From positions 1-64,000 of the forward strand of contig JAGAQG010000054.1 of assembly GCA_017622875.1 (NCBI GenBank): DNA of 64,000 nt, in the 5' to 3' direction. This stretch comes from Lachnospiraceae bacterium. Lineage in GTDB: Bacteria > Bacillota > Clostridia > Lachnospirales > Lachnospiraceae. Below the pieces are notes generated by a model. The model had not been told where the DNA came from. It worked only from the letters and a program-made list of their open reading frames with translations, and did not search any database. Of the stretch, positions 1 through 64,000 are shown piece by piece. The position numbers and the translations under genes were made by a program. The first letter of the stretch is position 1. The number at the start of each line of letters is the position of its first letter.

Positions 1-24
1 ACAACATAATGCACATTATGTTGT
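1..24. repeat. Perfect inverted repeat upstream of the signal peptidase gene
   Basis: Positions 1-11 and 14-24 are exact reverse complements separated by two bases. The arms are A+T rich and only a short TTT follows, so it could be a weak terminator of a gene to the left or a protein-binding operator for the surface-protein operon that starts at 38. The sequence to the left is outside the window. Confidence 0.55.
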
Positions 25-37
25 TTACATAAATGGA

Positions 38-565
38 ATGGAGAATCGAAGTGTGAACAAATCAATCTTAAAAAGAATATGGACCATTTTTACGACCATT
101 GTTGTACTGGTGGCCGTGCTTTTGGCCGTACTTCTGGTAGGAGTTCGGTTGTTTGGCATGCAGCTTTATATTGTTCAGTCTGGTTCAATGGAGCCGGAAT
201 ATCAAACAGGTTCACTGATTTATGTAAAGGAAAAAGACGTTGATGAATTAGTAGAAGGGGACGTTATCACATTTCATTTGAGTCAGGATATCATTGCTAC
301 TCATCGAATCGTTGAAGTAATAGAAGAGGACGGCAATGTGAATTTCCGCACAAAGGGCGATGCCAATGATACTGTGGATGGTTCGCTGGTAAATGAAAAA
401 GATGTAATCGGTACACCAGTTGCGACAATCCCGTATGTTGGATATTTCGTAAATTATATTCAGCAGCCGCCGGGAAAATATATTGCAATCTCTGTCGGAG
501 CGGCAATTCTTTTGTCCATCCTTTTGGGAGATCAGTTTTTTGAAGAAAAGAAAAAGAAAGAATGA
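38..565 (+). CDS. sipW: SipW-type (ER-type) signal peptidase I
   Basis: 175-residue membrane signal peptidase of the SipW/S26B class, which uses a Ser-His dyad instead of Ser-Lys. A transmembrane segment spans about residues 17-38. The nucleophile motif SGSMEP places Ser at residue 50, THRI places His at residue 89, and the conserved TKGDAND box follows. A second transmembrane helix lies near the C-terminus, followed by a Lys/Glu-rich tail. In Bacillus, SipW processes the biofilm proteins TasA and TapA. Here the next three genes all carry the matching type of signal sequence, so they are its likely substrates. ATG 38 has a poor ribosome site. GTG 53, nine bases after GGAG, is an equally plausible start. 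Probably first gene of the surface-fibre operon. Confidence 0.92.
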   Translation: MENRSVNKSILKRIWTIFTTIVVLVAVLLAVLLVGVRLFGMQLYIVQSGSMEPEYQTGSLIYVKEKDVDELVEGDVITFHLSQDIIATHRIVEVIEEDGNVNFRTKGDANDTVDGSLVNEKDVIGTPVATIPYVGYFVNYIQQPPGKYIAISVGAAILLSILLGDQFFEEKKKKE

Positions 566-584
566 CGGTGGGAGGTTTTTTTGA

Positions 585-1241
585 GTGAAAACAGGAAATA
601 AAATTTTGCTTTGGTGTCTGGGATTTGTGGCAGTTGCGGCAATTTCCGTTGCAGGTACTTTAGCATATCTGACAGATCAGGATTCAGTGGTCAATACATT
701 TACAGTAGGAAAAGTGCAGATCACATTGGATGAAACAAAAGTCAATTCAGACGGAACTGTCGTAGAAGGCGCAGAACGTGTTCAAAAAAATGAATATCAT
801 CTGATTCCGGGACAGACTTATACCAAGGATCCAATGATTACAGTCGAAGAGAACAGCGAAGAAGCTTATGTACGCATGATGGTTACGCTGAACTGTGCAG
901 AAGAACTCATGGAGATTTTCGGTAACGATTTTTTGCCGGAAAATTATGTGAAAGGCTGGGATTCTTTAAAGTGGGAATGTGTAAAGATCGGAAATATCAC
1001 CGAGGATAATACGATTACTTATGAATTCCGCTATTTTGAGACAGTTTCATCGGCTGCAGGAGAAAAAAAAGAGTTAGAACCACTGTTTACAAAGATTACT
1101 GTTCCGGGAACTGTTACAGGGGAACAGCTAAAAATGCTTAATGATTTCAATATTACTGTAGTCGGTCATGCAATTCAGGCGGCCGGTTTTGAGGATGCGG
1201 ATACCGCATGGGCAGCCTTTGAAGAGCAGGTAAAACCATAA
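585..1241 (+). CDS. SipW-dependent secreted protein, TasA/camelysin-like (1)
   Basis: 218-residue exported protein. The N-terminus is a hydrophobic helix (residues 8-24) followed by the SipW-class signature TLAYLTDQDSVVNTFTVG and then an ITLDE box, as in TasA/CalY (camelysin) and related Firmicute surface proteins. The body is predicted beta-rich with the family-like phrase EYHLIPGQTYTKDPMITV. The GTG start at 585 follows GGGAGG at 569-574. It sits 19 bases after the signal peptidase gene, consistent with co-transcription and with being its substrate. By analogy it may form extracellular fibres, but fibre formation is inferred. No catalytic motif or wall anchor is visible. Confidence 0.8.
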   Translation: MKTGNKILLWCLGFVAVAAISVAGTLAYLTDQDSVVNTFTVGKVQITLDETKVNSDGTVVEGAERVQKNEYHLIPGQTYTKDPMITVEENSEEAYVRMMVTLNCAEELMEIFGNDFLPENYVKGWDSLKWECVKIGNITEDNTITYEFRYFETVSSAAGEKKELEPLFTKITVPGTVTGEQLKMLNDFNITVVGHAIQAAGFEDADTAWAAFEEQVKP

Positions 1242-1320
1242 GATGCTTTTAACAGATGAAGATATCGTGTTTCTCCATCTGTTGAAATAAATTGAATATT
1301 CAGAGAAAGGAGGAACACGA

Positions 1321-2028
1321 ATGTGGAGAAAGAGGTCTAAAGTCATTGCAGTGCTATTGGCAGCAGCTTTAATGGTTGGTGGTGTTGTAGGTGGGACCAT
1401 GGCATGGCTGAGTGTAAAAACAGAACCAGTCGTTAATACATTTACCTATGGCGATATCAATATTACTCTGGATGAAACGAAGCGGGATGAAGTTGGAAAT
1501 ACGACAGATGCTGATAACGACGGAAATCCGGATAAAACAACAATGGGTAACGAGTACAAGATGGTGCCGGGCAATGTGATTGAAAAAGACCCGATAGTGA
1601 CTGTATTGAAAGGCAGTGAAGCTTGCTGGCTGTTTGTTAAAGTAGAAGAAAATTGCAAAACAACAGAGGGCAGCGATTATCAGTTTGACGATTATATGAC
1701 TTATGAAGTAAATACAGAAATCTGGATGCAATTAAAAGATGCAGATGGAAACGATGTAGAAGGTGTTTACTACAGGGAAGCAGAATCAGACAAAGATGCC
1801 GATCAAATATATTCAGTCATTGGATACACTGATGAGTCAGAAAAGTATCAGGAAAATAAAGTAAAGGTCAATGAGAATGTAACGAAAGAAATGTTATATG
1901 CGTTAACAGAATATCCAACATTGACAATTACTGCCTATGCTGTACAGAAGGATCATATTGATTCAGCATTTGCAGCATGGGAAGTTGTAAATCCATCTGT
2001 CGAAGATGGAGGCTCTATGGAACCATAA
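1321..2028 (+). CDS. SipW-dependent secreted protein, TasA/camelysin-like (2)
   Basis: 235-residue paralogue of the preceding gene. The signal region has GGTMAWLSVKTEPVVNTFTY followed by INITLDE, and the body repeats the pattern YKMVPGNVIEKDPIVTV. It is acidic, with a short Asp/Asn-rich stretch near residues 62-75. A strong AAAGGAGG ribosome site lies 8 bases before ATG 1321. An imperfect dyad between 1251 and 1285 (AGATGAAGATATC versus TTTCTCCATCT) in the intergenic gap could tune expression. Two similar fibre-type subunits in tandem suggest major and minor subunits, or recent duplication and divergence. Exact role unknown. Confidence 0.78.
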   Translation: MWRKRSKVIAVLLAAALMVGGVVGGTMAWLSVKTEPVVNTFTYGDINITLDETKRDEVGNTTDADNDGNPDKTTMGNEYKMVPGNVIEKDPIVTVLKGSEACWLFVKVEENCKTTEGSDYQFDDYMTYEVNTEIWMQLKDADGNDVEGVYYREAESDKDADQIYSVIGYTDESEKYQENKVKVNENVTKEMLYALTEYPTLTITAYAVQKDHIDSAFAAWEVVNPSVEDGGSMEP

Positions 2029-2093
2029 AACATGGTGTAAACGACAAAGTCGTTACATAAATAAACTTATTTCTATAGAAAGGAAAGAGAAAA

Positions 2094-3770
2094 ATGAAAA
2101 AGTTTTTAACAACATTGTTAACAGTTGTCTTGACAGCAACTTTAGCAATTGGTGGAACTATGGCATATCTGACACAGGATGCCGGTGATGAGAAAAACGT
2201 TTTCTCTGTAGGAAACATTGATGTTTCTCTCGATGAAGAAGTTGGTGTTTTCGGTGAAGGTGGTGAAGCCAAAGAAACTGAAGATGGCGCAAAGTATACC
2301 GAAATTATGCCAGGTGACTATCTGCAGAAAGAAGTTACAGTTACAAACAACGGCAAGACAGATGCTTATGTAGCAGTGACAGTGACACTGAACAACGCAC
2401 TCGAAATCAACGAAGCGCTCGACGAATATTACGAAGGTCTGGGGTACTCTGATCAGCAGGTTCAGGCTGTTTATGACAATGTTTTCGACGGCTGGGGTAT
2501 CAACTACGATCCTCGTCCAGGTGCTTATGGTGTAAATGATGCCCGCGGCGTGATCGATGGTACACACGGTCTGCCAGAGCACGTTTTGCATGTTGACTTT
2601 GCTAAGACTACAGCTGGATCTACCGTGATCGGTGCAAATAACTGGTTTATTGCTGGCAGCGAAAAGGCTGGTCAGTACTGGGTAGATGGTCCAAAGGAAT
2701 ATGATGGTTATTACACCAAAAATATGGAAGACTACGAAATCTGCTATACATACTATCTCTACCTGCCTGCTGGAGAATCCTCCACTCTGTTCAATGGTCT
2801 GAACGTACCTGCTGAGTTCGATGCAAATCAGCTGGCTATGTTCGAAAGTCTGGAAATCAATATAGAAGCTAAGGCTATCCAGGCTGATAACATGGGTATT
2901 GCTGACGAATATGCTGATGATGAACAATACGGTAAGGCAAAGACTGCTTTCGCAATTTTAGCTGAGGATATTGAAGCTAAAGATGTAGATGTAGATAATA
3001 CACCAGAAGAAATTGTGAATGGCGATGATGATAACGTGACTTATCCGGCTCCTGCAGATGCGTATGTAGTTAACAATGCAGATGAACTTAAAACAGCAGT
3101 TGCCAATGGAGAAACCACCCTTCTGCTTAAAAATGGAACCTATAACATCGATGGCTGCGGTGGAAAAAACCTGAATCTGTATGGCGAATCCAAGAATGCC
3201 ATCATCGAGGTTACTGGCGGCGCACAGGGCGAGGTCAATGGTCAGCTTGATTACGGCCTTGATGGTTCTACTGTTACTTTCAATGGACTGACCATCAAAA
3301 CCAATAGTAATACATATGCCGGTTATGCCCGTTTGAACGGTACATATAACGACTGTGTCATGGATGGTCACTATAGTCTCAATGGTACCAGCGAGTTTAA
3401 CTTCTGTACGCTGAATGTAAGCGGAGACCAGTACAATGTCTGGACCTGGGGAGCTCCTCAAGCTACATTTACACGATGTACTTTCAATAGCGACGGTAAG
3501 GCAATGATGTTATATGGCACTGCCAACACCAAACTTACCATCGAAAGCTGTAAGTTTAATGACACAGGTGTTCTGCCTGATCTGAAGGCAGCCATTGAGG
3601 TTGGCAATGACTATAACAAGACTTACGAGCTGATCGTTAATAATACGACTGTGAACGGTTATGAGATCAACGACAAAGGCATCAGTACCGGTACTACCCT
3701 CTGGGCTAACAAGAACAGCATGAGCAACGATATGCTGAATGTTGTTGTTGATGGCGTTGATGTTTACTAA
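2094..3770 (+). CDS. SipW-dependent surface protein with C-terminal beta-helix
   Basis: 558-residue protein with two parts. Residues 1-45 carry the SipW-type signal (GGTMAYLTQDAG, NVFSVGNIDVSLDE), and the N-terminal half is TasA-like, including EIMPGDYLQKEVTVTNNG. From about residue 325 the sequence becomes a short-period, Asn/Gly/Thr-rich repeat (LLLKNGTYNIDG, NGLTIKTNSNTY, FTRCTFNSDG) typical of right-handed parallel beta-helices of the pectate-lyase fold. This fold often binds or cleaves polysaccharide, but I see no catalytic residues I can name. It may be a fibre tip or glycan-binding subunit. AGGAAAG precedes ATG 2094. Codon usage has more C-ending codons than the neighbouring genes. Confidence 0.72.
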   Translation: MKKFLTTLLTVVLTATLAIGGTMAYLTQDAGDEKNVFSVGNIDVSLDEEVGVFGEGGEAKETEDGAKYTEIMPGDYLQKEVTVTNNGKTDAYVAVTVTLNNALEINEALDEYYEGLGYSDQQVQAVYDNVFDGWGINYDPRPGAYGVNDARGVIDGTHGLPEHVLHVDFAKTTAGSTVIGANNWFIAGSEKAGQYWVDGPKEYDGYYTKNMEDYEICYTYYLYLPAGESSTLFNGLNVPAEFDANQLAMFESLEINIEAKAIQADNMGIADEYADDEQYGKAKTAFAILAEDIEAKDVDVDNTPEEIVNGDDDNVTYPAPADAYVVNNADELKTAVANGETTLLLKNGTYNIDGCGGKNLNLYGESKNAIIEVTGGAQGEVNGQLDYGLDGSTVTFNGLTIKTNSNTYAGYARLNGTYNDCVMDGHYSLNGTSEFNFCTLNVSGDQYNVWTWGAPQATFTRCTFNSDGKAMMLYGTANTKLTIESCKFNDTGVLPDLKAAIEVGNDYNKTYELIVNNTTVNGYEINDKGISTGTTLWANKNSMSNDMLNVVVDGVDVY

Positions 3771-3787
3771 TTTTATTTTCTCCGTCA

Positions 3788-3849
3788 CCCACTCCCTTAG
3801 GGAGTGGGCGGCAATCAAAGGGCATAAGTACATTGTGCCTTTTGATTGC
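3788..3849 (+). terminator. Two tandem stem-loops between surface-protein genes
   Basis: First hairpin: CCCACTCCC (3788-3796), loop TTA, GGGAGTGGG (3800-3808), perfect. Second: 3811-3824 pairs with 3836-3849 over 14 positions with one G-T pair. Neither is followed by a long T-run, so they may be mRNA-stabilising or processing structures, or partial terminators that set the level of the downstream pilin-like gene. Confidence 0.6.
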
Positions 3850-3900
3850 TAATAATCAATTTATTTATAGAAACTTAAATTATAGAAATGAGGCGGATTC

Positions 3901-6534
3901 ATGAAAAATAACAGAATATCTGCTGCTATCGAAAAGTTCTTTGGTAAACACACTTTGTTTGCTGTTTCGTTAGCTCTGCTGATTTGCGTGACCTCTGGTG
4001 TGACACTGGGCTACATTGTTACCAAAACACCATCGGTTATTAATATTTTCAAACCAGTTTTATATGAAGACCTGGTCATTCAAAAGGTTGTAGAGCATCC
4101 GTTTGGAAGCAGTTACAAGATTCCTGAAGATCTGGAATTTGACTTCAAAATCAATCTGGGCAACAGCTACGCTGAAAATACAGTTGTAAAAACAACTCAG
4201 GGAGAAAAACAGGTTGATTCAAATCATTGCATTACTCTGACAGTAAAGCCTGGAAAATCTGAAAAGATTGAAAATCTTTTGATCGGTACTCAGGTAACTG
4301 TAGAAGAGACTTCAAAACGGGCAGGATTTACGGTACAGGGCGAAGCGCTCAGAACCCATACCATTGAAAGAGGAGAAAATAAAGTTACCTATATTAATGA
4401 ATATGAGCCATCACCAGTTGTTCAAGTAAATCTGACAGTTTCCGGAACTAAGGAGCTGAAAAACAGAGAATGGAAAGAAGGCGATTCCTTCACTTTTGAG
4501 CTGGAATATCAGGTTGCGGATGGTGAATGGAAGAACATCGATGAAACTGTGGTGACTTATGAGCTGATTGCATCGGGAGATTCAGAAAATCCGGAATATA
4601 TTGTAAAACCTGATTTTGAAAAATTTGACTTTAATGAGGCGATTCGAAATTTTGTATTTGAAAAAGCAGGTACTTATGCATTCCGTGTATCAGAAAAGAA
4701 AGAATCCATTGGTGGAGTTATTTATGATGACGGAATTACCCATTTCGATGTGCTTGTAGGTGATGCAGATATGGATGGTGCATTGGAAATACAGAGCGTA
4801 ACAGTGGATGGAAACCCTGCAGTACAGGACGAACAGGGAATGTTCAATGTGGATGCTTCATTTGTAAATGAATATGCGCCGGAAGGCAGCGCGGAAGTGC
4901 TGATTCAGATTACAAAGCAAGTTGATGATGAATCTGGACAGAATAAAACACCGGCGGGATTCGAATTTGAACTTTATGATGATGAAAACAAATTGATAAA
5001 GACTTCTGATGTGACTTCTGCAGCGGGAGAGGCGAACATCAAATTGATTTATGATGCGGCAGATGCAGGAAAATCATTTGTATATACATTGAAAGAGAAG
5101 AATGCAGGACAGATAATTCAGGGAATGACATATTCTGATGCCGTTTATAAGCTCATGGTTCTGGTGAAAGATAATGGAGACGGAACGATCAGCGCAGTAG
5201 TGGATGATTATGATGCAGAAACATTGGCATTATTTGAACAAGAGCCGCAGGGAGAAGTTCCACAGACAGAAGAAATACCTGAGACTGAAAGTCAAATGCC
5301 TGAGTTAGAAGATGATACACTGCAAGAAGATGAAAAATTGCAGCCAGCGGAAGATACAGAGAAAGAGCCAGACGATGAAAAGCCAGTGCAGGAGATTGAA
5401 ACTGTAGAGGAAGATTTAACAGAGAATCAAACTGTTGAAGAAAAACAAACAGAAGAACCTGAAATTGTAGAAGAGGAATTGCCAGTAACATTGGTAGGTA
5501 CATCTGCTGATGCGAAAGGCTCTAATGTGTATAAGGCATCTTTTACAAATATTTATGATCCGCAGGATGCAGGCGTTTTAATTAGTGGTGATAAAGATCT
5601 GAACGGAAGAGAGATGAAAGCGGGAGAATTCAGCTTCCATCTTTATGAGACCGAGGCAGACTTTGTGATTGCAGACGATGCAGAACCGAACGACATAAAA
5701 GCGAACGCTGATGCAGAAGGAAGCTTTGCGTTTGATGAACTGGTATTTGGTCAGACTGGTACATATTATTACGTGGTTAAAGAAGATGCATCTGAACCAT
5801 TGGGCGGTGTTTCTTATGATGATACCAGATATCAGATTACAGTTAATGTGCAAGATCAGGCAGGTGAACTGTCAGCGGATGTTACGATTAACAGCACAAA
5901 AACTAATGAAGAAGTGACGGAGATTAAGTTTATCAACAGTTATCGTGCAAAAGCAGTAGAATTGCTCTTTACAGGTAAGAAAGTGTTAAAAGGCGGACTG
6001 CTGAAGGATGATATGTTCAAATTTGCGTTATATTCTGCTGATAGTGAATTCAATGTAACAGGAGATGCAATTCAGACTGCGACGAATAAAGCAGATGGAG
6101 GCATTGCGTTTGAAGCACTTACCTTTAACACAGAGGGAACTTACTACTATCTGATTGAAGAAGATGATTCTGATCCGATAGATGATACGGAATATGACGA
6201 TACTCGTTATGGATTGACGGTTATGGTGGAAGACCCGGGTGACGGACAATTGACAGCGGATTTGGCGATTGAAGAGATCGGTGTAGGTAAGACAGATACG
6301 ATGCTTTTCGAAAATACTTATACCTATGTCAAACCGGAAGTGCCGGATAAACCAGAGGAAGAGCCAGATAAGCCGGAAGATACGGAAGAGCCAGAGGTAT
6401 CAGGAGAGACAGATAACGTTCAATCTGGTGGTACAGAAACAGGAGATGTTCATCAGGTAGAATGCATGGTTGTACTGCTTGTGGTCAGCGGAGCTGTGGC
6501 AGTAATTGTTTGGAAAAAACGTTTCAGAATTTAG
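3901..6534 (+). CDS. Pilin-like isopeptide-domain surface protein with TGD anchor
   Basis: 877-residue surface protein. The hydrophobic N-terminus (about 18-38) ends in a divergent SipW-like motif (SGVTLGYIVTKTPSVINIF). It then has several repeats of the streptococcal pilin isopeptide (Spy0128/FctA-like) type, roughly residues 178-315, 336-445, 558-680 and 684-805. The repeats open with patterns such as GDKDLNGREMKAGEFSFHLY and close with YYVVKE, then V(S/T)YDDTRY, then F.N.Y. In this family a Lys near the start bonds covalently to an Asn near the end. A Glu/Pro-rich spacer fills about 446-540. The C-terminus has a Pro/Glu stalk, ETGD, a hydrophobic helix and KKRFRI, resembling a non-LPXTG sortase signal. 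Likely a covalently stabilised fibre or stalk protein. Confidence 0.8.
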   Translation: MKNNRISAAIEKFFGKHTLFAVSLALLICVTSGVTLGYIVTKTPSVINIFKPVLYEDLVIQKVVEHPFGSSYKIPEDLEFDFKINLGNSYAENTVVKTTQGEKQVDSNHCITLTVKPGKSEKIENLLIGTQVTVEETSKRAGFTVQGEALRTHTIERGENKVTYINEYEPSPVVQVNLTVSGTKELKNREWKEGDSFTFELEYQVADGEWKNIDETVVTYELIASGDSENPEYIVKPDFEKFDFNEAIRNFVFEKAGTYAFRVSEKKESIGGVIYDDGITHFDVLVGDADMDGALEIQSVTVDGNPAVQDEQGMFNVDASFVNEYAPEGSAEVLIQITKQVDDESGQNKTPAGFEFELYDDENKLIKTSDVTSAAGEANIKLIYDAADAGKSFVYTLKEKNAGQIIQGMTYSDAVYKLMVLVKDNGDGTISAVVDDYDAETLALFEQEPQGEVPQTEEIPETESQMPELEDDTLQEDEKLQPAEDTEKEPDDEKPVQEIETVEEDLTENQTVEEKQTEEPEIVEEELPVTLVGTSADAKGSNVYKASFTNIYDPQDAGVLISGDKDLNGREMKAGEFSFHLYETEADFVIADDAEPNDIKANADAEGSFAFDELVFGQTGTYYYVVKEDASEPLGGVSYDDTRYQITVNVQDQAGELSADVTINSTKTNEEVTEIKFINSYRAKAVELLFTGKKVLKGGLLKDDMFKFALYSADSEFNVTGDAIQTATNKADGGIAFEALTFNTEGTYYYLIEEDDSDPIDDTEYDDTRYGLTVMVEDPGDGQLTADLAIEEIGVGKTDTMLFENTYTYVKPEVPDKPEEEPDKPEDTEEPEVSGETDNVQSGGTETGDVHQVECMVVLLVVSGAVAVIVWKKRFRI

Positions 6535-6777
6535 AAAAATTTTTTTCAAATAGTAGACTTCCTGAAACTTTTGGTTGATGCCTAAATAGTTCAAATAATT
6601 TACATAATTATCGGGAAATAGGCAGAAATACACACTGTGTTTCATACTAATGGTAGTCTAGCACGTTTGTTTCAGAAAGTCTGCTTTGTGAAACAGGTGG
6701 GAGAACACAGGGGAACATACTAAGTGCATTAGCATGTTTATATAGATTAAAAATGAGAGAAGAAAAGGAGAAGAAGA
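6535..6777 (+). promoter_or_regulatory. Intergenic region before the giant adhesin gene
   Basis: 243 bases without a credible gene. It contains an imperfect dyad (6714-6723 with 6729-6738, nine of ten pairs, loop GTGCA) just before a TATATA-like stretch. A second short dyad, GTTTCA and TGAAAC, lies near 6668-6694. These could be a leader hairpin or operator. I find no confident sigma-A promoter and no known riboswitch. AAGGAGAAGAAG precedes ATG 6778. Confidence 0.4.
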
Positions 6778-9700
6778 ATGAGAAAGTATTTTAAGAGGAT
6801 ACTTGCATTGATGCTTGCTGTAGCAATGGTAGTACCAAGTGTACCGATGACAGCAAGTGCCGCTGCAGATGGTACTGTGTGTGGATTTGAAGAACATACA
6901 CATACAGATGAATGCTATAAATTGTCTTGTGCACATGTGCATGCTGATTGTTACACTTATGGTGAGTGGCAGACATCAAAACCTGATAGCAGTGATTATG
7001 AAGAAACACAAGGTTCGAAGATTACGGATTCAGAAGCATATGCGAGCGCTTATGCGACAGCACTTAAAAATGCGAATACGGATTCTTCCAGTTATAAAAG
7101 TGCTTATGAAAGTGCATATGAAAGCGGCAAGAGTTCAGATGCATACACAGACGCATATAATAAGGCGTATTATTTTGCATATAACAATTGGCTTGATAAA
7201 AGTACTTACCATAATGAAAGTGCATCAACTGCCGCTGCAGAAAGCGCCTGTGTATACATTTTGACAGGACTAGCAAAGGCGGCAGGTGCTGCAGCATATG
7301 CAGAATCTGTGGCTGGTGAAACTACATTTTATCGTACCAAAACCTGTACACATGAGCATGTAAGTGACTGTTATACATTGAACTGTACGAAAACAGAACA
7401 TACTCACGGTCCAGCATGCTACACCTATAAGATTACATGGGTGAATGCAGATGGTACAACTCTGGAAACAGATGAAAATGTCAGATATGATTCTACACCA
7501 AGCTATGATGGAGAAACACCGACCCAAACAGGTACAGACGGTAAGGTATATGTTTTTGAAGGATGGACACCAGAAATCGTTTCTGTAAAAGAAAATGCAA
7601 CTTATACAGCTACCTATCGTGAAGTAGGTGTAAGCAGTGTTGAATTTAAAAATCCTACAGGTGCAACAATTACTATAAGCGATGGAAGTAACAATATTGA
7701 ATCAGGTGCAAACGTATCAGCGAATACAGAACTTACAGTAACAGTTGCTCCAGAAGCCGGCTATAAAGTAACAAAAATAAGCGTAACAGACAAAGCTGGT
7801 GAGAATGTAGTACTTACAAATGGAAAATTCAGAACAAATGCAAACAAAGAAGATGCATATACAATTTCTGCCGATACAGAATTCATCGGAAGTAAAGTTA
7901 CAAAAGTTGAATTAGGTGAAAATCTTACTTCTGCAAGTTTAACTGTAGATGGTAAAAGCTATACAGTAGGTGATGTTATCGCAGAAGACGGAAAAACAGT
8001 TGTTGTCACAACTGTGGCAAAAGCTGGTTATGAAGCAAAAGAAATGACAGTGATTCCTGGAAAAGGAGAAAAGTTCGGTGTTAAGGCTGAAGACGGAAAA
8101 TTTTCTTTTGTAGCAAAATCAGGAATGCTTTATGCAATTTCTTTTGATAATGGTGTAGAAGATATTACAAGCTCCTTAGAATTTGCTGAATTGTCTGAAG
8201 GTAAAGAACGAAATGCTACAGTTACAGTGAAAGTGGAAGGTGACAGCTCTGAATATACTCTCACTTCCAATACTGCAATTGATGGAATTCTTCCAGAAGC
8301 GAAAGTAACAGTAACAATTACACCTGATGATAATAACTCTGTGAGCGAATTTGGATATGCGGAAGAGGGTGATGTTCCAGACTGGCAGTTGCCAGAAAAA
8401 TCATTTGATTCAGGTGTGATCACATTTGGTTTTGTTGCAGACGCAAATAAAGCGTATAAACTGAATGTAGTAACAATAGGACCAATTCTTGCAGAAAAAG
8501 AAGGTACACGTGCGCAAGTAAATGCATATGATATTCTTAAAATGCAGGAAGGTGATACATCAGCACAGTCAGATGTTGAAAAGGCGCTCTGGAATGCATT
8601 TACATCAGGAGTGCTTAGTGAAGAGGCTGAAATTGAATATCAGTACGCAGTAGCAGAAATTGTTATTCCAGCAATTAAAATTTCTGTTTTAAAAATTGAT
8701 ATTCCAGAAACCAAAATTCCAATCTGGAACAATATTAATGAAGCGATACCTACAGCTTCAGAAATTAAACAAAACATAGAAGATACACTTAATCTTGATC
8801 TGGATAATACATTAGTGAAAGCATTTTTGAATGGAATTGGCTTTAATGTTGACACAGTAATCAGTGATGCAATGAGCTCTTTCCATACATTCGGAGCACA
8901 AGAAACAGAAACAGTAAAAGCAATCTTTGCAGGAAATGATTATTACATGGCAGCAGAAGCTACAGCAACTGTAGATATTATTGACCTTCGTGATGCTTCT
9001 GTTACAACAGCTCAGAATTTTTCATTGACATATGGTTCAGATCTGACTCATGCACAGTTGGTTGAACTTGCACAGGCTGTAGTGACTGCAGAAGATGGAA
9101 CAAATGTAAACTGGAATGCAAATGATATTGAGTTTTCTGTGGATGAACTTACACAGAAAGATGCTGGTACTTACACAGTAAAAGTAAGCTATAAAGGAAA
9201 TTATGATTATAAACCTTCAGCATCTGAAGAAATCACAGTTACGGTAAACAAAGCAAACGCAACAGTCAGAATGACTGAAGATAACGTAGTAAAATACGAA
9301 AATCGTGCAAAATTATTACAGGATGGATTCCTCTATACAATCACTCCTGATGTAGCAATCGAAGACACAGTAGCTCATATTCCATTCTCCATGGAACTGG
9401 ATGCTGTAGAAGGAAAATTAGCAGCAAAAGTTGACCTTTCTACAATGTTAAGAGACCTTGACCCTGTGATTCTGGAAATGGTAAAAGGATTCCTTGGTGA
9501 TGACCTCAGCATGTCATTAAGTGAATTTCTACCTGTAGCAAAAGACCTTGTACAGAAACTTGAAAGCGCAGGAATTGATACTGGTCTTACAGAAGATACA
9601 TTTAAAGTAATCTATGGAATTCTTGAAGAAGCAGCAGGTGCAGTAGATGTTGAAGTAACAATTACATTAGATGGAACAAGCTATATTCCACAGAATCATG

Positions 9701-12630
9701 GTGCCTACCTTGTAGGTGTTGTTACCACAGATCCAAACTACAATACAGCCTATAACATGACTTATATTGTTATCACAGCAGAACCTGTTGTAGTAAACTT
9801 TATTGATGAAAATGGCAACATTAACAATGATCGTCAGTTTGTATTTGATGGAACACAGCATGCTATGACAGCTCAGGCATTTGAGCTTAATACAAAGACT
9901 GGCGAAGCTGGCGATGAAATAAAAGGCGGTACATACACTTATTATTATGTAGGTGTTCAAAGCGACGGTACACCATATGCTTCAGAAAATGCTCCAGTTC
10001 ATGCGGGCGCATACACTGTAACAGCAATGTACTACGGTGGTGATGCTCAGACACCGGAATTATTCGGTATGGGAACTGGTGCGATGACAATTTGGGCAAA
10101 TGATGTCGCAAAAGTTGACGTGACAGATAAAATTGCAACTTATGATGAAAAGAATCCAACACCAGTTGATGTGATGGATATGATTACAGTAAACCCTGAT
10201 GGTATCAACGGCGACAAAGCAAAAATCGCAGTGATTACAGCAGGACTTAATGTAGCAGGTGACTTCTCAGAAGATGGTCTGTCAGCTTTAGAAGGTGTAG
10301 TAAATGTTGATTTCCCTGAAAAAGCAGACGAAATCTTAAAGAAAATTGTTCCAAGTGCATACGCAGATGGAATTACACTTGCAACATTAAACAGCAAACT
10401 TGCTAAAATTAAGATAAAACTTGAAGAATATGGAATTGATGCAGCAGTTATTGATGAAGTAATGGCTACAATCAATTCTATTCCAGATGTAACAACATTG
10501 ACATTCAAAGAACAGTCAGAAGTAAATCCTGTAAATATCGGAGCATATTTCGTAGCAGCAGTTGTATTTGACCCTGATTATACGCCAGATGCTGACGCAG
10601 GTATCCTTTTGATCACTCCAGAAGTAACGGAAGAAGTTCTTGAATGGACATACAATGATGAAAACGGTGTGATCACATTACCAATTATTTCAGGTTCTGA
10701 ACCAGCAGTAAATCTGGATGCTGTAGCAACTGTAAATCCAGATGAAAATAATGCAAAGATTAAATATCTCTTTGTTGGAATTGATGCAGAAGGAAATGCT
10801 GTGAAGACAGATAATGCAGCAGAATTAGGTAATGGTGTATACACAGAAATCGCATACATTCCTGTAGAAGCAGATGCAACAATGATGATTGCGAAACCAA
10901 TCATGAGAACAATCGTGATTGCTCCACAGAACGTACATGTAGACTTTGCTCCAGATGAAAACATTGACAATGCACGTGTATTCAGATATACAGGTTCAGC
11001 AATCCAAATGCCTGTAGAAGCAAAATACCTTGATGGAACAGATGCAAAAGAAGAATGCTTGAAAGTTACTTATACAGGCGTAGATTCTTTCGGAAATGTA
11101 TTTGAAAATTCAGAAGAAGCTCCTGTAAATGTAGGTGTCTATGCAGTAGTTGCAACTTATACAGAATATGATCCAGTGACAGGTGAACTTCTGTACTTTG
11201 GTATGAATGTTGGAACAATGGCAATTGAGCCAGCAGTATCAAGTGTTGATGTACAGTATACAGAAGTGGAATATGATGGAAATCCTCATATGGCAACAAT
11301 CGTTAACGAAAAAGGTCTTGACTTAGTGAAAATCATTGTTGATGAAGATGGCAATGTAAATATTATTCTTCCAGAAGAATGGGGCATTGACCAGACAACT
11401 GTAAAAGTTGATGATATCGACGAAGCAATTGACGCAGTCCTTGCAGAACTTGCAAAAGCAGAAAGCTTTTCAGCGGACGAAGCAGCGAAGATTTCTGAAG
11501 TAATTGCAGAGATTGAAAAAGCTCTTTCTGAAATGGATGATGATGCAACAACAGAATTAAAAGCAGCAGTTGCAGAACTTAAAGAAGCAGTAAAACTCGG
11601 TGCAGGTGCTGTTTATGCGGCAGATCTGGAAGTAAAAGAACTCTTAAAAGAAATTGGAACTCCGGAAGCAGCAAAAGCTCTTGAAGCAATTGAAGAGCTG
11701 GAAGATGCTGTAAAAGATGCAATTAATACAGAAGAAATTTCAAATGCAATTTCTGAAGTGAAAGCTCTGCTGAAAGACATGAAAGGCGATGTGAGTGAAG
11801 AAGTACATCAGATTCTTGATGAAATCGAAGCACTTGCAAATGAAATTGGTGTCAGTGAAGTTTCTAAATTAATTGCAGAAATCGAAACAGTACTGAATGA
11901 TATTAAGGCAGAACTTGAAACAAGTGGTATTAAGTCTATTACAATTAATGGTGAAGAACCAGTAAATGTAGGTACTTACAAAGTAACTGCAATCGTAGCA
12001 GGCAGAAATTACAAGATTTCTTCTGATACAGATACATTAGTTATTTATCCAAAAGCTATCACAGTTACAATTGATGTTATAAAGACTGTTGAAAACAAAG
12101 GTAAAGAAAAATTATCTCCAGAAGGATTTGAATTTGTTCTTGAAGATGCTGAAGGAAAAGTAATTGATAAACAGTATTCTGATAAAGACGGAAAAGCACA
12201 GTTCGAGCTTACATTTGACAAAGATGATATTGATGAAGTATTCAAATATGTTGTAAAAGAAACAAATACAGGTAAGAAGTATGTGACATATTCAGATAAA
12301 GAATATGCAATCAATATCAGTATTAAATTAGATGGCAACGAACTGGCTGAAACAGTAGATGGTGAACTTACATGTGCGTTTGTGAACGTATATAACTATA
12401 CAAAACCATCAGAATCAGGTTCAGGTTCTGGCAGCGGCAGCTCAGGAAGCAACAAAGACGATTCCGGTAAAGAATTAGAAGGTGTATACTATCCTGAATC
12501 TGCTTCAACAGCAACAACTGGAACCTCTACAGGCGATTCAAACAATACTGTATTATGGATTTCTGTAATGGGTATTGCAGTTTTAGCAGTAGCAGTATTA
12601 TTTGTACGCAAAAAGAAAAGTACAAAATAA
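6778..12630 (+). CDS. Giant multidomain cell-wall adhesin (1950 aa)
   Basis: Signal peptide with cleavage after about residue 29 (PMTASA-AA). Two Cys/His-rich modules follow (EHTHTDECY, CAHVHADCYTY at about 37-61, and CTHEHVSDCY, EHTHGPACYTY at about 190-220). They flank an Ala/Tyr/Ser-rich segment with repeated SAY/EAY units (about 88-145). An InlB-B/MucBP-like unit ends in ATYTATY. Several beta-sandwich or MBG-like domains follow (the phrase DAGTYTV and variants recur), then a helical Glu/Ala-rich stretch (about 1540-1720). A pilin isopeptide-type domain comes next (about 1760-1875), then a Ser/Gly linker, STGD, a membrane helix and RKKKSTK. No catalytic motif is visible. It probably acts as an adhesin, placed with the fibre genes. 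Confidence 0.8.
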   Translation: MRKYFKRILALMLAVAMVVPSVPMTASAAADGTVCGFEEHTHTDECYKLSCAHVHADCYTYGEWQTSKPDSSDYEETQGSKITDSEAYASAYATALKNANTDSSSYKSAYESAYESGKSSDAYTDAYNKAYYFAYNNWLDKSTYHNESASTAAAESACVYILTGLAKAAGAAAYAESVAGETTFYRTKTCTHEHVSDCYTLNCTKTEHTHGPACYTYKITWVNADGTTLETDENVRYDSTPSYDGETPTQTGTDGKVYVFEGWTPEIVSVKENATYTATYREVGVSSVEFKNPTGATITISDGSNNIESGANVSANTELTVTVAPEAGYKVTKISVTDKAGENVVLTNGKFRTNANKEDAYTISADTEFIGSKVTKVELGENLTSASLTVDGKSYTVGDVIAEDGKTVVVTTVAKAGYEAKEMTVIPGKGEKFGVKAEDGKFSFVAKSGMLYAISFDNGVEDITSSLEFAELSEGKERNATVTVKVEGDSSEYTLTSNTAIDGILPEAKVTVTITPDDNNSVSEFGYAEEGDVPDWQLPEKSFDSGVITFGFVADANKAYKLNVVTIGPILAEKEGTRAQVNAYDILKMQEGDTSAQSDVEKALWNAFTSGVLSEEAEIEYQYAVAEIVIPAIKISVLKIDIPETKIPIWNNINEAIPTASEIKQNIEDTLNLDLDNTLVKAFLNGIGFNVDTVISDAMSSFHTFGAQETETVKAIFAGNDYYMAAEATATVDIIDLRDASVTTAQNFSLTYGSDLTHAQLVELAQAVVTAEDGTNVNWNANDIEFSVDELTQKDAGTYTVKVSYKGNYDYKPSASEEITVTVNKANATVRMTEDNVVKYENRAKLLQDGFLYTITPDVAIEDTVAHIPFSMELDAVEGKLAAKVDLSTMLRDLDPVILEMVKGFLGDDLSMSLSEFLPVAKDLVQKLESAGIDTGLTEDTFKVIYGILEEAAGAVDVEVTITLDGTSYIPQNHGAYLVGVVTTDPNYNTAYNMTYIVITAEPVVVNFIDENGNINNDRQFVFDGTQHAMTAQAFELNTKTGEAGDEIKGGTYTYYYVGVQSDGTPYASENAPVHAGAYTVTAMYYGGDAQTPELFGMGTGAMTIWANDVAKVDVTDKIATYDEKNPTPVDVMDMITVNPDGINGDKAKIAVITAGLNVAGDFSEDGLSALEGVVNVDFPEKADEILKKIVPSAYADGITLATLNSKLAKIKIKLEEYGIDAAVIDEVMATINSIPDVTTLTFKEQSEVNPVNIGAYFVAAVVFDPDYTPDADAGILLITPEVTEEVLEWTYNDENGVITLPIISGSEPAVNLDAVATVNPDENNAKIKYLFVGIDAEGNAVKTDNAAELGNGVYTEIAYIPVEADATMMIAKPIMRTIVIAPQNVHVDFAPDENIDNARVFRYTGSAIQMPVEAKYLDGTDAKEECLKVTYTGVDSFGNVFENSEEAPVNVGVYAVVATYTEYDPVTGELLYFGMNVGTMAIEPAVSSVDVQYTEVEYDGNPHMATIVNEKGLDLVKIIVDEDGNVNIILPEEWGIDQTTVKVDDIDEAIDAVLAELAKAESFSADEAAKISEVIAEIEKALSEMDDDATTELKAAVAELKEAVKLGAGAVYAADLEVKELLKEIGTPEAAKALEAIEELEDAVKDAINTEEISNAISEVKALLKDMKGDVSEEVHQILDEIEALANEIGVSEVSKLIAEIETVLNDIKAELETSGIKSITINGEEPVNVGTYKVTAIVAGRNYKISSDTDTLVIYPKAITVTIDVIKTVENKGKEKLSPEGFEFVLEDAEGKVIDKQYSDKDGKAQFELTFDKDDIDEVFKYVVKETNTGKKYVTYSDKEYAINISIKLDGNELAETVDGELTCAFVNVYNYTKPSESGSGSGSGSSGSNKDDSGKELEGVYYPESASTATTGTSTGDSNNTVLWISVMGIAVLAVAVLFVRKKKSTK

Positions 12631-12666
12631 TACGCTTTGATTTCAAAAGAAAGTGCAGAAGAGTGT

Positions 12667-12969
12667 ATGGGAAGACCAAAAGGTGGAACGAACCAAAAAA
12701 GAAGCTGTGATGATAAAGTGCAACTGATCGAGGAATATTACAATTCTGGAATTGGCTATAAAGCTTTTGCAAGAGAGCGCGGCATTTCTCCTAGCTTGTT
12801 CTGTACATGGCTGAAGAAGTATCAGGAGGGTGGAATTGAAGCACTGCGTCACAGCAGGCAAAGATACAATCGGACTGAGGAAGAGCGGGATGAGGAAATT
12901 TTGAGATTGAAACTCATTATCGCGAAACAGCAGATTGAAATTGAAGAACTGAAGGAAAAAATTTTATAA
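12667..12969 (+). CDS. Orphan HTH protein, IS3 OrfA/transposase-like
   Basis: About 100 residues from ATG 12667. It has an N-terminal helix-turn-helix (KVQLIEEYYNSGIGYKAFAR, then GISPSLFCTWLKKY) and a C-terminal coiled coil (EEEILRLKLIIAKQQIEIEELKEKIL type). This architecture is that of the OrfA subunit of IS3-family transposases. No OrfB/integrase core follows and no inverted repeats are obvious, so it is either an insertion-sequence remnant or a domesticated DNA-binding protein. The ribosome site is weak. An upstream in-frame TTG at 12637 would add ten residues. It ends at a hairpin at 12983. Confidence 0.65.
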   Translation: MGRPKGGTNQKRSCDDKVQLIEEYYNSGIGYKAFARERGISPSLFCTWLKKYQEGGIEALRHSRQRYNRTEEERDEEILRLKLIIAKQQIEIEELKEKIL

Positions 12970-12982
12970 GGTTTTGTAGTTG

Positions 12983-13014
12983 AAGGGCTTGATGGATTCC
13001 ACCAAGCCCTTTAC
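12983..13014 (+). terminator. Hairpin terminator after the HTH gene
   Basis: AAGGGCTTG at 12983-12991 pairs with CAAGCCCTT at 13003-13011, followed by a short T-rich tail (TTACTT). Confidence 0.6.
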
Positions 13015-13056
13015 TTGTGAAATCAATTAAGGAATAGCAAAAAAATTATCTGGGGC

Positions 13057-13085
13057 TTGTTAGATGAGAAAAAATTATATATAAT
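13057..13085 (+). promoter_or_regulatory. Sigma-A promoter of pyk
   Basis: TTGTTA (13057-13062), 17-base spacer, TATAAT (13080-13085), 35 bases before the pyk start. Confidence 0.75.
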
Positions 13086-13120
13086 TTCTTTGGAAAAATA
13101 TAAGTGAGGAAGAAACTATT

Positions 13121-14536
13121 ATGAGAAAAACGAAAATTATTTGTACCATTGGTCCGGCTTGCGAGAATGAGGAAACTTTGAAAAAAATGTGCCTGGAAGG
13201 AATGAATGTGGCACGACTGAATTTTTCTCATGGCTCCCATGAAGAGCATTTAAAGAAAATCCAGCTTGTGAAAAAAGTAAGGGAAGAACTGGGACTTCCG
13301 ATTGCAATTATGCTGGATACCAAAGGTCCGGAATATCGCATTAAAACATTTGAAAATAAAAAGATCACACTTTCAGACGGTGACAAATTTACCTTTACAA
13401 CGGAGGATGTGGTTGGAAACCAGAATATTGTTTCTGTAAATTATAAGCATTTAACAGACGATCTGGCCGTTGGAAATATCATTACGGTAAATAATGGTCT
13501 CGTAAGCTTTGAAGTAGAAAGCATTGAAGGCGCAAACGTAAACTGTCGCGTGGTGACAGGAGGGGAATTGTCTGATAAAAAGAGTATGAATTTCCCAAAT
13601 AAAGTAATGCAGCATGAATATTTGAGCGAACATGATAAAGCAGACCTTCTGTTTGGTATTGAAAATGATGTAGATTTTGTGGCTGCTTCCTTTGTGTCTA
13701 CGAAGAAAGATGCACAAGATCTGAGAACATTCTTAGATGAAAATGGCGGCAGCAATATTGAAATCATTGCAAAAATTGAAAACAGAGCAGGTGTAGAAAA
13801 TGTAGATGCGATCTGTGAGGTCGTGAATGGAATCATGGTTGCCAGAGGTGACCTTGGTGTGGAAATTCCTTTCGTAGAAGTTCCGTCTGTTCAGAAAATG
13901 CTGATTTCCAAATGCCGACTTTTGGGCAAACTGGTAATTACAGCGACTGAAATGTTAGAATCCATGATTCACAATCCACGTCCTACACGTGCTGAAATTT
14001 CTGACGTGGCAAATGCAGTTTATGATGGTTCTTCAGCGGTCATGTTATCTGGAGAAACTGCTGCTGGTAAATATCCGGTAGCTGCTGTACATAATATGGC
14101 AGAAATCGCAGAATTTACAGAACAGCATATAGATTATAAGAAATGGTTTGCAGCAACAGATTTTAATATTGAAAATAATCTGGATGCAATTTCCCATGCG
14201 ACTTGTGCCATGGCCATTGATGTGAATGCAAAATGTATTGTAGTAAGCTCCATTTCAGGACGAACAGCACGAATGGTCAGCCGTTTCCGCTGTCCTGCAG
14301 ACATTGTAGGAATGACAACAAACCATAAAGCATGGAGACAGTTAAACTTAAGCTGGGGTGTAACACCGATCATGAGTGAAGAGTATAATTCTCTTGATGT
14401 TGTATTTTATCAGGCGCTGAATCATGCAAAACAGCTGTTTGTACTGGAGGAGGGTGACAGTGTAGTTCTGACAGGCGGACAGATTAACGGAACCTCAGGA
14501 AATACAAATACCATCAAAGTAGAAACCATCAGCTAG
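13121..14536 (+). CDS. pyk: Pyruvate kinase
   Basis: 471 residues. It converts phosphoenolpyruvate and ADP to pyruvate and ATP, the last step of glycolysis, in the cytoplasm. The N-terminal TKIICTIGPA and MNVARLNFSHGSH motifs, MLDTKGPEYR, the catalytic-lysine region IEIIAKIENRAGVENVDAI, GIMVARGDLGVEIPF and the ATEMLESM/RPTRAEISDVANAV blocks are all clear. It has the standard three-domain length and lacks the extra C-terminal PEP-utiliser domain seen in some Bacillus enzymes. Own promoter at 13057. AGTGAGGAAG serves as ribosome site. It supplies the pyruvate that the lactate dehydrogenase and pyruvate formate-lyase encoded downstream consume. Confidence 0.97.
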   Translation: MRKTKIICTIGPACENEETLKKMCLEGMNVARLNFSHGSHEEHLKKIQLVKKVREELGLPIAIMLDTKGPEYRIKTFENKKITLSDGDKFTFTTEDVVGNQNIVSVNYKHLTDDLAVGNIITVNNGLVSFEVESIEGANVNCRVVTGGELSDKKSMNFPNKVMQHEYLSEHDKADLLFGIENDVDFVAASFVSTKKDAQDLRTFLDENGGSNIEIIAKIENRAGVENVDAICEVVNGIMVARGDLGVEIPFVEVPSVQKMLISKCRLLGKLVITATEMLESMIHNPRPTRAEISDVANAVYDGSSAVMLSGETAAGKYPVAAVHNMAEIAEFTEQHIDYKKWFAATDFNIENNLDAISHATCAMAIDVNAKCIVVSSISGRTARMVSRFRCPADIVGMTTNHKAWRQLNLSWGVTPIMSEEYNSLDVVFYQALNHAKQLFVLEEGDSVVLTGGQINGTSGNTNTIKVETIS

Positions 14537-14579
14537 TGAAAATGTTTGTAAATTTTAGCGTAAAAACATGAAAAAAGTA

Positions 14580-14608
14580 TTTACAATTTGATTGCAACAT
14601 GCTAATAT
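14580..14608 (+). promoter_or_regulatory. Sigma-A promoter of rpsO
   Basis: TTTACA (14580-14585), 17-base spacer, TAATAT (14603-14608). This leaves a leader of roughly 90 bases before rpsO. Confidence 0.65.
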
Positions 14609-14703
14609 ATTCTGGTGTGAAAAATCAGCCGATATTCAGGATTTGGACACTCCGACCGGTTCTTAATATCTGGCGGTCATTAAAGAAAAAGGAGGAAATC
14701 AAA

Positions 14704-14970
14704 ATGATTTCAAAAGAAAAGAAAGCAGCTATCATGGCTGAATATGCTACATGCGCAAACGACACAGGTTCACCAGAAGTTCAGGTTGCTGTATTAACAG
14801 CTAGAATTCAGGAACTTACACAGCACATGAAAGAAAACCCAAAGGACTTCCATTCAAACAGAGGACTTCTTAAAATGGTAGGTCAGAGACGTGGTTTATT
14901 AGCATACTTAAAGAAAAAAGATATCAACAGATATCGTTCTTTAATCGAACGTTTAGGACTCAGAAAATAA
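14704..14970 (+). CDS. rpsO: 30S ribosomal protein S15
   Basis: 88 residues, the usual length. It binds 16S rRNA in the central domain and nucleates the platform of the 30S subunit. The start at 14704 is fixed by AAAGGAGG eight bases upstream. Family motifs [21 protein letters not shown]-type ([19 protein letters not shown]) and the C-terminal [12 protein letters not shown] are all visible. The order rpsO then pnp is conserved widely in bacteria. An upstream in-frame extension to 14599 exists but would ignore the strong ribosome site. Confidence 0.97.
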
Positions 14971-14979
14971 TAAAAATGG

Positions 14980-15006
14980 GGGCGGAATATTTCCGCCCTA
15001 TTTTTA
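14980..15006 (+). terminator. Rho-independent terminator after rpsO
   Basis: GGGCGGAA (14980-14987), loop TAT, TTCCGCCC (14991-14998), then TATTTTTA. Confidence 0.85.
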
Positions 15007-15033
15007 GGTTTCACAACAAAACAATGTAACAAG

Positions 15034-15115
15034 AGTAGGAGATCATCCCCGAGACTACTGAAAAGTCTGAAAACCAGGGTTTTCCGGTTTTTCAGTCGTT
15101 TCGGAATCTTCTACT
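15034..15115 (+). ncRNA. Long stem-loop in the pnp 5' leader
   Basis: AGTAGGAGAT (15034-15043) pairs with ATCTTCTACT (15106-15115) with one mismatch. 15049-15064 pairs with 15089-15104 (one mismatch, one G-T). A closed inner hairpin, GAAAAC (15069-15074) with GTTTTC (15079-15084), caps it. The result is a nearly continuous hairpin of about 80 nucleotides ending 36 bases before the pnp start. In E. coli a comparable pnp leader duplex is cut by RNase III and then mediates PNPase autocontrol. A similar role here is inference. Confidence 0.7.
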
Positions 15116-15151
15116 TAAAACTTGTAGAAATAATAAAAAGGAGATTCAAAC

Positions 15152-17242
15152 ATGTACAAGACTTTTAGCATGGAACTTGCCGGAAGAACTCTCAGCGTAG
15201 ACGTAAACAGAGTTGGTAAACAGGCAAATGGTTGTGCATTTATGCACTATGGTGATACAGTTGTTCTTTGTACAGCAACTGCATCTGATAAGCCAAGAGA
15301 CGGAATCGATTTCTTCCCTCTCAGCGTTGAATATGAAGAAAAATTATATGCAGTAGGTAAAATCCCGGGAGGATTTAACAAACGTGAAGGTAAAGCATCT
15401 GAAAATGCAATCCTTACTTCCCGTGTAATCGACAGACCAATGCGTCCTTTATTCCCAAAGGATTACAGAAACGATGTAACATTAAACAACATGGTTATGT
15501 CTGTTGATCCGGAATGCCGTCCGGAATTAGTAGCTATGCTCGGTTCCGCAATCGCAACAAGTATTTCTGACATCCCATTTTGCGGACCATGTGCAACAAC
15601 ACAGGTAGGTATGATTGATGGCGAACTCATCATCAACCCATCTCAGGAACAGTGGAAAAACGGGGACTTAAACTTAACAGTAGCTTCTACAGCAGAAAAA
15701 GTAATCATGATCGAAGCTGGTGCAAATGAAATCCCGGAAGCGAAAATGATCGAAGCAATCTACATGGCTCACGAAGTAAACCAGACAATCATCGAATTTA
15801 TCAACAAAATGGTTGCTGAAGTTGGTAAGCCAAAACATGAATATACAAGCTGTGCAATTCCAGAAGAAATGTTCGCAGCTATGAAAGAAATCGTTACTCC
15901 AGAAGAAATGGAAGCAGCAGTTTTCACAGATGAAAAACAGGTTCGTGAAGAGAACATCCGTCAGATTACAGCAAAACTTGAAGAAGCATTTGCTGAAAAT
16001 GAAGAATGGTTAGCAGTTCTTGGAGAAGCAATCTACCAGTACCAGAAAAAGACAGTTCGTAAGATGATCTTAAAAGACCACAAACGTCCGGACGGTCGTG
16101 AAATCACACAGATTCGTCCACTGTCAGCTGAAGTAGACATCATCCCTCGTGTACACGGTTCTGCAATGTTCACTCGTGGACAGACACAGATCTGTAACGT
16201 AACAACACTTGCTCCATTATCTGAAAGCCAGAAAATTGATGGTTTAGATGAAAACGAAGTAAGCAAGAGATATATGCACCACTACAACTTCCCAGCATAC
16301 TCTGTAGGTGAAACAAAACCATCCAGAGGACCGGGACGTCGTGAAATCGGACACGGTGCACTGGCTGAAAAAGCATTGGTACCAGTTCTTCCATCAGAAG
16401 AAGAATTCCCATATGCAATCAGAACAGTATCCGAAACATTTGAATCTAACGGTTCCACATCCATGGCTTCCACATGTGCATCCTGCATGTCCTTAATGGC
16501 TGCCGGTGTACCAATCAAGAAGATGGTAGCTGGTATCTCCTGTGGTCTTGTAACAGGCGATACAGATGATGATTACGTATTATTAACAGATATCCAGGGT
16601 CTCGAAGACTTCTTCGGCGATATGGACTTTAAGGTAACAGGTACAACTGATGGTATCACAGCAATCCAGATGGATATCAAGATCCACGGTTTAACAAGAC
16701 CGATCGTTGAAGGTGCTATTGCAAGATGTCGTGAAGCAAGACTCTTCATCATGGACAACTGTATGAAACCGGCAATTGCTGAACCAAGAGCAACTGTTGG
16801 CGAACTTGCTCCAAAGATCATCCAGATTCAGATCGATCCACAGAAGATTGGTGACGTTGTCGGCCAGAGAGGTAAAACAATCAATGCAATCATCGAACAG
16901 ACAGGTGTTAAGATCGACATCACAGATGACGGTGCAGTATCTGTTTGCGGCGTAGACCAGGCAAATATGGACAGAGCAGTAGAAATGATCAAGATCATTG
17001 CTACAGACTTTGAAGAAGGCATGATCTTCAAGGGTAAAGTCGTAAGCATCAAAGAATTTGGTGCATTCATCGAATTTGCTCCTGGAAAAGAAGGTATGGT
17101 TCACATTTCCAAGATTTCTAAGGAAAGAATTAATCGTGTAGAAGACGTCCTGACACTTGGTGATAATGTAACAGTTGTATGTCTTGGAAAAGACAAAATG
17201 GGCAGAATCAGCTTCTCTATGAAAGATGTAAAAGCAGAATAG
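15152..17242 (+). CDS. pnp: Polyribonucleotide nucleotidyltransferase (PNPase)
   Basis: 696 residues. A phosphorolytic 3'-5' exoribonuclease of the RNA degradosome, also able to add 3' tails. Domain order: first RNase PH-like core (about 10-140), alpha-helical linker (about 145-225), second catalytic RNase PH core (about 305-530, with GRREIGHGALAEKAL and the SNGSTSMASTCASCMSL region), KH domain (about 550-610, VVGQRGKTINAI) and S1 domain (about 618-690, GKVVSIKEFGAFIEF). AAAAAGGAG precedes ATG 15152. Codon usage is that of a highly expressed gene. The leader stem-loop at 15034-15115 suggests post-transcriptional autoregulation. Confidence 0.98.
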   Translation: MYKTFSMELAGRTLSVDVNRVGKQANGCAFMHYGDTVVLCTATASDKPRDGIDFFPLSVEYEEKLYAVGKIPGGFNKREGKASENAILTSRVIDRPMRPLFPKDYRNDVTLNNMVMSVDPECRPELVAMLGSAIATSISDIPFCGPCATTQVGMIDGELIINPSQEQWKNGDLNLTVASTAEKVIMIEAGANEIPEAKMIEAIYMAHEVNQTIIEFINKMVAEVGKPKHEYTSCAIPEEMFAAMKEIVTPEEMEAAVFTDEKQVREENIRQITAKLEEAFAENEEWLAVLGEAIYQYQKKTVRKMILKDHKRPDGREITQIRPLSAEVDIIPRVHGSAMFTRGQTQICNVTTLAPLSESQKIDGLDENEVSKRYMHHYNFPAYSVGETKPSRGPGRREIGHGALAEKALVPVLPSEEEFPYAIRTVSETFESNGSTSMASTCASCMSLMAAGVPIKKMVAGISCGLVTGDTDDDYVLLTDIQGLEDFFGDMDFKVTGTTDGITAIQMDIKIHGLTRPIVEGAIARCREARLFIMDNCMKPAIAEPRATVGELAPKIIQIQIDPQKIGDVVGQRGKTINAIIEQTGVKIDITDDGAVSVCGVDQANMDRAVEMIKIIATDFEEGMIFKGKVVSIKEFGAFIEFAPGKEGMVHISKISKERINRVEDVLTLGDNVTVVCLGKDKMGRISFSMKDVKAE

Positions 17243-17291
17243 TTGTTGTCTGACTGCAAATATTGAATAGAATTTCAAAGTTTATTAATGA

Positions 17292-17324
17292 GAACTCACA
17301 GTGAAAACTGTGGGTTCTTTTTTT
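17292..17324 (+). terminator. Rho-independent terminator after pnp
   Basis: GAACTCACAGT (17292-17302), loop GAAA, ACTGTGGGTTC (17307-17317), then seven T residues. Confidence 0.9.
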
Positions 17325-17364
17325 GTATCTGCATTCATATATTGGACAAAGAGGTGAGGACAAG

Positions 17365-18321
17365 ATGATAGAAAAGCAAATCGTACCGCTGTTTAACACC
17401 AGAATTCGAAAACTGTTAGAGCAGGCGGCTCCCGATTATGAGAGTCTGCAGGAGCTTCGTCTGAGAATTCAGCAGCCAATGATTCTGCAGCAAAATGGAA
17501 GGGAACGATATCTGACAGATAAAGGAGAGCTCTGTGACAACTATCAAGAGGGAATCTGTATTACAGCAAAAGATATCAAAGACATCGTAGAGGCCGCATG
17601 CGGATATTCCGGTTATGCTTTTGAGGAGGAGATCAGCAGAGGGTATCTAACGATTGCTGGCGGACATAGAATTGGACTGGCCGGCAGAGCTGTAATCAAT
17701 GAAAATGGTGTTCAGACTTTAAAATACATATCTGCTTTGAATATTCGTATTGCTCATCCAATAAAAGGGTGCGGAGAAAAATGGAAGAAATACATTTATG
17801 AACAATCAGGACCTTGTCATGTGCTGATTATTTCGCCGCCCGGATGCGGAAAAACCACTCTGTTAAGGGACTTTATACGAATGTTTTCCGACGGGGATGA
17901 GTACATTTCGGGCAGTTCTGTAGGTGTTGTGGACGAGCGTTCGGAGATTGCCGGGTGCTATCGGGGAATTCCAAGCCATGAGCTGGGAATGCGCACAGAT
18001 GTGCTGGATGGATGTCCTAAAATTTGGGGGATGGAGATGATGCTTCGCTCTATGGCGCCGAAAGTTTTGGCAGTGGATGAAATTGGAATCTCTGACGTTC
18101 CGGCAATAGAAACAGCTCTTCGATGCGGGTGTAAAGTTCTTGCGACTCTGCATGGTAAAAACCTAAGGGATTTTCAGGAAAAGCCAGGGTTTGCCTCTCT
18201 TGTAAAAGAGAAGGTGTTTGAACGGTATATTTTTTTAAAGCAGGGACAAACTCCCGGGATGGTTACCGGGATTTATGACCGGAATTTTGAAATTCTATGG
18301 GAGGATAAAGCATGTATTTAA
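17365..18321 (+). CDS. spoIIIAA: Stage III sporulation protein AA (secretion-type ATPase)
   Basis: 318 residues from ATG 17365, chosen because GAGGTGAGG lies just upstream. The P-loop PPGCGKTTLL is at about 158-167, followed by GVVDERSEIAG and a Walker-B-like KVLAVDEIG. SpoIIIAA resembles ATPases of type II/IV secretion systems and is thought to energise the SpoIIIA-SpoIIQ channel between mother cell and forespore. First gene of a complete eight-gene operon, and it overlaps spoIIIAB by ten bases. Transcription in Bacillus is by mother-cell sigma-E. I could not confirm a sigma-E promoter here. Confidence 0.96.
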   Translation: MIEKQIVPLFNTRIRKLLEQAAPDYESLQELRLRIQQPMILQQNGRERYLTDKGELCDNYQEGICITAKDIKDIVEAACGYSGYAFEEEISRGYLTIAGGHRIGLAGRAVINENGVQTLKYISALNIRIAHPIKGCGEKWKKYIYEQSGPCHVLIISPPGCGKTTLLRDFIRMFSDGDEYISGSSVGVVDERSEIAGCYRGIPSHELGMRTDVLDGCPKIWGMEMMLRSMAPKVLAVDEIGISDVPAIETALRCGCKVLATLHGKNLRDFQEKPGFASLVKEKVFERYIFLKQGQTPGMVTGIYDRNFEILWEDKACI

Positions 18322-18833
18322 AAATCATTGGAAGCCTTTTTCTCATGCTTTCAGCCACTGCGATTGGATTCTTGAAAGCAGATGAGTTAAAGCAAAGAGT
18401 CAGATGTCTGCAGGAACTGAAGCGGATGATGGTGTTTTTGCAGGGGGAACTTCGGTTTCACAGAGCATCTTTGCCGGAAGCTTTTGAAAATGTATCGGAG
18501 CGTGTAGAAGAGCCCTTTAGACAGTTCCTAAAACATCTGGCAGAAAGATTGGAGACAAGAGAGGCGGATAGATTTGATGTGGTTTGGAGTGAAATGTCGG
18601 AACAATTGCTGCAAAAGGAAGGATTTGTAAAAGAAGACAGACAGCTCCTGGAAATGCTGCAAAGCAGTCTTGGGTATCTGGACTTAAAAATGCAGACGGA
18701 GACTTTGAATCTGGCTGTCCTTCAGGTGGAAGATGCCATCAGGCTTGCGAAAGAGCAACAAACGGTAAAAGGAAAAGTGTACCAGACAATGGGGGTGACG
18801 TTTGGGGCGCTTCTTACCCTGTTGATTATTTGA
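18312..18833 (+). CDS. spoIIIAB: Stage III sporulation protein AB
   Basis: 173 residues. N-terminal membrane helix (about 5-20), a helical cytosolic region (the pattern LKRMMVFLQGELRFHRASLPEAF is typical, shown here in part), and a C-terminal membrane helix (GVTFGALLTLLII). It resembles GspF-like inner-membrane platform proteins of secretion systems. Overlap with the end of spoIIIAA implies translational coupling. Confidence 0.93.
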   Translation: MYLKIIGSLFLMLSATAIGFLKADELKQRVRCLQELKRMMVFLQGELRFHRASLPEAFENVSERVEEPFRQFLKHLAERLETREADRFDVVWSEMSEQLLQKEGFVKEDRQLLEMLQSSLGYLDLKMQTETLNLAVLQVEDAIRLAKEQQTVKGKVYQTMGVTFGALLTLLII

Positions 18834-18843
18834 GGAGTAGGTT

Positions 18844-19038
18844 ATGAGTGTGGGGATTATTTTTAAGATTGCAGCAGTAGGAATCCTGGTATCGGTGTTA
18901 TGCCAACTGCTAAAGAACAGTGGAAGGGATGATCTGGGCCATTTGCTGAGTCTGACAGGTCTGTTGGTAGTGCTGTTTTGGGTTCTACCCTACGTGCTGG
19001 AATTGTTTGAGACAATGCAGAGTCTGTTTGATCTATAG
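18844..19038 (+). CDS. spoIIIAC: Stage III sporulation protein AC
   Basis: 64 residues, the usual size. Two membrane helices (about 5-21 and 35-55) separated by a short polar loop (KNSGRDDLGHLLSLTG). It is a small integral membrane subunit of the SpoIIIA channel complex. GGAGTAGGTT precedes ATG 18844. Confidence 0.92.
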   Translation: MSVGIIFKIAAVGILVSVLCQLLKNSGRDDLGHLLSLTGLLVVLFWVLPYVLELFETMQSLFDL

Positions 19039-19047
19039 GAGGAAAGG

Positions 19048-19431
19048 ATGATTAAAATTGCGGCGATTGGAGTGGGAGCGGCGTTATTGGCAGCATGGAT
19101 CAAGACCATTAAGTCAGAGTATGCGCTGTGGATTACACTGGCAGCAGGCGCATTTTTAGGGCTTGCGGCGATTTTAAAGCTTGATGCAATTGTTTCTGAA
19201 CTTAAATTTTTGCAGGGCTATTTTTCGGCATATGGTTCCTATTTTAAGCTTTTGATTAAGATTATCGGAATTACTTATCTGGCGGAATTTTCCGCAGATT
19301 TATGCAAGGATGCAGGGGCCAATACACTGGCTTCTCAGGTAGAAATGTTTGGAAAACTGAGTATTCTGGTGCTTTGTATGCCAATTATGAGCTCTCTTTT
19401 GGAGACCGTTGATTACTTTTTGGGAGGGTGA
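19048..19431 (+). CDS. spoIIIAD: Stage III sporulation protein AD
   Basis: 127 residues with about four hydrophobic segments and the conserved phrases IIGITYLAEFSADLCKDAG and ASQVEMFGKLSIL. Membrane subunit of the SpoIIIA complex, similar to SpoIIIAC in its second half. AGGAGGAAAGG precedes ATG 19048, and its stop overlaps the start of spoIIIAE. Confidence 0.94.
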   Translation: MIKIAAIGVGAALLAAWIKTIKSEYALWITLAAGAFLGLAAILKLDAIVSELKFLQGYFSAYGSYFKLLIKIIGITYLAEFSADLCKDAGANTLASQVEMFGKLSILVLCMPIMSSLLETVDYFLGG

Positions 19432-20474
19432 AAATGGATACAGAGCTGGATTACGGGGAAATAGAAGCGGTTCTTTCGCAGATTACAGGAGAGCGCATTG
19501 GTTTTGAAACGATGGTAGAGGAAATCATGGAGGGCGATCTGTTGTTCAGGCCAGGAAAATGGTTTGGAGTTCTTGGAAATGTGGTGGCAGAACAGCTGAA
19601 AAATCATGGACAGACCATAGGGTATCTATGCCTTCTGATTCTCTCGGCGGCGGTGCTTGCGACCATTGCAAAGGCATTTAAGAACCGGCAAATTTCTGAT
19701 ATGGGATTTTATATGATTTTTTTGCTGCTGTTTTTGATTATGATGAAATCCTTTGGAACCTGCTATGTGCTCACAGAGTCGGTGATTGCAGATCTGGTGG
19801 ATTTTATGAAAGCACTAATGCCCGCCTATTTGATGGCTGCAGCGGTCAGCGCCTATAGGACAAGTGCAGTCGTATATTATGAAGGTTTTTTACTTTTGAT
19901 CTATTATCTTCAAAAACTGGTTGAAATTTTCGTTTTGCCGGGTATCCGATGTTATGTGCTTTTATCGATGCTTGGACAGCTTGGAAAGGAAGAATTCTTT
20001 CAAAAAGGAAGGGAAGGTTTGAAAAAACTGATTCTGCTTGTGTTAAAAGCAATGATTGGGGTAACAGCAGGATTGCAGATGATACAGGGAATGATCTCTC
20101 CTGCGATTGACGAGATGAAGCAGACTGTATTCAGCAGAGGAATTTCCAGCCTGGGAGATATTGGAAATGTGGCGCAGAATGTGACGGATGTGATTCTGGG
20201 CTCCGGAGCATTGTTGAAAAATGGAATTGGTGTAGCGGCAGCAGTTATTCTTGTGTCCATCTGTCTGATTCCGGTGGTCCAGGTGGCGGCCTATGTTGTT
20301 TTTTATCAGCTGCTGGCGGCTGCCGCAGAGCCGATTTCGGACAAACGTCTGACGGGGGTAATCAGCCAGATGGGAGAAGGCATGGGTCTGTTGGTGAAAT
20401 TACTGTTTACTGTCTGCGCAATGTTTTTGTTGACGATTGCTATTGTAAGTGTGACTACAGGAGGACTAAGATGA
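19428..20474 (+). CDS. spoIIIAE: Stage III sporulation protein AE
   Basis: 348 residues from GTG 19428, or 346 from ATG 19434. Both sit after GGGAGGG and overlap the spoIIIAD stop. It is a polytopic membrane protein with about seven hydrophobic stretches from residue 60 on, including MTVFSRGISSLGDIGNVAQN-like and GIGVAAAVILVSICLIPVVQ segments. The Bacillus protein is about 50 residues longer with an N-terminal signal-like region. Here the N-terminus is a short acidic soluble segment. Confidence 0.94.
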   Translation: MKMDTELDYGEIEAVLSQITGERIGFETMVEEIMEGDLLFRPGKWFGVLGNVVAEQLKNHGQTIGYLCLLILSAAVLATIAKAFKNRQISDMGFYMIFLLLFLIMMKSFGTCYVLTESVIADLVDFMKALMPAYLMAAAVSAYRTSAVVYYEGFLLLIYYLQKLVEIFVLPGIRCYVLLSMLGQLGKEEFFQKGREGLKKLILLVLKAMIGVTAGLQMIQGMISPAIDEMKQTVFSRGISSLGDIGNVAQNVTDVILGSGALLKNGIGVAAAVILVSICLIPVVQVAAYVVFYQLLAAAAEPISDKRLTGVISQMGEGMGLLVKLLFTVCAMFLLTIAIVSVTTGGLR

Positions 20475-20812
20475 GTGACTGGCTAAAGAGCATTATCGGT
20501 TATATGCTTATTGTCAGTGTGACAATGCAGCTGATTCCGGATAAAAAATATGAACAATATGTCCGTTTGTTTACTGGGTTTCTGCTGATCGTTATCGTTC
20601 TGCAGCCAATTTTAAGGATTCGATCGGCGAACTCTTATATAGAAAATAAGATTGCAGAATTTGTGCAGGAGCAGGAGAGTTTGGAAGAACAGATCCTGGC
20701 ACAGGGAGAAGCTTTTGCGGAGGAAAGTAAGGCATTGCAGGAGAGCGAGGAAGAGGGGATTGACATTCGGGAAATAGAGCAGATACAGGTGGAGGTGAAA
20801 ATGGATGATTAA
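20471..20812 (+). CDS. spoIIIAF: Stage III sporulation protein AF
   Basis: 113 residues: one N-terminal membrane helix pair (SIIGYMLIVSVTMQLIPDKK, and LFTGFLLIVIVLQPI) followed by a charged Glu-rich coiled-coil-like tail. It is shorter than the Bacillus version, whose extracellular domain is larger. Start overlaps spoIIIAE by four bases, and the end overlaps spoIIIAG. Confidence 0.9.
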   Translation: MSDWLKSIIGYMLIVSVTMQLIPDKKYEQYVRLFTGFLLIVIVLQPILRIRSANSYIENKIAEFVQEQESLEEQILAQGEAFAEESKALQESEEEGIDIREIEQIQVEVKMDD

Positions 20813-21332
20813 AAAGCCTAAAAAGGAACAGCTGTTAATCGGGGTACTGGCAGGGATATTGCTGCTTGTCATTGCGATTCCGGTGCCGGATAAAAAAGAT
20901 GATTATGAGGAGAAGGAAAGCAAAGTGGAGGTGGAAGAAAAGGCGATAGGAACCACCGAAGCACAGTTAAAGGAAATCTTACAGAAGATATCCGGAGTGG
21001 GCAGGGCGGAAGTGTTTATCACTTATGAGGATCAGGGAAAGGTGGTTGTAGAAAAGGATGAATCTGTTTCTGAAGAGCTTATACAGGAAGCAGACAGCAG
21101 CGGAGGCACAAGAACCACCACAACTACCAGAAATGACAGAGAGACTGTTTATGACGGCAGCGAATCCCCTTATGTTATCCAGGAATTATCCCCGACAGTC
21201 AAAGGGATTCTGGTGGTAGCAGAGGGTGGCGGCAATGAAACGGTGAAAAAACAAATCCAGGAAACGATTGAAGCATTATTCGGACTGGATGCTCATAAAA
21301 TTAGTATAATGAAAATGGAGGTTTCAAAGTGA
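20805..21332 (+). CDS. spoIIIAG: Stage III sporulation protein AG
   Basis: 175 residues: cytosolic start, one membrane helix (LLIGVLAGILLLVIAIPVP), a charged linker, then the ring-building-motif domain (about 45-170) with GVGRAEVFITYE, a Thr/Arg loop and GILVVAEGGGNETVKKQIQ. In Bacillus, SpoIIIAG forms a large ring in the intermembrane space, related to secretion-system rings. GGAGGTG lies before ATG 20805. Confidence 0.93.
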   Translation: MIKKPKKEQLLIGVLAGILLLVIAIPVPDKKDDYEEKESKVEVEEKAIGTTEAQLKEILQKISGVGRAEVFITYEDQGKVVVEKDESVSEELIQEADSSGGTRTTTTTRNDRETVYDGSESPYVIQELSPTVKGILVVAEGGGNETVKKQIQETIEALFGLDAHKISIMKMEVSK

Positions 21333-21970
21333 AAACAAGTTTTAAGAAGAACCAATTGATTATCACAGCGCTTGCAGTCATGATTGCCATTGCCGGATAT
21401 CTGAAATATTCTGACAGTATGATCGATTCAGAACAGCTTGCGGCTACCAGTACCTCGGCAGAGGATGTGGTAACATCAGAGGAACTGGAGATGGATATTT
21501 CTGCGGAGGATATCTATGCGTCTACCGGAATTACAGAAGAGGCCACAGAGCTTGAGACAGTTGCTGATGAACAGCCTGGGGAAGCAGTGCTTACCAGTGC
21601 AGATACAGCCAGCTATTCCTTTGCGTCAGAGGCAAAATTGAGCAGAGATCAGACCCGTGCAAAGAACACGGAATCGTTGCTTGAGATTATCAACAGTGAG
21701 GTGGTTTCAGAGGAGCAGAAGCAGGCGGCGATTGACCAGATGCTGGAGATTACAGATATCTCAGAAAGAGAAACTGGTGCAGAGACGCTTCTGGCAGCCA
21801 AGGGATTTGAGGATGTGGTTGTCAGCATTTCAGATAGCAAAGTGGATGTAGTGATCAACCAGTCTGAGATTTCTGATGTGCAGAGAGCACAGATTGAGGA
21901 TGTGATTACCAGAAAAACCGGGATGGCACCGGAGAATATTGTAATTACCCCGATGGTTACAGCGGAATAG
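21329..21970 (+). CDS. spoIIIAH: Stage III sporulation protein AH
   Basis: 213 residues from GTG 21329 after GGAGG. N-terminal membrane helix, an acidic Thr/Glu-rich linker (about 30-105), then a ring-building domain (about 110-210) with SREKNTESLLEIINSEV-like and GFEDVVVSISDSKVDVVI segments. SpoIIIAH pairs with forespore SpoIIQ to form the feeding-tube channel. Last gene of the operon, and a strong terminator follows. Confidence 0.92.
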   Translation: MKTSFKKNQLIITALAVMIAIAGYLKYSDSMIDSEQLAATSTSAEDVVTSEELEMDISAEDIYASTGITEEATELETVADEQPGEAVLTSADTASYSFASEAKLSRDQTRAKNTESLLEIINSEVVSEEQKQAAIDQMLEITDISERETGAETLLAAKGFEDVVVSISDSKVDVVINQSEISDVQRAQIEDVITRKTGMAPENIVITPMVTAE

Positions 21971-21985
21971 TTACATAGGGACAGA

Positions 21986-22017
21986 AAAAAAGCACTTCGT
22001 AAAAGAAGTGCTTTTTC
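21986..22017 (+). terminator. Rho-independent terminator of the spoIIIA operon
   Basis: AAAAAGCACTTC and GAAGTGCTTTTT form the stem (core AGCACTTC 21991-21998 with GAAGTGCT 22005-22012) with a T-run. Confidence 0.9.
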
Positions 22018-22064
22018 TCTGAATACTTTTAGGATAAATGAAATTGTGAATAAAACGCTTTGTT

Positions 22065-22140
22065 ATAATCTGATTTATGTGAAGCGGGAATAACCGTTTA
22101 TCGCACAAACGGTCATTCCCAGAGGAAGAACTTGTTCTTG
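22065..22140 (+). ncRNA. Possible structured RNA before the LysR gene
   Basis: An extended -10 element, TGTTATAAT, lies at about 22062-22070. The transcript from it would contain a strong stem-loop, GGGAATAACCGTTT paired with AAACGGTCATTCCC (about 22086-22120, one internal mismatch, loop of about seven), then AGAGG and a smaller hairpin AAGAAC/GTTCTT. No reading frame fits and I recognise no known riboswitch or sRNA family. It could be a small RNA or a leader for the LysR gene. Confidence 0.4.
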
Positions 22141-22188
22141 CTTATGTATGTATTATATAGTAAACTGATACATAAGTAAAATTCATTA

Positions 22189-22209
22189 TTTTCATGTTAT
22201 ACATGAAAA
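22189..22209. promoter_or_regulatory. Palindromic operator before the LysR gene
   Basis: TTTTCATGT (22189-22197), TAT, ACATGAAAA (22201-22209) is a perfect dyad that contains a T-N11-A arrangement. It ends 27 bases before the LysR start, the usual place for an autoregulatory LysR-family site. Confidence 0.5.
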
Positions 22210-22236
22210 ATATTCAACTGAGAAAAGGAAAAGACA

Positions 22237-23109
22237 ATGACACTTTTAACATATGAAATATTTGAAGCAGTGGTAATGGAAAAAAGCTTTCAAAAAGCAG
22301 CGGCTATTTTGAATATGACTCCGTCCGCAGTCAGCCATGCTATTTCCGGAATGGAAAAAGAAGTGGGATTTTCCTTGTTTGTCAGAGGAAAACAGGAAAC
22401 GGTACTGACGACGCAGGGAGAACTTTTGCTGCCCTATGTGCGTGAGGTGTTAAAAAGTGAAGAGCATTTGAAACAGGCGGTAGCTGAATTTCAGGGTCTG
22501 GAAAAGGGAACTGTAAAAATCGGCGGATTTAACAGCGTGTGTAGTACCTGGATACCGCAGATCGTTAAAAAATTTCATGAAAGCTTTCCGAATATCCGCA
22601 TTGAAATCTATCAGGGAACCTATGAGGATGTGGAAGAGTGGATCAGAAACGGTATCATCGATATTGCATTGATTTCAAGGGTCAGTGCGGACGGGATTGA
22701 TTTTGCACCGCTGTATCATGACAGACTGATGTGTGTGGTTCCAAAGGGAACAGCGCTGAAAAATGAAAAATATATTACCTTTGAGGAGATGAAGTCCAGC
22801 CGCTTTGTAACCCAGTGGCAGAGCTGCGATGGAGATGTGCAGAGAATTTTAAGAGATCACGATATCACGGTTTCTGCCTATTGCCATGTGGTAGATGATA
22901 TGTCGACGGTTGCCATGGTAGAGGCGGGTATGGGAATCTGTATCCTGCCTGAGCTTTTAATGGAACGCTCGGGAGATAAGGTGGACTGGTATCCTATGGA
23001 AGAGGACTGTTACCGGGAAATTGGATATGGTGTCAGCAATTTGCGTACCATTTCCCCGGCGGTAAAAAAGATGATAGAAGTCATTAAAAAATATGTGGAG
23101 GAAATCTAA
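22237..23109 (+). CDS. LysR-family transcriptional regulator
   Basis: 290 residues. N-terminal winged helix-turn-helix (about 1-60: FEAVVMEKSFQKAAAILN, then MTPSAVSHAISGMEKEVGF and LFVRG) and a C-terminal periplasmic-binding-like effector domain (about 90-288, GTVKIGGFNSVCSTWIPQIV at its start, GMGICILPELL near the end). Effector and targets cannot be told from the sequence. No divergent target gene is present, and the neighbours are sporulation and wall-hydrolase genes. AGAAAAGGAAAAG precedes ATG 22237. Confidence 0.9.
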   Translation: MTLLTYEIFEAVVMEKSFQKAAAILNMTPSAVSHAISGMEKEVGFSLFVRGKQETVLTTQGELLLPYVREVLKSEEHLKQAVAEFQGLEKGTVKIGGFNSVCSTWIPQIVKKFHESFPNIRIEIYQGTYEDVEEWIRNGIIDIALISRVSADGIDFAPLYHDRLMCVVPKGTALKNEKYITFEEMKSSRFVTQWQSCDGDVQRILRDHDITVSAYCHVVDDMSTVAMVEAGMGICILPELLMERSGDKVDWYPMEEDCYREIGYGVSNLRTISPAVKKMIEVIKKYVEEI

Positions 23110-23141
23110 ACTTTATCTAAAAACTTCCAGCAGAAGACTTC

Positions 23142-23170
23142 TTTACATTTTAAAATTCATGGAATATACT
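23142..23170 (+). promoter_or_regulatory. Sigma-A promoter of the NlpC/P60 gene
   Basis: TTTACA (23142-23147), 17-base spacer, TATACT (23165-23170), 30 bases before the start at 23201. Confidence 0.75.
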
Positions 23171-23200
23171 TAGAGTATGTGAGTTAAAGGACGAAAAAAG

Positions 23201-24376
23201 ATGAACAAAAGAGTATTATGTTTTATGCTGGCTGGAATTCTGACGTTAGGGAGCGGGATGAGTGTTCTGGCGACTTCTGTCAGTGAAGTGCAGAAAAAGC
23301 AGACGGAAACACAGGACAAACTGGATAAAGTCAATCAAAGTATTACAACCATTGAAAAGAAACGAAAAGAAGTGCAGGCTCAGCTTAGTAATCTGAATGA
23401 AGATCTGGTAGACACTATGCTGACACTGGAATTGCTGGAATCAGACCTTGAAGAAAAGCAAAAGGATATTGATGCTGCACAGGAAGAATATGAGCGCTTA
23501 AAAGCACTTGAGGAAGAACAGTATGAAGCCATGAAGCTTCGTATTCAATATCTGTACGAAAACGGAGAAACGGACTATGTGGCGCTGCTTCTGGAGGCAA
23601 AAAGTATTTCTGACCTTCTGAACAAAGCGGATTTTGTACAGGGAGTCTATGATTATGACGAAGCAAAGCTTACGGAATATCAGGAGACAAAGGATATGGC
23701 AGCAGAGCAGAAGGCTGAGCTTGAGGAAGAAATGGCAGAGCTGGAGGAAGTGCAGGAAGCACAGCAGGCCTATAAAAAGGAGTTAGACAAGAAGATCAGT
23801 TCTGCAAAATCAAAGGCCGCAGATTTTGAAAGCGAATTAGCCGATGCGAAGGCGAAGGCAAAGGAATATACTGCCACTATTAAAGAGCAGACCGCGTTGA
23901 TCAGACAATTGGAAGAGGAAGAGAAGGAGAAAGAGACATCTGATTCTTCGGAGGACACAAAAGAAACTTCCGGTTCCCAGAGTACAGGAAGTACGGGAAG
24001 TTCCAGCAGTTTTTCTTCGAATGTTTCCGGCAGCGGACTTGGGGCACAGATTGCAAATTATGCAGTGCAGTTTGTTGGAAATCCTTATGTAAAAGGAGGG
24101 ACAAGTCTGACAAATGGAGCAGACTGTTCTGGCTTTACCTGGGCAGTACATAAAAACTTTGGTATTACGATTCCACGAGTTTCCCGAAGTCAGGCAGTAG
24201 GCGGAAAAGAAATTTCCATAAGCAATGTACAGCCGGGAGATGTTATTTATTACGGAGATCATGTGGGAATCTACATCGGCGGTGGAAAGATTGTACATGC
24301 TAGTACACCGTCAGCAGGAATTAAGATCAGCAATTATACGTACAGACCGCCAATTACGGTCAGAAGATATTGGTAA
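23201..24376 (+). CDS. Secreted NlpC/P60 peptidoglycan endopeptidase, CwlO-like
   Basis: 391 residues. Signal peptide (about 1-25), long coiled coil (about 28-245, Glu/Lys/Gln heptads), a Ser/Thr/Gly linker (about 246-285) and a C-terminal NlpC/P60 domain (about 286-391). The catalytic Cys is residue 309 in GADCSGF, His 354 is in GDHVGIY, and a further His 366 is in KIVHAS. Such enzymes cleave D-Glu to diaminopimelate bonds in wall peptides and act in cell growth. The coiled coil resembles CwlO, which is activated by FtsEX. No FtsEX genes are in the window. Monocistronic, with its own promoter and terminators. Confidence 0.93.
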   Translation: MNKRVLCFMLAGILTLGSGMSVLATSVSEVQKKQTETQDKLDKVNQSITTIEKKRKEVQAQLSNLNEDLVDTMLTLELLESDLEEKQKDIDAAQEEYERLKALEEEQYEAMKLRIQYLYENGETDYVALLLEAKSISDLLNKADFVQGVYDYDEAKLTEYQETKDMAAEQKAELEEEMAELEEVQEAQQAYKKELDKKISSAKSKAADFESELADAKAKAKEYTATIKEQTALIRQLEEEEKEKETSDSSEDTKETSGSQSTGSTGSSSSFSSNVSGSGLGAQIANYAVQFVGNPYVKGGTSLTNGADCSGFTWAVHKNFGITIPRVSRSQAVGGKEISISNVQPGDVIYYGDHVGIYIGGGKIVHASTPSAGIKISNYTYRPPITVRRYW

Positions 24377-24383
24377 GTAAAGA

Positions 24384-24420
24384 AAAAATGGATGTCGAAT
24401 TATTTGACATCCATTTTTTA
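24384..24420 (+). terminator. Rho-independent terminator after the NlpC/P60 gene
   Basis: AAAAATGGATGTC (24384-24396) pairs with GACATCCATTTTT (24406-24418). The A-rich left arm makes it workable in both directions. Confidence 0.88.
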
Positions 24421-24437
24421 TGTTAGATAAACGAAAG

Positions 24438-24463
24438 GCCCCCTGGGAACAGGGGGCTTTTTT
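24438..24463 (+). terminator. Second G+C-rich terminator
   Basis: GCCCCCTG (24438-24445), loop GGAA, CAGGGGGC (24450-24457), six T residues. With the previous hairpin it forms a double stop between convergent genes. Confidence 0.85.
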
Positions 24464-24515
24464 GGGGGAAGGATAATAGCTCCTTCCAATATTAAGGGAA
24501 AGATACTGGCAAAAA

Positions 24516-25517
24516 TTACTGTACGATGTTCTCCAGTGGAAGGCCATGCTCGAAAGCATAGGCATTTTCCAGTGTTGTAATTGCGATTGACTGGAGCGCT
24601 TCTCTTGTAAAGAATGCCTGATGAGAAGTGATCATAACATTCGGGAATGCGAGAAGACGAGGTACGGTTTCGTTTGCGATGATATCGGAAGAATAATCTT
24701 CAAATACCAGATCGTCTTCGTTTTCATAAACATCCAGTCCTACTGCTGCAAATTTCTTTGCACGGAGAGCATCAATCAAATCTTCTGTATTGATAAGACC
24801 ACCGCGGGAAGTATTTACCAGTGTAACGGTATCCTTCATCTTTGCGATGCTGTCTTTATTAATCATATGGTAGGTTTCCGGGAATAATGGACAATGCAGA
24901 GAGATTAAATCTGATTTTTCCAATAATTCATCTAAGGAAACATAGGTTACAAAATCCTTTAATGCAGGATTTTCATATTTATCATAGGCAATGACTCTCA
25001 TACCAAAGCCTCGGCAGATATTTGCGAATGCGGCTCCGATCTTACCGGTTCCTACAACACCTGCAACTCCGTTATAAAAGTTACGTCCGAGAAGTCCGCT
25101 CAAGGAGAAGTCATTGTTACGTACCTTGCCGTATGCACGGTGGATACGACGATTGGTTGTTAAAGCAAGTGCCATGGCATGTTCTGCAACTGCTTCCGGA
25201 GAATATCCAGGAACACGAAGCACTGTGATGCCAAACTCTTTTGCTGCAGCTAAATCTACATTATTAAAACCTGCGCAGCGAAGAAGAATCAGTTTGATTC
25301 CAAGGTCGTGAAGAACTGTCAGTACAGGACGGCTAAAATCTGAATTTACAAATCCGCAGACTGCATCGTGATCTTTTGCAAGAACAGCAGTATCTTCATT
25401 AATATTTGCTTCGATGAAATGAATGTCAATTCCGTAGGAGCCTTCACCATTATCTTCTGTTAAAGCGCCGAACCAGATTTTATCATAATCTTTTGTACCG
25501 AAAAAAGCGATTTTCAT
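24516..25517 (-). CDS. ldhA: D-lactate dehydrogenase (D-2-hydroxyacid dehydrogenase family)
   Basis: 333 residues on the minus strand. It reduces pyruvate to D-lactate with NADH. The NAD-binding motif GVVGTGKIG is near residue 150. The catalytic triad signatures of the family are visible: Arg in NTSRGG, Glu in the VYENEDD region, and His in TSHQAFFT. The C-terminal helix swaps back to the substrate domain as is typical. AGGAGGG lies upstream of the start. It competes with pyruvate formate-lyase encoded downstream for pyruvate. Other 2-hydroxyacid substrates are possible, but the length and motifs fit the LdhA subgroup. Confidence 0.9.
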   Translation of the reverse strand: MKIAFFGTKDYDKIWFGALTEDNGEGSYGIDIHFIEANINEDTAVLAKDHDAVCGFVNSDFSRPVLTVLHDLGIKLILLRCAGFNNVDLAAAKEFGITVLRVPGYSPEAVAEHAMALALTTNRRIHRAYGKVRNNDFSLSGLLGRNFYNGVAGVVGTGKIGAAFANICRGFGMRVIAYDKYENPALKDFVTYVSLDELLEKSDLISLHCPLFPETYHMINKDSIAKMKDTVTLVNTSRGGLINTEDLIDALRAKKFAAVGLDVYENEDDLVFEDYSSDIIANETVPRLLAFPNVMITSHQAFFTREALQSIAITTLENAYAFEHGLPLENIVQ

Positions 25518-25709
25518 ACTTTGAATTCCCTCCTTCGAAAAGTGTTATGCGTAGTTTTGTGCTTGAACTAACACCTTAGAGTAAAAAATAGCAGAAATTT
25601 TAGCACAATGCAATACTTTTTTCGCAAAAAAATGCGATTTGTAGAATTTGTAAAAAAAAGAAAGAAAAAAGGCAGGAAGTTGTGCTATATTATAAATGAG
25701 GTGAAAAGA

Positions 25710-25946
25710 ATGCGAAAAATGGACTTTCGAATGGAGCGTCCGGGGCTTGTAAAACCGGGAGATCATGTAAATTTAAAAGAGGATGTTGCCAATACTATGG
25801 CCGGAATCATGTATTATTATACGATTCGCGAAGCGATTGCAATGTCAAATAATACAAAACAGAGACTGAAAGTTTTAGAAGGAACGGTTTCTGACGTAAT
25901 CGAGGAAGAAGGAATTTTCACCGTATGGGTCGATATTCCGGAATAA
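25710..25946 (+). CDS. Small conserved-looking protein of unknown function
   Basis: 78 residues from ATG 25710, preceded by GAGGTG at the right spacing. The sequence opens MRKMDFRMERPGLVKPGDHV and ends EEEGIFTVWVDIPE. The second half (VLEGTVSDVIEEEGIFTVWV) looks like a small beta-barrel strand pattern. No signal peptide, membrane helix or catalytic motif. I do not recognise a family. It stands alone between divergent ldhA and the pfl operon. Confidence 0.65.
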   Translation: MRKMDFRMERPGLVKPGDHVNLKEDVANTMAGIMYYYTIREAIAMSNNTKQRLKVLEGTVSDVIEEEGIFTVWVDIPE

Positions 25947-26063
25947 ATACAGCAAAAGAGGACATCTGTTATATCCGATGACTGAAAAAACATTGGCGTA
26001 CATTATTATACAGTAGAGGCTGCTTTTGAGAAAATATTGGAAGAAATAGGAAAATCTTTGGAT

Positions 26064-26131
26064 TTGTACTTGATTTAATACAAGATATTGTGCTTCTGGC
26101 ATTGATTTTTGGAGGCCAGTTAGGGTATGAT
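26064..26131 (+). promoter_or_regulatory. pfl promoter region with 20-bp dyad
   Basis: A dyad TTGTA-N10-TACAA occupies 26064-26083. A probable promoter is TTGATT (26102-26107), 18-base spacer, TATGAT (26126-26131). The dyad is similar to but two bases longer than a consensus Rex (NADH-sensing) site. The same arrangement occurs at 61697-61716. The 241-base gap 25947-26187 shows no gene. Confidence 0.45.
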
Positions 26132-26187
26132 AACTGACAGAGAGGCAAAAAATTTATTAATAATATTAAGAAGGAGAGTATACATCA

Positions 26188-28308
26188 ATGGGAAGAATGT
26201 ATCCAGGTTGGGAAGGCTTTGAAAAAGCTACTTGGACCAACGAAATCAATGTAAGAAGTTTCATCAGACACAACTACACTCCATACGATGGAGATGACAG
26301 TTTCCTTGCGGGACCTACACAGGACACTTTAGATCTGTGGGATCAGGTAATGGATCTGACAAAACAGGAAAGAGAAGCAGGCGGAGTGCTTGATATGGAC
26401 ACAAGGGTAATCTCCACAATCACTTCTCATGGCCCAGGCTATTTAAATAAAGATAAAGAAAAAATCGTAGGTTTCCAGACAGACAAACCATTTAAACGTG
26501 CGTTGATGCCATACGGTGGAATCAGAATGGCAGAAAAAGCATGCGCAGACAATGGCTACAAAGTAGATCCGGAAATCAGCGAATTCTTTACAGTTCATAG
26601 AAAAACACACAATGCAGGTGTATTTGATGCATATACACCTGAAATGAGAGCTTGCCGTTCAAGCCATATCATCACAGGTCTTCCAGATGCTTACGGACGT
26701 GGACGTATCATCGGTGACTACAGACGAGTTGCGCTTTATGGTGTTGACCGTCTGATCGAAGACAAAGAAGAACAGAAGAGAACAACACGTTCTGCAATGT
26801 ATTCTGACGTTATTCGTGAACGCGAAGAATTATCTGAACAGATCCGTGCATTACATCAGTTAAAGCAGATGGCAGCAAGCTATGGTTTTGATATTTCATT
26901 ACCAGCTACAAACACACAGGAAGCAATCCAGTGGATGTACTTTGGATATCTTGCAGCAGTTAAGGAACAGAACGGTGCTGCGATGTCTTTAGGACGTACT
27001 TCTACATTTATTGATATTTATGCAGAAAGAGATTTAAAGAACGGCGTATTTACAGAAGAACAGATTCAGGAAATGGTTGACCATTTCATCATGAAACTTC
27101 GTCTTGTAAAATTTGCCCGTACACCGGAATACAATGCGTTATTCTCCGGTGACCCACAGTGGGTAACAGAATCTATCGGTGGTGTTGGTATCGACGGACG
27201 TCACATGGTTACAAAGATGTCTTACCGTTACCTTCATACACTTTCTAACTTAGGTGCAGCTCCAGAACCAAACTTAACCGTTCTCTGGTCTGTACAGTTA
27301 CCAGAAAACTTCAAACGTTTCTGTGCTAAGACTTCTATCGAAAGCTCTTCTGTACAGTACGAAAATGATGACCTTATGAGATTTACACATGGTGATGACT
27401 ATGCAATCGCATGCTGTGTATCTTCCATGAGAGTTGGTAAAGAAATGCAGTTCTTTGGTGCGAGAGCAAACCTTGCAAAATGTTTACTCTACGCAATCAA
27501 CGGTGGTGTGGATGAAGTTTCCAAAAAACAGGTTGGACCTAAATTCATGCCAATTACTTCTGAATACTTAGATTATGATGAAGTAATGGAAAAATACGAT
27601 GCAATGATGGAATGGTTAGCAGGAGTTTATGTAAATACTCTGAACATTATCCATTACATGCATGATAAATATTGTTATGAAAAGATCCAGATGGCTCTTC
27701 ATGACAAGAATGTAACCAGATGGTTCGCTACAGGTATCGCAGGACTTTCCGTAGTAGCTGACTCCTTATCAGCAATCAAATATGCGAAAGTAAAAGCAAT
27801 CCGTGATGAAGATGGTATTGTTACTGATTACGAGGTAGAAGGCGACTTCCCTAAATTTGGTAATGATGATGACCGTGTTGATGAAATTGCACGTGAAATC
27901 GTTCATATCTTCATGGAACATGTAAGAAAGAACCACACATACAGAGGAGGAATCCCGACAACTTCTATCCTTACAATTACATCCAACGTAGTTTATGGTA
28001 AAGCTACAGGTTCTACACCGGACGGACGTAAGAAGGGTGAAGCATTTGCTCCGGGAGCTAACCCAATGCACAGAAGAGATACTCATGGTGCGGTTGCATC
28101 CTTAGCGTCTGTTGCAAAATTACCGTTCATCGATGCGCAGGATGGTATTTCCAATACATTCTCCATCATTCCAGGTGCACTTGGAAAAGATGATCAGGTA
28201 TTCGCAGGGGATATCGAAATTGATTTAGACTGCAGCAATGGTGCTTGCGCATCACCGACACTGTTTGAGGGATTAGACGTAGAATTACCGAACTTAGAGG
28301 AGGAATAA
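26188..28308 (+). CDS. pflB: Pyruvate formate-lyase, large subunit lacking the glycyl domain
   Basis: 706 residues, very similar along its length to the first ~700 residues of E. coli PflB. It converts pyruvate and CoA to acetyl-CoA and formate. The active-site pair Cys409-Cys410 lies in [20 protein letters not shown], the equivalent of Cys418-Cys419. NGVV-type PFL landmarks ([50 protein letters not shown]) are intact. After GALGKDD the sequence ends in an acidic tail ([15 protein letters not shown]... NLEEE) instead of the glycyl radical domain, which the next gene encodes. The tail coding sequence includes the AGGAGG that serves that next gene. AAGGAGAG precedes ATG 26188. Confidence 0.93.
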
Positions 28309-28312
28309 GATT

Positions 28313-28555
28313 ATGGCAGCAACACAGAGTCAGATCGACAACCTGGTATCTTTGCTCGATGGCTATGTAGCAAAGGGCGGACACCACTTAAATGTTAACG
28401 TATTTACAAAGGAAACACTTCTGGATGCACAGGCACATCCTGAAAAATATCCACAGCTCACTGTACGTGTCAGCGGATATGCAGTAAACTTCGTAAAGCT
28501 TACAAAAGAACAGCAGGACGAAGTTATTTCCAGAACATTCCACGAATCTATCTAA
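28313..28555 (+). CDS. Pyruvate formate-lyase glycyl radical subunit (GrcA-like)
   Basis: 80 residues corresponding to the last ~75 of one-piece PflB. The radical glycine is residue 55 in RVSGYAVNF, 25 residues from the C-terminus, exactly as Gly734 is in the 759-residue E. coli enzyme. [10 protein letters not shown] and [13 protein letters not shown] are also conserved. It starts four bases after the large-subunit stop, with its ribosome site inside that gene, so the two are translationally coupled. E. coli GrcA/YfiD is a known free-standing protein of this type that repairs damaged PFL. Here the piece must be obligatory because the large subunit lacks it. Confidence 0.92.
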
Positions 28556-28562
28556 TAAGATT

Positions 28563-29309
28563 ATGAAGGGTTATATTCATTCGCAGGAGAGCATGGGGAC
28601 CGTAGATGGTCCCGGCCTGCGTTATGTTGTATTTTTTCAAGGCTGTCCGATGAGATGTCAGTATTGCCACAATCCGGATACCTGGGAAGTAAAAAAAGGA
28701 ACAGAAGTAACCGTAGACGATATTTTAATGAATTACAATAAGAACCGCGCTTTTTATAAAAAGGGCGGTCTTACTGTAACAGGAGGAGAACCACTCCTTC
28801 AGATCGATTTTCTTCTGGAACTTTTTAAGGAAGCTAACAGGCAGAAAATCCATACCTGCATTGATACTTCCGGCATTACCTATCGCCCGGGAAATTCTGT
28901 TTATAATGAAAAGCTTGATGAGCTGATGAAATATACCAGTCTTGTCATGCTGGATATTAAGCACATTGATCCGGTGAAGCACAAAAACCTGACTTCGCAG
29001 GAAAATAAAGGCATTTTGGCTTTTGCAAAATATCTGGAAGAGAAAAACGTTCCTTTATGGATTCGTCATGTGGTCGTGCCTGGCATCAGTGATGATCCGA
29101 AAGACTTGAGAAATTTGGGAAGATTTATCGGTTCTTTAAAGAACTTAAAGGCACTGGACGTGCTTCCGTACCATACCATGGGAGTGAACAAGTACAAAGA
29201 ACTTGGCATGGAATACCCATTGGAAGGGCTGGAGGCATTACCGAAGGAAAAGGCAGCGGAGGCAAAACACTATATATTAGAAGGCGTCTGCGAGGTTCGT
29301 TATAAGTAG
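28563..29309 (+). CDS. pflA: Pyruvate formate-lyase activating enzyme
   Basis: 248 residues. Radical SAM enzyme that abstracts hydrogen from the glycine of the preceding subunit to generate the stable glycyl radical. The cluster motif CPMRCQYCHNPDTW (CxxxCxxC) is near residue 30, followed by GGLTVTGGEPLLQ, and LDIKHIDPVKHK is present. Length and the lack of extra Fe-S clusters match PflA. It follows the small subunit by seven bases and completes a three-gene pfl operon. Confidence 0.95.
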   Translation: MKGYIHSQESMGTVDGPGLRYVVFFQGCPMRCQYCHNPDTWEVKKGTEVTVDDILMNYNKNRAFYKKGGLTVTGGEPLLQIDFLLELFKEANRQKIHTCIDTSGITYRPGNSVYNEKLDELMKYTSLVMLDIKHIDPVKHKNLTSQENKGILAFAKYLEEKNVPLWIRHVVVPGISDDPKDLRNLGRFIGSLKNLKALDVLPYHTMGVNKYKELGMEYPLEGLEALPKEKAAEAKHYILEGVCEVRYK

Positions 29310-29321
29310 AGGGGATTTACA

Positions 29322-30056
29322 ATGTACGATTCAGTAGATAAAGTATTTGAGATTGGTTTAGGTGTTATTAACAAAATCAGAGAGACACAGTGTGAGAAGC
29401 TGGATGAGGCAGGCAGACTGATTGCCAGAACGCATATGAACGGACATAAGTTTTTTGTGACAGGCAGTGGACATTCCCATACGGTTGCAGAGGAATTTTA
29501 CGGAAGAGCGGGAGGACTTGCATTTCCAGTACCAATTATGACAACAGAGCTTACTCTGGAAGAACATCCGACAAAGAGCTCTTATATCGAAAGACTTCCT
29601 GGATATGCAGCAATTCTGGCTGAACTTTATGGAGTTAGCGAAGGAGATGTGGTCTTAGTTACTTCTAATTCCGGACGAAATGCTTATCCGGTAGAAATGG
29701 CACTCTGCGCAAAAGAGCGAGGGGCTAAGGTTATTGCAATCACAAATGTTGATCATTCTTCTAAAACTTCTTCCAGACATGTCAGCGGCAAAAAGCTGAT
29801 GGAACTGGCAGATATTGTCATTGATAACTGTGGCGTGGAAGGTGACAGTGCAATGAAGATGGAAGGAATGAGAGCTTCTATCTGTCCGACATCCTCTATG
29901 GCAAATGCTTTTATCGTACAGTCTATTGTAGCAGCATGTTCTGATGAATTGCTGAAAAATGGAATCGAACCGCCTGTATTTATCAGCCTGAATTCTGATG
30001 GCAACGAGACAGTAAATGATGAGTTGTTTGCAAAATATACAAGGCAGTATAAATAA
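29322..30056 (+). CDS. SIS-domain protein (UPF0309-like sugar isomerase/binding)
   Basis: 244 residues with one SIS phosphosugar-binding domain: FFVTGSGHSHTVAEEFYGRA near residue 44, and VLVTSNSGRNAYPVEMA near residue 107. This pattern is that of UPF0309-type proteins and related phosphosugar isomerases. Substrate cannot be assigned. The C-terminal part (CPTSSMANAFIVQSIVA) is typical. It lies 12 bases after pflA with AGAGGGGA as ribosome site, so it may be read from the pfl promoter, though a functional link is not evident. Confidence 0.82.
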   Translation: MYDSVDKVFEIGLGVINKIRETQCEKLDEAGRLIARTHMNGHKFFVTGSGHSHTVAEEFYGRAGGLAFPVPIMTTELTLEEHPTKSSYIERLPGYAAILAELYGVSEGDVVLVTSNSGRNAYPVEMALCAKERGAKVIAITNVDHSSKTSSRHVSGKKLMELADIVIDNCGVEGDSAMKMEGMRASICPTSSMANAFIVQSIVAACSDELLKNGIEPPVFISLNSDGNETVNDELFAKYTRQYK

Positions 30057-30068
30057 TATTAAATAGGT

Positions 30069-30105
30069 AAATCCCGTACGGAGTGAACTCTGTACGGGAT
30101 TTTTG
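30069..30105 (+). terminator. Rho-independent terminator after the SIS gene
   Basis: AAATCCCGTAC pairs with GTACGGGATTT around a GAGT/ACTC inner stem, followed by TTTTT. Confidence 0.9.
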
Positions 30106-30162
30106 CGAATGGTAATATAGGCTTAGTTGTATTCTGAGACATTTTATGTTAATCTATATAAG

Positions 30163-30203
30163 ACAACAATCTCTACGATTACTGCCGGAATCGTAATTGT
30201 TGT
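30163..30203. repeat. Interrupted inverted repeat before the Rpn-type gene
   Basis: ACAACAAT (30163-30170) and ACGAT (30175-30179) pair with ATCGT (30190-30194) and ATTGTTGT (30196-30203). It lies in the 219-base gap before 30276, which otherwise shows no supported gene. Could be a leader hairpin or a mobile-element end. Confidence 0.4.
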
Positions 30204-30275
30204 TTCAAAAATCCGCCTTGGCGTTTCGCCGAAAAATCCATTTTATAAAAAAGTACATAATGAAGGAGACTACAT

Positions 30276-31256
30276 ATGGGAAAGAGTAACATTGCTGTCA
30301 AACAATGGTTACGCGATAAACAAAGATTTGCGGACCTGTTTAATGGCACAGTCTTTCAAGGACAACAGATTGTTTTGCCGGAGGATTTAGAGGAAATAGA
30401 TAGTGAATCTAGTATTATCGTAACTGATAAAGAAAAAAGAGAAAAAGGAATCCAGAAATATCGGGATATTGCCATGCGCTGGAAACAGAATGCAGAGCTT
30501 GCGATTCTGGCCTGTGAAAATCAGAATAAAGTGCATTATGCAATGCCGATACGGACGATGTTTTATGATTGTTTATCTTATACGGATCAGGTTCGTCAAA
30601 TATGGAAAAATCGAGACGAACAGATAAAAAATACGGAAGAAGAATTTTTATCACAATTTCGTAAGGAAGATAAAATTTATCCGATAATATCTTTGGTGTT
30701 TTATTATGGATTAAATCCTTGGGACGCAAGCAGAGATTTATATGGAATGTTTCATCAGGAACAGGAAATAAGAAACAGTGAGATTTGGAAACAATATGTT
30801 CCAAATTATAAGCTAAACTTGATAGATGCAGGGGATGTTGAAGATGTTGAAAAGTTTAGTTCTGATTTACAATTAATTTTTGGCATGCTAAAATATAGGA
30901 AACAAGAAAATGGTATACAAGAGTATATAGAGAATCATAAAGAATACTTTAGCAATGTAGACTTGGAAACCTATCAGGCGGTCAGAGAATTGCTGCATTC
31001 TGAAAATCAGTTGAAAAAAATAGTTTCCGTAAAGAACAGAGAGGGGAGAATTGATATGTGTACAGCATTAGAAGCAATTTATCAGAATGGCGTCAATGAG
31101 GGAATGAGTGCCGGAATTGAGGAAGGAATTAAAGCGATGATTTTGACCTGCTGTGAATTGGGATTATCAAAGGAACAGATTCTTGAGAAGATTATAAAAA
31201 ATAGTTCTGTAACGACAGATGTTGCAAGTATGTTGCTAGAAAAATATGCAAATTAA
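30276..31256 (+). CDS. Rpn-family PD-(D/E)XK nuclease / transposase-like protein
   Basis: 326 residues. It fits the Rpn (recombination-promoting nuclease, formerly YhgA/transposase_31) type common in Lachnospiraceae: N-terminal FADLFNGTVFQGQQIVLPEDL, then the nuclease core with AELAILACENQNKVHYAMPIR (the E.Q-type catalytic strand), YPIISLVFYYG, and a C-terminal region with repeated EGM/EG motifs (NEGMSAGIEEGIKAM) and a helical tail. E. coli RpnA-like proteins promote RecA-independent recombination. GAAGGAG precedes ATG 30276. Such genes are frequent and often horizontally acquired. Confidence 0.8.
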   Translation: MGKSNIAVKQWLRDKQRFADLFNGTVFQGQQIVLPEDLEEIDSESSIIVTDKEKREKGIQKYRDIAMRWKQNAELAILACENQNKVHYAMPIRTMFYDCLSYTDQVRQIWKNRDEQIKNTEEEFLSQFRKEDKIYPIISLVFYYGLNPWDASRDLYGMFHQEQEIRNSEIWKQYVPNYKLNLIDAGDVEDVEKFSSDLQLIFGMLKYRKQENGIQEYIENHKEYFSNVDLETYQAVRELLHSENQLKKIVSVKNREGRIDMCTALEAIYQNGVNEGMSAGIEEGIKAMILTCCELGLSKEQILEKIIKNSSVTTDVASMLLEKYAN

Positions 31257-31273
31257 ATGATTACTTAGGATTT

Positions 31274-31303
31274 AAAGGGGATGACGTGCCATCCCCTTTT
31301 TCT
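31274..31303 (+). terminator. Rho-independent terminator after the Rpn gene
   Basis: AAAGGGGATG (31274-31283) pairs with CATCCCCTTT (from 31290), followed by TTTC. Confidence 0.88.
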
Positions 31304-31412
31304 TAAATGCATTGGAATAATATTGTGCATTACCGATAACAACTGAAATGTGGGATTTTGTGGGATTGCGTTGTTTTAAAAAGCGGAAACTGGCAAAAAG
31401 TATGGAAAAACA

Positions 31413-31441
31413 TTGACAGACTATGGTAAAAAGACTACAAT
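31413..31441 (+). promoter_or_regulatory. Strong sigma-A promoter of the second glycyl radical operon
   Basis: TTGACA (31413-31418), 17-base spacer, TACAAT (31436-31441), 64 bases before the gene at 31506. Confidence 0.82.
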
Positions 31442-31505
31442 ATAACTAATTATATCGTAGGATAAGACGACTGTGCGAAAATGTAAATTAGGGGGGACAA
31501 CTTTC

Positions 31506-34031
31506 ATGAAAAAATTCTATGATGGTGACATCGCAAAGAGTCCAAGAATTCAGAAATTATATGATCATCTCTTTGAGAAGATGCCTGAAATCGAAGCTGA
31601 CAGAGCGGTCATTTTAACAAGAGTCTATAAAGAAACTGAAGGAGAACCGATCATCACAAGAAGAGCCAAAGCATTTAAGGCAATCTGTGAAGAACTTCCG
31701 ATCACGATCAGGCCGAACGAACTGATCGTTGGAAGCAATACAAAATCTCCTAGAAGCTGTCAGGTATTCCCGGAATACTCTTTTGACTGGGTAGAAGCGG
31801 AATTTGATACCGTAGAAACAAGAACTGCTGACCCATTCCACATTTCTGAGGAAGCAAAACAGGCACTTCACGAAGCGTATAAATATTGGGGCGGAAAAAC
31901 AACCAGTGAGCTTGCGACTTCCTATATGGAACCGGAAACGCTCATGGCTATGAAACATAACATTTTTACACCGGGTAACTATTTCTATAATGGTATCGGA
32001 CATTTCACAGTAAAATACTGGGAAGTATTAGAATTAGGATACGAAGGTATTATCGCAAAAGCACAGGCGGAATTAGATAAATTAGATATTGGTGACGGAG
32101 ATTACGGAAAACGTGCAGCATTCTTACGTGCAGCCATCATGAGCTGTCAGGCAGCCATCGATTATGCAAAGAGATATGCACTTCTGGCATTGGAAGAAGC
32201 GCAGAAAGAAACTGACCCGACCCGTAAGATGGAGCTTTTAAAAATTGCCGAAAACTGTGCAAGAGTTCCAGCAAAACCAGCGACCAGCTTCTATGAAGCA
32301 TGTCAGTCCTTCTGGTTCGTACAGATGCTCTTACAGACAGAGTCCAGCGGACATTCCATTTCTCCGGGACGCTTTGACCAGTACATGTATCCATATTACA
32401 AAAAAGATATGGATGAAGGAAAGATTACAAGAGAACAGGCACAGGAACTGATCGACTGTATCTGGATCAAATTAAATGATTTAAACAAAGTTCGTGATGC
32501 AGCAAGTGCAGAAGGCTTTGCTGGCTACAGCTTATTCCAGAACTTAATCGTAGGCGGACAGGATAAAGAAGGAAATGACGTGACAAACGATCTTTCTTTT
32601 ATGTGTATTGAAGCATCTATGCATACTATGTTGCCGGCACCATCCCTTTCCGTTCGTGTGTGGAATAAAACACCGGATGAATTGCTGATCAAGGCAGCGA
32701 CACTGACACGTACAGGTATCGGTCTTCCTGCTTACTATAATGACGAAGTCATCATTCCTGCGATGATGAGCAGAGGTGTTTCCTTAGAAGATGCACGTTC
32801 TTATAACATTATCGGTTGTGTAGAACCATCCACACCAGGTAAAACAGACGGATGGCATGACGCAGCATTCTTCAATATGTGCCGCCCGCTGGAAATGGTA
32901 TTCTGCAATGGTTACGAACTTGGTGAACAGGTTGGTCCACGTACAGGAGAAGTTTCTGAATTTAAGACATTTGAACAGTTCTATGATGCTTACAAGACTC
33001 AGATGAACTATTTCATTAAATTAATGGTAAATGCAGACAATGCAATCGACATCGCACATGCAGAACGTTGTCCATTACCATACCAGTCATCCATGATCGA
33101 TGACTGCCTTGCACGCGGTAAGTCCTTACAGGAAGGCGGAGCAGTTTATAACTTCACAGGTCCACAGGGCTTCGGTATTGCAAATATGACAGACTCTTTA
33201 TATGCCATCAAGACACTGGTATATGAAGAAAAGAAACTTACAATCGAAGAATTAAAAGAAGCACTGGATTACAACTATGGACAGGGCTTTGGAACGACTA
33301 AAGCTCAGGAAGTTACTACTGAAATTGCGAAACAGTTAACAGCAGCAGGTCAGAAGGTTGGGGCTGAAGAAATTGCCATGATCTACAAACAGGTAATGGA
33401 AGACAGCAAGAACCATCCAAAGAAAGCCCGCTTTGAAGAAATCCGTGCAATGATCGATACAGTACCAAAATACGGTAACGATAACGACGTGGTAGATATG
33501 TTTGCTAGAGATGTTGCTTATACCTACACAAAACCATTGTTAGGCTATAAGAATCCACGTGGCGGTATCTATCAGGCAGGTCTCTATCCAGTATCTGCAA
33601 ACGTACCTTTGGGCGCACAGACTGGTGCGACACCTGACGGACGTCTGGCAAATACACCGGTAGCGGATGGCGTTGGCCCGGTAGCCAATAAAGATATTTT
33701 AGGTCCGACAGCAACAGCAAACTCTGTAGCGAAGTTAGACCATGGTATCGCATCCAATGGTACCTTATTTAACCAGAAATTCCATCCATCAGCATTAAGC
33801 GGTATGGAAGGTTTACAGAAATTTACATCTTATCTTCGTGCTTACTTTGATCAGAAGGGCATGCATGTACAGTTCAACGTTGTAAGCCGTGAACTTTTAT
33901 TAGACGCTCAGGCACATCCGGAAAACTATAAGACACTCTGTGTACGAGTTGCCGGTTACAGTGCATTATTTACTACATTATCCAAATCTCTGCAGGACGA
34001 TATCATTAATAGAACGACTCAGGGATTCTAA
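31506..34031 (+). CDS. Glycyl radical enzyme, glycerol/propanediol dehydratase type
   Basis: 841 residues from ATG 31506, chosen for TAGGGGGG upstream. The active-site block GCVEPSTPGKTDGWHDAAFF gives Cys438, Glu440 and Asp452, with the same spacing (+2, +14) as Cys433/Glu435/Asp447 of Clostridium butyricum B12-independent glycerol dehydratase. The radical Gly817 is in RVAGYSALF. Known members dehydrate glycerol or 1,2-propanediol to the aldehyde. The signature separates it from choline lyase and from pyruvate formate-lyase. No microcompartment shell or aldehyde dehydrogenase genes are adjacent. The substrate is therefore a family-level inference. 1,2-Propanediol from fucose would fit the glycan locus downstream. 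Confidence 0.82.
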   Translation: MKKFYDGDIAKSPRIQKLYDHLFEKMPEIEADRAVILTRVYKETEGEPIITRRAKAFKAICEELPITIRPNELIVGSNTKSPRSCQVFPEYSFDWVEAEFDTVETRTADPFHISEEAKQALHEAYKYWGGKTTSELATSYMEPETLMAMKHNIFTPGNYFYNGIGHFTVKYWEVLELGYEGIIAKAQAELDKLDIGDGDYGKRAAFLRAAIMSCQAAIDYAKRYALLALEEAQKETDPTRKMELLKIAENCARVPAKPATSFYEACQSFWFVQMLLQTESSGHSISPGRFDQYMYPYYKKDMDEGKITREQAQELIDCIWIKLNDLNKVRDAASAEGFAGYSLFQNLIVGGQDKEGNDVTNDLSFMCIEASMHTMLPAPSLSVRVWNKTPDELLIKAATLTRTGIGLPAYYNDEVIIPAMMSRGVSLEDARSYNIIGCVEPSTPGKTDGWHDAAFFNMCRPLEMVFCNGYELGEQVGPRTGEVSEFKTFEQFYDAYKTQMNYFIKLMVNADNAIDIAHAERCPLPYQSSMIDDCLARGKSLQEGGAVYNFTGPQGFGIANMTDSLYAIKTLVYEEKKLTIEELKEALDYNYGQGFGTTKAQEVTTEIAKQLTAAGQKVGAEEIAMIYKQVMEDSKNHPKKARFEEIRAMIDTVPKYGNDNDVVDMFARDVAYTYTKPLLGYKNPRGGIYQAGLYPVSANVPLGAQTGATPDGRLANTPVADGVGPVANKDILGPTATANSVAKLDHGIASNGTLFNQKFHPSALSGMEGLQKFTSYLRAYFDQKGMHVQFNVVSRELLLDAQAHPENYKTLCVRVAGYSALFTTLSKSLQDDIINRTTQGF

Positions 34032-34039
34032 GGAGACTT

Positions 34040-34837
34040 ATGTACAAAGATTATTTACAGGTAAAAGGAAGAATTTTTGATATTCAGAAATATTCTGTCC
34101 ATGACGGTCCGGGAATCAGAACCATCGTCTTCCTAAAGGGATGCCCATTAAGATGCAAATGGTGCTGTAATCCCGAATCCCAGTCAGGAAAGATCCAGAC
34201 CATGATCGTAAATGGCGAAGAGAAGGTCATGGGACGTGATGTGACTGTGGAAGAAGTCATGGAAGAAGTTATGAGAGACGTTGCTCATTACAGAAGAAGC
34301 GGCGGAGGATTAACGCTTTCCGGTGGGGAATGCTTGATGCAGCCGGAGTTTGCATCGGCTCTTTTGCAGGCAGCAAAGGACATGGGCATTAGCACAGCCA
34401 TTGAGACCACCAGCTTTGCGAATTTTCCCATGATCGAGGATAAAATTCTTCCATTTGTAGATACCTATATGATGGATATCAAACATATGAATCCTGCGAA
34501 GCATAAGCTGTTTACAGGACAGTCAAATGAAAAGATTCTTACCAACGCAAAGAGAATTGCGGAGCGAAAAGGTGAAAACCTGATCATCCGAACACCGGTG
34601 GTACCGACCTTTAATGATACTCCGGAAGAAATTTTAGCGATTTCTCAGTTCGCGAGAAGTTTGCCGGGTGTAAAACAGCATCATCTGCTTCCGTACCACA
34701 GACTTGGTTCTGATAAATATGAAGGGCTTGGAAGGGATTATCTGCTGAGTCATATTGAACCGCCAAGCAATGAAAAGATGGAGGAATTGCTGACAGTTGC
34801 GAAGACAACTGGTCTGCATGTCCAGATTGGAGGCTGA
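34040..34837 (+). CDS. Glycyl radical enzyme activase (radical SAM)
   Basis: 265 residues, eight bases after the dehydratase-type gene. The CxxxCxxC cluster motif CPLRCKWCCNPE is near residue 35, followed by GGGLTLSGGECLMQ. Activases of glycerol dehydratase usually carry an inserted ferredoxin-like domain with two extra 4Fe-4S clusters between these motifs. Here the intervening segment (about residues 48-88) has no cysteines, so the protein is PflA-like in build. It should install the radical on Gly817 of its neighbour. Confidence 0.88.
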   Translation: MYKDYLQVKGRIFDIQKYSVHDGPGIRTIVFLKGCPLRCKWCCNPESQSGKIQTMIVNGEEKVMGRDVTVEEVMEEVMRDVAHYRRSGGGLTLSGGECLMQPEFASALLQAAKDMGISTAIETTSFANFPMIEDKILPFVDTYMMDIKHMNPAKHKLFTGQSNEKILTNAKRIAERKGENLIIRTPVVPTFNDTPEEILAISQFARSLPGVKQHHLLPYHRLGSDKYEGLGRDYLLSHIEPPSNEKMEELLTVAKTTGLHVQIGG

Positions 34838-34842
34838 TAAAC

Positions 34843-35472
34843 GTGAAAAACTTTATCAAAAGTATTAAAGTAAATATTTTAAGCTCTGCCATTCTTTGCA
34901 TCGCATTGGGAATTTTGCTTGTAGCATATCCGAATACCTCTTTGACATTCGTATGCAGGGCAGTGGGTGTGATCGTACTGATCACAGGACTTGGATTTGT
35001 GCTCGGTTATTTAAAGACAGGCAAAGCTTTCTGGTATGGAAAGATTGAGCTGGTATTTGGCAGTACTTTTGTGATTCTGGGCGGATTTATCATCTTACGT
35101 CCGCTGGGACTGATTTCTATTGTGCCGATTGTGTTTGGGGTGCTTTTGATCTATCATGGGATTGCAAATGTGCGACAGGCCTTTGAACTTCACCAGTATA
35201 AGGACAGAGGCTGGTGGCTACCGGTACTGATTGCTGCATCTACGATCGTTCTGGGTGTTGTGATCATGAGAAATCCATTTGGAACCATTGAGTTGCTGAT
35301 GAGGATTATCGGTGCCTGCCTGATCTATGATGGAATGACCAATACCATGCTGGTAGGAAGATTTGTAAAATCGATTCGGGATTTCCAGAAACTGGAGGCA
35401 GCAGCTGAAGCAGAAGCTGAGGCGCTGGAAAGAGAAGCAGAGGCGATTGATGCAGAATATAAAGAATTATAA
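34843..35472 (+). CDS. HdeD/DUF308-type membrane protein
   Basis: 209 residues from GTG 34843. Six hydrophobic helices in three pairs, with the repeated phrases GILLVAYPNTS, GFIILRPLGLISIVPIVFG and GVVIMRNPFG that mark HdeD-like (DUF308) proteins. The C-terminus is an Ala/Glu-rich helix. HdeD is linked to acid resistance in E. coli, but the role in Firmicutes is unknown. It starts five bases after the activase stop and is the last gene before a terminator. Confidence 0.78.
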   Translation: MKNFIKSIKVNILSSAILCIALGILLVAYPNTSLTFVCRAVGVIVLITGLGFVLGYLKTGKAFWYGKIELVFGSTFVILGGFIILRPLGLISIVPIVFGVLLIYHGIANVRQAFELHQYKDRGWWLPVLIAASTIVLGVVIMRNPFGTIELLMRIIGACLIYDGMTNTMLVGRFVKSIRDFQKLEAAAEAEAEALEREAEAIDAEYKEL

Positions 35473-35476
35473 AGAT

Positions 35477-35508
35477 AAGGGCTCGCTTTTTGGCGGGTCC
35501 TTTATTAT
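35477..35508 (+). terminator. Terminator after the HdeD-like gene
   Basis: AAGGGCTCGC (35477-35486) pairs with GCGGGTCCTT (35493-35502) with two G-T pairs, followed by TTTATTAT. Confidence 0.75.
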
Positions 35509-35547
35509 AATTGCTTTGAAAGAATTTGATTGACAGAGGAAATGATT

Positions 35548-36111
35548 ATGAAATTAATTTTAGCATCCGCATCTCCGAGAAGAAAGGAACTTCTTGGAAA
35601 GATCGGTATGGAATTTGATATTATCCCAGCAAAGGGAGAAGAAATCGTTACAAAAAAAATGCCATGGGAAGTGGTAGAGGAGTTGTCTTTCCAGAAAGCA
35701 AAGGAAATTGCTGATCTGCAGACAGAGGAGTGTATCGTCATCGGCTCTGATACGATCGTTGCGAAGGGCGAAGAAATCATGGGAAAACCAAAGGATGAAG
35801 CGGATGCCTTCCGTATGCTTTCTGAAATTGCAGGAGACGTTCATCAGGTATATACAGGGGTAACATTGATCCGTACAGGAGAAAACGCAAAGACTGTCAC
35901 ATTTGCGGAAAAGACAGAGGTATATTTGTATCCGATGAGCAACGAAGAAATCAATGCTTATATTGCTACGAAAGATCCGATGGATAAGGCAGGAGCGTAC
36001 GGAATTCAGGGAGACTTTGCCATTCATGTAAAAGGAATCGAAGGTGATTACTACAACGTAGTAGGACTTCCAATCGGGAAAGTGTATCAGGAGCTTAAGC
36101 AGTTATTGTAA
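35548..36111 (+). CDS. maf: Maf nucleoside triphosphate pyrophosphatase
   Basis: 187 residues. Start at 35548 gives the classic MKLILASASPRRKELL N-terminus, and AGAGGAA lies upstream. Maf proteins hydrolyse non-canonical or pyrimidine nucleoside triphosphates and affect septum formation. Conserved GSDTIV, GKPKDEADAFRML, VYTGVTL and DKAGAYGIQG are all present. An upstream TTG at 35530 would add six residues but lacks a good ribosome site. Confidence 0.94.
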   Translation: MKLILASASPRRKELLGKIGMEFDIIPAKGEEIVTKKMPWEVVEELSFQKAKEIADLQTEECIVIGSDTIVAKGEEIMGKPKDEADAFRMLSEIAGDVHQVYTGVTLIRTGENAKTVTFAEKTEVYLYPMSNEEINAYIATKDPMDKAGAYGIQGDFAIHVKGIEGDYYNVVGLPIGKVYQELKQLL

Positions 36112-36187
36112 AAAAATACGGGTTATGATATAATGCAGACAGTTATAAAATCGCACTTAGAATGCGGTTTCAAAGAGAGGTAAATAC

Positions 36188-36883
36188 ATGAAAAGAGTAT
36201 TGTTAAAACTGAGCGGTGAAGCTCTTGCCGGTGAAAAACATACCGGATTTGATGAAGCGACATGTTTAGAAGTAGCTGCTCAGGTAAAAACTTTAGTAGA
36301 TGATGGCATTCAGGTCGGCGTTGTAATCGGCGGCGGTAACTTCTGGAGAGGTCGTACAAGCGAAAACATTGACCGTCCAAAGTCAGACCAGATCGGTATG
36401 CTTGCAACAGTCATGAACTGTATTTATGTTTCTGAAATGTTCAGAAGCGTTGGTATGAAAACAAAGGTGTATACACCATTTGCTATGGGTCCTATCGCAG
36501 AATTATTTACAAAGGACTCCGCAGTAGAAAATCTTGAAAAAGGCGTCGTTACATTCTTTGCGGGAGGTACAGGACATCCATATTTCTCTACAGATACGAC
36601 TACTACACTTCGCGCGATCGAAATCGAGGCAGATGTAATTCTTCTTGCGAAAGCAATCGATGGCGTATATGACAGTGATCCAAAGTTAAATCCAAATGCA
36701 AAGAAATATGATGAAATCAGCATCAGCGATGTGATTGACCAGAGACTTGGTGTTATGGATTTAAGTGCTTCCATTATGGCAATGGAAAATAAAATGCCAA
36801 TGCTCGTATTTGGCTTAAACGAAGAAAACAGTATCGTAAATACTGTCAGCGGAAAATTCACTGGTACAAAAGTAACAGTGTAA
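36188..36883 (+). CDS. pyrH: UMP kinase
   Basis: 231 residues. Phosphorylates UMP to UDP, and belongs to the amino-acid-kinase fold. RVLLKLSGEALAG at the N-terminus, VVIGGGNFWRG, the GGTGHPYFSTDTTTTLRAIE loop and AIDGVYDSDP are intact. GAGAGG precedes ATG 36188. It is followed by frr, the usual bacterial order pyrH-frr-uppS-cdsA-dxr-rseP. Confidence 0.97.
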   Translation: MKRVLLKLSGEALAGEKHTGFDEATCLEVAAQVKTLVDDGIQVGVVIGGGNFWRGRTSENIDRPKSDQIGMLATVMNCIYVSEMFRSVGMKTKVYTPFAMGPIAELFTKDSAVENLEKGVVTFFAGGTGHPYFSTDTTTTLRAIEIEADVILLAKAIDGVYDSDPKLNPNAKKYDEISISDVIDQRLGVMDLSASIMAMENKMPMLVFGLNEENSIVNTVSGKFTGTKVTV

Positions 36884-36925
36884 CCGTCTAAAATAAGAAA
36901 AGTTACCGTATAGGAGGAATATAAA

Positions 36926-37483
36926 ATGGCAGATCCAAGATTAGAACAGTTTGAAAACAAAATGAACAAAACATTCGCAAATTTAGAGAGCGAATTTCAG
37001 TCAATCCGTGCAGGTCGTGCGAACCCACACGTACTTGACAAAATCAGAGTAGATTATTACGGAACACCAACACCAATCCAGCAGGTTGGTAACGTATCCG
37101 TTCCAGAACCAAGAATGCTTCAGATCGCTCCATGGGATAAGAGCCTGATCAAACCAATCGAAAAGGCAATCCTGACATCAGACATCGGTATCAACCCATC
37201 CAACGATGGTACAGTGATTCGTCTGATCTTCCCGGAACTTACAGAAGAACGTCGTAAAGACCTTGCAAAAGACGTTAAGAAGAAAGGCGAAGCAGCAAAG
37301 GTTGCCATCCGTAACATTCGTCGTGATGCAAACGATACATTTAAAAAAATGAACAAAGCAAACGAACTGACAGAAGATGATCAGAAAGATCTTGAAACAA
37401 AGCTTCAGAAAATGACAGACAAGTTCGTAAAAGATATTGATGCAGCAGTAGATGCAAAGACAAAGGATATCATGAAAGTATAA
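36926..37483 (+). CDS. frr: Ribosome recycling factor
   Basis: 185 residues, the usual length. Splits post-termination ribosomes with EF-G. Conserved FQSIRAGRANPHVLDKI, VDYYGTPTPIQQVGNVSVPE and LTEERRKDLAKDVKK blocks are present. TAGGAGGA precedes ATG 36926. Confidence 0.97.
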   Translation: MADPRLEQFENKMNKTFANLESEFQSIRAGRANPHVLDKIRVDYYGTPTPIQQVGNVSVPEPRMLQIAPWDKSLIKPIEKAILTSDIGINPSNDGTVIRLIFPELTEERRKDLAKDVKKKGEAAKVAIRNIRRDANDTFKKMNKANELTEDDQKDLETKLQKMTDKFVKDIDAAVDAKTKDIMKV

Positions 37484-37495
37484 TCAAGAGGGAGA

Positions 37496-37536
37496 AAGGG
37501 GCAGGTGAAATACATCTGCTCTTCCTTTTGTTTTTC
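37496..37536 (+). terminator. Weak hairpin between frr and uppS
   Basis: AGGGGCAGGTG pairs with CATCTGCTCTT through several G-T pairs (loop AAATA), followed by CCTTTTGTTTTT. It may act as an attenuator inside the operon. Confidence 0.5.
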
Positions 37537-37563
37537 GAGTATTTTTGACAGGAGGAATGAAGG

Positions 37564-38271
37564 ATGAATATTCCACAGCATGTAGCGATTATTTTGGATG
37601 GCAATGGCCGTTGGGCGAAATCCAAGGGAATGCCAAGAAACTATGGACATATGGAAGGCGCGAAAACTGTTGAAAAGATCTGTGAGGAAGCATGGCGCAT
37701 GGGAATCAAATACCTGACAGTTTATGCATTCTCTACAGAAAACTGGAAGCGTCCCAAAGAGGAAGTAGATGCGCTGATGAAGCTTCTGCGTAACTACATG
37801 AAGACCTGCTTAAAAACAGCAGAAAAAAATGATATGGTCGTTCGTGTCATTGGAGACAAAACAGGGCTGGATGACGATATCCGCGAAAAGATCGATGAAC
37901 TGGAAAAGGCATCCGCAAACAATGGCGGATTAAATTTCCAGATCGCAATCAATTACGGAAGCAGAGATGAAATTGTAAGAAGTGTACGTAAAGTGATGGA
38001 AGACGTAAAGGCAGGAAAGATTGATACTGACCAGATGGATGAGGCAATGTTCGATTCCTATCTGGATACTGCAGGAATTCCAAGTCCAGATCTGCTCATC
38101 CGTACAAGCGGGGAACAGAGATTGTCCAACTTCTTAATGTGGCAGCTGGCGTACACGGAATTTTATTTTACAGATGTTCCTTGGCCTGCATTCACCAAAG
38201 AAGAACTGGAAAAGGCCATTGAAAAATATAACAGCAGAGACAGACGCTTTGGAGGCGTTAAGGAGGCATAG
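37564..38271 (+). CDS. uppS: Undecaprenyl diphosphate synthase
   Basis: 235 residues. Condenses farnesyl diphosphate with isopentenyl diphosphates to the C55 carrier for wall glycans. HVAIILDGNGRWAKSKGMPR at the N-terminus, YLTVYAFSTENWKRP, and the C-terminal RTSGEQRLSNFLMWQLAYTE are diagnostic of cis-prenyltransferases. GGAGGAATGAAGG precedes ATG 37564. Confidence 0.97.
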   Translation: MNIPQHVAIILDGNGRWAKSKGMPRNYGHMEGAKTVEKICEEAWRMGIKYLTVYAFSTENWKRPKEEVDALMKLLRNYMKTCLKTAEKNDMVVRVIGDKTGLDDDIREKIDELEKASANNGGLNFQIAINYGSRDEIVRSVRKVMEDVKAGKIDTDQMDEAMFDSYLDTAGIPSPDLLIRTSGEQRLSNFLMWQLAYTEFYFTDVPWPAFTKEELEKAIEKYNSRDRRFGGVKEA

Positions 38272-38276
38272 GAAAA

Positions 38277-39074
38277 ATGTTTGTAACAAGATTACTCAGT
38301 GGGATCGTGCTGGTAATAGTTCTGCTTGCAACAGGAATTTTAGGAGGAAATATTCTCTGGGGATTCTGTCTTGCAATCTCACTCATTGGATTGTATGAAT
38401 TTTACAAAGTATTTAAGATTGAAAAAACTTTAGGAATCGTAGGCTATGGGTTTGCGGTAGCCTATTATCTGGCATTGCTTTTCTATCATGGCAGTGTCAA
38501 TGGTGCGTTGTTTATGGCAATTGAGCTGATGGTCATCGCAGGTGTTTATGTGCTGCAGTATCCGAAATATAATACAGAGCAGATATTTGCAAGTGTATTT
38601 GGATTGTTATATTTACCATTTATGCTGTCTTATATTTACCAGATCCGTATTGCAGAGGATGGATTGTTTTCTATGTGGCTTATTTTCCTTTGCTCCTGGG
38701 GATGCGATACCTGTGCATACTGTGTTGGGGTGCTGTTCGGAAAACATAAAATGGCACCTGTACTTAGCCCGAAAAAATCCATTGAGGGCGCAGTGGGCGG
38801 TGTTGTAGGCGCAGCGCTTCTTGGTGCAGCTTATGGTGCAGTGGTAAGCAAGCATATGGTTATGGAAAATGCCCCATTGTATTTTGCAGTCATCTGTGCA
38901 GTAGGTGCAGTGATTTCCATGTTTGGAGATCTGATTGCATCTGGGATCAAGCGTCAGCATGGTATCAAAGACTACGGAAAACTGATTCCGGGACATGGCG
39001 GTATCTTAGACCGTTTTGACAGTGTGATTTTTACAGCACCTATGATCTATGCATTATTATTTGCACTTGTATAG
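38277..39074 (+). CDS. cdsA: Phosphatidate cytidylyltransferase
   Basis: 265 residues, about eight membrane helices. Makes CDP-diacylglycerol for phospholipid synthesis. The C-terminal signature (SMFGDLIASGIKRQHGIKDY, then GKLIPGHGGILDRFDS) is complete. AAGGAGG lies at the end of uppS, six bases before the start, so the two are coupled. Confidence 0.96.
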   Translation: MFVTRLLSGIVLVIVLLATGILGGNILWGFCLAISLIGLYEFYKVFKIEKTLGIVGYGFAVAYYLALLFYHGSVNGALFMAIELMVIAGVYVLQYPKYNTEQIFASVFGLLYLPFMLSYIYQIRIAEDGLFSMWLIFLCSWGCDTCAYCVGVLFGKHKMAPVLSPKKSIEGAVGGVVGAALLGAAYGAVVSKHMVMENAPLYFAVICAVGAVISMFGDLIASGIKRQHGIKDYGKLIPGHGGILDRFDSVIFTAPMIYALLFALV

Positions 39075-39086
39075 GAGATTTGCTTT

Positions 39087-40238
39087 ATGGAAAAAATGAA
39101 GAAAATAGCAATTTTAGGTTCCACAGGTTCCATCGGTACACAGACTCTGGAGGTTGCCAGAACAAATGGTGATCTGGATGTGGTTGGTCTGGCAGCAGGA
39201 AGCAACGTAAAACTTCTGGAAGCACAGATTCGTGAATTTCATCCGAGAAAGGTCGCTGTCTGGACAGAAGAAAAGGCGAAAGAGCTTCGCGTGATGATTT
39301 CTGATCTGGATGTGGAAATCGTAACAGGTATGGAAGGACTCATTGAAATCGCAGAGATGGAAGAGTCTGAAATTCTTGTGACAGCCATCGTTGGAATGAT
39401 CGGTATCAGACCGACTATCGCAGCGATTAAAGCGGGAAAAGACATTGCATTGGCAAATAAAGAAACACTGGTAACTGCCGGACATATTATTATGCCGCTG
39501 GCAAAGGAATATAATGTAAAGATTTTACCGGTAGATTCAGAACACAGTGCAATTTTCCAGTGTTTGAATGGTGAAAATCATGGTCAGCTGCATAAGATTT
39601 TACTGACAGCATCCGGCGGTCCGTTCCGTGGACGCAAGCGTGAAGAATTGGCAAACATTCAGGTGGAGGATGCCTTAAAACATCCAAACTGGGCGATGGG
39701 AAGAAAAATCACCATTGATTCCTCTACTTTAGTAAATAAAGGTCTGGAAGCTATGGAAGCGAAGTGGCTCTTTAATGTGGATATGGATCACATTCAGGTT
39801 GTGGTTCAGCCACAGAGCATCATTCATTCTGCAGTTGAGTTCGTAGACGGTGCGGTAATCGCACAGCTTGGAACTCCTGATATGAAGCTTCCGATTCAGT
39901 ATGCGCTGTATTATCCTGAAAGAAGATTTTTACCGGGAGACCGTCTGGATTTCTGGAAATTAAAACAGATTACTTTTGAAGAACCGGATCCGGAAACATT
40001 TACAGGATTAAAACTTGCTTTCGAGGCTGCAAAACGCGGTGGAAATATTCCGACTGTTTACAATGCGGCAAATGAAAAGGCAGTTGCGAAGTTCTTGAAC
40101 AGAGAAATCCGCTATCTGGAAATTCCGGAGATTATTGGGGAGTGTATGGAAAGCATTGAAAAGATCGATGCACCAAATGTGGAAGAAATACTTGCTACAG
40201 AAGCGAATGTATATGAATTGATTGAGAGCAGGTGGTAA
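39087..40238 (+). CDS. dxr: 1-deoxy-D-xylulose 5-phosphate reductoisomerase
   Basis: 383 residues (ATG 39096 is an alternative start). Second step of the MEP isoprenoid pathway, making 2-C-methyl-D-erythritol 4-phosphate. NADPH motif AILGSTGSIGTQTL, ANKETLVTAG, the metal/substrate motifs PVDSEHSAIFQCL and ASGGPFRG, and PNWAMGRKITIDSSTLVNKG are present. Upstream of rseP and downstream of cdsA, in standard order. It supplies precursors to uppS. Confidence 0.97.
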   Translation: MEKMKKIAILGSTGSIGTQTLEVARTNGDLDVVGLAAGSNVKLLEAQIREFHPRKVAVWTEEKAKELRVMISDLDVEIVTGMEGLIEIAEMEESEILVTAIVGMIGIRPTIAAIKAGKDIALANKETLVTAGHIIMPLAKEYNVKILPVDSEHSAIFQCLNGENHGQLHKILLTASGGPFRGRKREELANIQVEDALKHPNWAMGRKITIDSSTLVNKGLEAMEAKWLFNVDMDHIQVVVQPQSIIHSAVEFVDGAVIAQLGTPDMKLPIQYALYYPERRFLPGDRLDFWKLKQITFEEPDPETFTGLKLAFEAAKRGGNIPTVYNAANEKAVAKFLNREIRYLEIPEIIGECMESIEKIDAPNVEEILATEANVYELIESRW

Positions 40239-40239
40239 G

Positions 40240-41277
40240 TTGAGTATTATCGTTGCATTATTAATTTTTGGCTTGCTGATCTTTTTTCACGAGCTTGGCC
40301 ATTTCCTGTTGGCGAAACGGGGAGGCATTGGTGTGACCGCGTTCTCCCTTGGGATGGGTCCTGCAATCTTAAAAAAGAAGATTGGTGAGACAGAATATTG
40401 CCTTAGAATTTTTCCGTTTGGCGGTTCCTGCGCTATGGTTGGCGAGGATGAAGAGTCTGATGCGGAAAATGCATTTAACAAAAAGGGTGTCTGGACACGT
40501 ATTTCCGTGGTTGCAGCCGGACCGTTTTTTAACTTTGTTCTGGCTTTTGCAGGTTCCATTATCATGGTTTGTGCAGTGGGTGTAGATAAGCCGGTCATTA
40601 CAGAAATGATGGAAGGATATCCGGCCTATGAGGCAGGTGTGCGTGCGGGAGATGAAATCATTTCCATGAATGGACGAAACATCGGTGTTTACCGTGATGT
40701 GAGCATGTATATTCAGCTTCATCAGGGAGAGGCAATCGACCTTGTGTATGAGCGTAACGGGGAACGTTATGAGACAACGATCCTGCCGAAAATGAGCGAA
40801 GACGGTTACTATCTGATGGGAATCACCGGCGGTGCATATACAAAATGTGATAATCCGATAGAAGTCATCAAATACGCCGGCTGTGAAGTGGGATACTGGA
40901 TTCATATGGTATTTGACAGTCTGAAAATGATGGTTACCGGTCAGGTAAGCCGCGAAGATGTAGGCGGTCCTGTACGAATCGTCAGCATGATTGGAGACAC
41001 TTATGAGCAGAGTGCAGCAATCAGCGGTTTCGCAGTATTTATTAATATGCTGAATATGGTGATTTTCTTATCAGCGAACCTGGGAGTTATGAATTTACTG
41101 CCGATTCCTGCTCTGGATGGAGGGCGCTTATTCATTATGCTGATTGAGGTCATTACCAGAAAACGCGTGCCGGAAAAAGTGGAGGGATACATTCATATGG
41201 CAGGATTTGCTGTGCTGATGAGTCTGATGGTACTCATTTTATTTAATGATATTTCACTGATGTTTTTTAACAATTAA
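40240..41277 (+). CDS. rseP: RseP/RIP site-2 metalloprotease
   Basis: 345 residues from TTG 40240, one base after the dxr stop, with GCAGGTGG upstream. An in-frame TTG at 40222 would overlap dxr. Zinc motif HELGH has His17, Glu18 and His21 in the first membrane helix, a PDZ domain covers about 110-185, and the third zinc ligand sits in IPALDGGRLF. Intramembrane protease of the RseP/RasP family that trims signal-peptide remnants and anti-sigma factors. Four predicted membrane segments. Confidence 0.94.
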   Translation: MSIIVALLIFGLLIFFHELGHFLLAKRGGIGVTAFSLGMGPAILKKKIGETEYCLRIFPFGGSCAMVGEDEESDAENAFNKKGVWTRISVVAAGPFFNFVLAFAGSIIMVCAVGVDKPVITEMMEGYPAYEAGVRAGDEIISMNGRNIGVYRDVSMYIQLHQGEAIDLVYERNGERYETTILPKMSEDGYYLMGITGGAYTKCDNPIEVIKYAGCEVGYWIHMVFDSLKMMVTGQVSREDVGGPVRIVSMIGDTYEQSAAISGFAVFINMLNMVIFLSANLGVMNLLPIPALDGGRLFIMLIEVITRKRVPEKVEGYIHMAGFAVLMSLMVLILFNDISLMFFNN

Positions 41278-41292
41278 AAATCGTTTTGTTTA

Positions 41293-41321
41293 TTGTTTTA
41301 AAATAAGAAAAGCAGTAGAAT
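41293..41321 (+). promoter_or_regulatory. Sigma-A promoter of the glycan-uptake region
   Basis: TTGTTT (41293-41298), 17-base spacer, TAGAAT (41316-41321), 27 bases before the lipoprotein gene at 41349. Confidence 0.65.
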
Positions 41322-41348
41322 GATAACAATAATTCTGAAAGGTGTTTT

Positions 41349-42632
41349 ATGAAGAAGAAATTAATTGTTACATTCCTACTGCTTTTTTCGTTTTTAGTTA
41401 CGGGCTGCCAGATGAAAGAAGAGATTGAGCCGGTGCATTTATCTTTCATCCATGGATGGGGAGGGACTTTGCGTGCTCACTCCATCATGCAGGAAATTTA
41501 TGATGATTTTGATGCACAGAATGATGATATTATTTTGAGTTCTCAGCCATCTTCGGACAGTTCCATTGCTGTGGAGAAGGCAAACGATATGCTGGCGCTG
41601 GATGAAATGCCAAACATTGTCAGCACCAACGGTCAGTCTTTCTATGTGGAAAATGCGGCAAAGCGTGGAAAGCTGTTAAACCTGATGAATTATCTTCGTC
41701 AGGATTCAGAGCTGATGTCCCAGATTCACCCGTCGGTTTTAAGTGTATGGACGAATACCGACGGAAGTCTCTATACCCTTCCTGATGCTCTGGAAGTAAT
41801 GGGATACTGGTATAATGAAAAATATTTTATTGAGGCCGGTATTGTCGATGAAAATGGAGAGGCGGCACTGCCAGGGACCTGGGAAGAGTTTTTTGAGGTC
41901 TGTGAAAAGCTTGAACAGTGGAACAGGACCTCCGGGATGCTGGAGAGTGTCTATGCGCTGGAAAATGTACAGGTGGTGGAGAATCTGCTGCTTGCAAGAC
42001 TGGGCGGAGAAAATAAAGCCGGACTTCTCATGGCAACAAATCAGCCGGAAACTTATGATACGGAAGAATTCAGAAAGGTCATTCTTGATTTTTCCAGAAT
42101 CTATCAGTATTCGAAAAATACAGACAGTCTGGAAAATGCCAGACAATATTTTATAGAAGGCACTACAGCCATTTATTTTAACGGGGTATGGGAGAGCGAG
42201 GTCATCCAGAGCAGCAGCCGAAGTAATGAGATTGCTTATGCAAATTATCCGACCAATTACGGAATGCAGTTATCTTACGTATCACCATCTTCCGGGTATG
42301 TGGTATATGACAGTCCGGATGAAAGGGAGAATGAGGCGGCCATCCGATTTTTAAAATACATACTTAGTCAGGAAATCCAGACAAGGCTTGCTGCGGAGAC
42401 TGGACAGGCTCCATCCAATCCTAAGGTAGATAATCAGGTCATTGCAGAGCAGTACCCGGTACTGGGTAACGCACTGGAAACTGCGCACCGTGCAGAAATA
42501 CAGCTAAAGACCATTACTTCTGTATGGAGCAGTGAGGCGATAGATATTATTTCCGCATCCATTGAAAAGGCATGCAAAGATCCGGCAGAGCTGGAAAAAA
42601 TGATTCAGTCTCTGGAAACAGCCCATAAATAA
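41349..42632 (+). CDS. Extracellular sugar-binding lipoprotein (1)
   Basis: 427 residues. Lipoprotein signal with lipobox LVTGC (Cys about residue 20). Type 1 solute-binding fold: FIHGWGG near the start, IPNIVST-like ligand loop, the conserved GYWYNEKYFIEAGI, TAIYFNGVWESE and the C-terminal AIRFLKYILSQEIQ pattern. It is a distant paralogue of the lipoprotein gene at 42806. Own promoter and strong terminator separate it from the transporter genes, so it may serve as a sensor partner for the two-component system or as an alternative binding protein. Ligand unknown. Confidence 0.85.
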   Translation: MKKKLIVTFLLLFSFLVTGCQMKEEIEPVHLSFIHGWGGTLRAHSIMQEIYDDFDAQNDDIILSSQPSSDSSIAVEKANDMLALDEMPNIVSTNGQSFYVENAAKRGKLLNLMNYLRQDSELMSQIHPSVLSVWTNTDGSLYTLPDALEVMGYWYNEKYFIEAGIVDENGEAALPGTWEEFFEVCEKLEQWNRTSGMLESVYALENVQVVENLLLARLGGENKAGLLMATNQPETYDTEEFRKVILDFSRIYQYSKNTDSLENARQYFIEGTTAIYFNGVWESEVIQSSSRSNEIAYANYPTNYGMQLSYVSPSSGYVVYDSPDERENEAAIRFLKYILSQEIQTRLAAETGQAPSNPKVDNQVIAEQYPVLGNALETAHRAEIQLKTITSVWSSEAIDIISASIEKACKDPAELEKMIQSLETAHK

Positions 42633-42644
42633 AATGTACACAGG

Positions 42645-42688
42645 ATTGCACTTTTATGACTGAAAAGTCAATAAAGTGCAATTTTTTA
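42645..42688 (+). terminator. Rho-independent terminator after lipoprotein gene 1
   Basis: ATTGCACTTT and ATGACT pair with AGTCA and AAAGTGCAAT (42645-42682), followed by six T residues. Confidence 0.9.
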
Positions 42689-42805
42689 TGGGTGTTCAAA
42701 ATTACAGGCAAAAAAGTGCGAAAAATAAATGGTTTCGTTCATTCAGTTACTTGTCCCTCTGGTGCTAAATTTTAAGTACAAAGTTTTAAGGAGGGTAATA
42801 AAACT

Positions 42806-44182
42806 ATGAAAAAGAAACTCATTAGCTTACTTCTTTGCTCAGCTATGGTTGCATCCATGGTAGTTGGATGCGGCGGCGGAAGCGAAGAAGCAGCGGAAAC
42901 TCCAGCAGCAACTGAAGAAGCAGAAGTTACAGAAGAAGCTGACGGTGAACTTCCAACAATCACATTTGTACACGGTTATTACCATGATGAATCTGAATGG
43001 GCAGCAGCTGCTGAAATGCGTGCGATCTACCAGGAATTCGCAGATGCTCATAAAGATGAATTCAACTTCGTAATCGTAGCTGACGAATCCGGAGCAGAAG
43101 GTATCTACAACACAGCACTCAACGATTTAGGTGCTGGTAACTTCTATGATATCGCTGATTTCGGTGGTTGGGACATCACTCCTGTAGCATCAGCAGCAGG
43201 CGCAATCGTTGACCTTAAACCATACCTGGATGAAGATGCAGCTTTCAAAGCTGGTGTTGGAGTATGCTACGACCAGAACTTAACAGCTGATGGCGCTATC
43301 TACTCTGTTCGTGAACAGATCGAAGGTGTTGGCTTCTGGTACAACGAAGCATTATTCGCAGAAGCAGGCGCAAAAGTTCCATCTGAATGGTCTACATGGG
43401 CTGACTTTAACGAAGCAGTTGACGCTTTAGTAGCAGCTGGCATCACACCATTTGGTCTTAACGCCGGATGGCCAACAAACATCCTCTTAGCTGGATACTC
43501 TCAGAGAAGCGAAGCTTCCAGAGCATTCTACGCAGATGGAAAAGCTGTTGAAAGCTTTGATGATGAAACATTCAAAGAATCCATCGCTTTCATGCAGGAA
43601 AACGTATTACAGAAAATCGACGCAGCTAACTTCGGACCTGGCGGGGATGATGATGAAGCTTACAGAACAGCATTCTTTGATGGCGAAACAGCAATGCTCT
43701 TCAACGGTGTTTGGGATGCAGGCGGATCTGTAGACTGTGCAGCAGGCGCTGAAAACATCAAACCGGCAGTATTCCCAACAGATGAAGCTGGCAAGAGCGC
43801 AGCTCTTCTTTCCGGTGGATGCGGATTTGTTGTAGGATCTCACCTTGACGAAGCACAGACAGCAGCAGCTATCGAATTCATCAAATACATGACAAGCCCT
43901 GAAATCGCAGCAAGAATTATCGAAAAAGGTATCGGTATGGCTCCAAGTACAGAAGTTGACTACGATGCACTTGCAGAAAAAGTTACAACTGATGATGCAA
44001 AACTCTTAGTTGAAGCTTGCAGACTTTGCCAGAACGCAGATTATCAGGCACTTGGTCTTGGAAACACATTCGGCGATGCTGAAGGCGAAATCCAGGCGAA
44101 ATATGCAGGATTAAAAGACGGATCTAAGACTGTAGATGATGTAGTAGCGGAATTAAATGATTTCCTTGCTGCAGCAGAATAG
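42806..44182 (+). CDS. Extracellular sugar-binding lipoprotein (2) of an ABC importer
   Basis: 458 residues. Lipobox VVGC at about residue 22, Glu/Ala-rich tether, then a type 1 solute-binding fold beginning TITFVHGYYHDESEWAAAAE. The GVGFWYNEALFAEAG and TAMLFNGVWDAGG motifs match those of the paralogue at 41349. Codon usage (GCA, GAA, AAC bias) suggests high expression. AAGGAGGG precedes ATG 42806. It is followed by two permease genes, so it is the binding subunit of that importer. Ligand is inferred to be an oligosaccharide freed from host glycans. Confidence 0.9.
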   Translation: MKKKLISLLLCSAMVASMVVGCGGGSEEAAETPAATEEAEVTEEADGELPTITFVHGYYHDESEWAAAAEMRAIYQEFADAHKDEFNFVIVADESGAEGIYNTALNDLGAGNFYDIADFGGWDITPVASAAGAIVDLKPYLDEDAAFKAGVGVCYDQNLTADGAIYSVREQIEGVGFWYNEALFAEAGAKVPSEWSTWADFNEAVDALVAAGITPFGLNAGWPTNILLAGYSQRSEASRAFYADGKAVESFDDETFKESIAFMQENVLQKIDAANFGPGGDDDEAYRTAFFDGETAMLFNGVWDAGGSVDCAAGAENIKPAVFPTDEAGKSAALLSGGCGFVVGSHLDEAQTAAAIEFIKYMTSPEIAARIIEKGIGMAPSTEVDYDALAEKVTTDDAKLLVEACRLCQNADYQALGLGNTFGDAEGEIQAKYAGLKDGSKTVDDVVAELNDFLAAAE

Positions 44183-44202
44183 TTCGTATTAGCAAATAGG
44201 AA

Positions 44203-44232
44203 GGGGGCTATCTTAGATAGTCCCCTGTTTTT
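44203..44232 (+). terminator. Attenuator hairpin between binding-protein and permease genes
   Basis: GGGGGCTATCT (44203-44213) pairs with AGATAGTCCCC (44215-44225), then TGTTTTT. Such a partial terminator would keep the binding protein more abundant than the permeases. Confidence 0.7.
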
Positions 44233-44248
44233 AAGGAGGAAGATTTTC

Positions 44249-45175
44249 ATGACATCCCCTAAAAAGAATTCATTGAAAAAAATCTTTACAAGAAAGAACG
44301 GATTTGTTCTTGCGTTTTTACTTCCTGCAATCATCCTGTGGGCAATCATTTACGCATATCCACTGATCCAGATTTTTTTCACATCATTCTCAAAATGGAA
44401 TTATAAAAACTTCCTGAACCCGGAATTTCTGGGTTGGGAGAATATGTTTGACAACTACATAAAATTATTTACAGTAGACAGAAACTTCCAGGTAGCACTT
44501 GTAAACTCTTTGAAATGGGTAGTACTTACAATGTGCATTCAGATGCCATTTACAGTCATCGTGGCGCTGGTTCTCTCAAAGAAACCGAGAGGATGGAAGC
44601 TTACAAGAAATGTATTTATCATTCCAAACATTATCTCTACAGCGGCAATCGGTCTGATTTTCTTAAACCTTTACAGCCCATCCAGAGGTATTGTAACTGA
44701 AATCTGCAACATGATCTGGCCAGGCTCTGATGTCAGCGTGCTTGCAAACCCTACCTATGCTTTCTGGGGCGTTACATTTTCATTTATCTTATTTGGCGGT
44801 TCATCCTGTCTTCTTTTATTAACACAGATCTTCTCCATCGATCCTGCAATCTATGAAGCAGCGAGAGTGGATGGCGCAAATGAAAGACAGCTTGACTTAA
44901 AGATTCGTCTGCCGCTGATGCGTCCGATGATTGGTACGGTATCTGTTATGGCTGCAAACTACGGTCTGCTGCTTTATAACGAAATCGCGCTGATTTCTCA
45001 GGGCGGTCCTGACAATGCAACCTACAGTTTAAGCTACTATGTATACAAAACAGGTCTTGGAAGCACAAAGCTGAACTTTGCGAGGGCAAATGCAGCCGGT
45101 GTGATTCAGATCATTTTAGGTATCGTACTGGTAGGCCTTATCAATAAAGCATTCCGTACTGATGAAGCGGATTAA
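44249..45175 (+). CDS. Sugar ABC transporter permease (1), UgpA/MalF-like
   Basis: 308 residues with six membrane helices. The ATPase-docking EAA loop is EAARVDGANERQLDLKIRLP. LRNV-type phrase ... LTRNVFIIPNIISTAAIGLIF and the GGPDNATYSLSYYVYKTG segment are typical of carbohydrate uptake family 1 permeases. AAGGAGGA precedes ATG 44249. No ATP-binding subunit gene is in the cluster. A shared MsmK/UgpC-type ATPase encoded elsewhere is common in Firmicutes. Confidence 0.93.
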   Translation: MTSPKKNSLKKIFTRKNGFVLAFLLPAIILWAIIYAYPLIQIFFTSFSKWNYKNFLNPEFLGWENMFDNYIKLFTVDRNFQVALVNSLKWVVLTMCIQMPFTVIVALVLSKKPRGWKLTRNVFIIPNIISTAAIGLIFLNLYSPSRGIVTEICNMIWPGSDVSVLANPTYAFWGVTFSFILFGGSSCLLLLTQIFSIDPAIYEAARVDGANERQLDLKIRLPLMRPMIGTVSVMAANYGLLLYNEIALISQGGPDNATYSLSYYVYKTGLGSTKLNFARANAAGVIQIILGIVLVGLINKAFRTDEAD

Positions 45176-45192
45176 GAAGGGAGATATGGAAA

Positions 45193-46026
45193 ATGCAGAA
45201 ATCAAAAAGCAAATTAGGTGATTTCCTTAGCAGTGCATTTGGAAAGCTCATCATGTTTATCGTAATTTTTATATCCCTTTATCCAATCGTATGGGTATTC
45301 TTATCATCCTTTAAAGAAAATCCCGGGGGATTATCTTTACCGGACAAATGGGTATTAGACGGATATATTACTATTTTTACAAAATTAAATATCTTAACTT
45401 ACTTTAAGAACAGCCTGGTTATTACAGTTTGTTCTACAGTGATCAGTGTTCTGATCGTATCAATGGCTGCTTATGTATCAGCAAGAATGGAATTTAAATT
45501 TAAAGGTCTGGTTACATTAATGTTCTCTACAACATTATTTATCCCGGCGATTTCTATTTCCTTACCAATCTATCAGCTGATCAACAGCCTGGGTCTGAAA
45601 GATTCCCATATCGGTGTGATCTTCATTTATTCAGGTCTTGGTATTGCAACAACCTACTTTATCCTTCGAAGCTATTTCTTAAGTATTCCGAAGGAAATGG
45701 AAGAAGCGGCGAGAATTGATGGCTGCGGCTATGTAGGAAGCTTCTTCAGAATCATCGTGCCAATTGCAAAACCTGGTATTTCAACTGCTGCAATCATGGC
45801 ATTTTTAAATAACTGGAATGAATTCTACTTTGCATCGATTCTCTTAAAGAGCAAAGACAAGATGACACTTCCGGCACTTTTGGGACAGTTTACGACTGCT
45901 TATTCCAAAAACTTAAACGGTATGTTCTCAGCGATTATCGTAACAGTTGTACCGACAATCGTTATTTTCTGCTTACTGTCTGAGACATTCGTAAAATCTC
46001 TCACAGCTGGTGCTGTAAAAGGATAA
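45193..46026 (+). CDS. Sugar ABC transporter permease (2), UgpE/MalG-like
   Basis: 277 residues with six membrane helices. EAA loop EEAARIDGCGYVGSFFRIIV followed by PIAKPG, and NNWNEFYFASILLKS matches the family C-terminal motif. Forms the heterodimeric channel with the preceding gene. GAAGGGAGATATGG precedes ATG 45193. Confidence 0.93.
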   Translation: MQKSKSKLGDFLSSAFGKLIMFIVIFISLYPIVWVFLSSFKENPGGLSLPDKWVLDGYITIFTKLNILTYFKNSLVITVCSTVISVLIVSMAAYVSARMEFKFKGLVTLMFSTTLFIPAISISLPIYQLINSLGLKDSHIGVIFIYSGLGIATTYFILRSYFLSIPKEMEEAARIDGCGYVGSFFRIIVPIAKPGISTAAIMAFLNNWNEFYFASILLKSKDKMTLPALLGQFTTAYSKNLNGMFSAIIVTVVPTIVIFCLLSETFVKSLTAGAVKG

Positions 46027-46056
46027 GAAGCACATATTATAGGAGGAGCACGAAAA

Positions 46057-47376
46057 ATGGGAATCATGGAAGAAAGAGAACAGCGTACCAAATGGTTTAT
46101 GCATGACCGCTTTGGTATGTTTATTCACTGGGGTCTGTATAGTATTCCTGCAAGGGGAGAATGGGTCAGAGGTGACGAACAGTTATCCGATGAACATTAT
46201 ATGGAATACTTTAAGGAGTGGAATCCTGTAGACTGTGACATGAAAGAATGGGCAAGAGTGGCAAAGGAAGCAGGCATGAAATATGCAGTGCTTACCACAA
46301 AGCACCATGAAGGCTTCTGTCTGTTTGACAGTCAGTATACAGACTTTAAATCAACAAATACAGAGTGCAGGAGAGACCTGGTTAAAGAATACGTAGAAGC
46401 ATTCCGTGAAGCCGGATTAAAGGTTGGTTTCTATTATTCACTGCTTGACTGGCAGCACCCGGATTATACAGTTCGCGGTGATATGTATCATCCGAATAAA
46501 AACAGACCGGAATGCTGCGAAAAAGAAGACCAGCGTGATTTCAACAGATATTTGGAATACATGCACAATCAGGTGCGCGAGCTTTTAACAAACTATGGAA
46601 AAATCGATCTGTTATGGTTTGATTTTTCTTATGAAGGACATATCGGCTCAGACTGGAAGGGCGAAGAACTGATGAAAATGGTTCGAAAGCTTCAGCCGGA
46701 TATCATCGTTAACGGACGTCTGGAAGCAAATGGCGAAAGCTATGGTTCTGTTATGACAGACGAACCAAATATTTTCTCCGGTGATTTTGCGTGTCCTGAA
46801 ATGATCATTCCGCCATATGGTCTTAGAACACCATCCGGCAGAGCAATTCCATGGGAAGCCTGCTTTACTTTGAACAACAACTGGGGTTATGCTCCATTTG
46901 ATTTACATTACAAAACATCCTCACAGATCATTAAAAAGCTTGTAGAATGTACAAGTAAAAATGGTAACATGATCGTAAACATTTCTCCGGATGCAAAAGG
47001 AAACATTCCTCAGATTCAGAAAAACATCCTGGCAGATGTTGGAGCATGGATGAAGAAAAATTCTAAATGTATCTATGGCTGCGGCATGTCAGACCTTCCA
47101 AAACCGGAATGGGGCAGATATACACAGAATGGCAACAGGGTTTATGCATGTATTACTGAAGAAAGTATCGGTGCCATTGCACTTCCTGGTCTTAGAGATA
47201 AGATTAAGAAAGCAAGAAGAGTGTCGGATGGCTTTGAAATGCGTATGCTGACACCATGGGTAGCGAAGGAGTTCCCGGACTGTGAATTTATGAACTACAG
47301 TGTACCGGACTGCTTCTCATTCTCGATTGACAAGACTCCGGTTGAAGTAATCGAACTGGAGCTTAAGGAGGATTAA
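46057..47376 (+). CDS. Intracellular alpha-L-fucosidase, family GH29
   Basis: 439 residues with no signal peptide. N-terminal [20 protein letters not shown], then [16 protein letters not shown] and [10 protein letters not shown], all GH29 signatures. The predicted nucleophile is Asp189 in DLLWFDF. The C-terminal region is a short beta domain. It removes alpha-linked fucose by a retaining mechanism. The intracellular location means that fucosylated oligosaccharides are imported before fucose removal, which fits the linked permeases. GGAGGAG precedes ATG 46057. Linkage specificity cannot be read from the sequence, but alpha-1,2-fucose of blood-group trisaccharides is a good candidate. Confidence 0.92.
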
Positions 47377-47377
47377 A

Positions 47378-48697
47378 ATGAAAAAAATTACATTTATCGG
47401 TGCAGGAAGCTTTGACTTCACAAGAGAACTGGTAAGAGATATCCTGACTTATGATGCCTTTAAAGATGCACATATCTGCCTGATGGATATTGATCCGCAG
47501 AAGCTTTCTTATATAGAAAAAGCATGCCATAAGATCAAGGAAGCAGGAAATTATCCTGTAACCATCGAGGCTACTCTGGATAGAGAAAAGGCTCTGGAGG
47601 GTGCAGACGGTGTAGTTATCACTGTACTGACAGCAGGACCGGATATTTTCAGAACAGATATTGAAATTCCGAAAAAATATGGTGTAGATATCTGCGTTGG
47701 AGACACCAGAGGACCAGCAGGAATCTTCAGATTTTTACGTTCCGCACCAGTGCTTCTTGATATCTGCAGAGATATTGAAAGAATCTGTCCGGATGCTTAC
47801 GTATTAAACTACACAAACCCAATGGCACTCAACTGCCGTTATTTACAGGAAATGACAAAGGTAAAGGTAACAGGTCTTTGCCACAGCGTCCAGCACACAG
47901 CAAAAATGCTTGCAGACTGGATCGGCGCGGATATGAAGGACGTAGAATATACATGTGCAGGTATCAACCACATGGCATTCTACCTTGATTACAAATGGAA
48001 AGGCGAAGATGCTTATCCACTGATTCGCAAAGCAGTAGAACGTGAAGAAATCTACAATGAAGAACAGGTTCGTAACCAGCTATTCTTACATTTAGACTAT
48101 TATCCGACAGAAAGCTCAGGACACAACTCAGAATACTATCCATGGTTCAGAAAACGTCCTGACCTGATTGAAAAATACTGTACTCATTCCACAGGCTGGA
48201 ATCCGGGTGCTCATGCTTACATTTTAAATGAATATTTCCGACGTCAGAACGAATGGCAGCAGGATATTTTAAAATGGCTGGATGAACCGGAAGTTGACCT
48301 GGAACGCGGTCAGGAATATGCAGCATGTATTTTCAATGCATTATTTGGAGATAACACACCATTTGATTTCAATGGAAACGTACGTAACGAAGGATGGATC
48401 ACAAACCTTCCGGATGGCTGCTGCGTAGAAGTACCGGTGACCGTTACAAAGGATGGTTACACCGTACATCCTGTAGGAGAGCTTCCGCCACAGCTTGCTG
48501 TTATGGATAATACTGCTGCAAGAAGTGAAGAGCTGGCAGTCAGAGGATGCATCGAAGGGGATAAACGTAAGATTTTCCACGCAATTTTAGTGGATCCATT
48601 GACATCAGCAGTGCTCAGCATGGACGAAATCCGGGAAATGGTAGACGAAATGTTTGAAGCAAATAAAGATTATCTCCCACAATTCTGCCAGAAATGA
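47378..48697 (+). CDS. GH4 family glycosidase, alpha-galactosidase type
   Basis: 439 residues. NAD-dependent family GH4: [16 protein letters not shown] at the N-terminus (Rossmann), DRGP-type [23 protein letters not shown], and GLCHSVQ with Cys168-His169-Ser170. In GH4 the residues following the metal-binding Cys sort with specificity, and the CHS form is found in MelA-type alpha-galactosidases. The enzyme uses NAD and a divalent metal and an oxidation-elimination mechanism. It starts one base after the fucosidase stop with GGAGG. A role in removing alpha-galactose, as in blood-group B, is inference. Alpha-GalNAc cannot be excluded. Confidence 0.87.
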
Positions 48698-48730
48698 TAG
48701 AATAGTAGAAAAAACGGGCGGAGATAAGTT

Positions 48731-50524
48731 ATGGCAAAAGAAAAACGCAGATATTCCTTAAGAAACAGAATGATTGGCTACAATCTGACTTTAATGATTT
48801 CGGTAGTGGTACTTTGCGGTATCATTTTTATCGCGTCTGTAGGTCTTATTTTAGGCAGTTATGTTCAATCGGACATTAATTTCCTTCTGACAGCCACTGC
48901 AGATTCCATGGAATCCGGAATTTCCTATTGCTCCGATGTGGTAACAAAGGTCAGAAAGTCAGAGCTTCTTATGGACTATCTGGTGGAACTAAAGGACGAA
49001 ACCCTCTCGGAGGAAGAAAAGTCAGAGCTGAAAAAGGAATTTGAAAAGCAGGTTTCCATCAGCAGCCAGAGCATTCCGGGAACCGGAATTTCTCCTTTGG
49101 TAGAAAAGGTTTATCTTTTTGACAATGAGGGGCACTACCTGAACAGCACCTACTATGCCATGACTTATGCGGAAATTGAAAAAAGCAACCGCGCGTTTGT
49201 AGAAATTTATGAAAAACATCAGAGGTCAATGTCTGGTGAGAAGGACTATGGTTACTATCCTCTGGATGAGCAGAGCATCTGTCTTCTGTTTCCTGTTTTA
49301 GATGACAGAATGGAGCAGGTAGGCAGCATTCTGTATCAGATTGAAAAGTCTGCATTAGAGTATACGATGCAGGATATCGTAAAATACGAGGGTGCTTTCT
49401 GGAGCCTGTGCGACAGAGACGGAGCAGATGTATACGGGCAGAATACAGAAATCTTTACAGAAGGAAAGGAAGCACTGTTAGAGAAATTTGGAAGCCAGCC
49501 ATTTAGTACAGAGGTGGCAGGAAAAAGCTTTAATCTTCACAGAAGAAGCATCGGAATGAATCTGGAGCTTTTTATCGGCATTCCACAGAACCAGTTCTTT
49601 ACACTCATTTTTGATTCAATCAAAGTTTATGCGGTTGCCATTGCGCTCATTGCAGCGGCAGCCTGCATAACACTTATAGTTTTGATTTACCGGATGACGA
49701 AACCGATCACAGATGTCACCGACAAGCTGAGAGAGGTTAAGACCGGTAAATTTGATACAAAGCTTCCGGAGTATGACAGTACAGAGTTCCATGAAATCAG
49801 CCGGGTATTCAATGAGATGACTGCCTATATTGACAACCTGATCAAGCAGGTATATGAAAAGCAGCTTTCCATCAAAGATATGGAAATGAAGTTTTTACAG
49901 ACTCAGATGAATCCCCATTTTATGTTCAATGTACTAAATACCATTGCACTGCAGGCGCAGCTGGATGGAAATCAGGAAGTTTACCGCATGATCAGCTCCT
50001 TTAGTCAGCTGATTCAGGCGAAGATTTATCGTGATAAATCAGAAAAAGTCAAAATCTGTCAGGAGCTTGAGTATGTCAATTATTATCTGTATCTGCAGAA
50101 CTACAGATATGGTGACAGGCTGCAGTACGAGATCAATATTCAGGATGAAAAACTGACAGATTACTATATTCCAAAGCTTTGCATTCAGTTGATCGTAGAA
50201 AATGCGGTGGTGCATGGGATTGAGCCGCTGATTGGGAAAGGACTTGTCCGGGTAAACATTTACGAGGATGCAGACGCGCTCTGTATTGATACAGAGGATA
50301 ATGGAGTTGGTTTTGAACAGTCGGGAGAAATCATTCTTCCATTAGAACAAAAGACAGGTGATAAGAGCCATAACCATGTTGGCTTGAACAATGCTCACCA
50401 TATTATCAGACTGATGTATGGGGAGAACTATGGAATCCGTGTATTTTCTGCTCCTGGAGAGGGCAGTAAAATATGTATCAGGATACCGTTTGATGACGGA
50501 AAAACAGGAGAAACTAAGGGATGA
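48731..50524 (+). CDS. YesM-type sensor histidine kinase
   Basis: 597 residues. Two membrane helices (about 17-42 and 295-320) flank an extracellular sensor domain. HAMP covers about 321-375, and the His_kinase family block QTQMNPHFMFNVLNTIA has phospho-His396. The ATPase N-box is VENAVVHGIEPL and the G-box region includes DNGVGF. Such kinases (YesM, LytS-like) in Lachnospiraceae commonly sense sugars with or without a binding protein. Overlaps the response-regulator gene by four bases, so the pair is coupled. Confidence 0.93.
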   Translation: MAKEKRRYSLRNRMIGYNLTLMISVVVLCGIIFIASVGLILGSYVQSDINFLLTATADSMESGISYCSDVVTKVRKSELLMDYLVELKDETLSEEEKSELKKEFEKQVSISSQSIPGTGISPLVEKVYLFDNEGHYLNSTYYAMTYAEIEKSNRAFVEIYEKHQRSMSGEKDYGYYPLDEQSICLLFPVLDDRMEQVGSILYQIEKSALEYTMQDIVKYEGAFWSLCDRDGADVYGQNTEIFTEGKEALLEKFGSQPFSTEVAGKSFNLHRRSIGMNLELFIGIPQNQFFTLIFDSIKVYAVAIALIAAAACITLIVLIYRMTKPITDVTDKLREVKTGKFDTKLPEYDSTEFHEISRVFNEMTAYIDNLIKQVYEKQLSIKDMEMKFLQTQMNPHFMFNVLNTIALQAQLDGNQEVYRMISSFSQLIQAKIYRDKSEKVKICQELEYVNYYLYLQNYRYGDRLQYEINIQDEKLTDYYIPKLCIQLIVENAVVHGIEPLIGKGLVRVNIYEDADALCIDTEDNGVGFEQSGEIILPLEQKTGDKSHNHVGLNNAHHIIRLMYGENYGIRVFSAPGEGSKICIRIPFDDGKTGETKG

Positions 50525-51765
50525 GATACAAAGTAATGCTTGCAGATGATGAACCAATCATGCGCAAGGCCCTGCAGTCTTTGATCAACTGGAACAGTAT
50601 TGACTGTGAGGTTGTCTTCGTGGCGGAAAATGGAAAAGAGGTTCTAAACAGTCTGGAAGAGATGTGTCCGGATATTCTGATTACAGATATTAAAATGCCG
50701 GGAGCAGACGGAATTGAGATTGCAAAGTATATATGGGAAAAAAAATTACCGACCAAGGTGATTTTGCTGACTGCTTATGCGGATTTTTCCTATGCTCAGT
50801 CTGCAATTCGATATGACGTTGTAGAATACGTTACGAAAACAGGTGCCTTCGATGAGCTGCTTCGGGCAGTAGAGCGCTGTAAGCTGCTTCTAAAAGAAAG
50901 AATTCTTCTTTCCTCAGAGGAAAAGGAAGCAAGAATGGAGAGCTTTTTCCGCGGTGTATATGATGGCAATATCTATAATGAAATCACATCCCGCTATGAG
51001 CAGCTGCACCTGGGAGTGACGGATTATACAGTGGTGTTCTTCGAATTTTTGATGGATGATGCCACAGAACGCTCCAAACGTGTCAAGCTTTATGACAGCC
51101 TGAAAAACTTCTTTCATCTGGCTTTTGCAGAACAGGTGGTTCATGGTATCTTCTACAAAAAAGATATGTACGGTTTGGTGCTGAAATGTCCGCAGGGACA
51201 GGAAAAAACGGAAAGCTATCTAAAAGAGACTTGCACGAAGGTCATGGATATGATGGACAACTTCATGGAACTGTATGTTTTCGTGGGAATCAGTGGAATG
51301 CATGGGGATATTGAGGAGCTGCCGGATGCCTATGAAGAAGCACAGACAGCGTTAAATCACAGCCACCTGGAGGAGAGTGAGAAGCTGAATTTCTATACAG
51401 AGGAAATGAAGGATGAATCCATGCCGGTGGTAAGCTATGATACAAAGCAGCAGCTTGTAAAGGACAGTCTCAAATATATAGAAAAGCATTATCAGGAGCC
51501 GATGTCTGTAATGGATATTTCCAGAGCTCTTGGAACAAGCACCAGCTATTTAAGCAGAATCTTTAAAGAGAGCACTGGTGAAACCATTATTCGTACAATC
51601 AATAATAAGCGAATCGAAAAAGCGAAGGCTTATCTGAAAGAAACTGATTTGAAGGTATATGAGGTGGCAGATATTCTGGGATTTGAAAATGTGACCTATT
51701 TTTCAAGATTTTTCAAAAAACATACCGGAGTATCGCCAAAGGATTACAAGGAAAGCAGGAAATAA
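50521..51765 (+). CDS. YesN-type response regulator with AraC DNA-binding domain
   Basis: 414 residues. Receiver domain (about 1-120) with the acidic pair in LADDEPIM, phospho-acceptor Asp56 in ITDIKMPG and Lys of TKTG. The central region is less conserved. The C-terminal AraC-type double helix-turn-helix (about 315-414) includes MSVMDISRALGTSTSYLSRI and ADILGFENVTYFSRFFKKHT. It is paired with the preceding kinase and most likely activates the uptake and glycosidase operon and perhaps the GH98 genes. Confidence 0.94.
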   Translation: MRYKVMLADDEPIMRKALQSLINWNSIDCEVVFVAENGKEVLNSLEEMCPDILITDIKMPGADGIEIAKYIWEKKLPTKVILLTAYADFSYAQSAIRYDVVEYVTKTGAFDELLRAVERCKLLLKERILLSSEEKEARMESFFRGVYDGNIYNEITSRYEQLHLGVTDYTVVFFEFLMDDATERSKRVKLYDSLKNFFHLAFAEQVVHGIFYKKDMYGLVLKCPQGQEKTESYLKETCTKVMDMMDNFMELYVFVGISGMHGDIEELPDAYEEAQTALNHSHLEESEKLNFYTEEMKDESMPVVSYDTKQQLVKDSLKYIEKHYQEPMSVMDISRALGTSTSYLSRIFKESTGETIIRTINNKRIEKAKAYLKETDLKVYEVADILGFENVTYFSRFFKKHTGVSPKDYKESRK

Positions 51766-51766
51766 A

Positions 51767-52687
51767 ATGAAATATTATATTGGAATTGATGGCGGCGGAA
51801 GCAAGACCATGTTTGCGATTTCCGACGAAAGTGGAAAAATTTTAGGAACTGCATTGGCAGGAAGTGCCTTTTACAAACAGATTGGGGAAGAAGGAGTCAT
51901 CGATCTGTTAAGAAACGGTGTAGCAGAAGTATGCAGATTTGCAGAGGGGGATGCTACAGACATCGCATCGGTATGCTTTGGCATGCCGGCCTGGGGAGAA
52001 TCTCCGGTGAATGATAAGATCATCGAAGAGAAAATTTTAAGTACCTTCCCGGAATGGAACATTCACATTGTCAATGACTGTGAAGTGGGCTGGGCAGGTT
52101 CTTTAGAGCTGTACCCGGGTATCAATATTGTGGCTGGCACAGGCTCCATTGCTTTCGGTAAAAATGAAGAAGGCGTGACTGCAAGATGCGGCGGCTGGAG
52201 TGAATGGTTTGGAGATGAAGGCTCAGGCTACTGGCTTGGGGTAAAATGTGTACAGTTATTTTCCAGACAGTCCGATGGCAGAGACGAACGGGGGCCATTA
52301 TATGAAATCGTAAGAAAAGAACTGAATCTTTCTGTGGACGAAGAGATTATCGATTTGTTTGAGCAGGAATATTTACATAAACGTGATAAAATCGCATCTT
52401 TGCAGAAGCTGTTATTGCAGGCTGCAAAGGAGGGCGATGTTTATGCAGTCGACACATATGCGCAGGCTGCAAAGGAGCTTTATGACATTGTGTGTGGTGT
52501 GAAGAAGAAAATCTTCGCGGATAAAAATTGTCTGGTATCATGCTCCGGCGGTATTTTCAAGACGGGAGATGTGATTCGTAAACCGTTTAGGAAGCTTTTG
52601 GAAGCGGACGGTATGGAATTGACAGAGTCTAAGGCAGAGCCTTATGTGGGAGCTGTGTTATTGGCAAAATACTACGAAAATAAATAA
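51767..52687 (+). CDS. BadF/BcrA-family sugar kinase (amino-sugar kinase-like)
   Basis: 306 residues of the ASKHA fold: N-terminal phosphate-1 motif YIGIDGGGSKTMFAI, VNDCEVGWAG, phosphate-2 IVAGTGSIAFG, and GGWSEWFGDEGSGYWLG, followed by a C-terminal SCSGGIFKTGDV. This is the signature of the BadF/BadG/BcrA/D family members that include eukaryotic-type N-acetylglucosamine kinase. Phosphorylation of GlcNAc or GalNAc freed from imported glycans is plausible. It starts one base after the response-regulator stop and is the last gene of the operon before a strong terminator. Confidence 0.85.
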   Translation: MKYYIGIDGGGSKTMFAISDESGKILGTALAGSAFYKQIGEEGVIDLLRNGVAEVCRFAEGDATDIASVCFGMPAWGESPVNDKIIEEKILSTFPEWNIHIVNDCEVGWAGSLELYPGINIVAGTGSIAFGKNEEGVTARCGGWSEWFGDEGSGYWLGVKCVQLFSRQSDGRDERGPLYEIVRKELNLSVDEEIIDLFEQEYLHKRDKIASLQKLLLQAAKEGDVYAVDTYAQAAKELYDIVCGVKKKIFADKNCLVSCSGGIFKTGDVIRKPFRKLLEADGMELTESKAEPYVGAVLLAKYYENK

Positions 52688-52708
52688 AAGTGTAAAATTA
52701 AGTAGGAC

Positions 52709-52747
52709 AGATGTGACATTAATTGAAATAATGTTACATCTGTTTTT
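52709..52747 (+). terminator. Rho-independent terminator after the kinase gene
   Basis: ACAGATGTGACAT pairs with ATGTTACATCTGT (one G-T pair), followed by six T residues. The readable coding sequence of the next gene begins right after it. Confidence 0.9.
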
Positions 52748-52878
52748 TGTGAGTAAAAAAAGTACAACAATTTATAAATAAAGTAATTGCTGATGGAGCA
52801 ACAGCAGAAGTTGAAATTAAAGTCAAAGATCCTTCAACTGAAACACAGAGACTGACAATCGATAATGAAAATCCGTTA

Positions 52879-54945
52879 TTGATTGTTCCTCTTTACGGAC
52901 AGGAGTACAATGCGGACGGATCAGAAATGCAGTGGGATGATACATTGGTAGGTCGTTGGGAATCACTTCCGGATGATATTAAAGATAATGTCGTTATCTT
53001 AATTCATGCATCCCAGATTGCAAACGGTTCATTGAAAGCATTCTATGAACAGCAGCTTGAAATTGCAGAAGCAAATGACATTCCTGTAATGATTGTAACA
53101 GCAACAGCAGGTCTGAAGAATTATTGGACATCAACTACAGACATTGCATACGATACAGAATGGTTGAATAATGTCATGGAAACCTATGATTGCCTTAAAG
53201 GTTTCGTTATTACTGAAAACTACTGGACAGATTATAATGCAGTTGCAACAGCAGCAGCAACGCACCTGGAAATTGCAGCCGAAAATGGCGGATATGTAAT
53301 CTGGTTCGAACATCAGACTCAGGTTATTGAATCTGTATTACAGAATAGTGACTTTAGCAAAGCTCTTGGAGAGTATGGAGATAACTTCTCATTCACATGG
53401 AAGAATACACCAGCTGGTGCTAATCAGAATGCAGAAACATCTGCGTATATGCAGGGGCTCTGGCTGACAGGTGTAATTGACCAGTGGGGCGGACTCATGG
53501 ATACATGGAAGTGGTATGAAAAACATTATGGTAAACTCTTCCAGGGAACAACAAGCTACAATGGAAGCAGCGCAGGTGGGGCAGACGAAGAATGCCGTGC
53601 TGTTGTTATGGAACCGGAAGCACTTTTAGGTATTGAAATGCTTTCTATCTATGCAAACGGTGGTGCAATCTACAGCTTTGAACATCCGGCTTATACACAG
53701 GGTATCAATGATGAAAATACACCATTATTCGAAAATGTAATTTATGAAACATTTAAGTACATTTTGGATAACCCTGGACCAACAAAAGAAGAAGTTCTTG
53801 AAGATACAAAAGTTTTCATTCATGGTAACTTAAGCAGTAACACGGATTTACATACAGGATTGACATCTGATGACCAGACATTACCTGCACACTCCTCAGG
53901 ACGCTATGGATTACTTCCGGCAGTACCTTCATCAGTGAGCATTGCATCCCTTCCGAATAATATTAAAATTGTAGGAACGGATGATCTGTCAGTTGATGAT
54001 TTAAATAGTCTTTACACAGAAGGCGCATACGAAGGTGATGCGTTTGCACAGTATGTAAACGGTAAATGGATTCTTTACAACAGCGAGGTAAATGAAGATA
54101 TCGACCAGAGCGCAACGGTTTCGGTAGGTGGACAGAGCGTAAAAGTGGATATGGAACCACATACATACTCAATTATGGAAACAGAAGATGGAAGCATTTC
54201 TGTATACTTAAACAACTATCGTGTAAACAAAGACGAAATCTGGGAGGGCTACGGAAGCAGTGTGACCAGATGGGATCCGGATGTTAATAACTTATTAGAA
54301 AACTGGTTAGCAGAAAACTATATGGAAGATCCGGCAGATGGAGCAGATACATATAGAACAACTACATTTACATTAACAGATCTTGAAAAAGAACCAGTTG
54401 TAAATGTAACTCGCCAGAAGGAAACAGACTTTACAACAACAGTAGATTACGATGCAGAGACAGGCACAGCTGTAATCACTGTAAAAGCAAATGGTTATGT
54501 ATACTTTACAATCGGTGAAGAAAGCGATACAACAGTAACACCAGATAAAGTTGATAAATCAGCTCTTGAGTCAGCAATTAACAATGCAAATAAGAAAGAT
54601 AAAGATGATTATACATCATCAAGCTGGAAAGCATTAGAAAAAGCATTGGAAGCAGCAAAAGCTGTGTATGCAGATACTAACGCAACTCAGACTGAAGTAG
54701 ATACAGCAGCACTTGCATTAAATAATGCGATTGCTGGTCTGGAATCTTCAAGACCAACTACAGTTGTTATCACAAAGAAAGAAGAAAGCAAAAAGAGCAG
54801 TTCCTCAAGCAGCACAGGTACAACAGCAGCTGCTACAACACCAACTGCTACAGGCGACAGCACAGATATTGCTTTGATGATTTCTTTACTTGGAATTTCA
54901 GCAGTGGCACTGGTTGGAATTTTCTTCAAAAAAAGAAAGGCATAA
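52879..54945 (+). CDS. 5'-truncated wall-anchored GH98-like glycoside hydrolase (1)
   Basis: 688 residues from TTG 52879, but there is no ribosome site, and in-frame coding sequence can be read back to a stop at 52750, immediately after the terminator. No signal peptide or NPCBM domain exists, unlike in the neighbouring paralogue. Catalytic region about 1-310 (LIVPLYGQEYNADGSEMQWD at the start, YMQGLWLTGVIDQWGG later) and a second domain about 315-560 (SGRYGLLPAVPSSVS) resemble GH98 N- and C-domains. A FIVAR helical module follows (about 567-625), then a Ser-rich linker, TATGDS, a membrane helix and KKRKA. Probably a pseudogene or assembly-truncated gene. GH98 assignment is by remembered family patterns. 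Confidence 0.7.
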   Translation: MIVPLYGQEYNADGSEMQWDDTLVGRWESLPDDIKDNVVILIHASQIANGSLKAFYEQQLEIAEANDIPVMIVTATAGLKNYWTSTTDIAYDTEWLNNVMETYDCLKGFVITENYWTDYNAVATAAATHLEIAAENGGYVIWFEHQTQVIESVLQNSDFSKALGEYGDNFSFTWKNTPAGANQNAETSAYMQGLWLTGVIDQWGGLMDTWKWYEKHYGKLFQGTTSYNGSSAGGADEECRAVVMEPEALLGIEMLSIYANGGAIYSFEHPAYTQGINDENTPLFENVIYETFKYILDNPGPTKEEVLEDTKVFIHGNLSSNTDLHTGLTSDDQTLPAHSSGRYGLLPAVPSSVSIASLPNNIKIVGTDDLSVDDLNSLYTEGAYEGDAFAQYVNGKWILYNSEVNEDIDQSATVSVGGQSVKVDMEPHTYSIMETEDGSISVYLNNYRVNKDEIWEGYGSSVTRWDPDVNNLLENWLAENYMEDPADGADTYRTTTFTLTDLEKEPVVNVTRQKETDFTTTVDYDAETGTAVITVKANGYVYFTIGEESDTTVTPDKVDKSALESAINNANKKDKDDYTSSSWKALEKALEAAKAVYADTNATQTEVDTAALALNNAIAGLESSRPTTVVITKKEESKKSSSSSSTGTTAAATTPTATGDSTDIALMISLLGISAVALVGIFFKKRKA

Positions 54946-54971
54946 CCGGTTCGGCTGGTGTTGATTTTAGA

Positions 54972-55009
54972 AAATGGCTGAGGCGCTGGAAACAGCGCTA
55001 AAGCCATTT
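54972..55009 (+). repeat. Stem-loop between the two GH98-like genes
   Basis: AAATGGCT (54972-54979) and GCGCTG (54983-54988), loop GAAA, pair with CAGCGC (54993-54998) and AGCCATTT (55002-55009). No T-run follows. Possible processing or stabilising hairpin 34 bases before the second gene. Confidence 0.6.
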
Positions 55010-55042
55010 GGATATTTAAGAAGTTATACGAGAGGAAATATA

Positions 55043-55810
55043 ATGAAAAGTAGAAGAATAAAAATACTTTCCATTCTGTTGACATTGTGTATGATAGTAG
55101 GCATGTTGCAACCGGCTGCGGTGTATGCGGCAGAAACTACAGACACAGGGGAGACAGTGATTGCTGAAGAAATTGATGATTCTGTAGATGAATCGTCATC
55201 AGGTGGGGGTAATGACGCAGAAACACCAGTTGACGCAGAAACACCGTCTGAAACAGAAACACCGTCTGACGCAAAGTCACCAGCTGTTGAAGAAGCAACG
55301 GGAGTATCAGATGTAGAAGCACAGATAGCAACGGCATCTGAAACTACAGTTACTATAGATACTTATCTGTCAGATTTAGAATGGACAGAGCAGTCCTGCG
55401 GCGGCAAGAGTGACTTCCCGAATGGAACAGCAAAAAACACTAATATAAATGGTGCTCCAATGCAGCTGGTAGTGGATGGAACTGCCCAGACATTTGCAAA
55501 AGGACTTGGTATCCATGCACCATCTTCTGTAACATACAACATAGCAGGCAAGGGATATATGAAATTCCAGTCATATGCAGGGGTAGATTACAGTAGAGTA
55601 AATGATTATAACAATGGCGAAGCTGTAATTGGTAACTTCATCGTAAAAATTGATGGTGAAGTAGTAGCTGAAAGCGGTGAAATGAACCCTTCAATGGATG
55701 CACACTTCTTTGATGTTGCAATTCCGGCAGATGCTGAAACGATTACATTAGAAACAGAGATCGGTTCCGCTCAGGACTGGTCTGACTGGGGTGATTGGGC
55801 AGATACTTAA
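55043..55810 (+). CDS. N-terminal part of GH98-like enzyme (2): signal peptide and NPCBM domain, frameshifted
   Basis: 255 residues from ATG 55043 (AGAGGAAA upstream). Signal peptide (about 1-31, cleaved after VYA), an acidic Thr/Pro/Glu-rich spacer with repeated ETPSE-like units (about 50-85), and an NPCBM-type carbohydrate-binding domain (about 110-255: TYLSDLEWTEQSCGG, FAKGLGIHAPSSVTYNI, GYMKFQSYAGVDYS). The domain is cut by a stop at 55808 although its final strand (LRLYMAGSDKGTTNHVC) continues in the next frame. Adding one T in the ACTT run near 55806 restores one frame (ADTLRLYMAG). Together with the following frame this is one protein of about 1290 residues. Confidence 0.85.
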   Translation: MKSRRIKILSILLTLCMIVGMLQPAAVYAAETTDTGETVIAEEIDDSVDESSSGGGNDAETPVDAETPSETETPSDAKSPAVEEATGVSDVEAQIATASETTVTIDTYLSDLEWTEQSCGGKSDFPNGTAKNTNINGAPMQLVVDGTAQTFAKGLGIHAPSSVTYNIAGKGYMKFQSYAGVDYSRVNDYNNGEAVIGNFIVKIDGEVVAESGEMNPSMDAHFFDVAIPADAETITLETEIGSAQDWSDWGDWADT

Positions 55811-58800
55811 GACTTTATATGGCTGGTTCTGATAAGGGAACAACAAACCATGTTTGTGAAATCGAAGCATGGGGATGGGAAATCGAATCAGATCCTGTAC
55901 CGGCTACAGGCGTAGAAATCACAGCGACAAAAATCTCTTATGAAGAAGGAACAACCATTAAGGAAGGCAGAAAAGCATATCTTTCCGCTTCTGTACTTCC
56001 AACAGATTCTACAGAAGATATCGTTTCCTGGTCATCAGCAGACGAATCTGTCGCAACTGTAGAATTTGACGGCGATGAATGTGTTGTAACGGGTGTGAAG
56101 GCTGGAGAAGTTGCGATTACAGCAACAACTACAGAAGGCGCAGAAGGTACAATTACAATCAACGTTCTTGAAAAGAAAGAAGCAGCAGCTCCACGACGTG
56201 TAGTTGATGCAGACCACATTTTATACCTTGAAAACTATTACTGGAGTGACGATTTTGCAAACAAGAGTGGAATTTCCGGTAATGTGGCACAGGAGGATCG
56301 TGTAGACAGCCCTGTCATGCTTTGGGAAACAGTTCCTGATTCATTAAAGGACAATACAGTCATTCTCCTGATCGCAGAACGAAGCTTAAATAACACTGAC
56401 GCGATCAAACAGTGGATCAAAGACAATGTAGAGCTTTGTAATGCAAACAACATTCCATGTGCAGTTCAGAACTTAAATGGTGAAACCGACATGAGTAATC
56501 CGATTCCAATCGAATTCTATGAAGAACTTGCACAGAACAACCCATACCTTGTAGGATTCAACGGTGCAGAACTTTACAACCGCTTCAACGGTGATGCAAG
56601 AGAATACATGGTTGACCTTATTCAGATGGGTGTTGAAAATGGCGTTCATATGATGTGGACAGATACAAATATCTTCGGCGAAGATGGTGTATTGGTAGAC
56701 TGGTTAGAAGAATGCCAGGATCTCTCAGATGTTATGAGAGCAAATAAAGATTATATCTCATTAATGTACAAAGAATCTTACGGAAGACCTGATACAGAAG
56801 CTTTATACATTGGTCTGTGGTTAACAGATTATATTGGCAACTGGGGTATTGCATCTGACTGGTGGCACTGGCAGTTAGACTCTAACGGTGCATTGTTCGA
56901 TGCAGGTTCAGGCGGAGATGCATGGAAACAGTGTCTCACATGGCCGGAAGCTATGTATACAATGGATATTTTAAGAGCGGCAAGCAATGGTGCTACATGC
57001 TTCAAGTCAGAAGCTCAGTGGTACTCAAATGCTACAAAGGGAATGAGAACACCTGCATATCAGTACACAATTGCTCCATTCCTTGAAAAACTTGCAAGCG
57101 GTGAATACAAGATTCCAAGTAAGGAGGAAGTATTAGCTGATACAAAAGCAATCGTAGTTGGACGTAAGAACTGGACAAACTTCAATTATGATACAAGTTA
57201 TTCACAGTTATATCCGGCTACAGATAAATACGGTATCGTTCCATTCGTTCCGGAAAATTGTCCGGCAGAGGAACTGGAACAGTTTGAAAATGTATTTACA
57301 ACTCCAATTACAAAGGATAAAATGGATGAAATTTACACAACAGACGTAACAGGCGGAACAGCATACTGTGAAAACTATGGTGATACATACTACTTCATGA
57401 ATTCTTCAGAAGATAAGGTTGTAACACAGAACGCAGTGATCACTGTAACATGCGATGAAAAACCTACAGCAGTCTTTGCAGCAGATAACGAATACACAAG
57501 ACCTTATGAATACACAGAAGATTGGAATGCTGATACAAAGACATACACATTGACTGTAAAACATAATGGTATTGTAGATGTTGATCTTATTACAAACAAG
57601 GTTGCAGCAACGACAATTACTGTAACACCTGAGACAGCAGACCTGAAAGTTGGAGAAAACGTTCAGTTAGAAGCTGCATTAAATAATGGTTCAACAGCAA
57701 CTGTCACATGGAAATCTTCTGACGAAGCAGTAGCAACGGTAAACGGCGGAAAGATCACAGCAGTAAAACCTGGTAAAACAACAATTACAGCTACAACATC
57801 CAATGGCTTAACAGCTGCGGTTGAATTAACTGTAACAACAGATCCAAATCCAAGTAAAGAAATTGCACAGTCCGGAATCAAAGCGACAACAGACAGTGCA
57901 TACGGCGGAACATCAGAGGGTCCTGCATCTAACGTATTAGATGGTAATATGGGTACAATCTGGCACTCAAATTACGCTCCAAAAGATAAGCTTCCTGTAT
58001 ACATCGAGCTTGATCTTGGCGCTGAATATTCTGTGAACAAGATTGAATATGTACCAAGAAGCGGTGGTGGAAATGGTACGATTACAAAATACAACCTGTA
58101 CATCGATGGAGAACTCGTTATCGAAAATGGCACCTGGGAATTATCAGAAGATGTGAAAGAAATCACATTTGATACTCCTGTAAAAGCTACAAAGATTAAA
58201 CTTGAAGTTCTTGAAGGTAAAGGCGGATTTGCATCTGCGGCTGAAATCAGAGTATATCAGCTTGCTGGAATTTCTTCAGAAATTTCACCGGATACAGCGG
58301 CACTTGCAGCAAAAGTAGATCAAGCAGCAGCATTAGATCTTACAAAATATGAAGATGGTACTGCAAAAGAAGCATTTAAATCAGCACTGACAGCAGCACA
58401 GGCGCAGGCTGCAAACCCAACAGATCAGTTTGCGGTAGATAAAGCTCTTGCAACCCTTGAAAAAGCACAGGCAGCTCTTGTGAAAATTGCTGATACAACA
58501 GAAGCAGAAGGTGACGACCAGAAGAAAGGTGAAGCATCTGGAAACTCTGGATCATCCGGCTCGAAAGGCTCAGCTAACAAGAAGGATCTTAAGAAAGCAA
58601 TTACGAAAGCTGAAAAATTGAATGAATCTGACTATACATGGTATAGCTGGGATGACCTTGAAACTGCTCTGAAAAAAGCAAAAGAAGTATATGACGACAA
58701 GGGGGCAACACAGGGAGAAGTTGACAAAGCAGTCGTATTATTAAATGCTGCATTTAGTTCACTTCGTACCACAAGCACATTAGTTGAAGGATCTAAACCT

Positions 58801-58917
58801 GCTTCTACATCGCCAATTGCTACAGGTGATAGTGCAAACATTGTTCCGATGATTGCGTTACTTGGAATCGCAGCAGTTGTATTTGTAGGCATTACGTACA
58901 AAAAGAAAAAATCATAA
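55795..58917 (+). CDS. Main part of GH98-like wall-anchored enzyme (2)
   Basis: 1040 residues, in the frame after the break. End of the NPCBM domain (1-32), a Big2-like Ig domain (about 38-125), GH98-like catalytic region (about 135-460) with YLVGFNGAELYNRFNGD and IGLWLTDYIGNWGIASDWWH, and the C-domain to about 600 (YGIVPFVPENCPAEEL). A second Big2 domain (about 602-680), an F5/8 type C lectin-like domain (about 690-820: NVLDGNMGTIWHSNY) and two FIVAR modules (about 835-895 and 925-990) follow. The end is PIATGDS, membrane helix and KKKKS. No signal peptide in this piece and no ribosome site at 55795. GH98 enzymes release A/B blood-group trisaccharides. Specificity here is untested. Confidence 0.78.
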   Translation: MGRYLRLYMAGSDKGTTNHVCEIEAWGWEIESDPVPATGVEITATKISYEEGTTIKEGRKAYLSASVLPTDSTEDIVSWSSADESVATVEFDGDECVVTGVKAGEVAITATTTEGAEGTITINVLEKKEAAAPRRVVDADHILYLENYYWSDDFANKSGISGNVAQEDRVDSPVMLWETVPDSLKDNTVILLIAERSLNNTDAIKQWIKDNVELCNANNIPCAVQNLNGETDMSNPIPIEFYEELAQNNPYLVGFNGAELYNRFNGDAREYMVDLIQMGVENGVHMMWTDTNIFGEDGVLVDWLEECQDLSDVMRANKDYISLMYKESYGRPDTEALYIGLWLTDYIGNWGIASDWWHWQLDSNGALFDAGSGGDAWKQCLTWPEAMYTMDILRAASNGATCFKSEAQWYSNATKGMRTPAYQYTIAPFLEKLASGEYKIPSKEEVLADTKAIVVGRKNWTNFNYDTSYSQLYPATDKYGIVPFVPENCPAEELEQFENVFTTPITKDKMDEIYTTDVTGGTAYCENYGDTYYFMNSSEDKVVTQNAVITVTCDEKPTAVFAADNEYTRPYEYTEDWNADTKTYTLTVKHNGIVDVDLITNKVAATTITVTPETADLKVGENVQLEAALNNGSTATVTWKSSDEAVATVNGGKITAVKPGKTTITATTSNGLTAAVELTVTTDPNPSKEIAQSGIKATTDSAYGGTSEGPASNVLDGNMGTIWHSNYAPKDKLPVYIELDLGAEYSVNKIEYVPRSGGGNGTITKYNLYIDGELVIENGTWELSEDVKEITFDTPVKATKIKLEVLEGKGGFASAAEIRVYQLAGISSEISPDTAALAAKVDQAAALDLTKYEDGTAKEAFKSALTAAQAQAANPTDQFAVDKALATLEKAQAALVKIADTTEAEGDDQKKGEASGNSGSSGSKGSANKKDLKKAITKAEKLNESDYTWYSWDDLETALKKAKEVYDDKGATQGEVDKAVVLLNAAFSSLRTTSTLVEGSKPASTSPIATGDSANIVPMIALLGIAAVVFVGITYKKKKS

Positions 58918-58933
58918 TAGTTAATTTTTCCAA

Positions 58934-58968
58934 GAGAGGTGCCCCTATGGGCACCTCTCAGAGTTTTA
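58934..58968 (+). terminator. Rho-independent terminator after the second GH98-like gene
   Basis: GAGAGGTGCCC (58934-58944), loop CTAT, GGGCACCTCTC (58949-58959), a perfect 11-pair stem, then AGAGTTTTATT. Confidence 0.85.
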
Positions 58969-59030
58969 TTGGCGGAAAGTGAGAAGAGTATGAGAACTCA
59001 AGAAACGGTTATAAAAAGAATATATCAAAT

Positions 59031-59059
59031 TTGATTTCCACAAATCTGATTTCTATGAT
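59031..59059 (+). promoter_or_regulatory. Sigma-A promoter before the YczE remnant and deoB
   Basis: TTGATT (59031-59036), 17-base spacer, TATGAT (59054-59059). The 250-base gap 58918-59167 otherwise shows no supported gene. Confidence 0.65.
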
Positions 59060-59167
59060 ACTATATATAGCGACACTCATTACATTGATTTTGTTTATGG
59101 GCAAGGGTCATACACCAGCTGCAAACGGTAAGATCTATGTAAAATCCAGATAAGCAGGTAAAGGATT

Positions 59168-59547
59168 TTGAAACAGGGGAAAATTTCGGTTACAACAATT
59201 ACAGTAGCACTGGCAGGGGTATTTTTATGCGGAATCGGTGTGGGAATCAACAGTAGTGCAGGATTAGGAAATGATTCCGTAGGATTATTCTATGATGGTA
59301 TCAGAAGCTTTTTGGGATTGACAGGTGAACAGCTTGGGAGGGCTTCCAATATTGTAAATATCGTGCTTTTGATTCTTCTTATTCTCATTGGAAGAAAGTA
59401 TGTGAGCATTGGTACTTTTGTGTATCTTCTGCCATATGGTTTGCGGGCGCTGTGACTTTGGTCACAGCAGTTTGCGTAGGGCCTTGTATTCAGTTCTTTC
59501 ATCAGCGATTTGTCAAATTATTAGTAAAAGAAGATTCCGGGTACTAA
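59168..59547 (+). pseudogene. YczE/YitT-like membrane protein remnant
   Basis: The first 95 residues (TTG 59168, AGGTAAAGG upstream) match the N-terminal half of YczE-type multi-spanning membrane proteins (GVFLCGIGVGINSSAGLGND, then GRKYVSIGTFVYLLPYG) and stop at 59455. The family C-terminus (AVTLVTAVCVGPCIQFFHQR) appears at once in another frame and ends at 59547. About half of a normal ~210-residue protein is missing between them, so an internal deletion with frameshift destroyed the gene. Confidence 0.75.
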
Positions 59548-59577
59548 GAGCCGGACAGGAAAGGAGCATAAATCATC

Positions 59578-60768
59578 ATGCAAAAATATGAACGTATCTT
59601 TGTAGTCGTTATGGATTCCCTTGGAGTTGGTGAAATGCCTGACTCCCCGGATTTTGGTGATGTGGGAGTCAATACACTGGGACATATTTCAGAGGCTGTA
59701 GAAAGTTTTGAAATTCCCAATTTAAGAAAGCTTGGTATGGCAAACCTGATTCCGTTAAAACAGGTTCCTCCAGTGGACAGACCATTAGGCTACTATGCAA
59801 AAATGAAAGAACAGAGTCTTGGAAAGGATACGATGACGGGTCACTGGGAAATGATGGGGCTGGAGGTTACGACTCCATTCAAAACATTTACAGAGACCGG
59901 ATTTCCACCGGAACTGATTCAGGAGCTGGAAGAAAGAACCGGCAGAAAAGTCATTGGAAATAAAAGCTCCAGCGGAACAGAAATTTTGGATGAGCTGGCA
60001 GAAGAAGAGATTGCAACAGGTCACATGATCGTATATACTTCTGCAGATTCTGTTTTACAGATCTGTGGCAATGAAGAAACCTTCGGTCTGGAGGAGTTAT
60101 ATCGCTGCTGTGAAATTGCACGTGATATTACGATGAAGGATGAATGGAAGGTTGGACGTGTCATTGCAAGACCTTATGTGGGAAAGAAAAAAGGCCAGTT
60201 TAAACGTACCAGCAACCGTCATGATTATGCATTAAAGCCATTTGGAAAAACAGCGATGGATGCATTAAAGGAAAATGGTTATGATGTAATCTCTATTGGA
60301 AAGATCAAAGATATTTTTGATGGAGAAGGTGTGACAGAAGCATTCAAGTCAAAATCCTCTGTTCATGGAATGGAACAGACCATTGAAGTTTCAAAAAAAG
60401 ACTTTAAGGGACTTTGCTTTGTAAATCTTGTAGATTTTGATGCTCTCTGGGGGCACAGAAGAGATCCGAAGGGTTACGCAGAAGAAATTGAAAAATTTGA
60501 TAAAAACCTGGGGGTTCTTTTAGAAGAACTGAGAGAAAACGATTTATTGATCATTACTGCGGACCATGGAAATGATCCTACCTATACAGGAACTGACCAT
60601 ACAAGAGAAAAAGTACCATTTTTGGCATATTCGAAATCCATGGAGGGTTATGGCTTACTTCCGGAAACAGATACTTTTGCTGTGATCGGGGCAACTGTAG
60701 CAGACAACTTTGGGGTGAAGATGCCTGAAAATACAATTGGTACGTCATTATTAGACAAAATAATTTAA
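59578..60768 (+). CDS. deoB: Phosphopentomutase
   Basis: 396 residues, the usual length. Interconverts (deoxy)ribose 1-phosphate and 5-phosphate in nucleoside salvage. Alkaline-phosphatase superfamily metal motifs: [15 protein letters not shown] at the N-terminus, [14 protein letters not shown] with the phospho-acceptor Thr region, and [20 protein letters not shown] near the C-terminus. GGAAAGGAG precedes ATG 59578. Ends with a terminator embedded in the convergent AraC gene. Confidence 0.96.
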
Positions 60769-61634
60769 TTAATCCATTTTTTACGGAAGTCGGAGGCACT
60801 TATGCCCTCCGACTTTTTAAATTGCTTATTCATATAGCTGGTATCATAAAATCCACATTTTAAAGCAATTTCTTCCAGCGGCAGAGTGGAAAATCGAAGC
60901 AGTTTCTTTACCATCGTGATACGTTTTGAAATTACATAAAGATTTGGAGTAATCCCGAAATGGTTCTTAAATTCTCTGGAGAGATGGTATTTACTGATGA
61001 AGAAATGCTTGGACAATTCGTCCAGAGAAAATTTTTCCGTATAATGTTCATCCAGATATTGACGCACTTCAAGCAGTTTTTGCCTTGCTGCCCCCTGTTC
61101 CTCACGGCTATTGTTAACATCCTGAAGTAAAATCGACAAAATGTCCATAATCAGGCGGGAGGAAGTAATCTCAGCAGATAAATCAGATCTCGTATTTACA
61201 TCTAACAGGCTGTCTAATTTTTCCTTCAGTTCCTGAAATGCATGCGGCATAAAAGCAGGTTCTGAAGCTTGGGAAAAATATCCATAATATTCCTTCGAAG
61301 TCGCTCCATTAAAATGTACCCAGATCAGTTCCCAAGGGTCAGTGCTGCTGCTCTGATGATAGTAAGGAACCATACAATCGATAAAAAAACAGGAGCCTGC
61401 CTGCAGTTCATAAAATTCTCCATCATACATGAGTGTCCCGCTTCCGGATAAGACCAAAACTACCAGATAGGATTCCAGATTTTTACGAAAAGCACGGTGG
61501 CTTTCCTTTAATTTAAAGTATCCGGTTTCCTGTACATAAAAGAATGCAGAACGTGCCAGACTGCTCGGTGTCTGGATCATACGTCTTGAATTTTCGCTGT
61601 AAGAAGCTGGAAATTTGTCAAAAAAATTCTCCAT
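60765..61634 (-). CDS. AraC-family regulator with cupin sensor domain
   Basis: 289 residues on the minus strand. N-terminal cupin-like effector domain (about 30-150, with [20 protein letters not shown] and the His-containing MVPYYHQSS) and a C-terminal AraC double helix-turn-helix (about 190-288: [20 protein letters not shown], and the second helix [19 protein letters not shown]). It is a sugar-responsive activator type. It is divergent from manC, across a 150-base gap, so may regulate it. Ligand unknown. Confidence 0.9.
60787..60818 (+). terminator. deoB terminator inside the 3' end of the AraC gene
   Basis: AAGTCGGAGG (60787-60796) pairs with CCTCCGACTT (60806-60815), then TTT. The same bases encode the last residues (…[11 protein letters not shown]) of the minus-strand gene, so the sequence is dual-use. 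Confidence 0.8.
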
Positions 61635-61696
61635 AATCTGATTTCTCCCTTAAAAATGAATAGCAATATAATACCGATTAACAGCAAAATACTAAC

Positions 61697-61725
61697 TTGT
61701 AGATAATAATATACAAGAATATACT
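61697..61725 (+). promoter_or_regulatory. Sigma-A promoter of manC-gmd, overlapping a dyad
   Basis: TTGTAG (61697-61702), 17-base spacer, TATACT (61720-61725). The -35 hexamer and spacer contain TTGTA-N10-TACAA (61697-61716), the same dyad as upstream of the pfl operon. A protein bound there would cover the -35 region. Confidence 0.7.
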
Positions 61726-61784
61726 TTAGAACGCAATGAAAAACTGAATGCAATAAAATACATGACATAAGAAAGGACAAAGGA

Positions 61785-63146
61785 ATGTATTATGTACTTT
61801 TATCAGGAGGCAGCGGAAAACGACTGTGGCCACTGTCAAATGATGCAAGACCTAAACAATATTTAAAATTAGTGAACAGAGAAATCAATTCTATGGAACA
61901 TTGCTCCATGCTTCAGCGTGTATGGGAGCAGCTAGAGAATGCAGGGATTGACAAAAATACAATTATCACAGCAGGAGAAGAGCAGACAGAGCTCATTAGA
62001 AGCCAGATTAAGAATGCGAGGATAGCTGTGGAGCCCATGAGAAGGGACACTTTTGGAGCGGTAATTTTGTCCTGTGCCTATCTTTCCGGTCATGGCGGAG
62101 CTTCGGAGGATGATTATGTGACGATCATGCCGGTGGATCCATACACGGAAGGCGCCTATTTTGAAACAGTAAAGCAGCTGGAAGCAGTGATGAACGCATC
62201 AGATGCGGAAGTCGGGCTTATGGGAGCGGCACCATCCTATCCAGCTACGAAGTATGGATATATTTTGCCTGGGGAGAAAAAAGAAAATTATTTTGAAGTG
62301 AAAGGATTTTCGGAAAAACCGACGGAAGAGAAGGCGGAACAACTTTTTGAGCAGGGAGCCTTTTGGAACTGCGGGGTCTTTTGTGTGAAAATCGGTGAAA
62401 TGCTGAAACGGGCAAAAGCATATGGCGTGCCGACGGATTATGAGGGCATTTGCCAAAACTATGAACGTTTGCCGAAAATCAGCTTTGACTATGAAGTATT
62501 GGAGAAAGCAGGGAAGCTTGCAATGGTAAAATTTCAGGGATACTGGAAAGATCTTGGAACCTGGGATGCCATGGCTGAGCAGATGAGTACAGACAGTATT
62601 GGAAATGTGGTGCTTCATGAGTCCTGCAAAGATACACAGGTCATTAATGAACTGAATGTGCCTGTAGTTGCTATGGGAGTCCGTGATCTGGTAGTTGTTG
62701 CTGCGCAGGATGGGATTTTAGTGACTGGGAAAGGACATGCGGCAGAACTAAAGGAAGTGACTAAAGGACTGGTTTCTCGTCCAATGTTTGAAGAGCGCAG
62801 ATGGGGAACTTTAGAAACCTTAGACGATACAGAAACCGATGGTATCTGTACACTGACAAGAAAGATAAAGATTTATGATGGAATGACTTCCAGCTACCAT
62901 TATCATGAAAAAAGAGATGAAATATGGACCGTGCTGAATGGAAGCGGAGAACTGATTCTGGAAGGAAACAAAATTTTGCTGACACCTGGAAAAGCAATCT
63001 GTATCAGAAAAAATCAGCGTCATGCGGTAAAAGCGTTTCAGGATTTTGAATATATTGAAATCCACGTAGGAACTGTCGTAGGAAATGATGATATTAACAG
63101 AATTACTTTTGACTGGGATGCCATAGAGCTTAGCCATATTTTATAG
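61785..63146 (+). CDS. manC: Mannose-1-phosphate guanylyltransferase / mannose-6-phosphate isomerase-type
   Basis: 453 residues. Nucleotidyltransferase domain begins LLSGGSGKRLWPLSNDARPK (about 6-25) and includes EPMRRDTFGAVILSCAYL and GFSEKPTEEKAEQLF. The C-terminal cupin domain (about 325-453, RRWGTLETL, SSYHYHEKRDEIWTVLNGSG) is the type II isomerase module. It makes GDP-mannose from mannose 1-phosphate and GTP. AGAAAGGAC lies upstream of ATG 61785. It starts an operon with gmd for an activated deoxysugar, probably for a cell-surface polysaccharide. Confidence 0.93.
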   Translation: MYYVLLSGGSGKRLWPLSNDARPKQYLKLVNREINSMEHCSMLQRVWEQLENAGIDKNTIITAGEEQTELIRSQIKNARIAVEPMRRDTFGAVILSCAYLSGHGGASEDDYVTIMPVDPYTEGAYFETVKQLEAVMNASDAEVGLMGAAPSYPATKYGYILPGEKKENYFEVKGFSEKPTEEKAEQLFEQGAFWNCGVFCVKIGEMLKRAKAYGVPTDYEGICQNYERLPKISFDYEVLEKAGKLAMVKFQGYWKDLGTWDAMAEQMSTDSIGNVVLHESCKDTQVINELNVPVVAMGVRDLVVVAAQDGILVTGKGHAAELKEVTKGLVSRPMFEERRWGTLETLDDTETDGICTLTRKIKIYDGMTSSYHYHEKRDEIWTVLNGSGELILEGNKILLTPGKAICIRKNQRHAVKAFQDFEYIEIHVGTVVGNDDINRITFDWDAIELSHIL

Positions 63147-63165
63147 AGGATAAGGAGAAAACATT

Positions 63166-64000
63166 ATGAATAAAACAGCGTTGATTACGGGAATTACAGG
63201 GCAGGACGGCTCTTATCTGGCAGAGTTTTTGCTGGAGAAAGGCTATGAAGTTTATGGGCTTTTTAGACGGGGATCCACAAATACAACGAAGCGAATTGAA
63301 CATCTTTTAGAAGAGAGAGCAGAAAGTGATGAAAGACTGCACCTGGTCTATGGTGATATGACGGATTCCATGAATCTGGTTCGTCTGGTACTTAAAATCA
63401 AACCGGACGAAATTTACAATCTGGCTGCACAGTCCCATGTGGCAGTGTCCTTTGAAGAACCGGAATATACCGCCAATGCAGATGGAATCGGTGTACTGCG
63501 TATTTTAGAGGCGGTAAGGATTGCGGGACTGATAGAAAAAACGAGGATCTATCAGGCATCGACCTCGGAATTATATGGAAAAGTGGCTGAGATTCCACAA
63601 AAGGAAACGACCCCATTTCACCCACGTTCTCCTTACGGGGTGGCAAAGCTTTATGGATACTGGATTACAAAGCATTACAGGGAAGCCTATGGAATGTACG
63701 CGGTAAACGGAATTTTATTTAATCATGAATCAGAACGCCGCGGGGAAACCTTTGTGACAAGAAAAATCACTCTGGCGGTGGCAAACATTGTAAAGGGAAA
63801 ACAGGAAAAGTTATATCTTGGAAATTTGAACGCAAAACGTGACTGGGGCTATGCAAAAGATTACGTAGAATGTATGTGGCTGATGCTGCAGCAGGATCAG
63901 CCGGAAGATTTTGTAATTGCCACCGGAGAGACCCGAACGGTAAGAGAGTTTGTAGAGGCGGCATTTGCCTGCGCGGGAATTTCTATCCGCTGGGAAGGAG
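63166..64000 (+). CDS. gmd: GDP-mannose 4,6-dehydratase (runs off the window)
   Basis: The first 278 residues of a short-chain dehydrogenase-fold enzyme that converts GDP-mannose to GDP-4-keto-6-deoxy-D-mannose. NAD(P) motif [20 protein letters not shown], the active-site Thr in QASTSELYG, the YxxxK pair in [11 protein letters not shown], and [17 protein letters not shown] are intact. AAGGAG precedes ATG 63166, 19 bases after manC. The product feeds GDP-fucose or GDP-rhamnose synthesis. Which one is decided by genes beyond the window. Confidence 0.95.

Follow-up and report, generated by a model that had tools for sequence, protein, structure and literature searches.

Does a block of genes on a Lachnospiraceae contig encode a complete route for using the blood-group A and B antigens, and, if so, which of the two terminal sugars do its enzymes remove? 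These antigens of gut mucin are food for particular bacteria, and enzymes that take off the A or B sugars are wanted for universal donor blood. The block lies at 41349-58917 of the window, by which we mean the whole 64,000-nucleotide stretch, whose positions 1-36000 were covered as a list of ORFs, and our results support its identification as a blood-group A/B antigen locus. Loci of this kind are already known; the novel form here is a GH4 glycosidase in place of the usual GH36 enzyme, which may cut alpha-GalNAc. Our main reading, to which we give a probability of roughly 60%, is that a trisaccharide freed by GH98 from blood-group A (perhaps B) glycans is imported and dismantled inside the cell. 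The features are as follows.

41349..42632, forward strand: SBP1, a lipoprotein-type solute-binding protein (PF13416, 80.5 bits)
42806..44182, forward strand: SBP2, the importer's substrate-binding lipoprotein (Pfam; best PDB match 2w7y)
44249..45175, forward strand: CUT1 permease 1 (PF00528, 32.5 bits, cut-off 26.4; synteny)
45193..46026, forward strand: CUT1 permease 2 (PF00528, 67.5 bits)
46057..47376, forward strand: GH29 alpha-L-fucosidase, intracellular, no signal peptide seen (PF01120, 298.9 bits)
47378..48697, forward strand: GH4 glycosidase, no signal peptide seen (Pfam, 171.8 and 169.3 bits)
48731..50524, forward strand: YesM-type sensor histidine kinase (HAMP, His_kinase, HATPase_c)
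50521..51765, forward strand: YesN-type response regulator (Response_reg, HTH_18)
51767..52687, forward strand: BadF-family sugar kinase, NagK-like (PF01869, 129.9 bits)
52704..52746 (about), forward strand: terminator-like hairpin after BadF (-21.4 kcal/mol, z -6.08)
52756..54945, forward strand: GH98A, a 5'-truncated open frame (PF08306, 238.4-241.6 bits; PF08307, 161.6 bits; FIVAR, C-terminal tail)
54974..55810, forward strand: ORF with a signal peptide and CBM51 (NPCBM) (PF08305, 93 bits; best PDB match 2ygl)
55795..58917, forward strand: GH98B, a divergent GH98 (PF08306, PF08307; Big_2, F5/8 type C, FIVAR, C-terminal tail)

Pfam profile matches confirm the CUT1 importer, GH29, GH4, the YesM/YesN pair, the BadF-family kinase and the two GH98s that the original prediction had named, and the fucosidase is indeed intracellular by its lack of a visible signal peptide. 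The genes do form the single contiguous block that had been described, but the strong hairpin between BadF and GH98A, which is absent from the list of a consensus terminator scan, means that they may not form one transcript. Their co-occurrence goes beyond chance, since, of 397 genomes sampled from the family, 6 (this one among them) have PF08306, and SBP2, both permeases and GH29 are all present in 14 of the 16 loci bearing a GH98A homologue.

The A/B reading is supported by the nearest relatives of SBP2 and GH98A and by a homologous locus with experimental support in Roseburia inulinivorans. SBP2 is a putative A/B-trisaccharide binder. Its best PDB match, and its nearest solved relative, is 2w7y (186 bits, 8.3e-54; runner-up 69 bits), a pneumococcal sugar-binding protein which we take to be the binding protein of the CUT1 transporter in the alternative fucose operon. 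The available text of PMC3302838 describes that transporter as specific for the A and B terminal trisaccharides and as having no ATPase of its own; no ATPase gene for the CUT1 importer lies within the present locus. SBP1, which has homologues in Blautia and Roseburia loci and in those of genomes G015, G239, G218 and G159, is perhaps a sensory partner of YesM/YesN. GH98A matches Sp3GH98 chains best in the PDB (369 bits, versus 331 for Sp4GH98 and 306 for RgGH98) and keeps the motifs TENYW, DTWKW and EPE, whose Glu, Asp and Glu we take to have active-site roles; in GH98B the acidic residues are conserved within AELYN, SDWWHW and WPEAM. Sp3GH98 is described in the accessible part of PMC8730463 as freeing A and B trisaccharides, and cleavage of Gal-beta-1,4-GlcNAc in these antigens is the putative activity here. 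A choice between A-only and A/B specificity for GH98A from the RgGH98 Gln305 position was dropped: the loop is unreadable because its Trp sits one column off that of Sp3GH98, with RgGH98 itself outside the alignment. In R. inulinivorans grown on mucin, the binding protein was the top-upregulated product, the SBP, GH98, GH36 and GH29 of the locus were upregulated, and the GH98 releases both A and B oligomers, according to the portion of PMC7335108 available.

Membership of both large proteins in GH98 is likewise clear, with both passing the Pfam cut-off (23 bits for PF08306), which removes the first of the two grounds on which the original prediction was to be dropped. GH98B scores 65.6-65.7 bits over profile positions 124-323, and 26.6 bits for PF08307 (cut-off 25). 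They had been called outward-facing, and that part of the claim fails for the ORFs as assembled: neither has a signal peptide, although both retain a C-terminal hydrophobic and basic tail. The GH98A frame also lacks a plausible start codon, its first listed start being a TTG at 52879 within the conserved catalytic domain, and GH98B is about 146 residues short relative to its Robinsoniella counterpart. Both genes are thus damaged on the 5' side, and the outside cut in what had been proposed as a complete path is not intact as assembled. The CBM51 ORF, missing from the list of genes first read from the window, is separated from GH98B by a frame change and stops where the two ORFs overlap. The idea that the GH98 pair is one split gene was rejected, as Robinsoniella has a distinct gene corresponding to each of GH98A and GH98B.

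The damage reflects either decay to scavenging or a fault of assembly, and we hold each to be a serious possibility that falls somewhat short of even odds. If the losses are real, the cell would import only trisaccharides freed by its neighbours, and the locus may capture a bacterium on its way from releasing blood-group sugars to scavenging them. Consistent with this, genome G015 carries an importer-GH29-BadF-SIS-GH4-YesM-YesN set yet has no GH98 match, and R. gnavus E1, reported without the GH98 operon, grows on RgGH98-pretreated mucin (PMC8730463, in part). A further fragment follows immediately downstream, a YczE-like gene coding for 95 aa where the model has 185 positions. The large ORFs remain open across 688 and 1040 codons, which makes old decay unlikely. 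An assembly fault, with the genes intact in the organism and pieces lost, would instead account for the three defects that fall within some 6.7 kb of draft sequence (52.75-59.45 kb), in multi-domain genes whose repeated domain types are difficult to assemble. The region, however, contains no long near-identical repeat, with pairs reaching at most 130 nt (72%). We also rejected the idea that the missing CBM-bearing end of GH98A lies elsewhere in the assembly, where the sole NPCBM match is the window's own, although that assembly is only 87.7% complete. Because it is a single draft of 69 contigs with no second genome of the genus, strain variation is inseparable from assembly fault.

The reading of the GH4 enzyme bears on which antigen the locus would serve. 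The protein exceeds the cut-offs for PF02056 and PF11975 and carries the CHS and metal-site motifs, and it scores 520.1 bits against the NCBIfam alpha-galactosidase model PRK15076 (cut-off 486). The prediction of a CHS-type GH4 matching alpha-galactosidases therefore stands as a description, but the role given to it, removal of alpha-galactose, may be wrong: in a quick tree without bootstrap, the protein falls in a separate clade of 25 rows (SH-aLRT 100), outside the group holding E. coli MelA. MelA and the S. meliloti pSymB GH4 share its fold family and its CHS and AGINH motifs, but both carry DTLG and SSEH, whereas the window's protein has Arg111 for the Leu of DTLG and Gly248, in an SSGH loop, for the Glu of SSEH. 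Arg111 is found in 25/25 clade rows and 0/49 others; Gly248 was dropped as a clade mark, since it also occurs in 9/45 group C and 1/4 group B rows.

The genomic neighbourhoods of this clade lean toward amino sugars. An AgaS-like gene lies within 6.5 kb of 9 of 25 clade members and of none of the 40 outside it, a count that comes from an E. coli AgaS probe alone at E 1e-5 (8/25 at 1e-10) and is unchanged from an earlier count with partly clade-derived probes. The adjacency is phylogenetically non-independent, with 5 changes on the tree. Only 12 of the 25 have an AgaS-like or KbaY-like neighbour; another 12 have no AgaS, BadF, KbaY or PfkB nearby. Some clade members adjoin other sugar genes, and an E. 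coli NagA probe found a deacetylase near none of the 25. BadF is also kept beside GH4 in three other cases (Robinsoniella, G015 and G084), all of which have an AgaS-like SIS gene separating the two; the window's own locus has no SIS gene. The suggestion that BadF is an amino-sugar kinase survives at the level of family fold, its score against NCBIfam NagK_SO3507 (92.3 bits) being below the cut-off of 370, and we propose that it is a GalNAc kinase. Elsewhere in the genome, NagA, GatY and a GalNAc-PTS IIB exceed their profile cut-offs, while AgaS (431.8 bits) and AgaZ/GatZ (501.8 bits) fall under theirs.

Because the clade is partly tied to amino-sugar genes, and given BadF and the GalNAc-catabolic genes elsewhere, removal of the alpha-GalNAc of the A antigen is a better fit than removal of the alpha-Gal of B, and most likely the GH4 role. 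More specifically, and as a tentative proposal that comes close to an even bet, the Arg111/SSGH clade would be an NAD- and metal-dependent alpha-N-acetylgalactosaminidase that replaces GH36 in opening the A trisaccharide in Robinsoniella- and window-type loci. To our knowledge, this specificity is not known for family GH4. None is reported in the available portions of the open-licence PMC literature on GH4 and GalNAc (including PMC13096917, PMC12834350, PMC10952124, PMC10755693, PMC7335108, PMC5018945 and PMC10112845), and one published trial, as far as its account is available, saw no activity toward A or B substrates from a GH4 of the 6-phospho-alpha-glucosidase type.

The reading of GH4 in the original prediction, under which the enzyme is an alpha-galactosidase and the locus is there for the B antigen, or for both with A handled elsewhere, now appears unlikely. 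The PRK15076 match favours it, and both antigens are taken up by the pneumococcal transporter and freed by the R. inulinivorans GH98 (excerpts of PMC3302838 and PMC7335108). The clade placement and the missing MelA residues speak against it, as does the lack of GalK, GalT or GalE neighbours (0/25 clade members), although these are scarce near the others too (2, 0 and 1-2 of 40). An amino-sugar kinase, moreover, fits solely the A trisaccharide, because the B trisaccharide contains no amino sugar and would leave BadF without a substrate. Service of another fucosylated host glycan (H-type, Lewis structures or milk sugars) is improbable, for although the top GH98 match of GH98B in the PDB is Sp4GH98 (84 bits), described as Lewis Y-active in the available part of PMC8730463, the best PDB matches of GH98A, SBP2 and CBM51 all indicate A/B proteins and the H trisaccharide needs no amino-sugar kinase.

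These results are consistent with a model for the A trisaccharide in which GH98A and GH98B, whose 5' coding parts are gone as assembled, would formerly have cut outside the cell. YesM/YesN, perhaps with SBP1, would sense the sugar, and SBP2 and the two permeases would import the trisaccharide with an ATPase borrowed from a gene elsewhere. Inside, GH29, whose best PDB match is 6gn6 (580 bits), would take off the alpha-1,2 fucose, which would pass to FucI (contig C37; 950.7 bits, over its cut-off). GH4 would remove the terminal sugar, most likely alpha-GalNAc, by an NAD-dependent mechanism, and BadF would phosphorylate the amino sugar for a NagA-AgaS-tagatose-bisphosphate aldolase route (contig C61).

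Among known systems, the R. gnavus ATCC 29149 operon resembles the locus in A-antigen foraging through GH98 in a related gut bacterium; it is reported with GH95 and GH73 and an A-specific RgGH98 (PMC8730463, in part), whereas GH98A here is closer to Sp3GH98. The pneumococcal alternative fucose operon (SPG2100-2107; PMC3302838, in part) shares the SBP, two permeases, GH29, a GH98 with CBM51 and the absence of an ATPase gene. It differs in having GH36 for GH4 and in encoding fucose isomerase and aldolase within the locus, and we found no GH4 or BadF match there (L069). The R. inulinivorans locus (L067) likewise unites SBP1, SBP2, two permeases, GH29, YesM/YesN and GH98, at amino-acid identities of 30-52%, but GH36 and a Gfo/Idh/MocA gene take the place of the window's GH4 and BadF, and the Roseburia GH98 ORF is full-length (979 aa). 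The notion that Gfo/Idh/MocA genes beside GH98 in relatives are GH109 was rejected on the one protein tested, from G239: of 57 PDB sequences, the best being 3e18, none is named N-acetylgalactosaminidase. The Robinsoniella peoriensis loci (L044, L045, L059) differ in placing long GH98s (1778 and at least 2567 aa) upstream and an SIS gene between BadF and GH4, and the 40 kb taken gave no SBP1, YesM or YesN match. They nonetheless share the GH4-BadF form, with identities to the window of 49% for GH98A, 61% for GH98B, 73% for SBP2, 79 and 75% for the permeases, 75% for GH29, 51% for BadF and 86% for GH4.

The window locus is of a known type, combining an importer, a fucosidase and GH98 enzymes; what is new is the pairing of a GH4 enzyme and a BadF-family kinase where a GH36 is usual. 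Profile matches recovered every gene family named in the original prediction at its position, namely two solute-binding proteins (SBP1 and SBP2), two CUT1 permeases, GH29, GH4, YesM, YesN, the BadF-family kinase and two GH98 domains (GH98A and GH98B). One further gene was absent from that list:

54974-55810, + strand: ORF with a signal peptide and a CBM51 (NPCBM) domain (NPCBM match, 93 bits)

The window sits in contig C40 (76,227 bases) of a 2.74 Mb assembly of 69 contigs, 87.7% complete, which is the sole genome of its genus in the comparison set and shares family code f1 with Robinsoniella peoriensis (G234). SBP1 (41349-42632) and YesM/YesN (48731-51765) co-occur in the window and in the G015, G239, G159, Blautia and Roseburia loci, and perhaps form a three-part sensor. 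Neither was seen in the Robinsoniella or streptococcal loci, several of which stop just upstream of SBP2.

Both GH98 genes appear damaged at their 5' ends. The GH98A frame is open only from about 52756, directly after a strong hairpin, and lacks a start codon and signal peptide ahead of its conserved domain; as assembled, it does not encode the outward-facing enzyme that had been proposed. Its homologues in Robinsoniella (1778 aa) and G239 (1348 aa) each carry a CBM51 upstream in the same ORF. For GH98B, the CBM51 of ORF 54974-55810 aligns to residues 269-434 of the Robinsoniella homologue and residues 1-36 of the GH98B ORF to 581-616, so that about 146 residues are missing, with a frame change at the join. 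These 5' losses may be true losses or an assembly fault, and we rank neither above the other; the whole assembly holds one NPCBM match. GH98B and its Robinsoniella homologue (L045:3110-4600; 61%) represent a divergent type of GH98, whose active-site loop differs. Robinsoniella has five GH98 matches, some divergent, in one 7.4 Mb genome. A 95-aa fragment of a YczE-like membrane protein (59168-59455) lies just 3' of GH98B, another short gene beside the damaged GH98s. A Gfo/Idh/MocA oxidoreductase adjoins GH98 in Roseburia (L067:11838), Blautia (L060:12072) and G239 (L048:13929); a GH109 match was sought for one such protein of these loci, and none was found.

The specificity of GH4 is the bold part of our reading. 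NCBIfam assigns the window protein as an alpha-galactosidase, above cut-off. Homologues were drawn from overlapping sets of 145, 392 and 398 genomes and divided into group A (25 rows including the window, at least 55% identity), group B (4 rows, about 50%) and group C (40 rows, at most 45%, a sample of the stronger matches). Group A formed a single clade separate from E. coli MelA in a quick maximum-likelihood tree (SH-aLRT 100, no bootstrap). Arg111 was present in 25/25 group A rows versus 0/49 others; Gly248, a Glu in MelA, was likewise invariant in group A and also occurred in 10/49 others.

Genomic neighbourhoods suggest an amino-sugar link for this clade. With an E. coli AgaS probe, a match lay within 6.5 kb of GH4 in 9/25 group A versus 0/40 group C rows (Fisher p 6.4e-5, kinship ignored; flank below 3 kb in 8 and 7 rows, respectively), and in 8/25 group A rows at E 1e-10. 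KbaY was a neighbour in 7/25 versus 0/40. For PfkB (6/25) and BadF (4/25), each 0/40 in group C, the probes derived from these same loci. The window GH4 belongs to a supported set of nine rows, seven with an AgaS-like neighbour. Its nearest relatives, Robinsoniella and G015, share the order GH29, BadF, SIS, GH4, in which the SIS (AgaS-like) protein is of amino-sugar-phosphate type, under every NCBIfam cut-off. The link is weakened, however, because AgaS, BadF, KbaY and PfkB are all absent nearby in 12/25 group A rows, some GH4 genes adjoin unrelated sugar genes, and a NagA-like neighbour was found in 0/25. Four genomes (loci L055, L073, L074 and L075) carry a compact run of AgaS, GatY, PfkB and a GH4 of the window's clade. 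In G084, BadF and an AgaS-family gene lie between two different GH4 genes behind an ABC transporter (L047:5422-10233), possibly a second amino-sugar alpha-glycoside locus.

The window locus itself lacks a SIS gene, though BadF is present. Elsewhere in its genome, contig C61 encodes GatY (411.8 bits), NagA (309.1) and a GalNAc-type PTS IIB (210.4), each above cut-off, together with IIC and IID under cut-off, AgaS (431.8 bits; cut-off 529.2) and AgaZ/GatZ (501.8; cut-off 568.8), and contig C37 encodes FucI (950.7 bits, above cut-off). The genome also encodes a GH36 (contig C8, 495 bits), with a further weak match on C57, so the cell may possess a second alpha-galactosidase or alpha-GalNAcase, which weakens the case for GH4 as the necessary enzyme.

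The proposal of a blood-group locus is well supported by homology, through a shared gene set, the nearest solved structures and published relatives. Five other GH98A-homologue loci from 397 family genomes and 12 from a named collection gave 16 distinct loci, with Robinsoniella counted once; of that genome's four further GH98 genes, the survey took in only GH98B. SBP2, both permeases and GH29 accompany the GH98A homologue in 14 of the 16. The exceptions are G218, where the contig ends after SBP1, and G394, with weak permease matches and no GH29. The closest solved relative of SBP2 is 2w7y (186 bits vs 69 for the runner-up), and that of the CBM51 is 2ygl. GH98A best matches Sp3GH98 chains (369 bits), ahead of Sp4GH98 (331) and RgGH98 (306); names of structures 2WMI and 2WMG follow PMC8730463. 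The pneumococcal locus L069 corresponds in gene content to the alternative fucose operon of PMC3302838, where its CUT1 transporter, lacking its own ATPase, is reported to be specific for the A and B terminal trisaccharides. The R. inulinivorans locus L067 is that described in PMC7335108, which reports that its SBP was top-upregulated in mucin co-culture and that its GH98 releases A and B oligomers.
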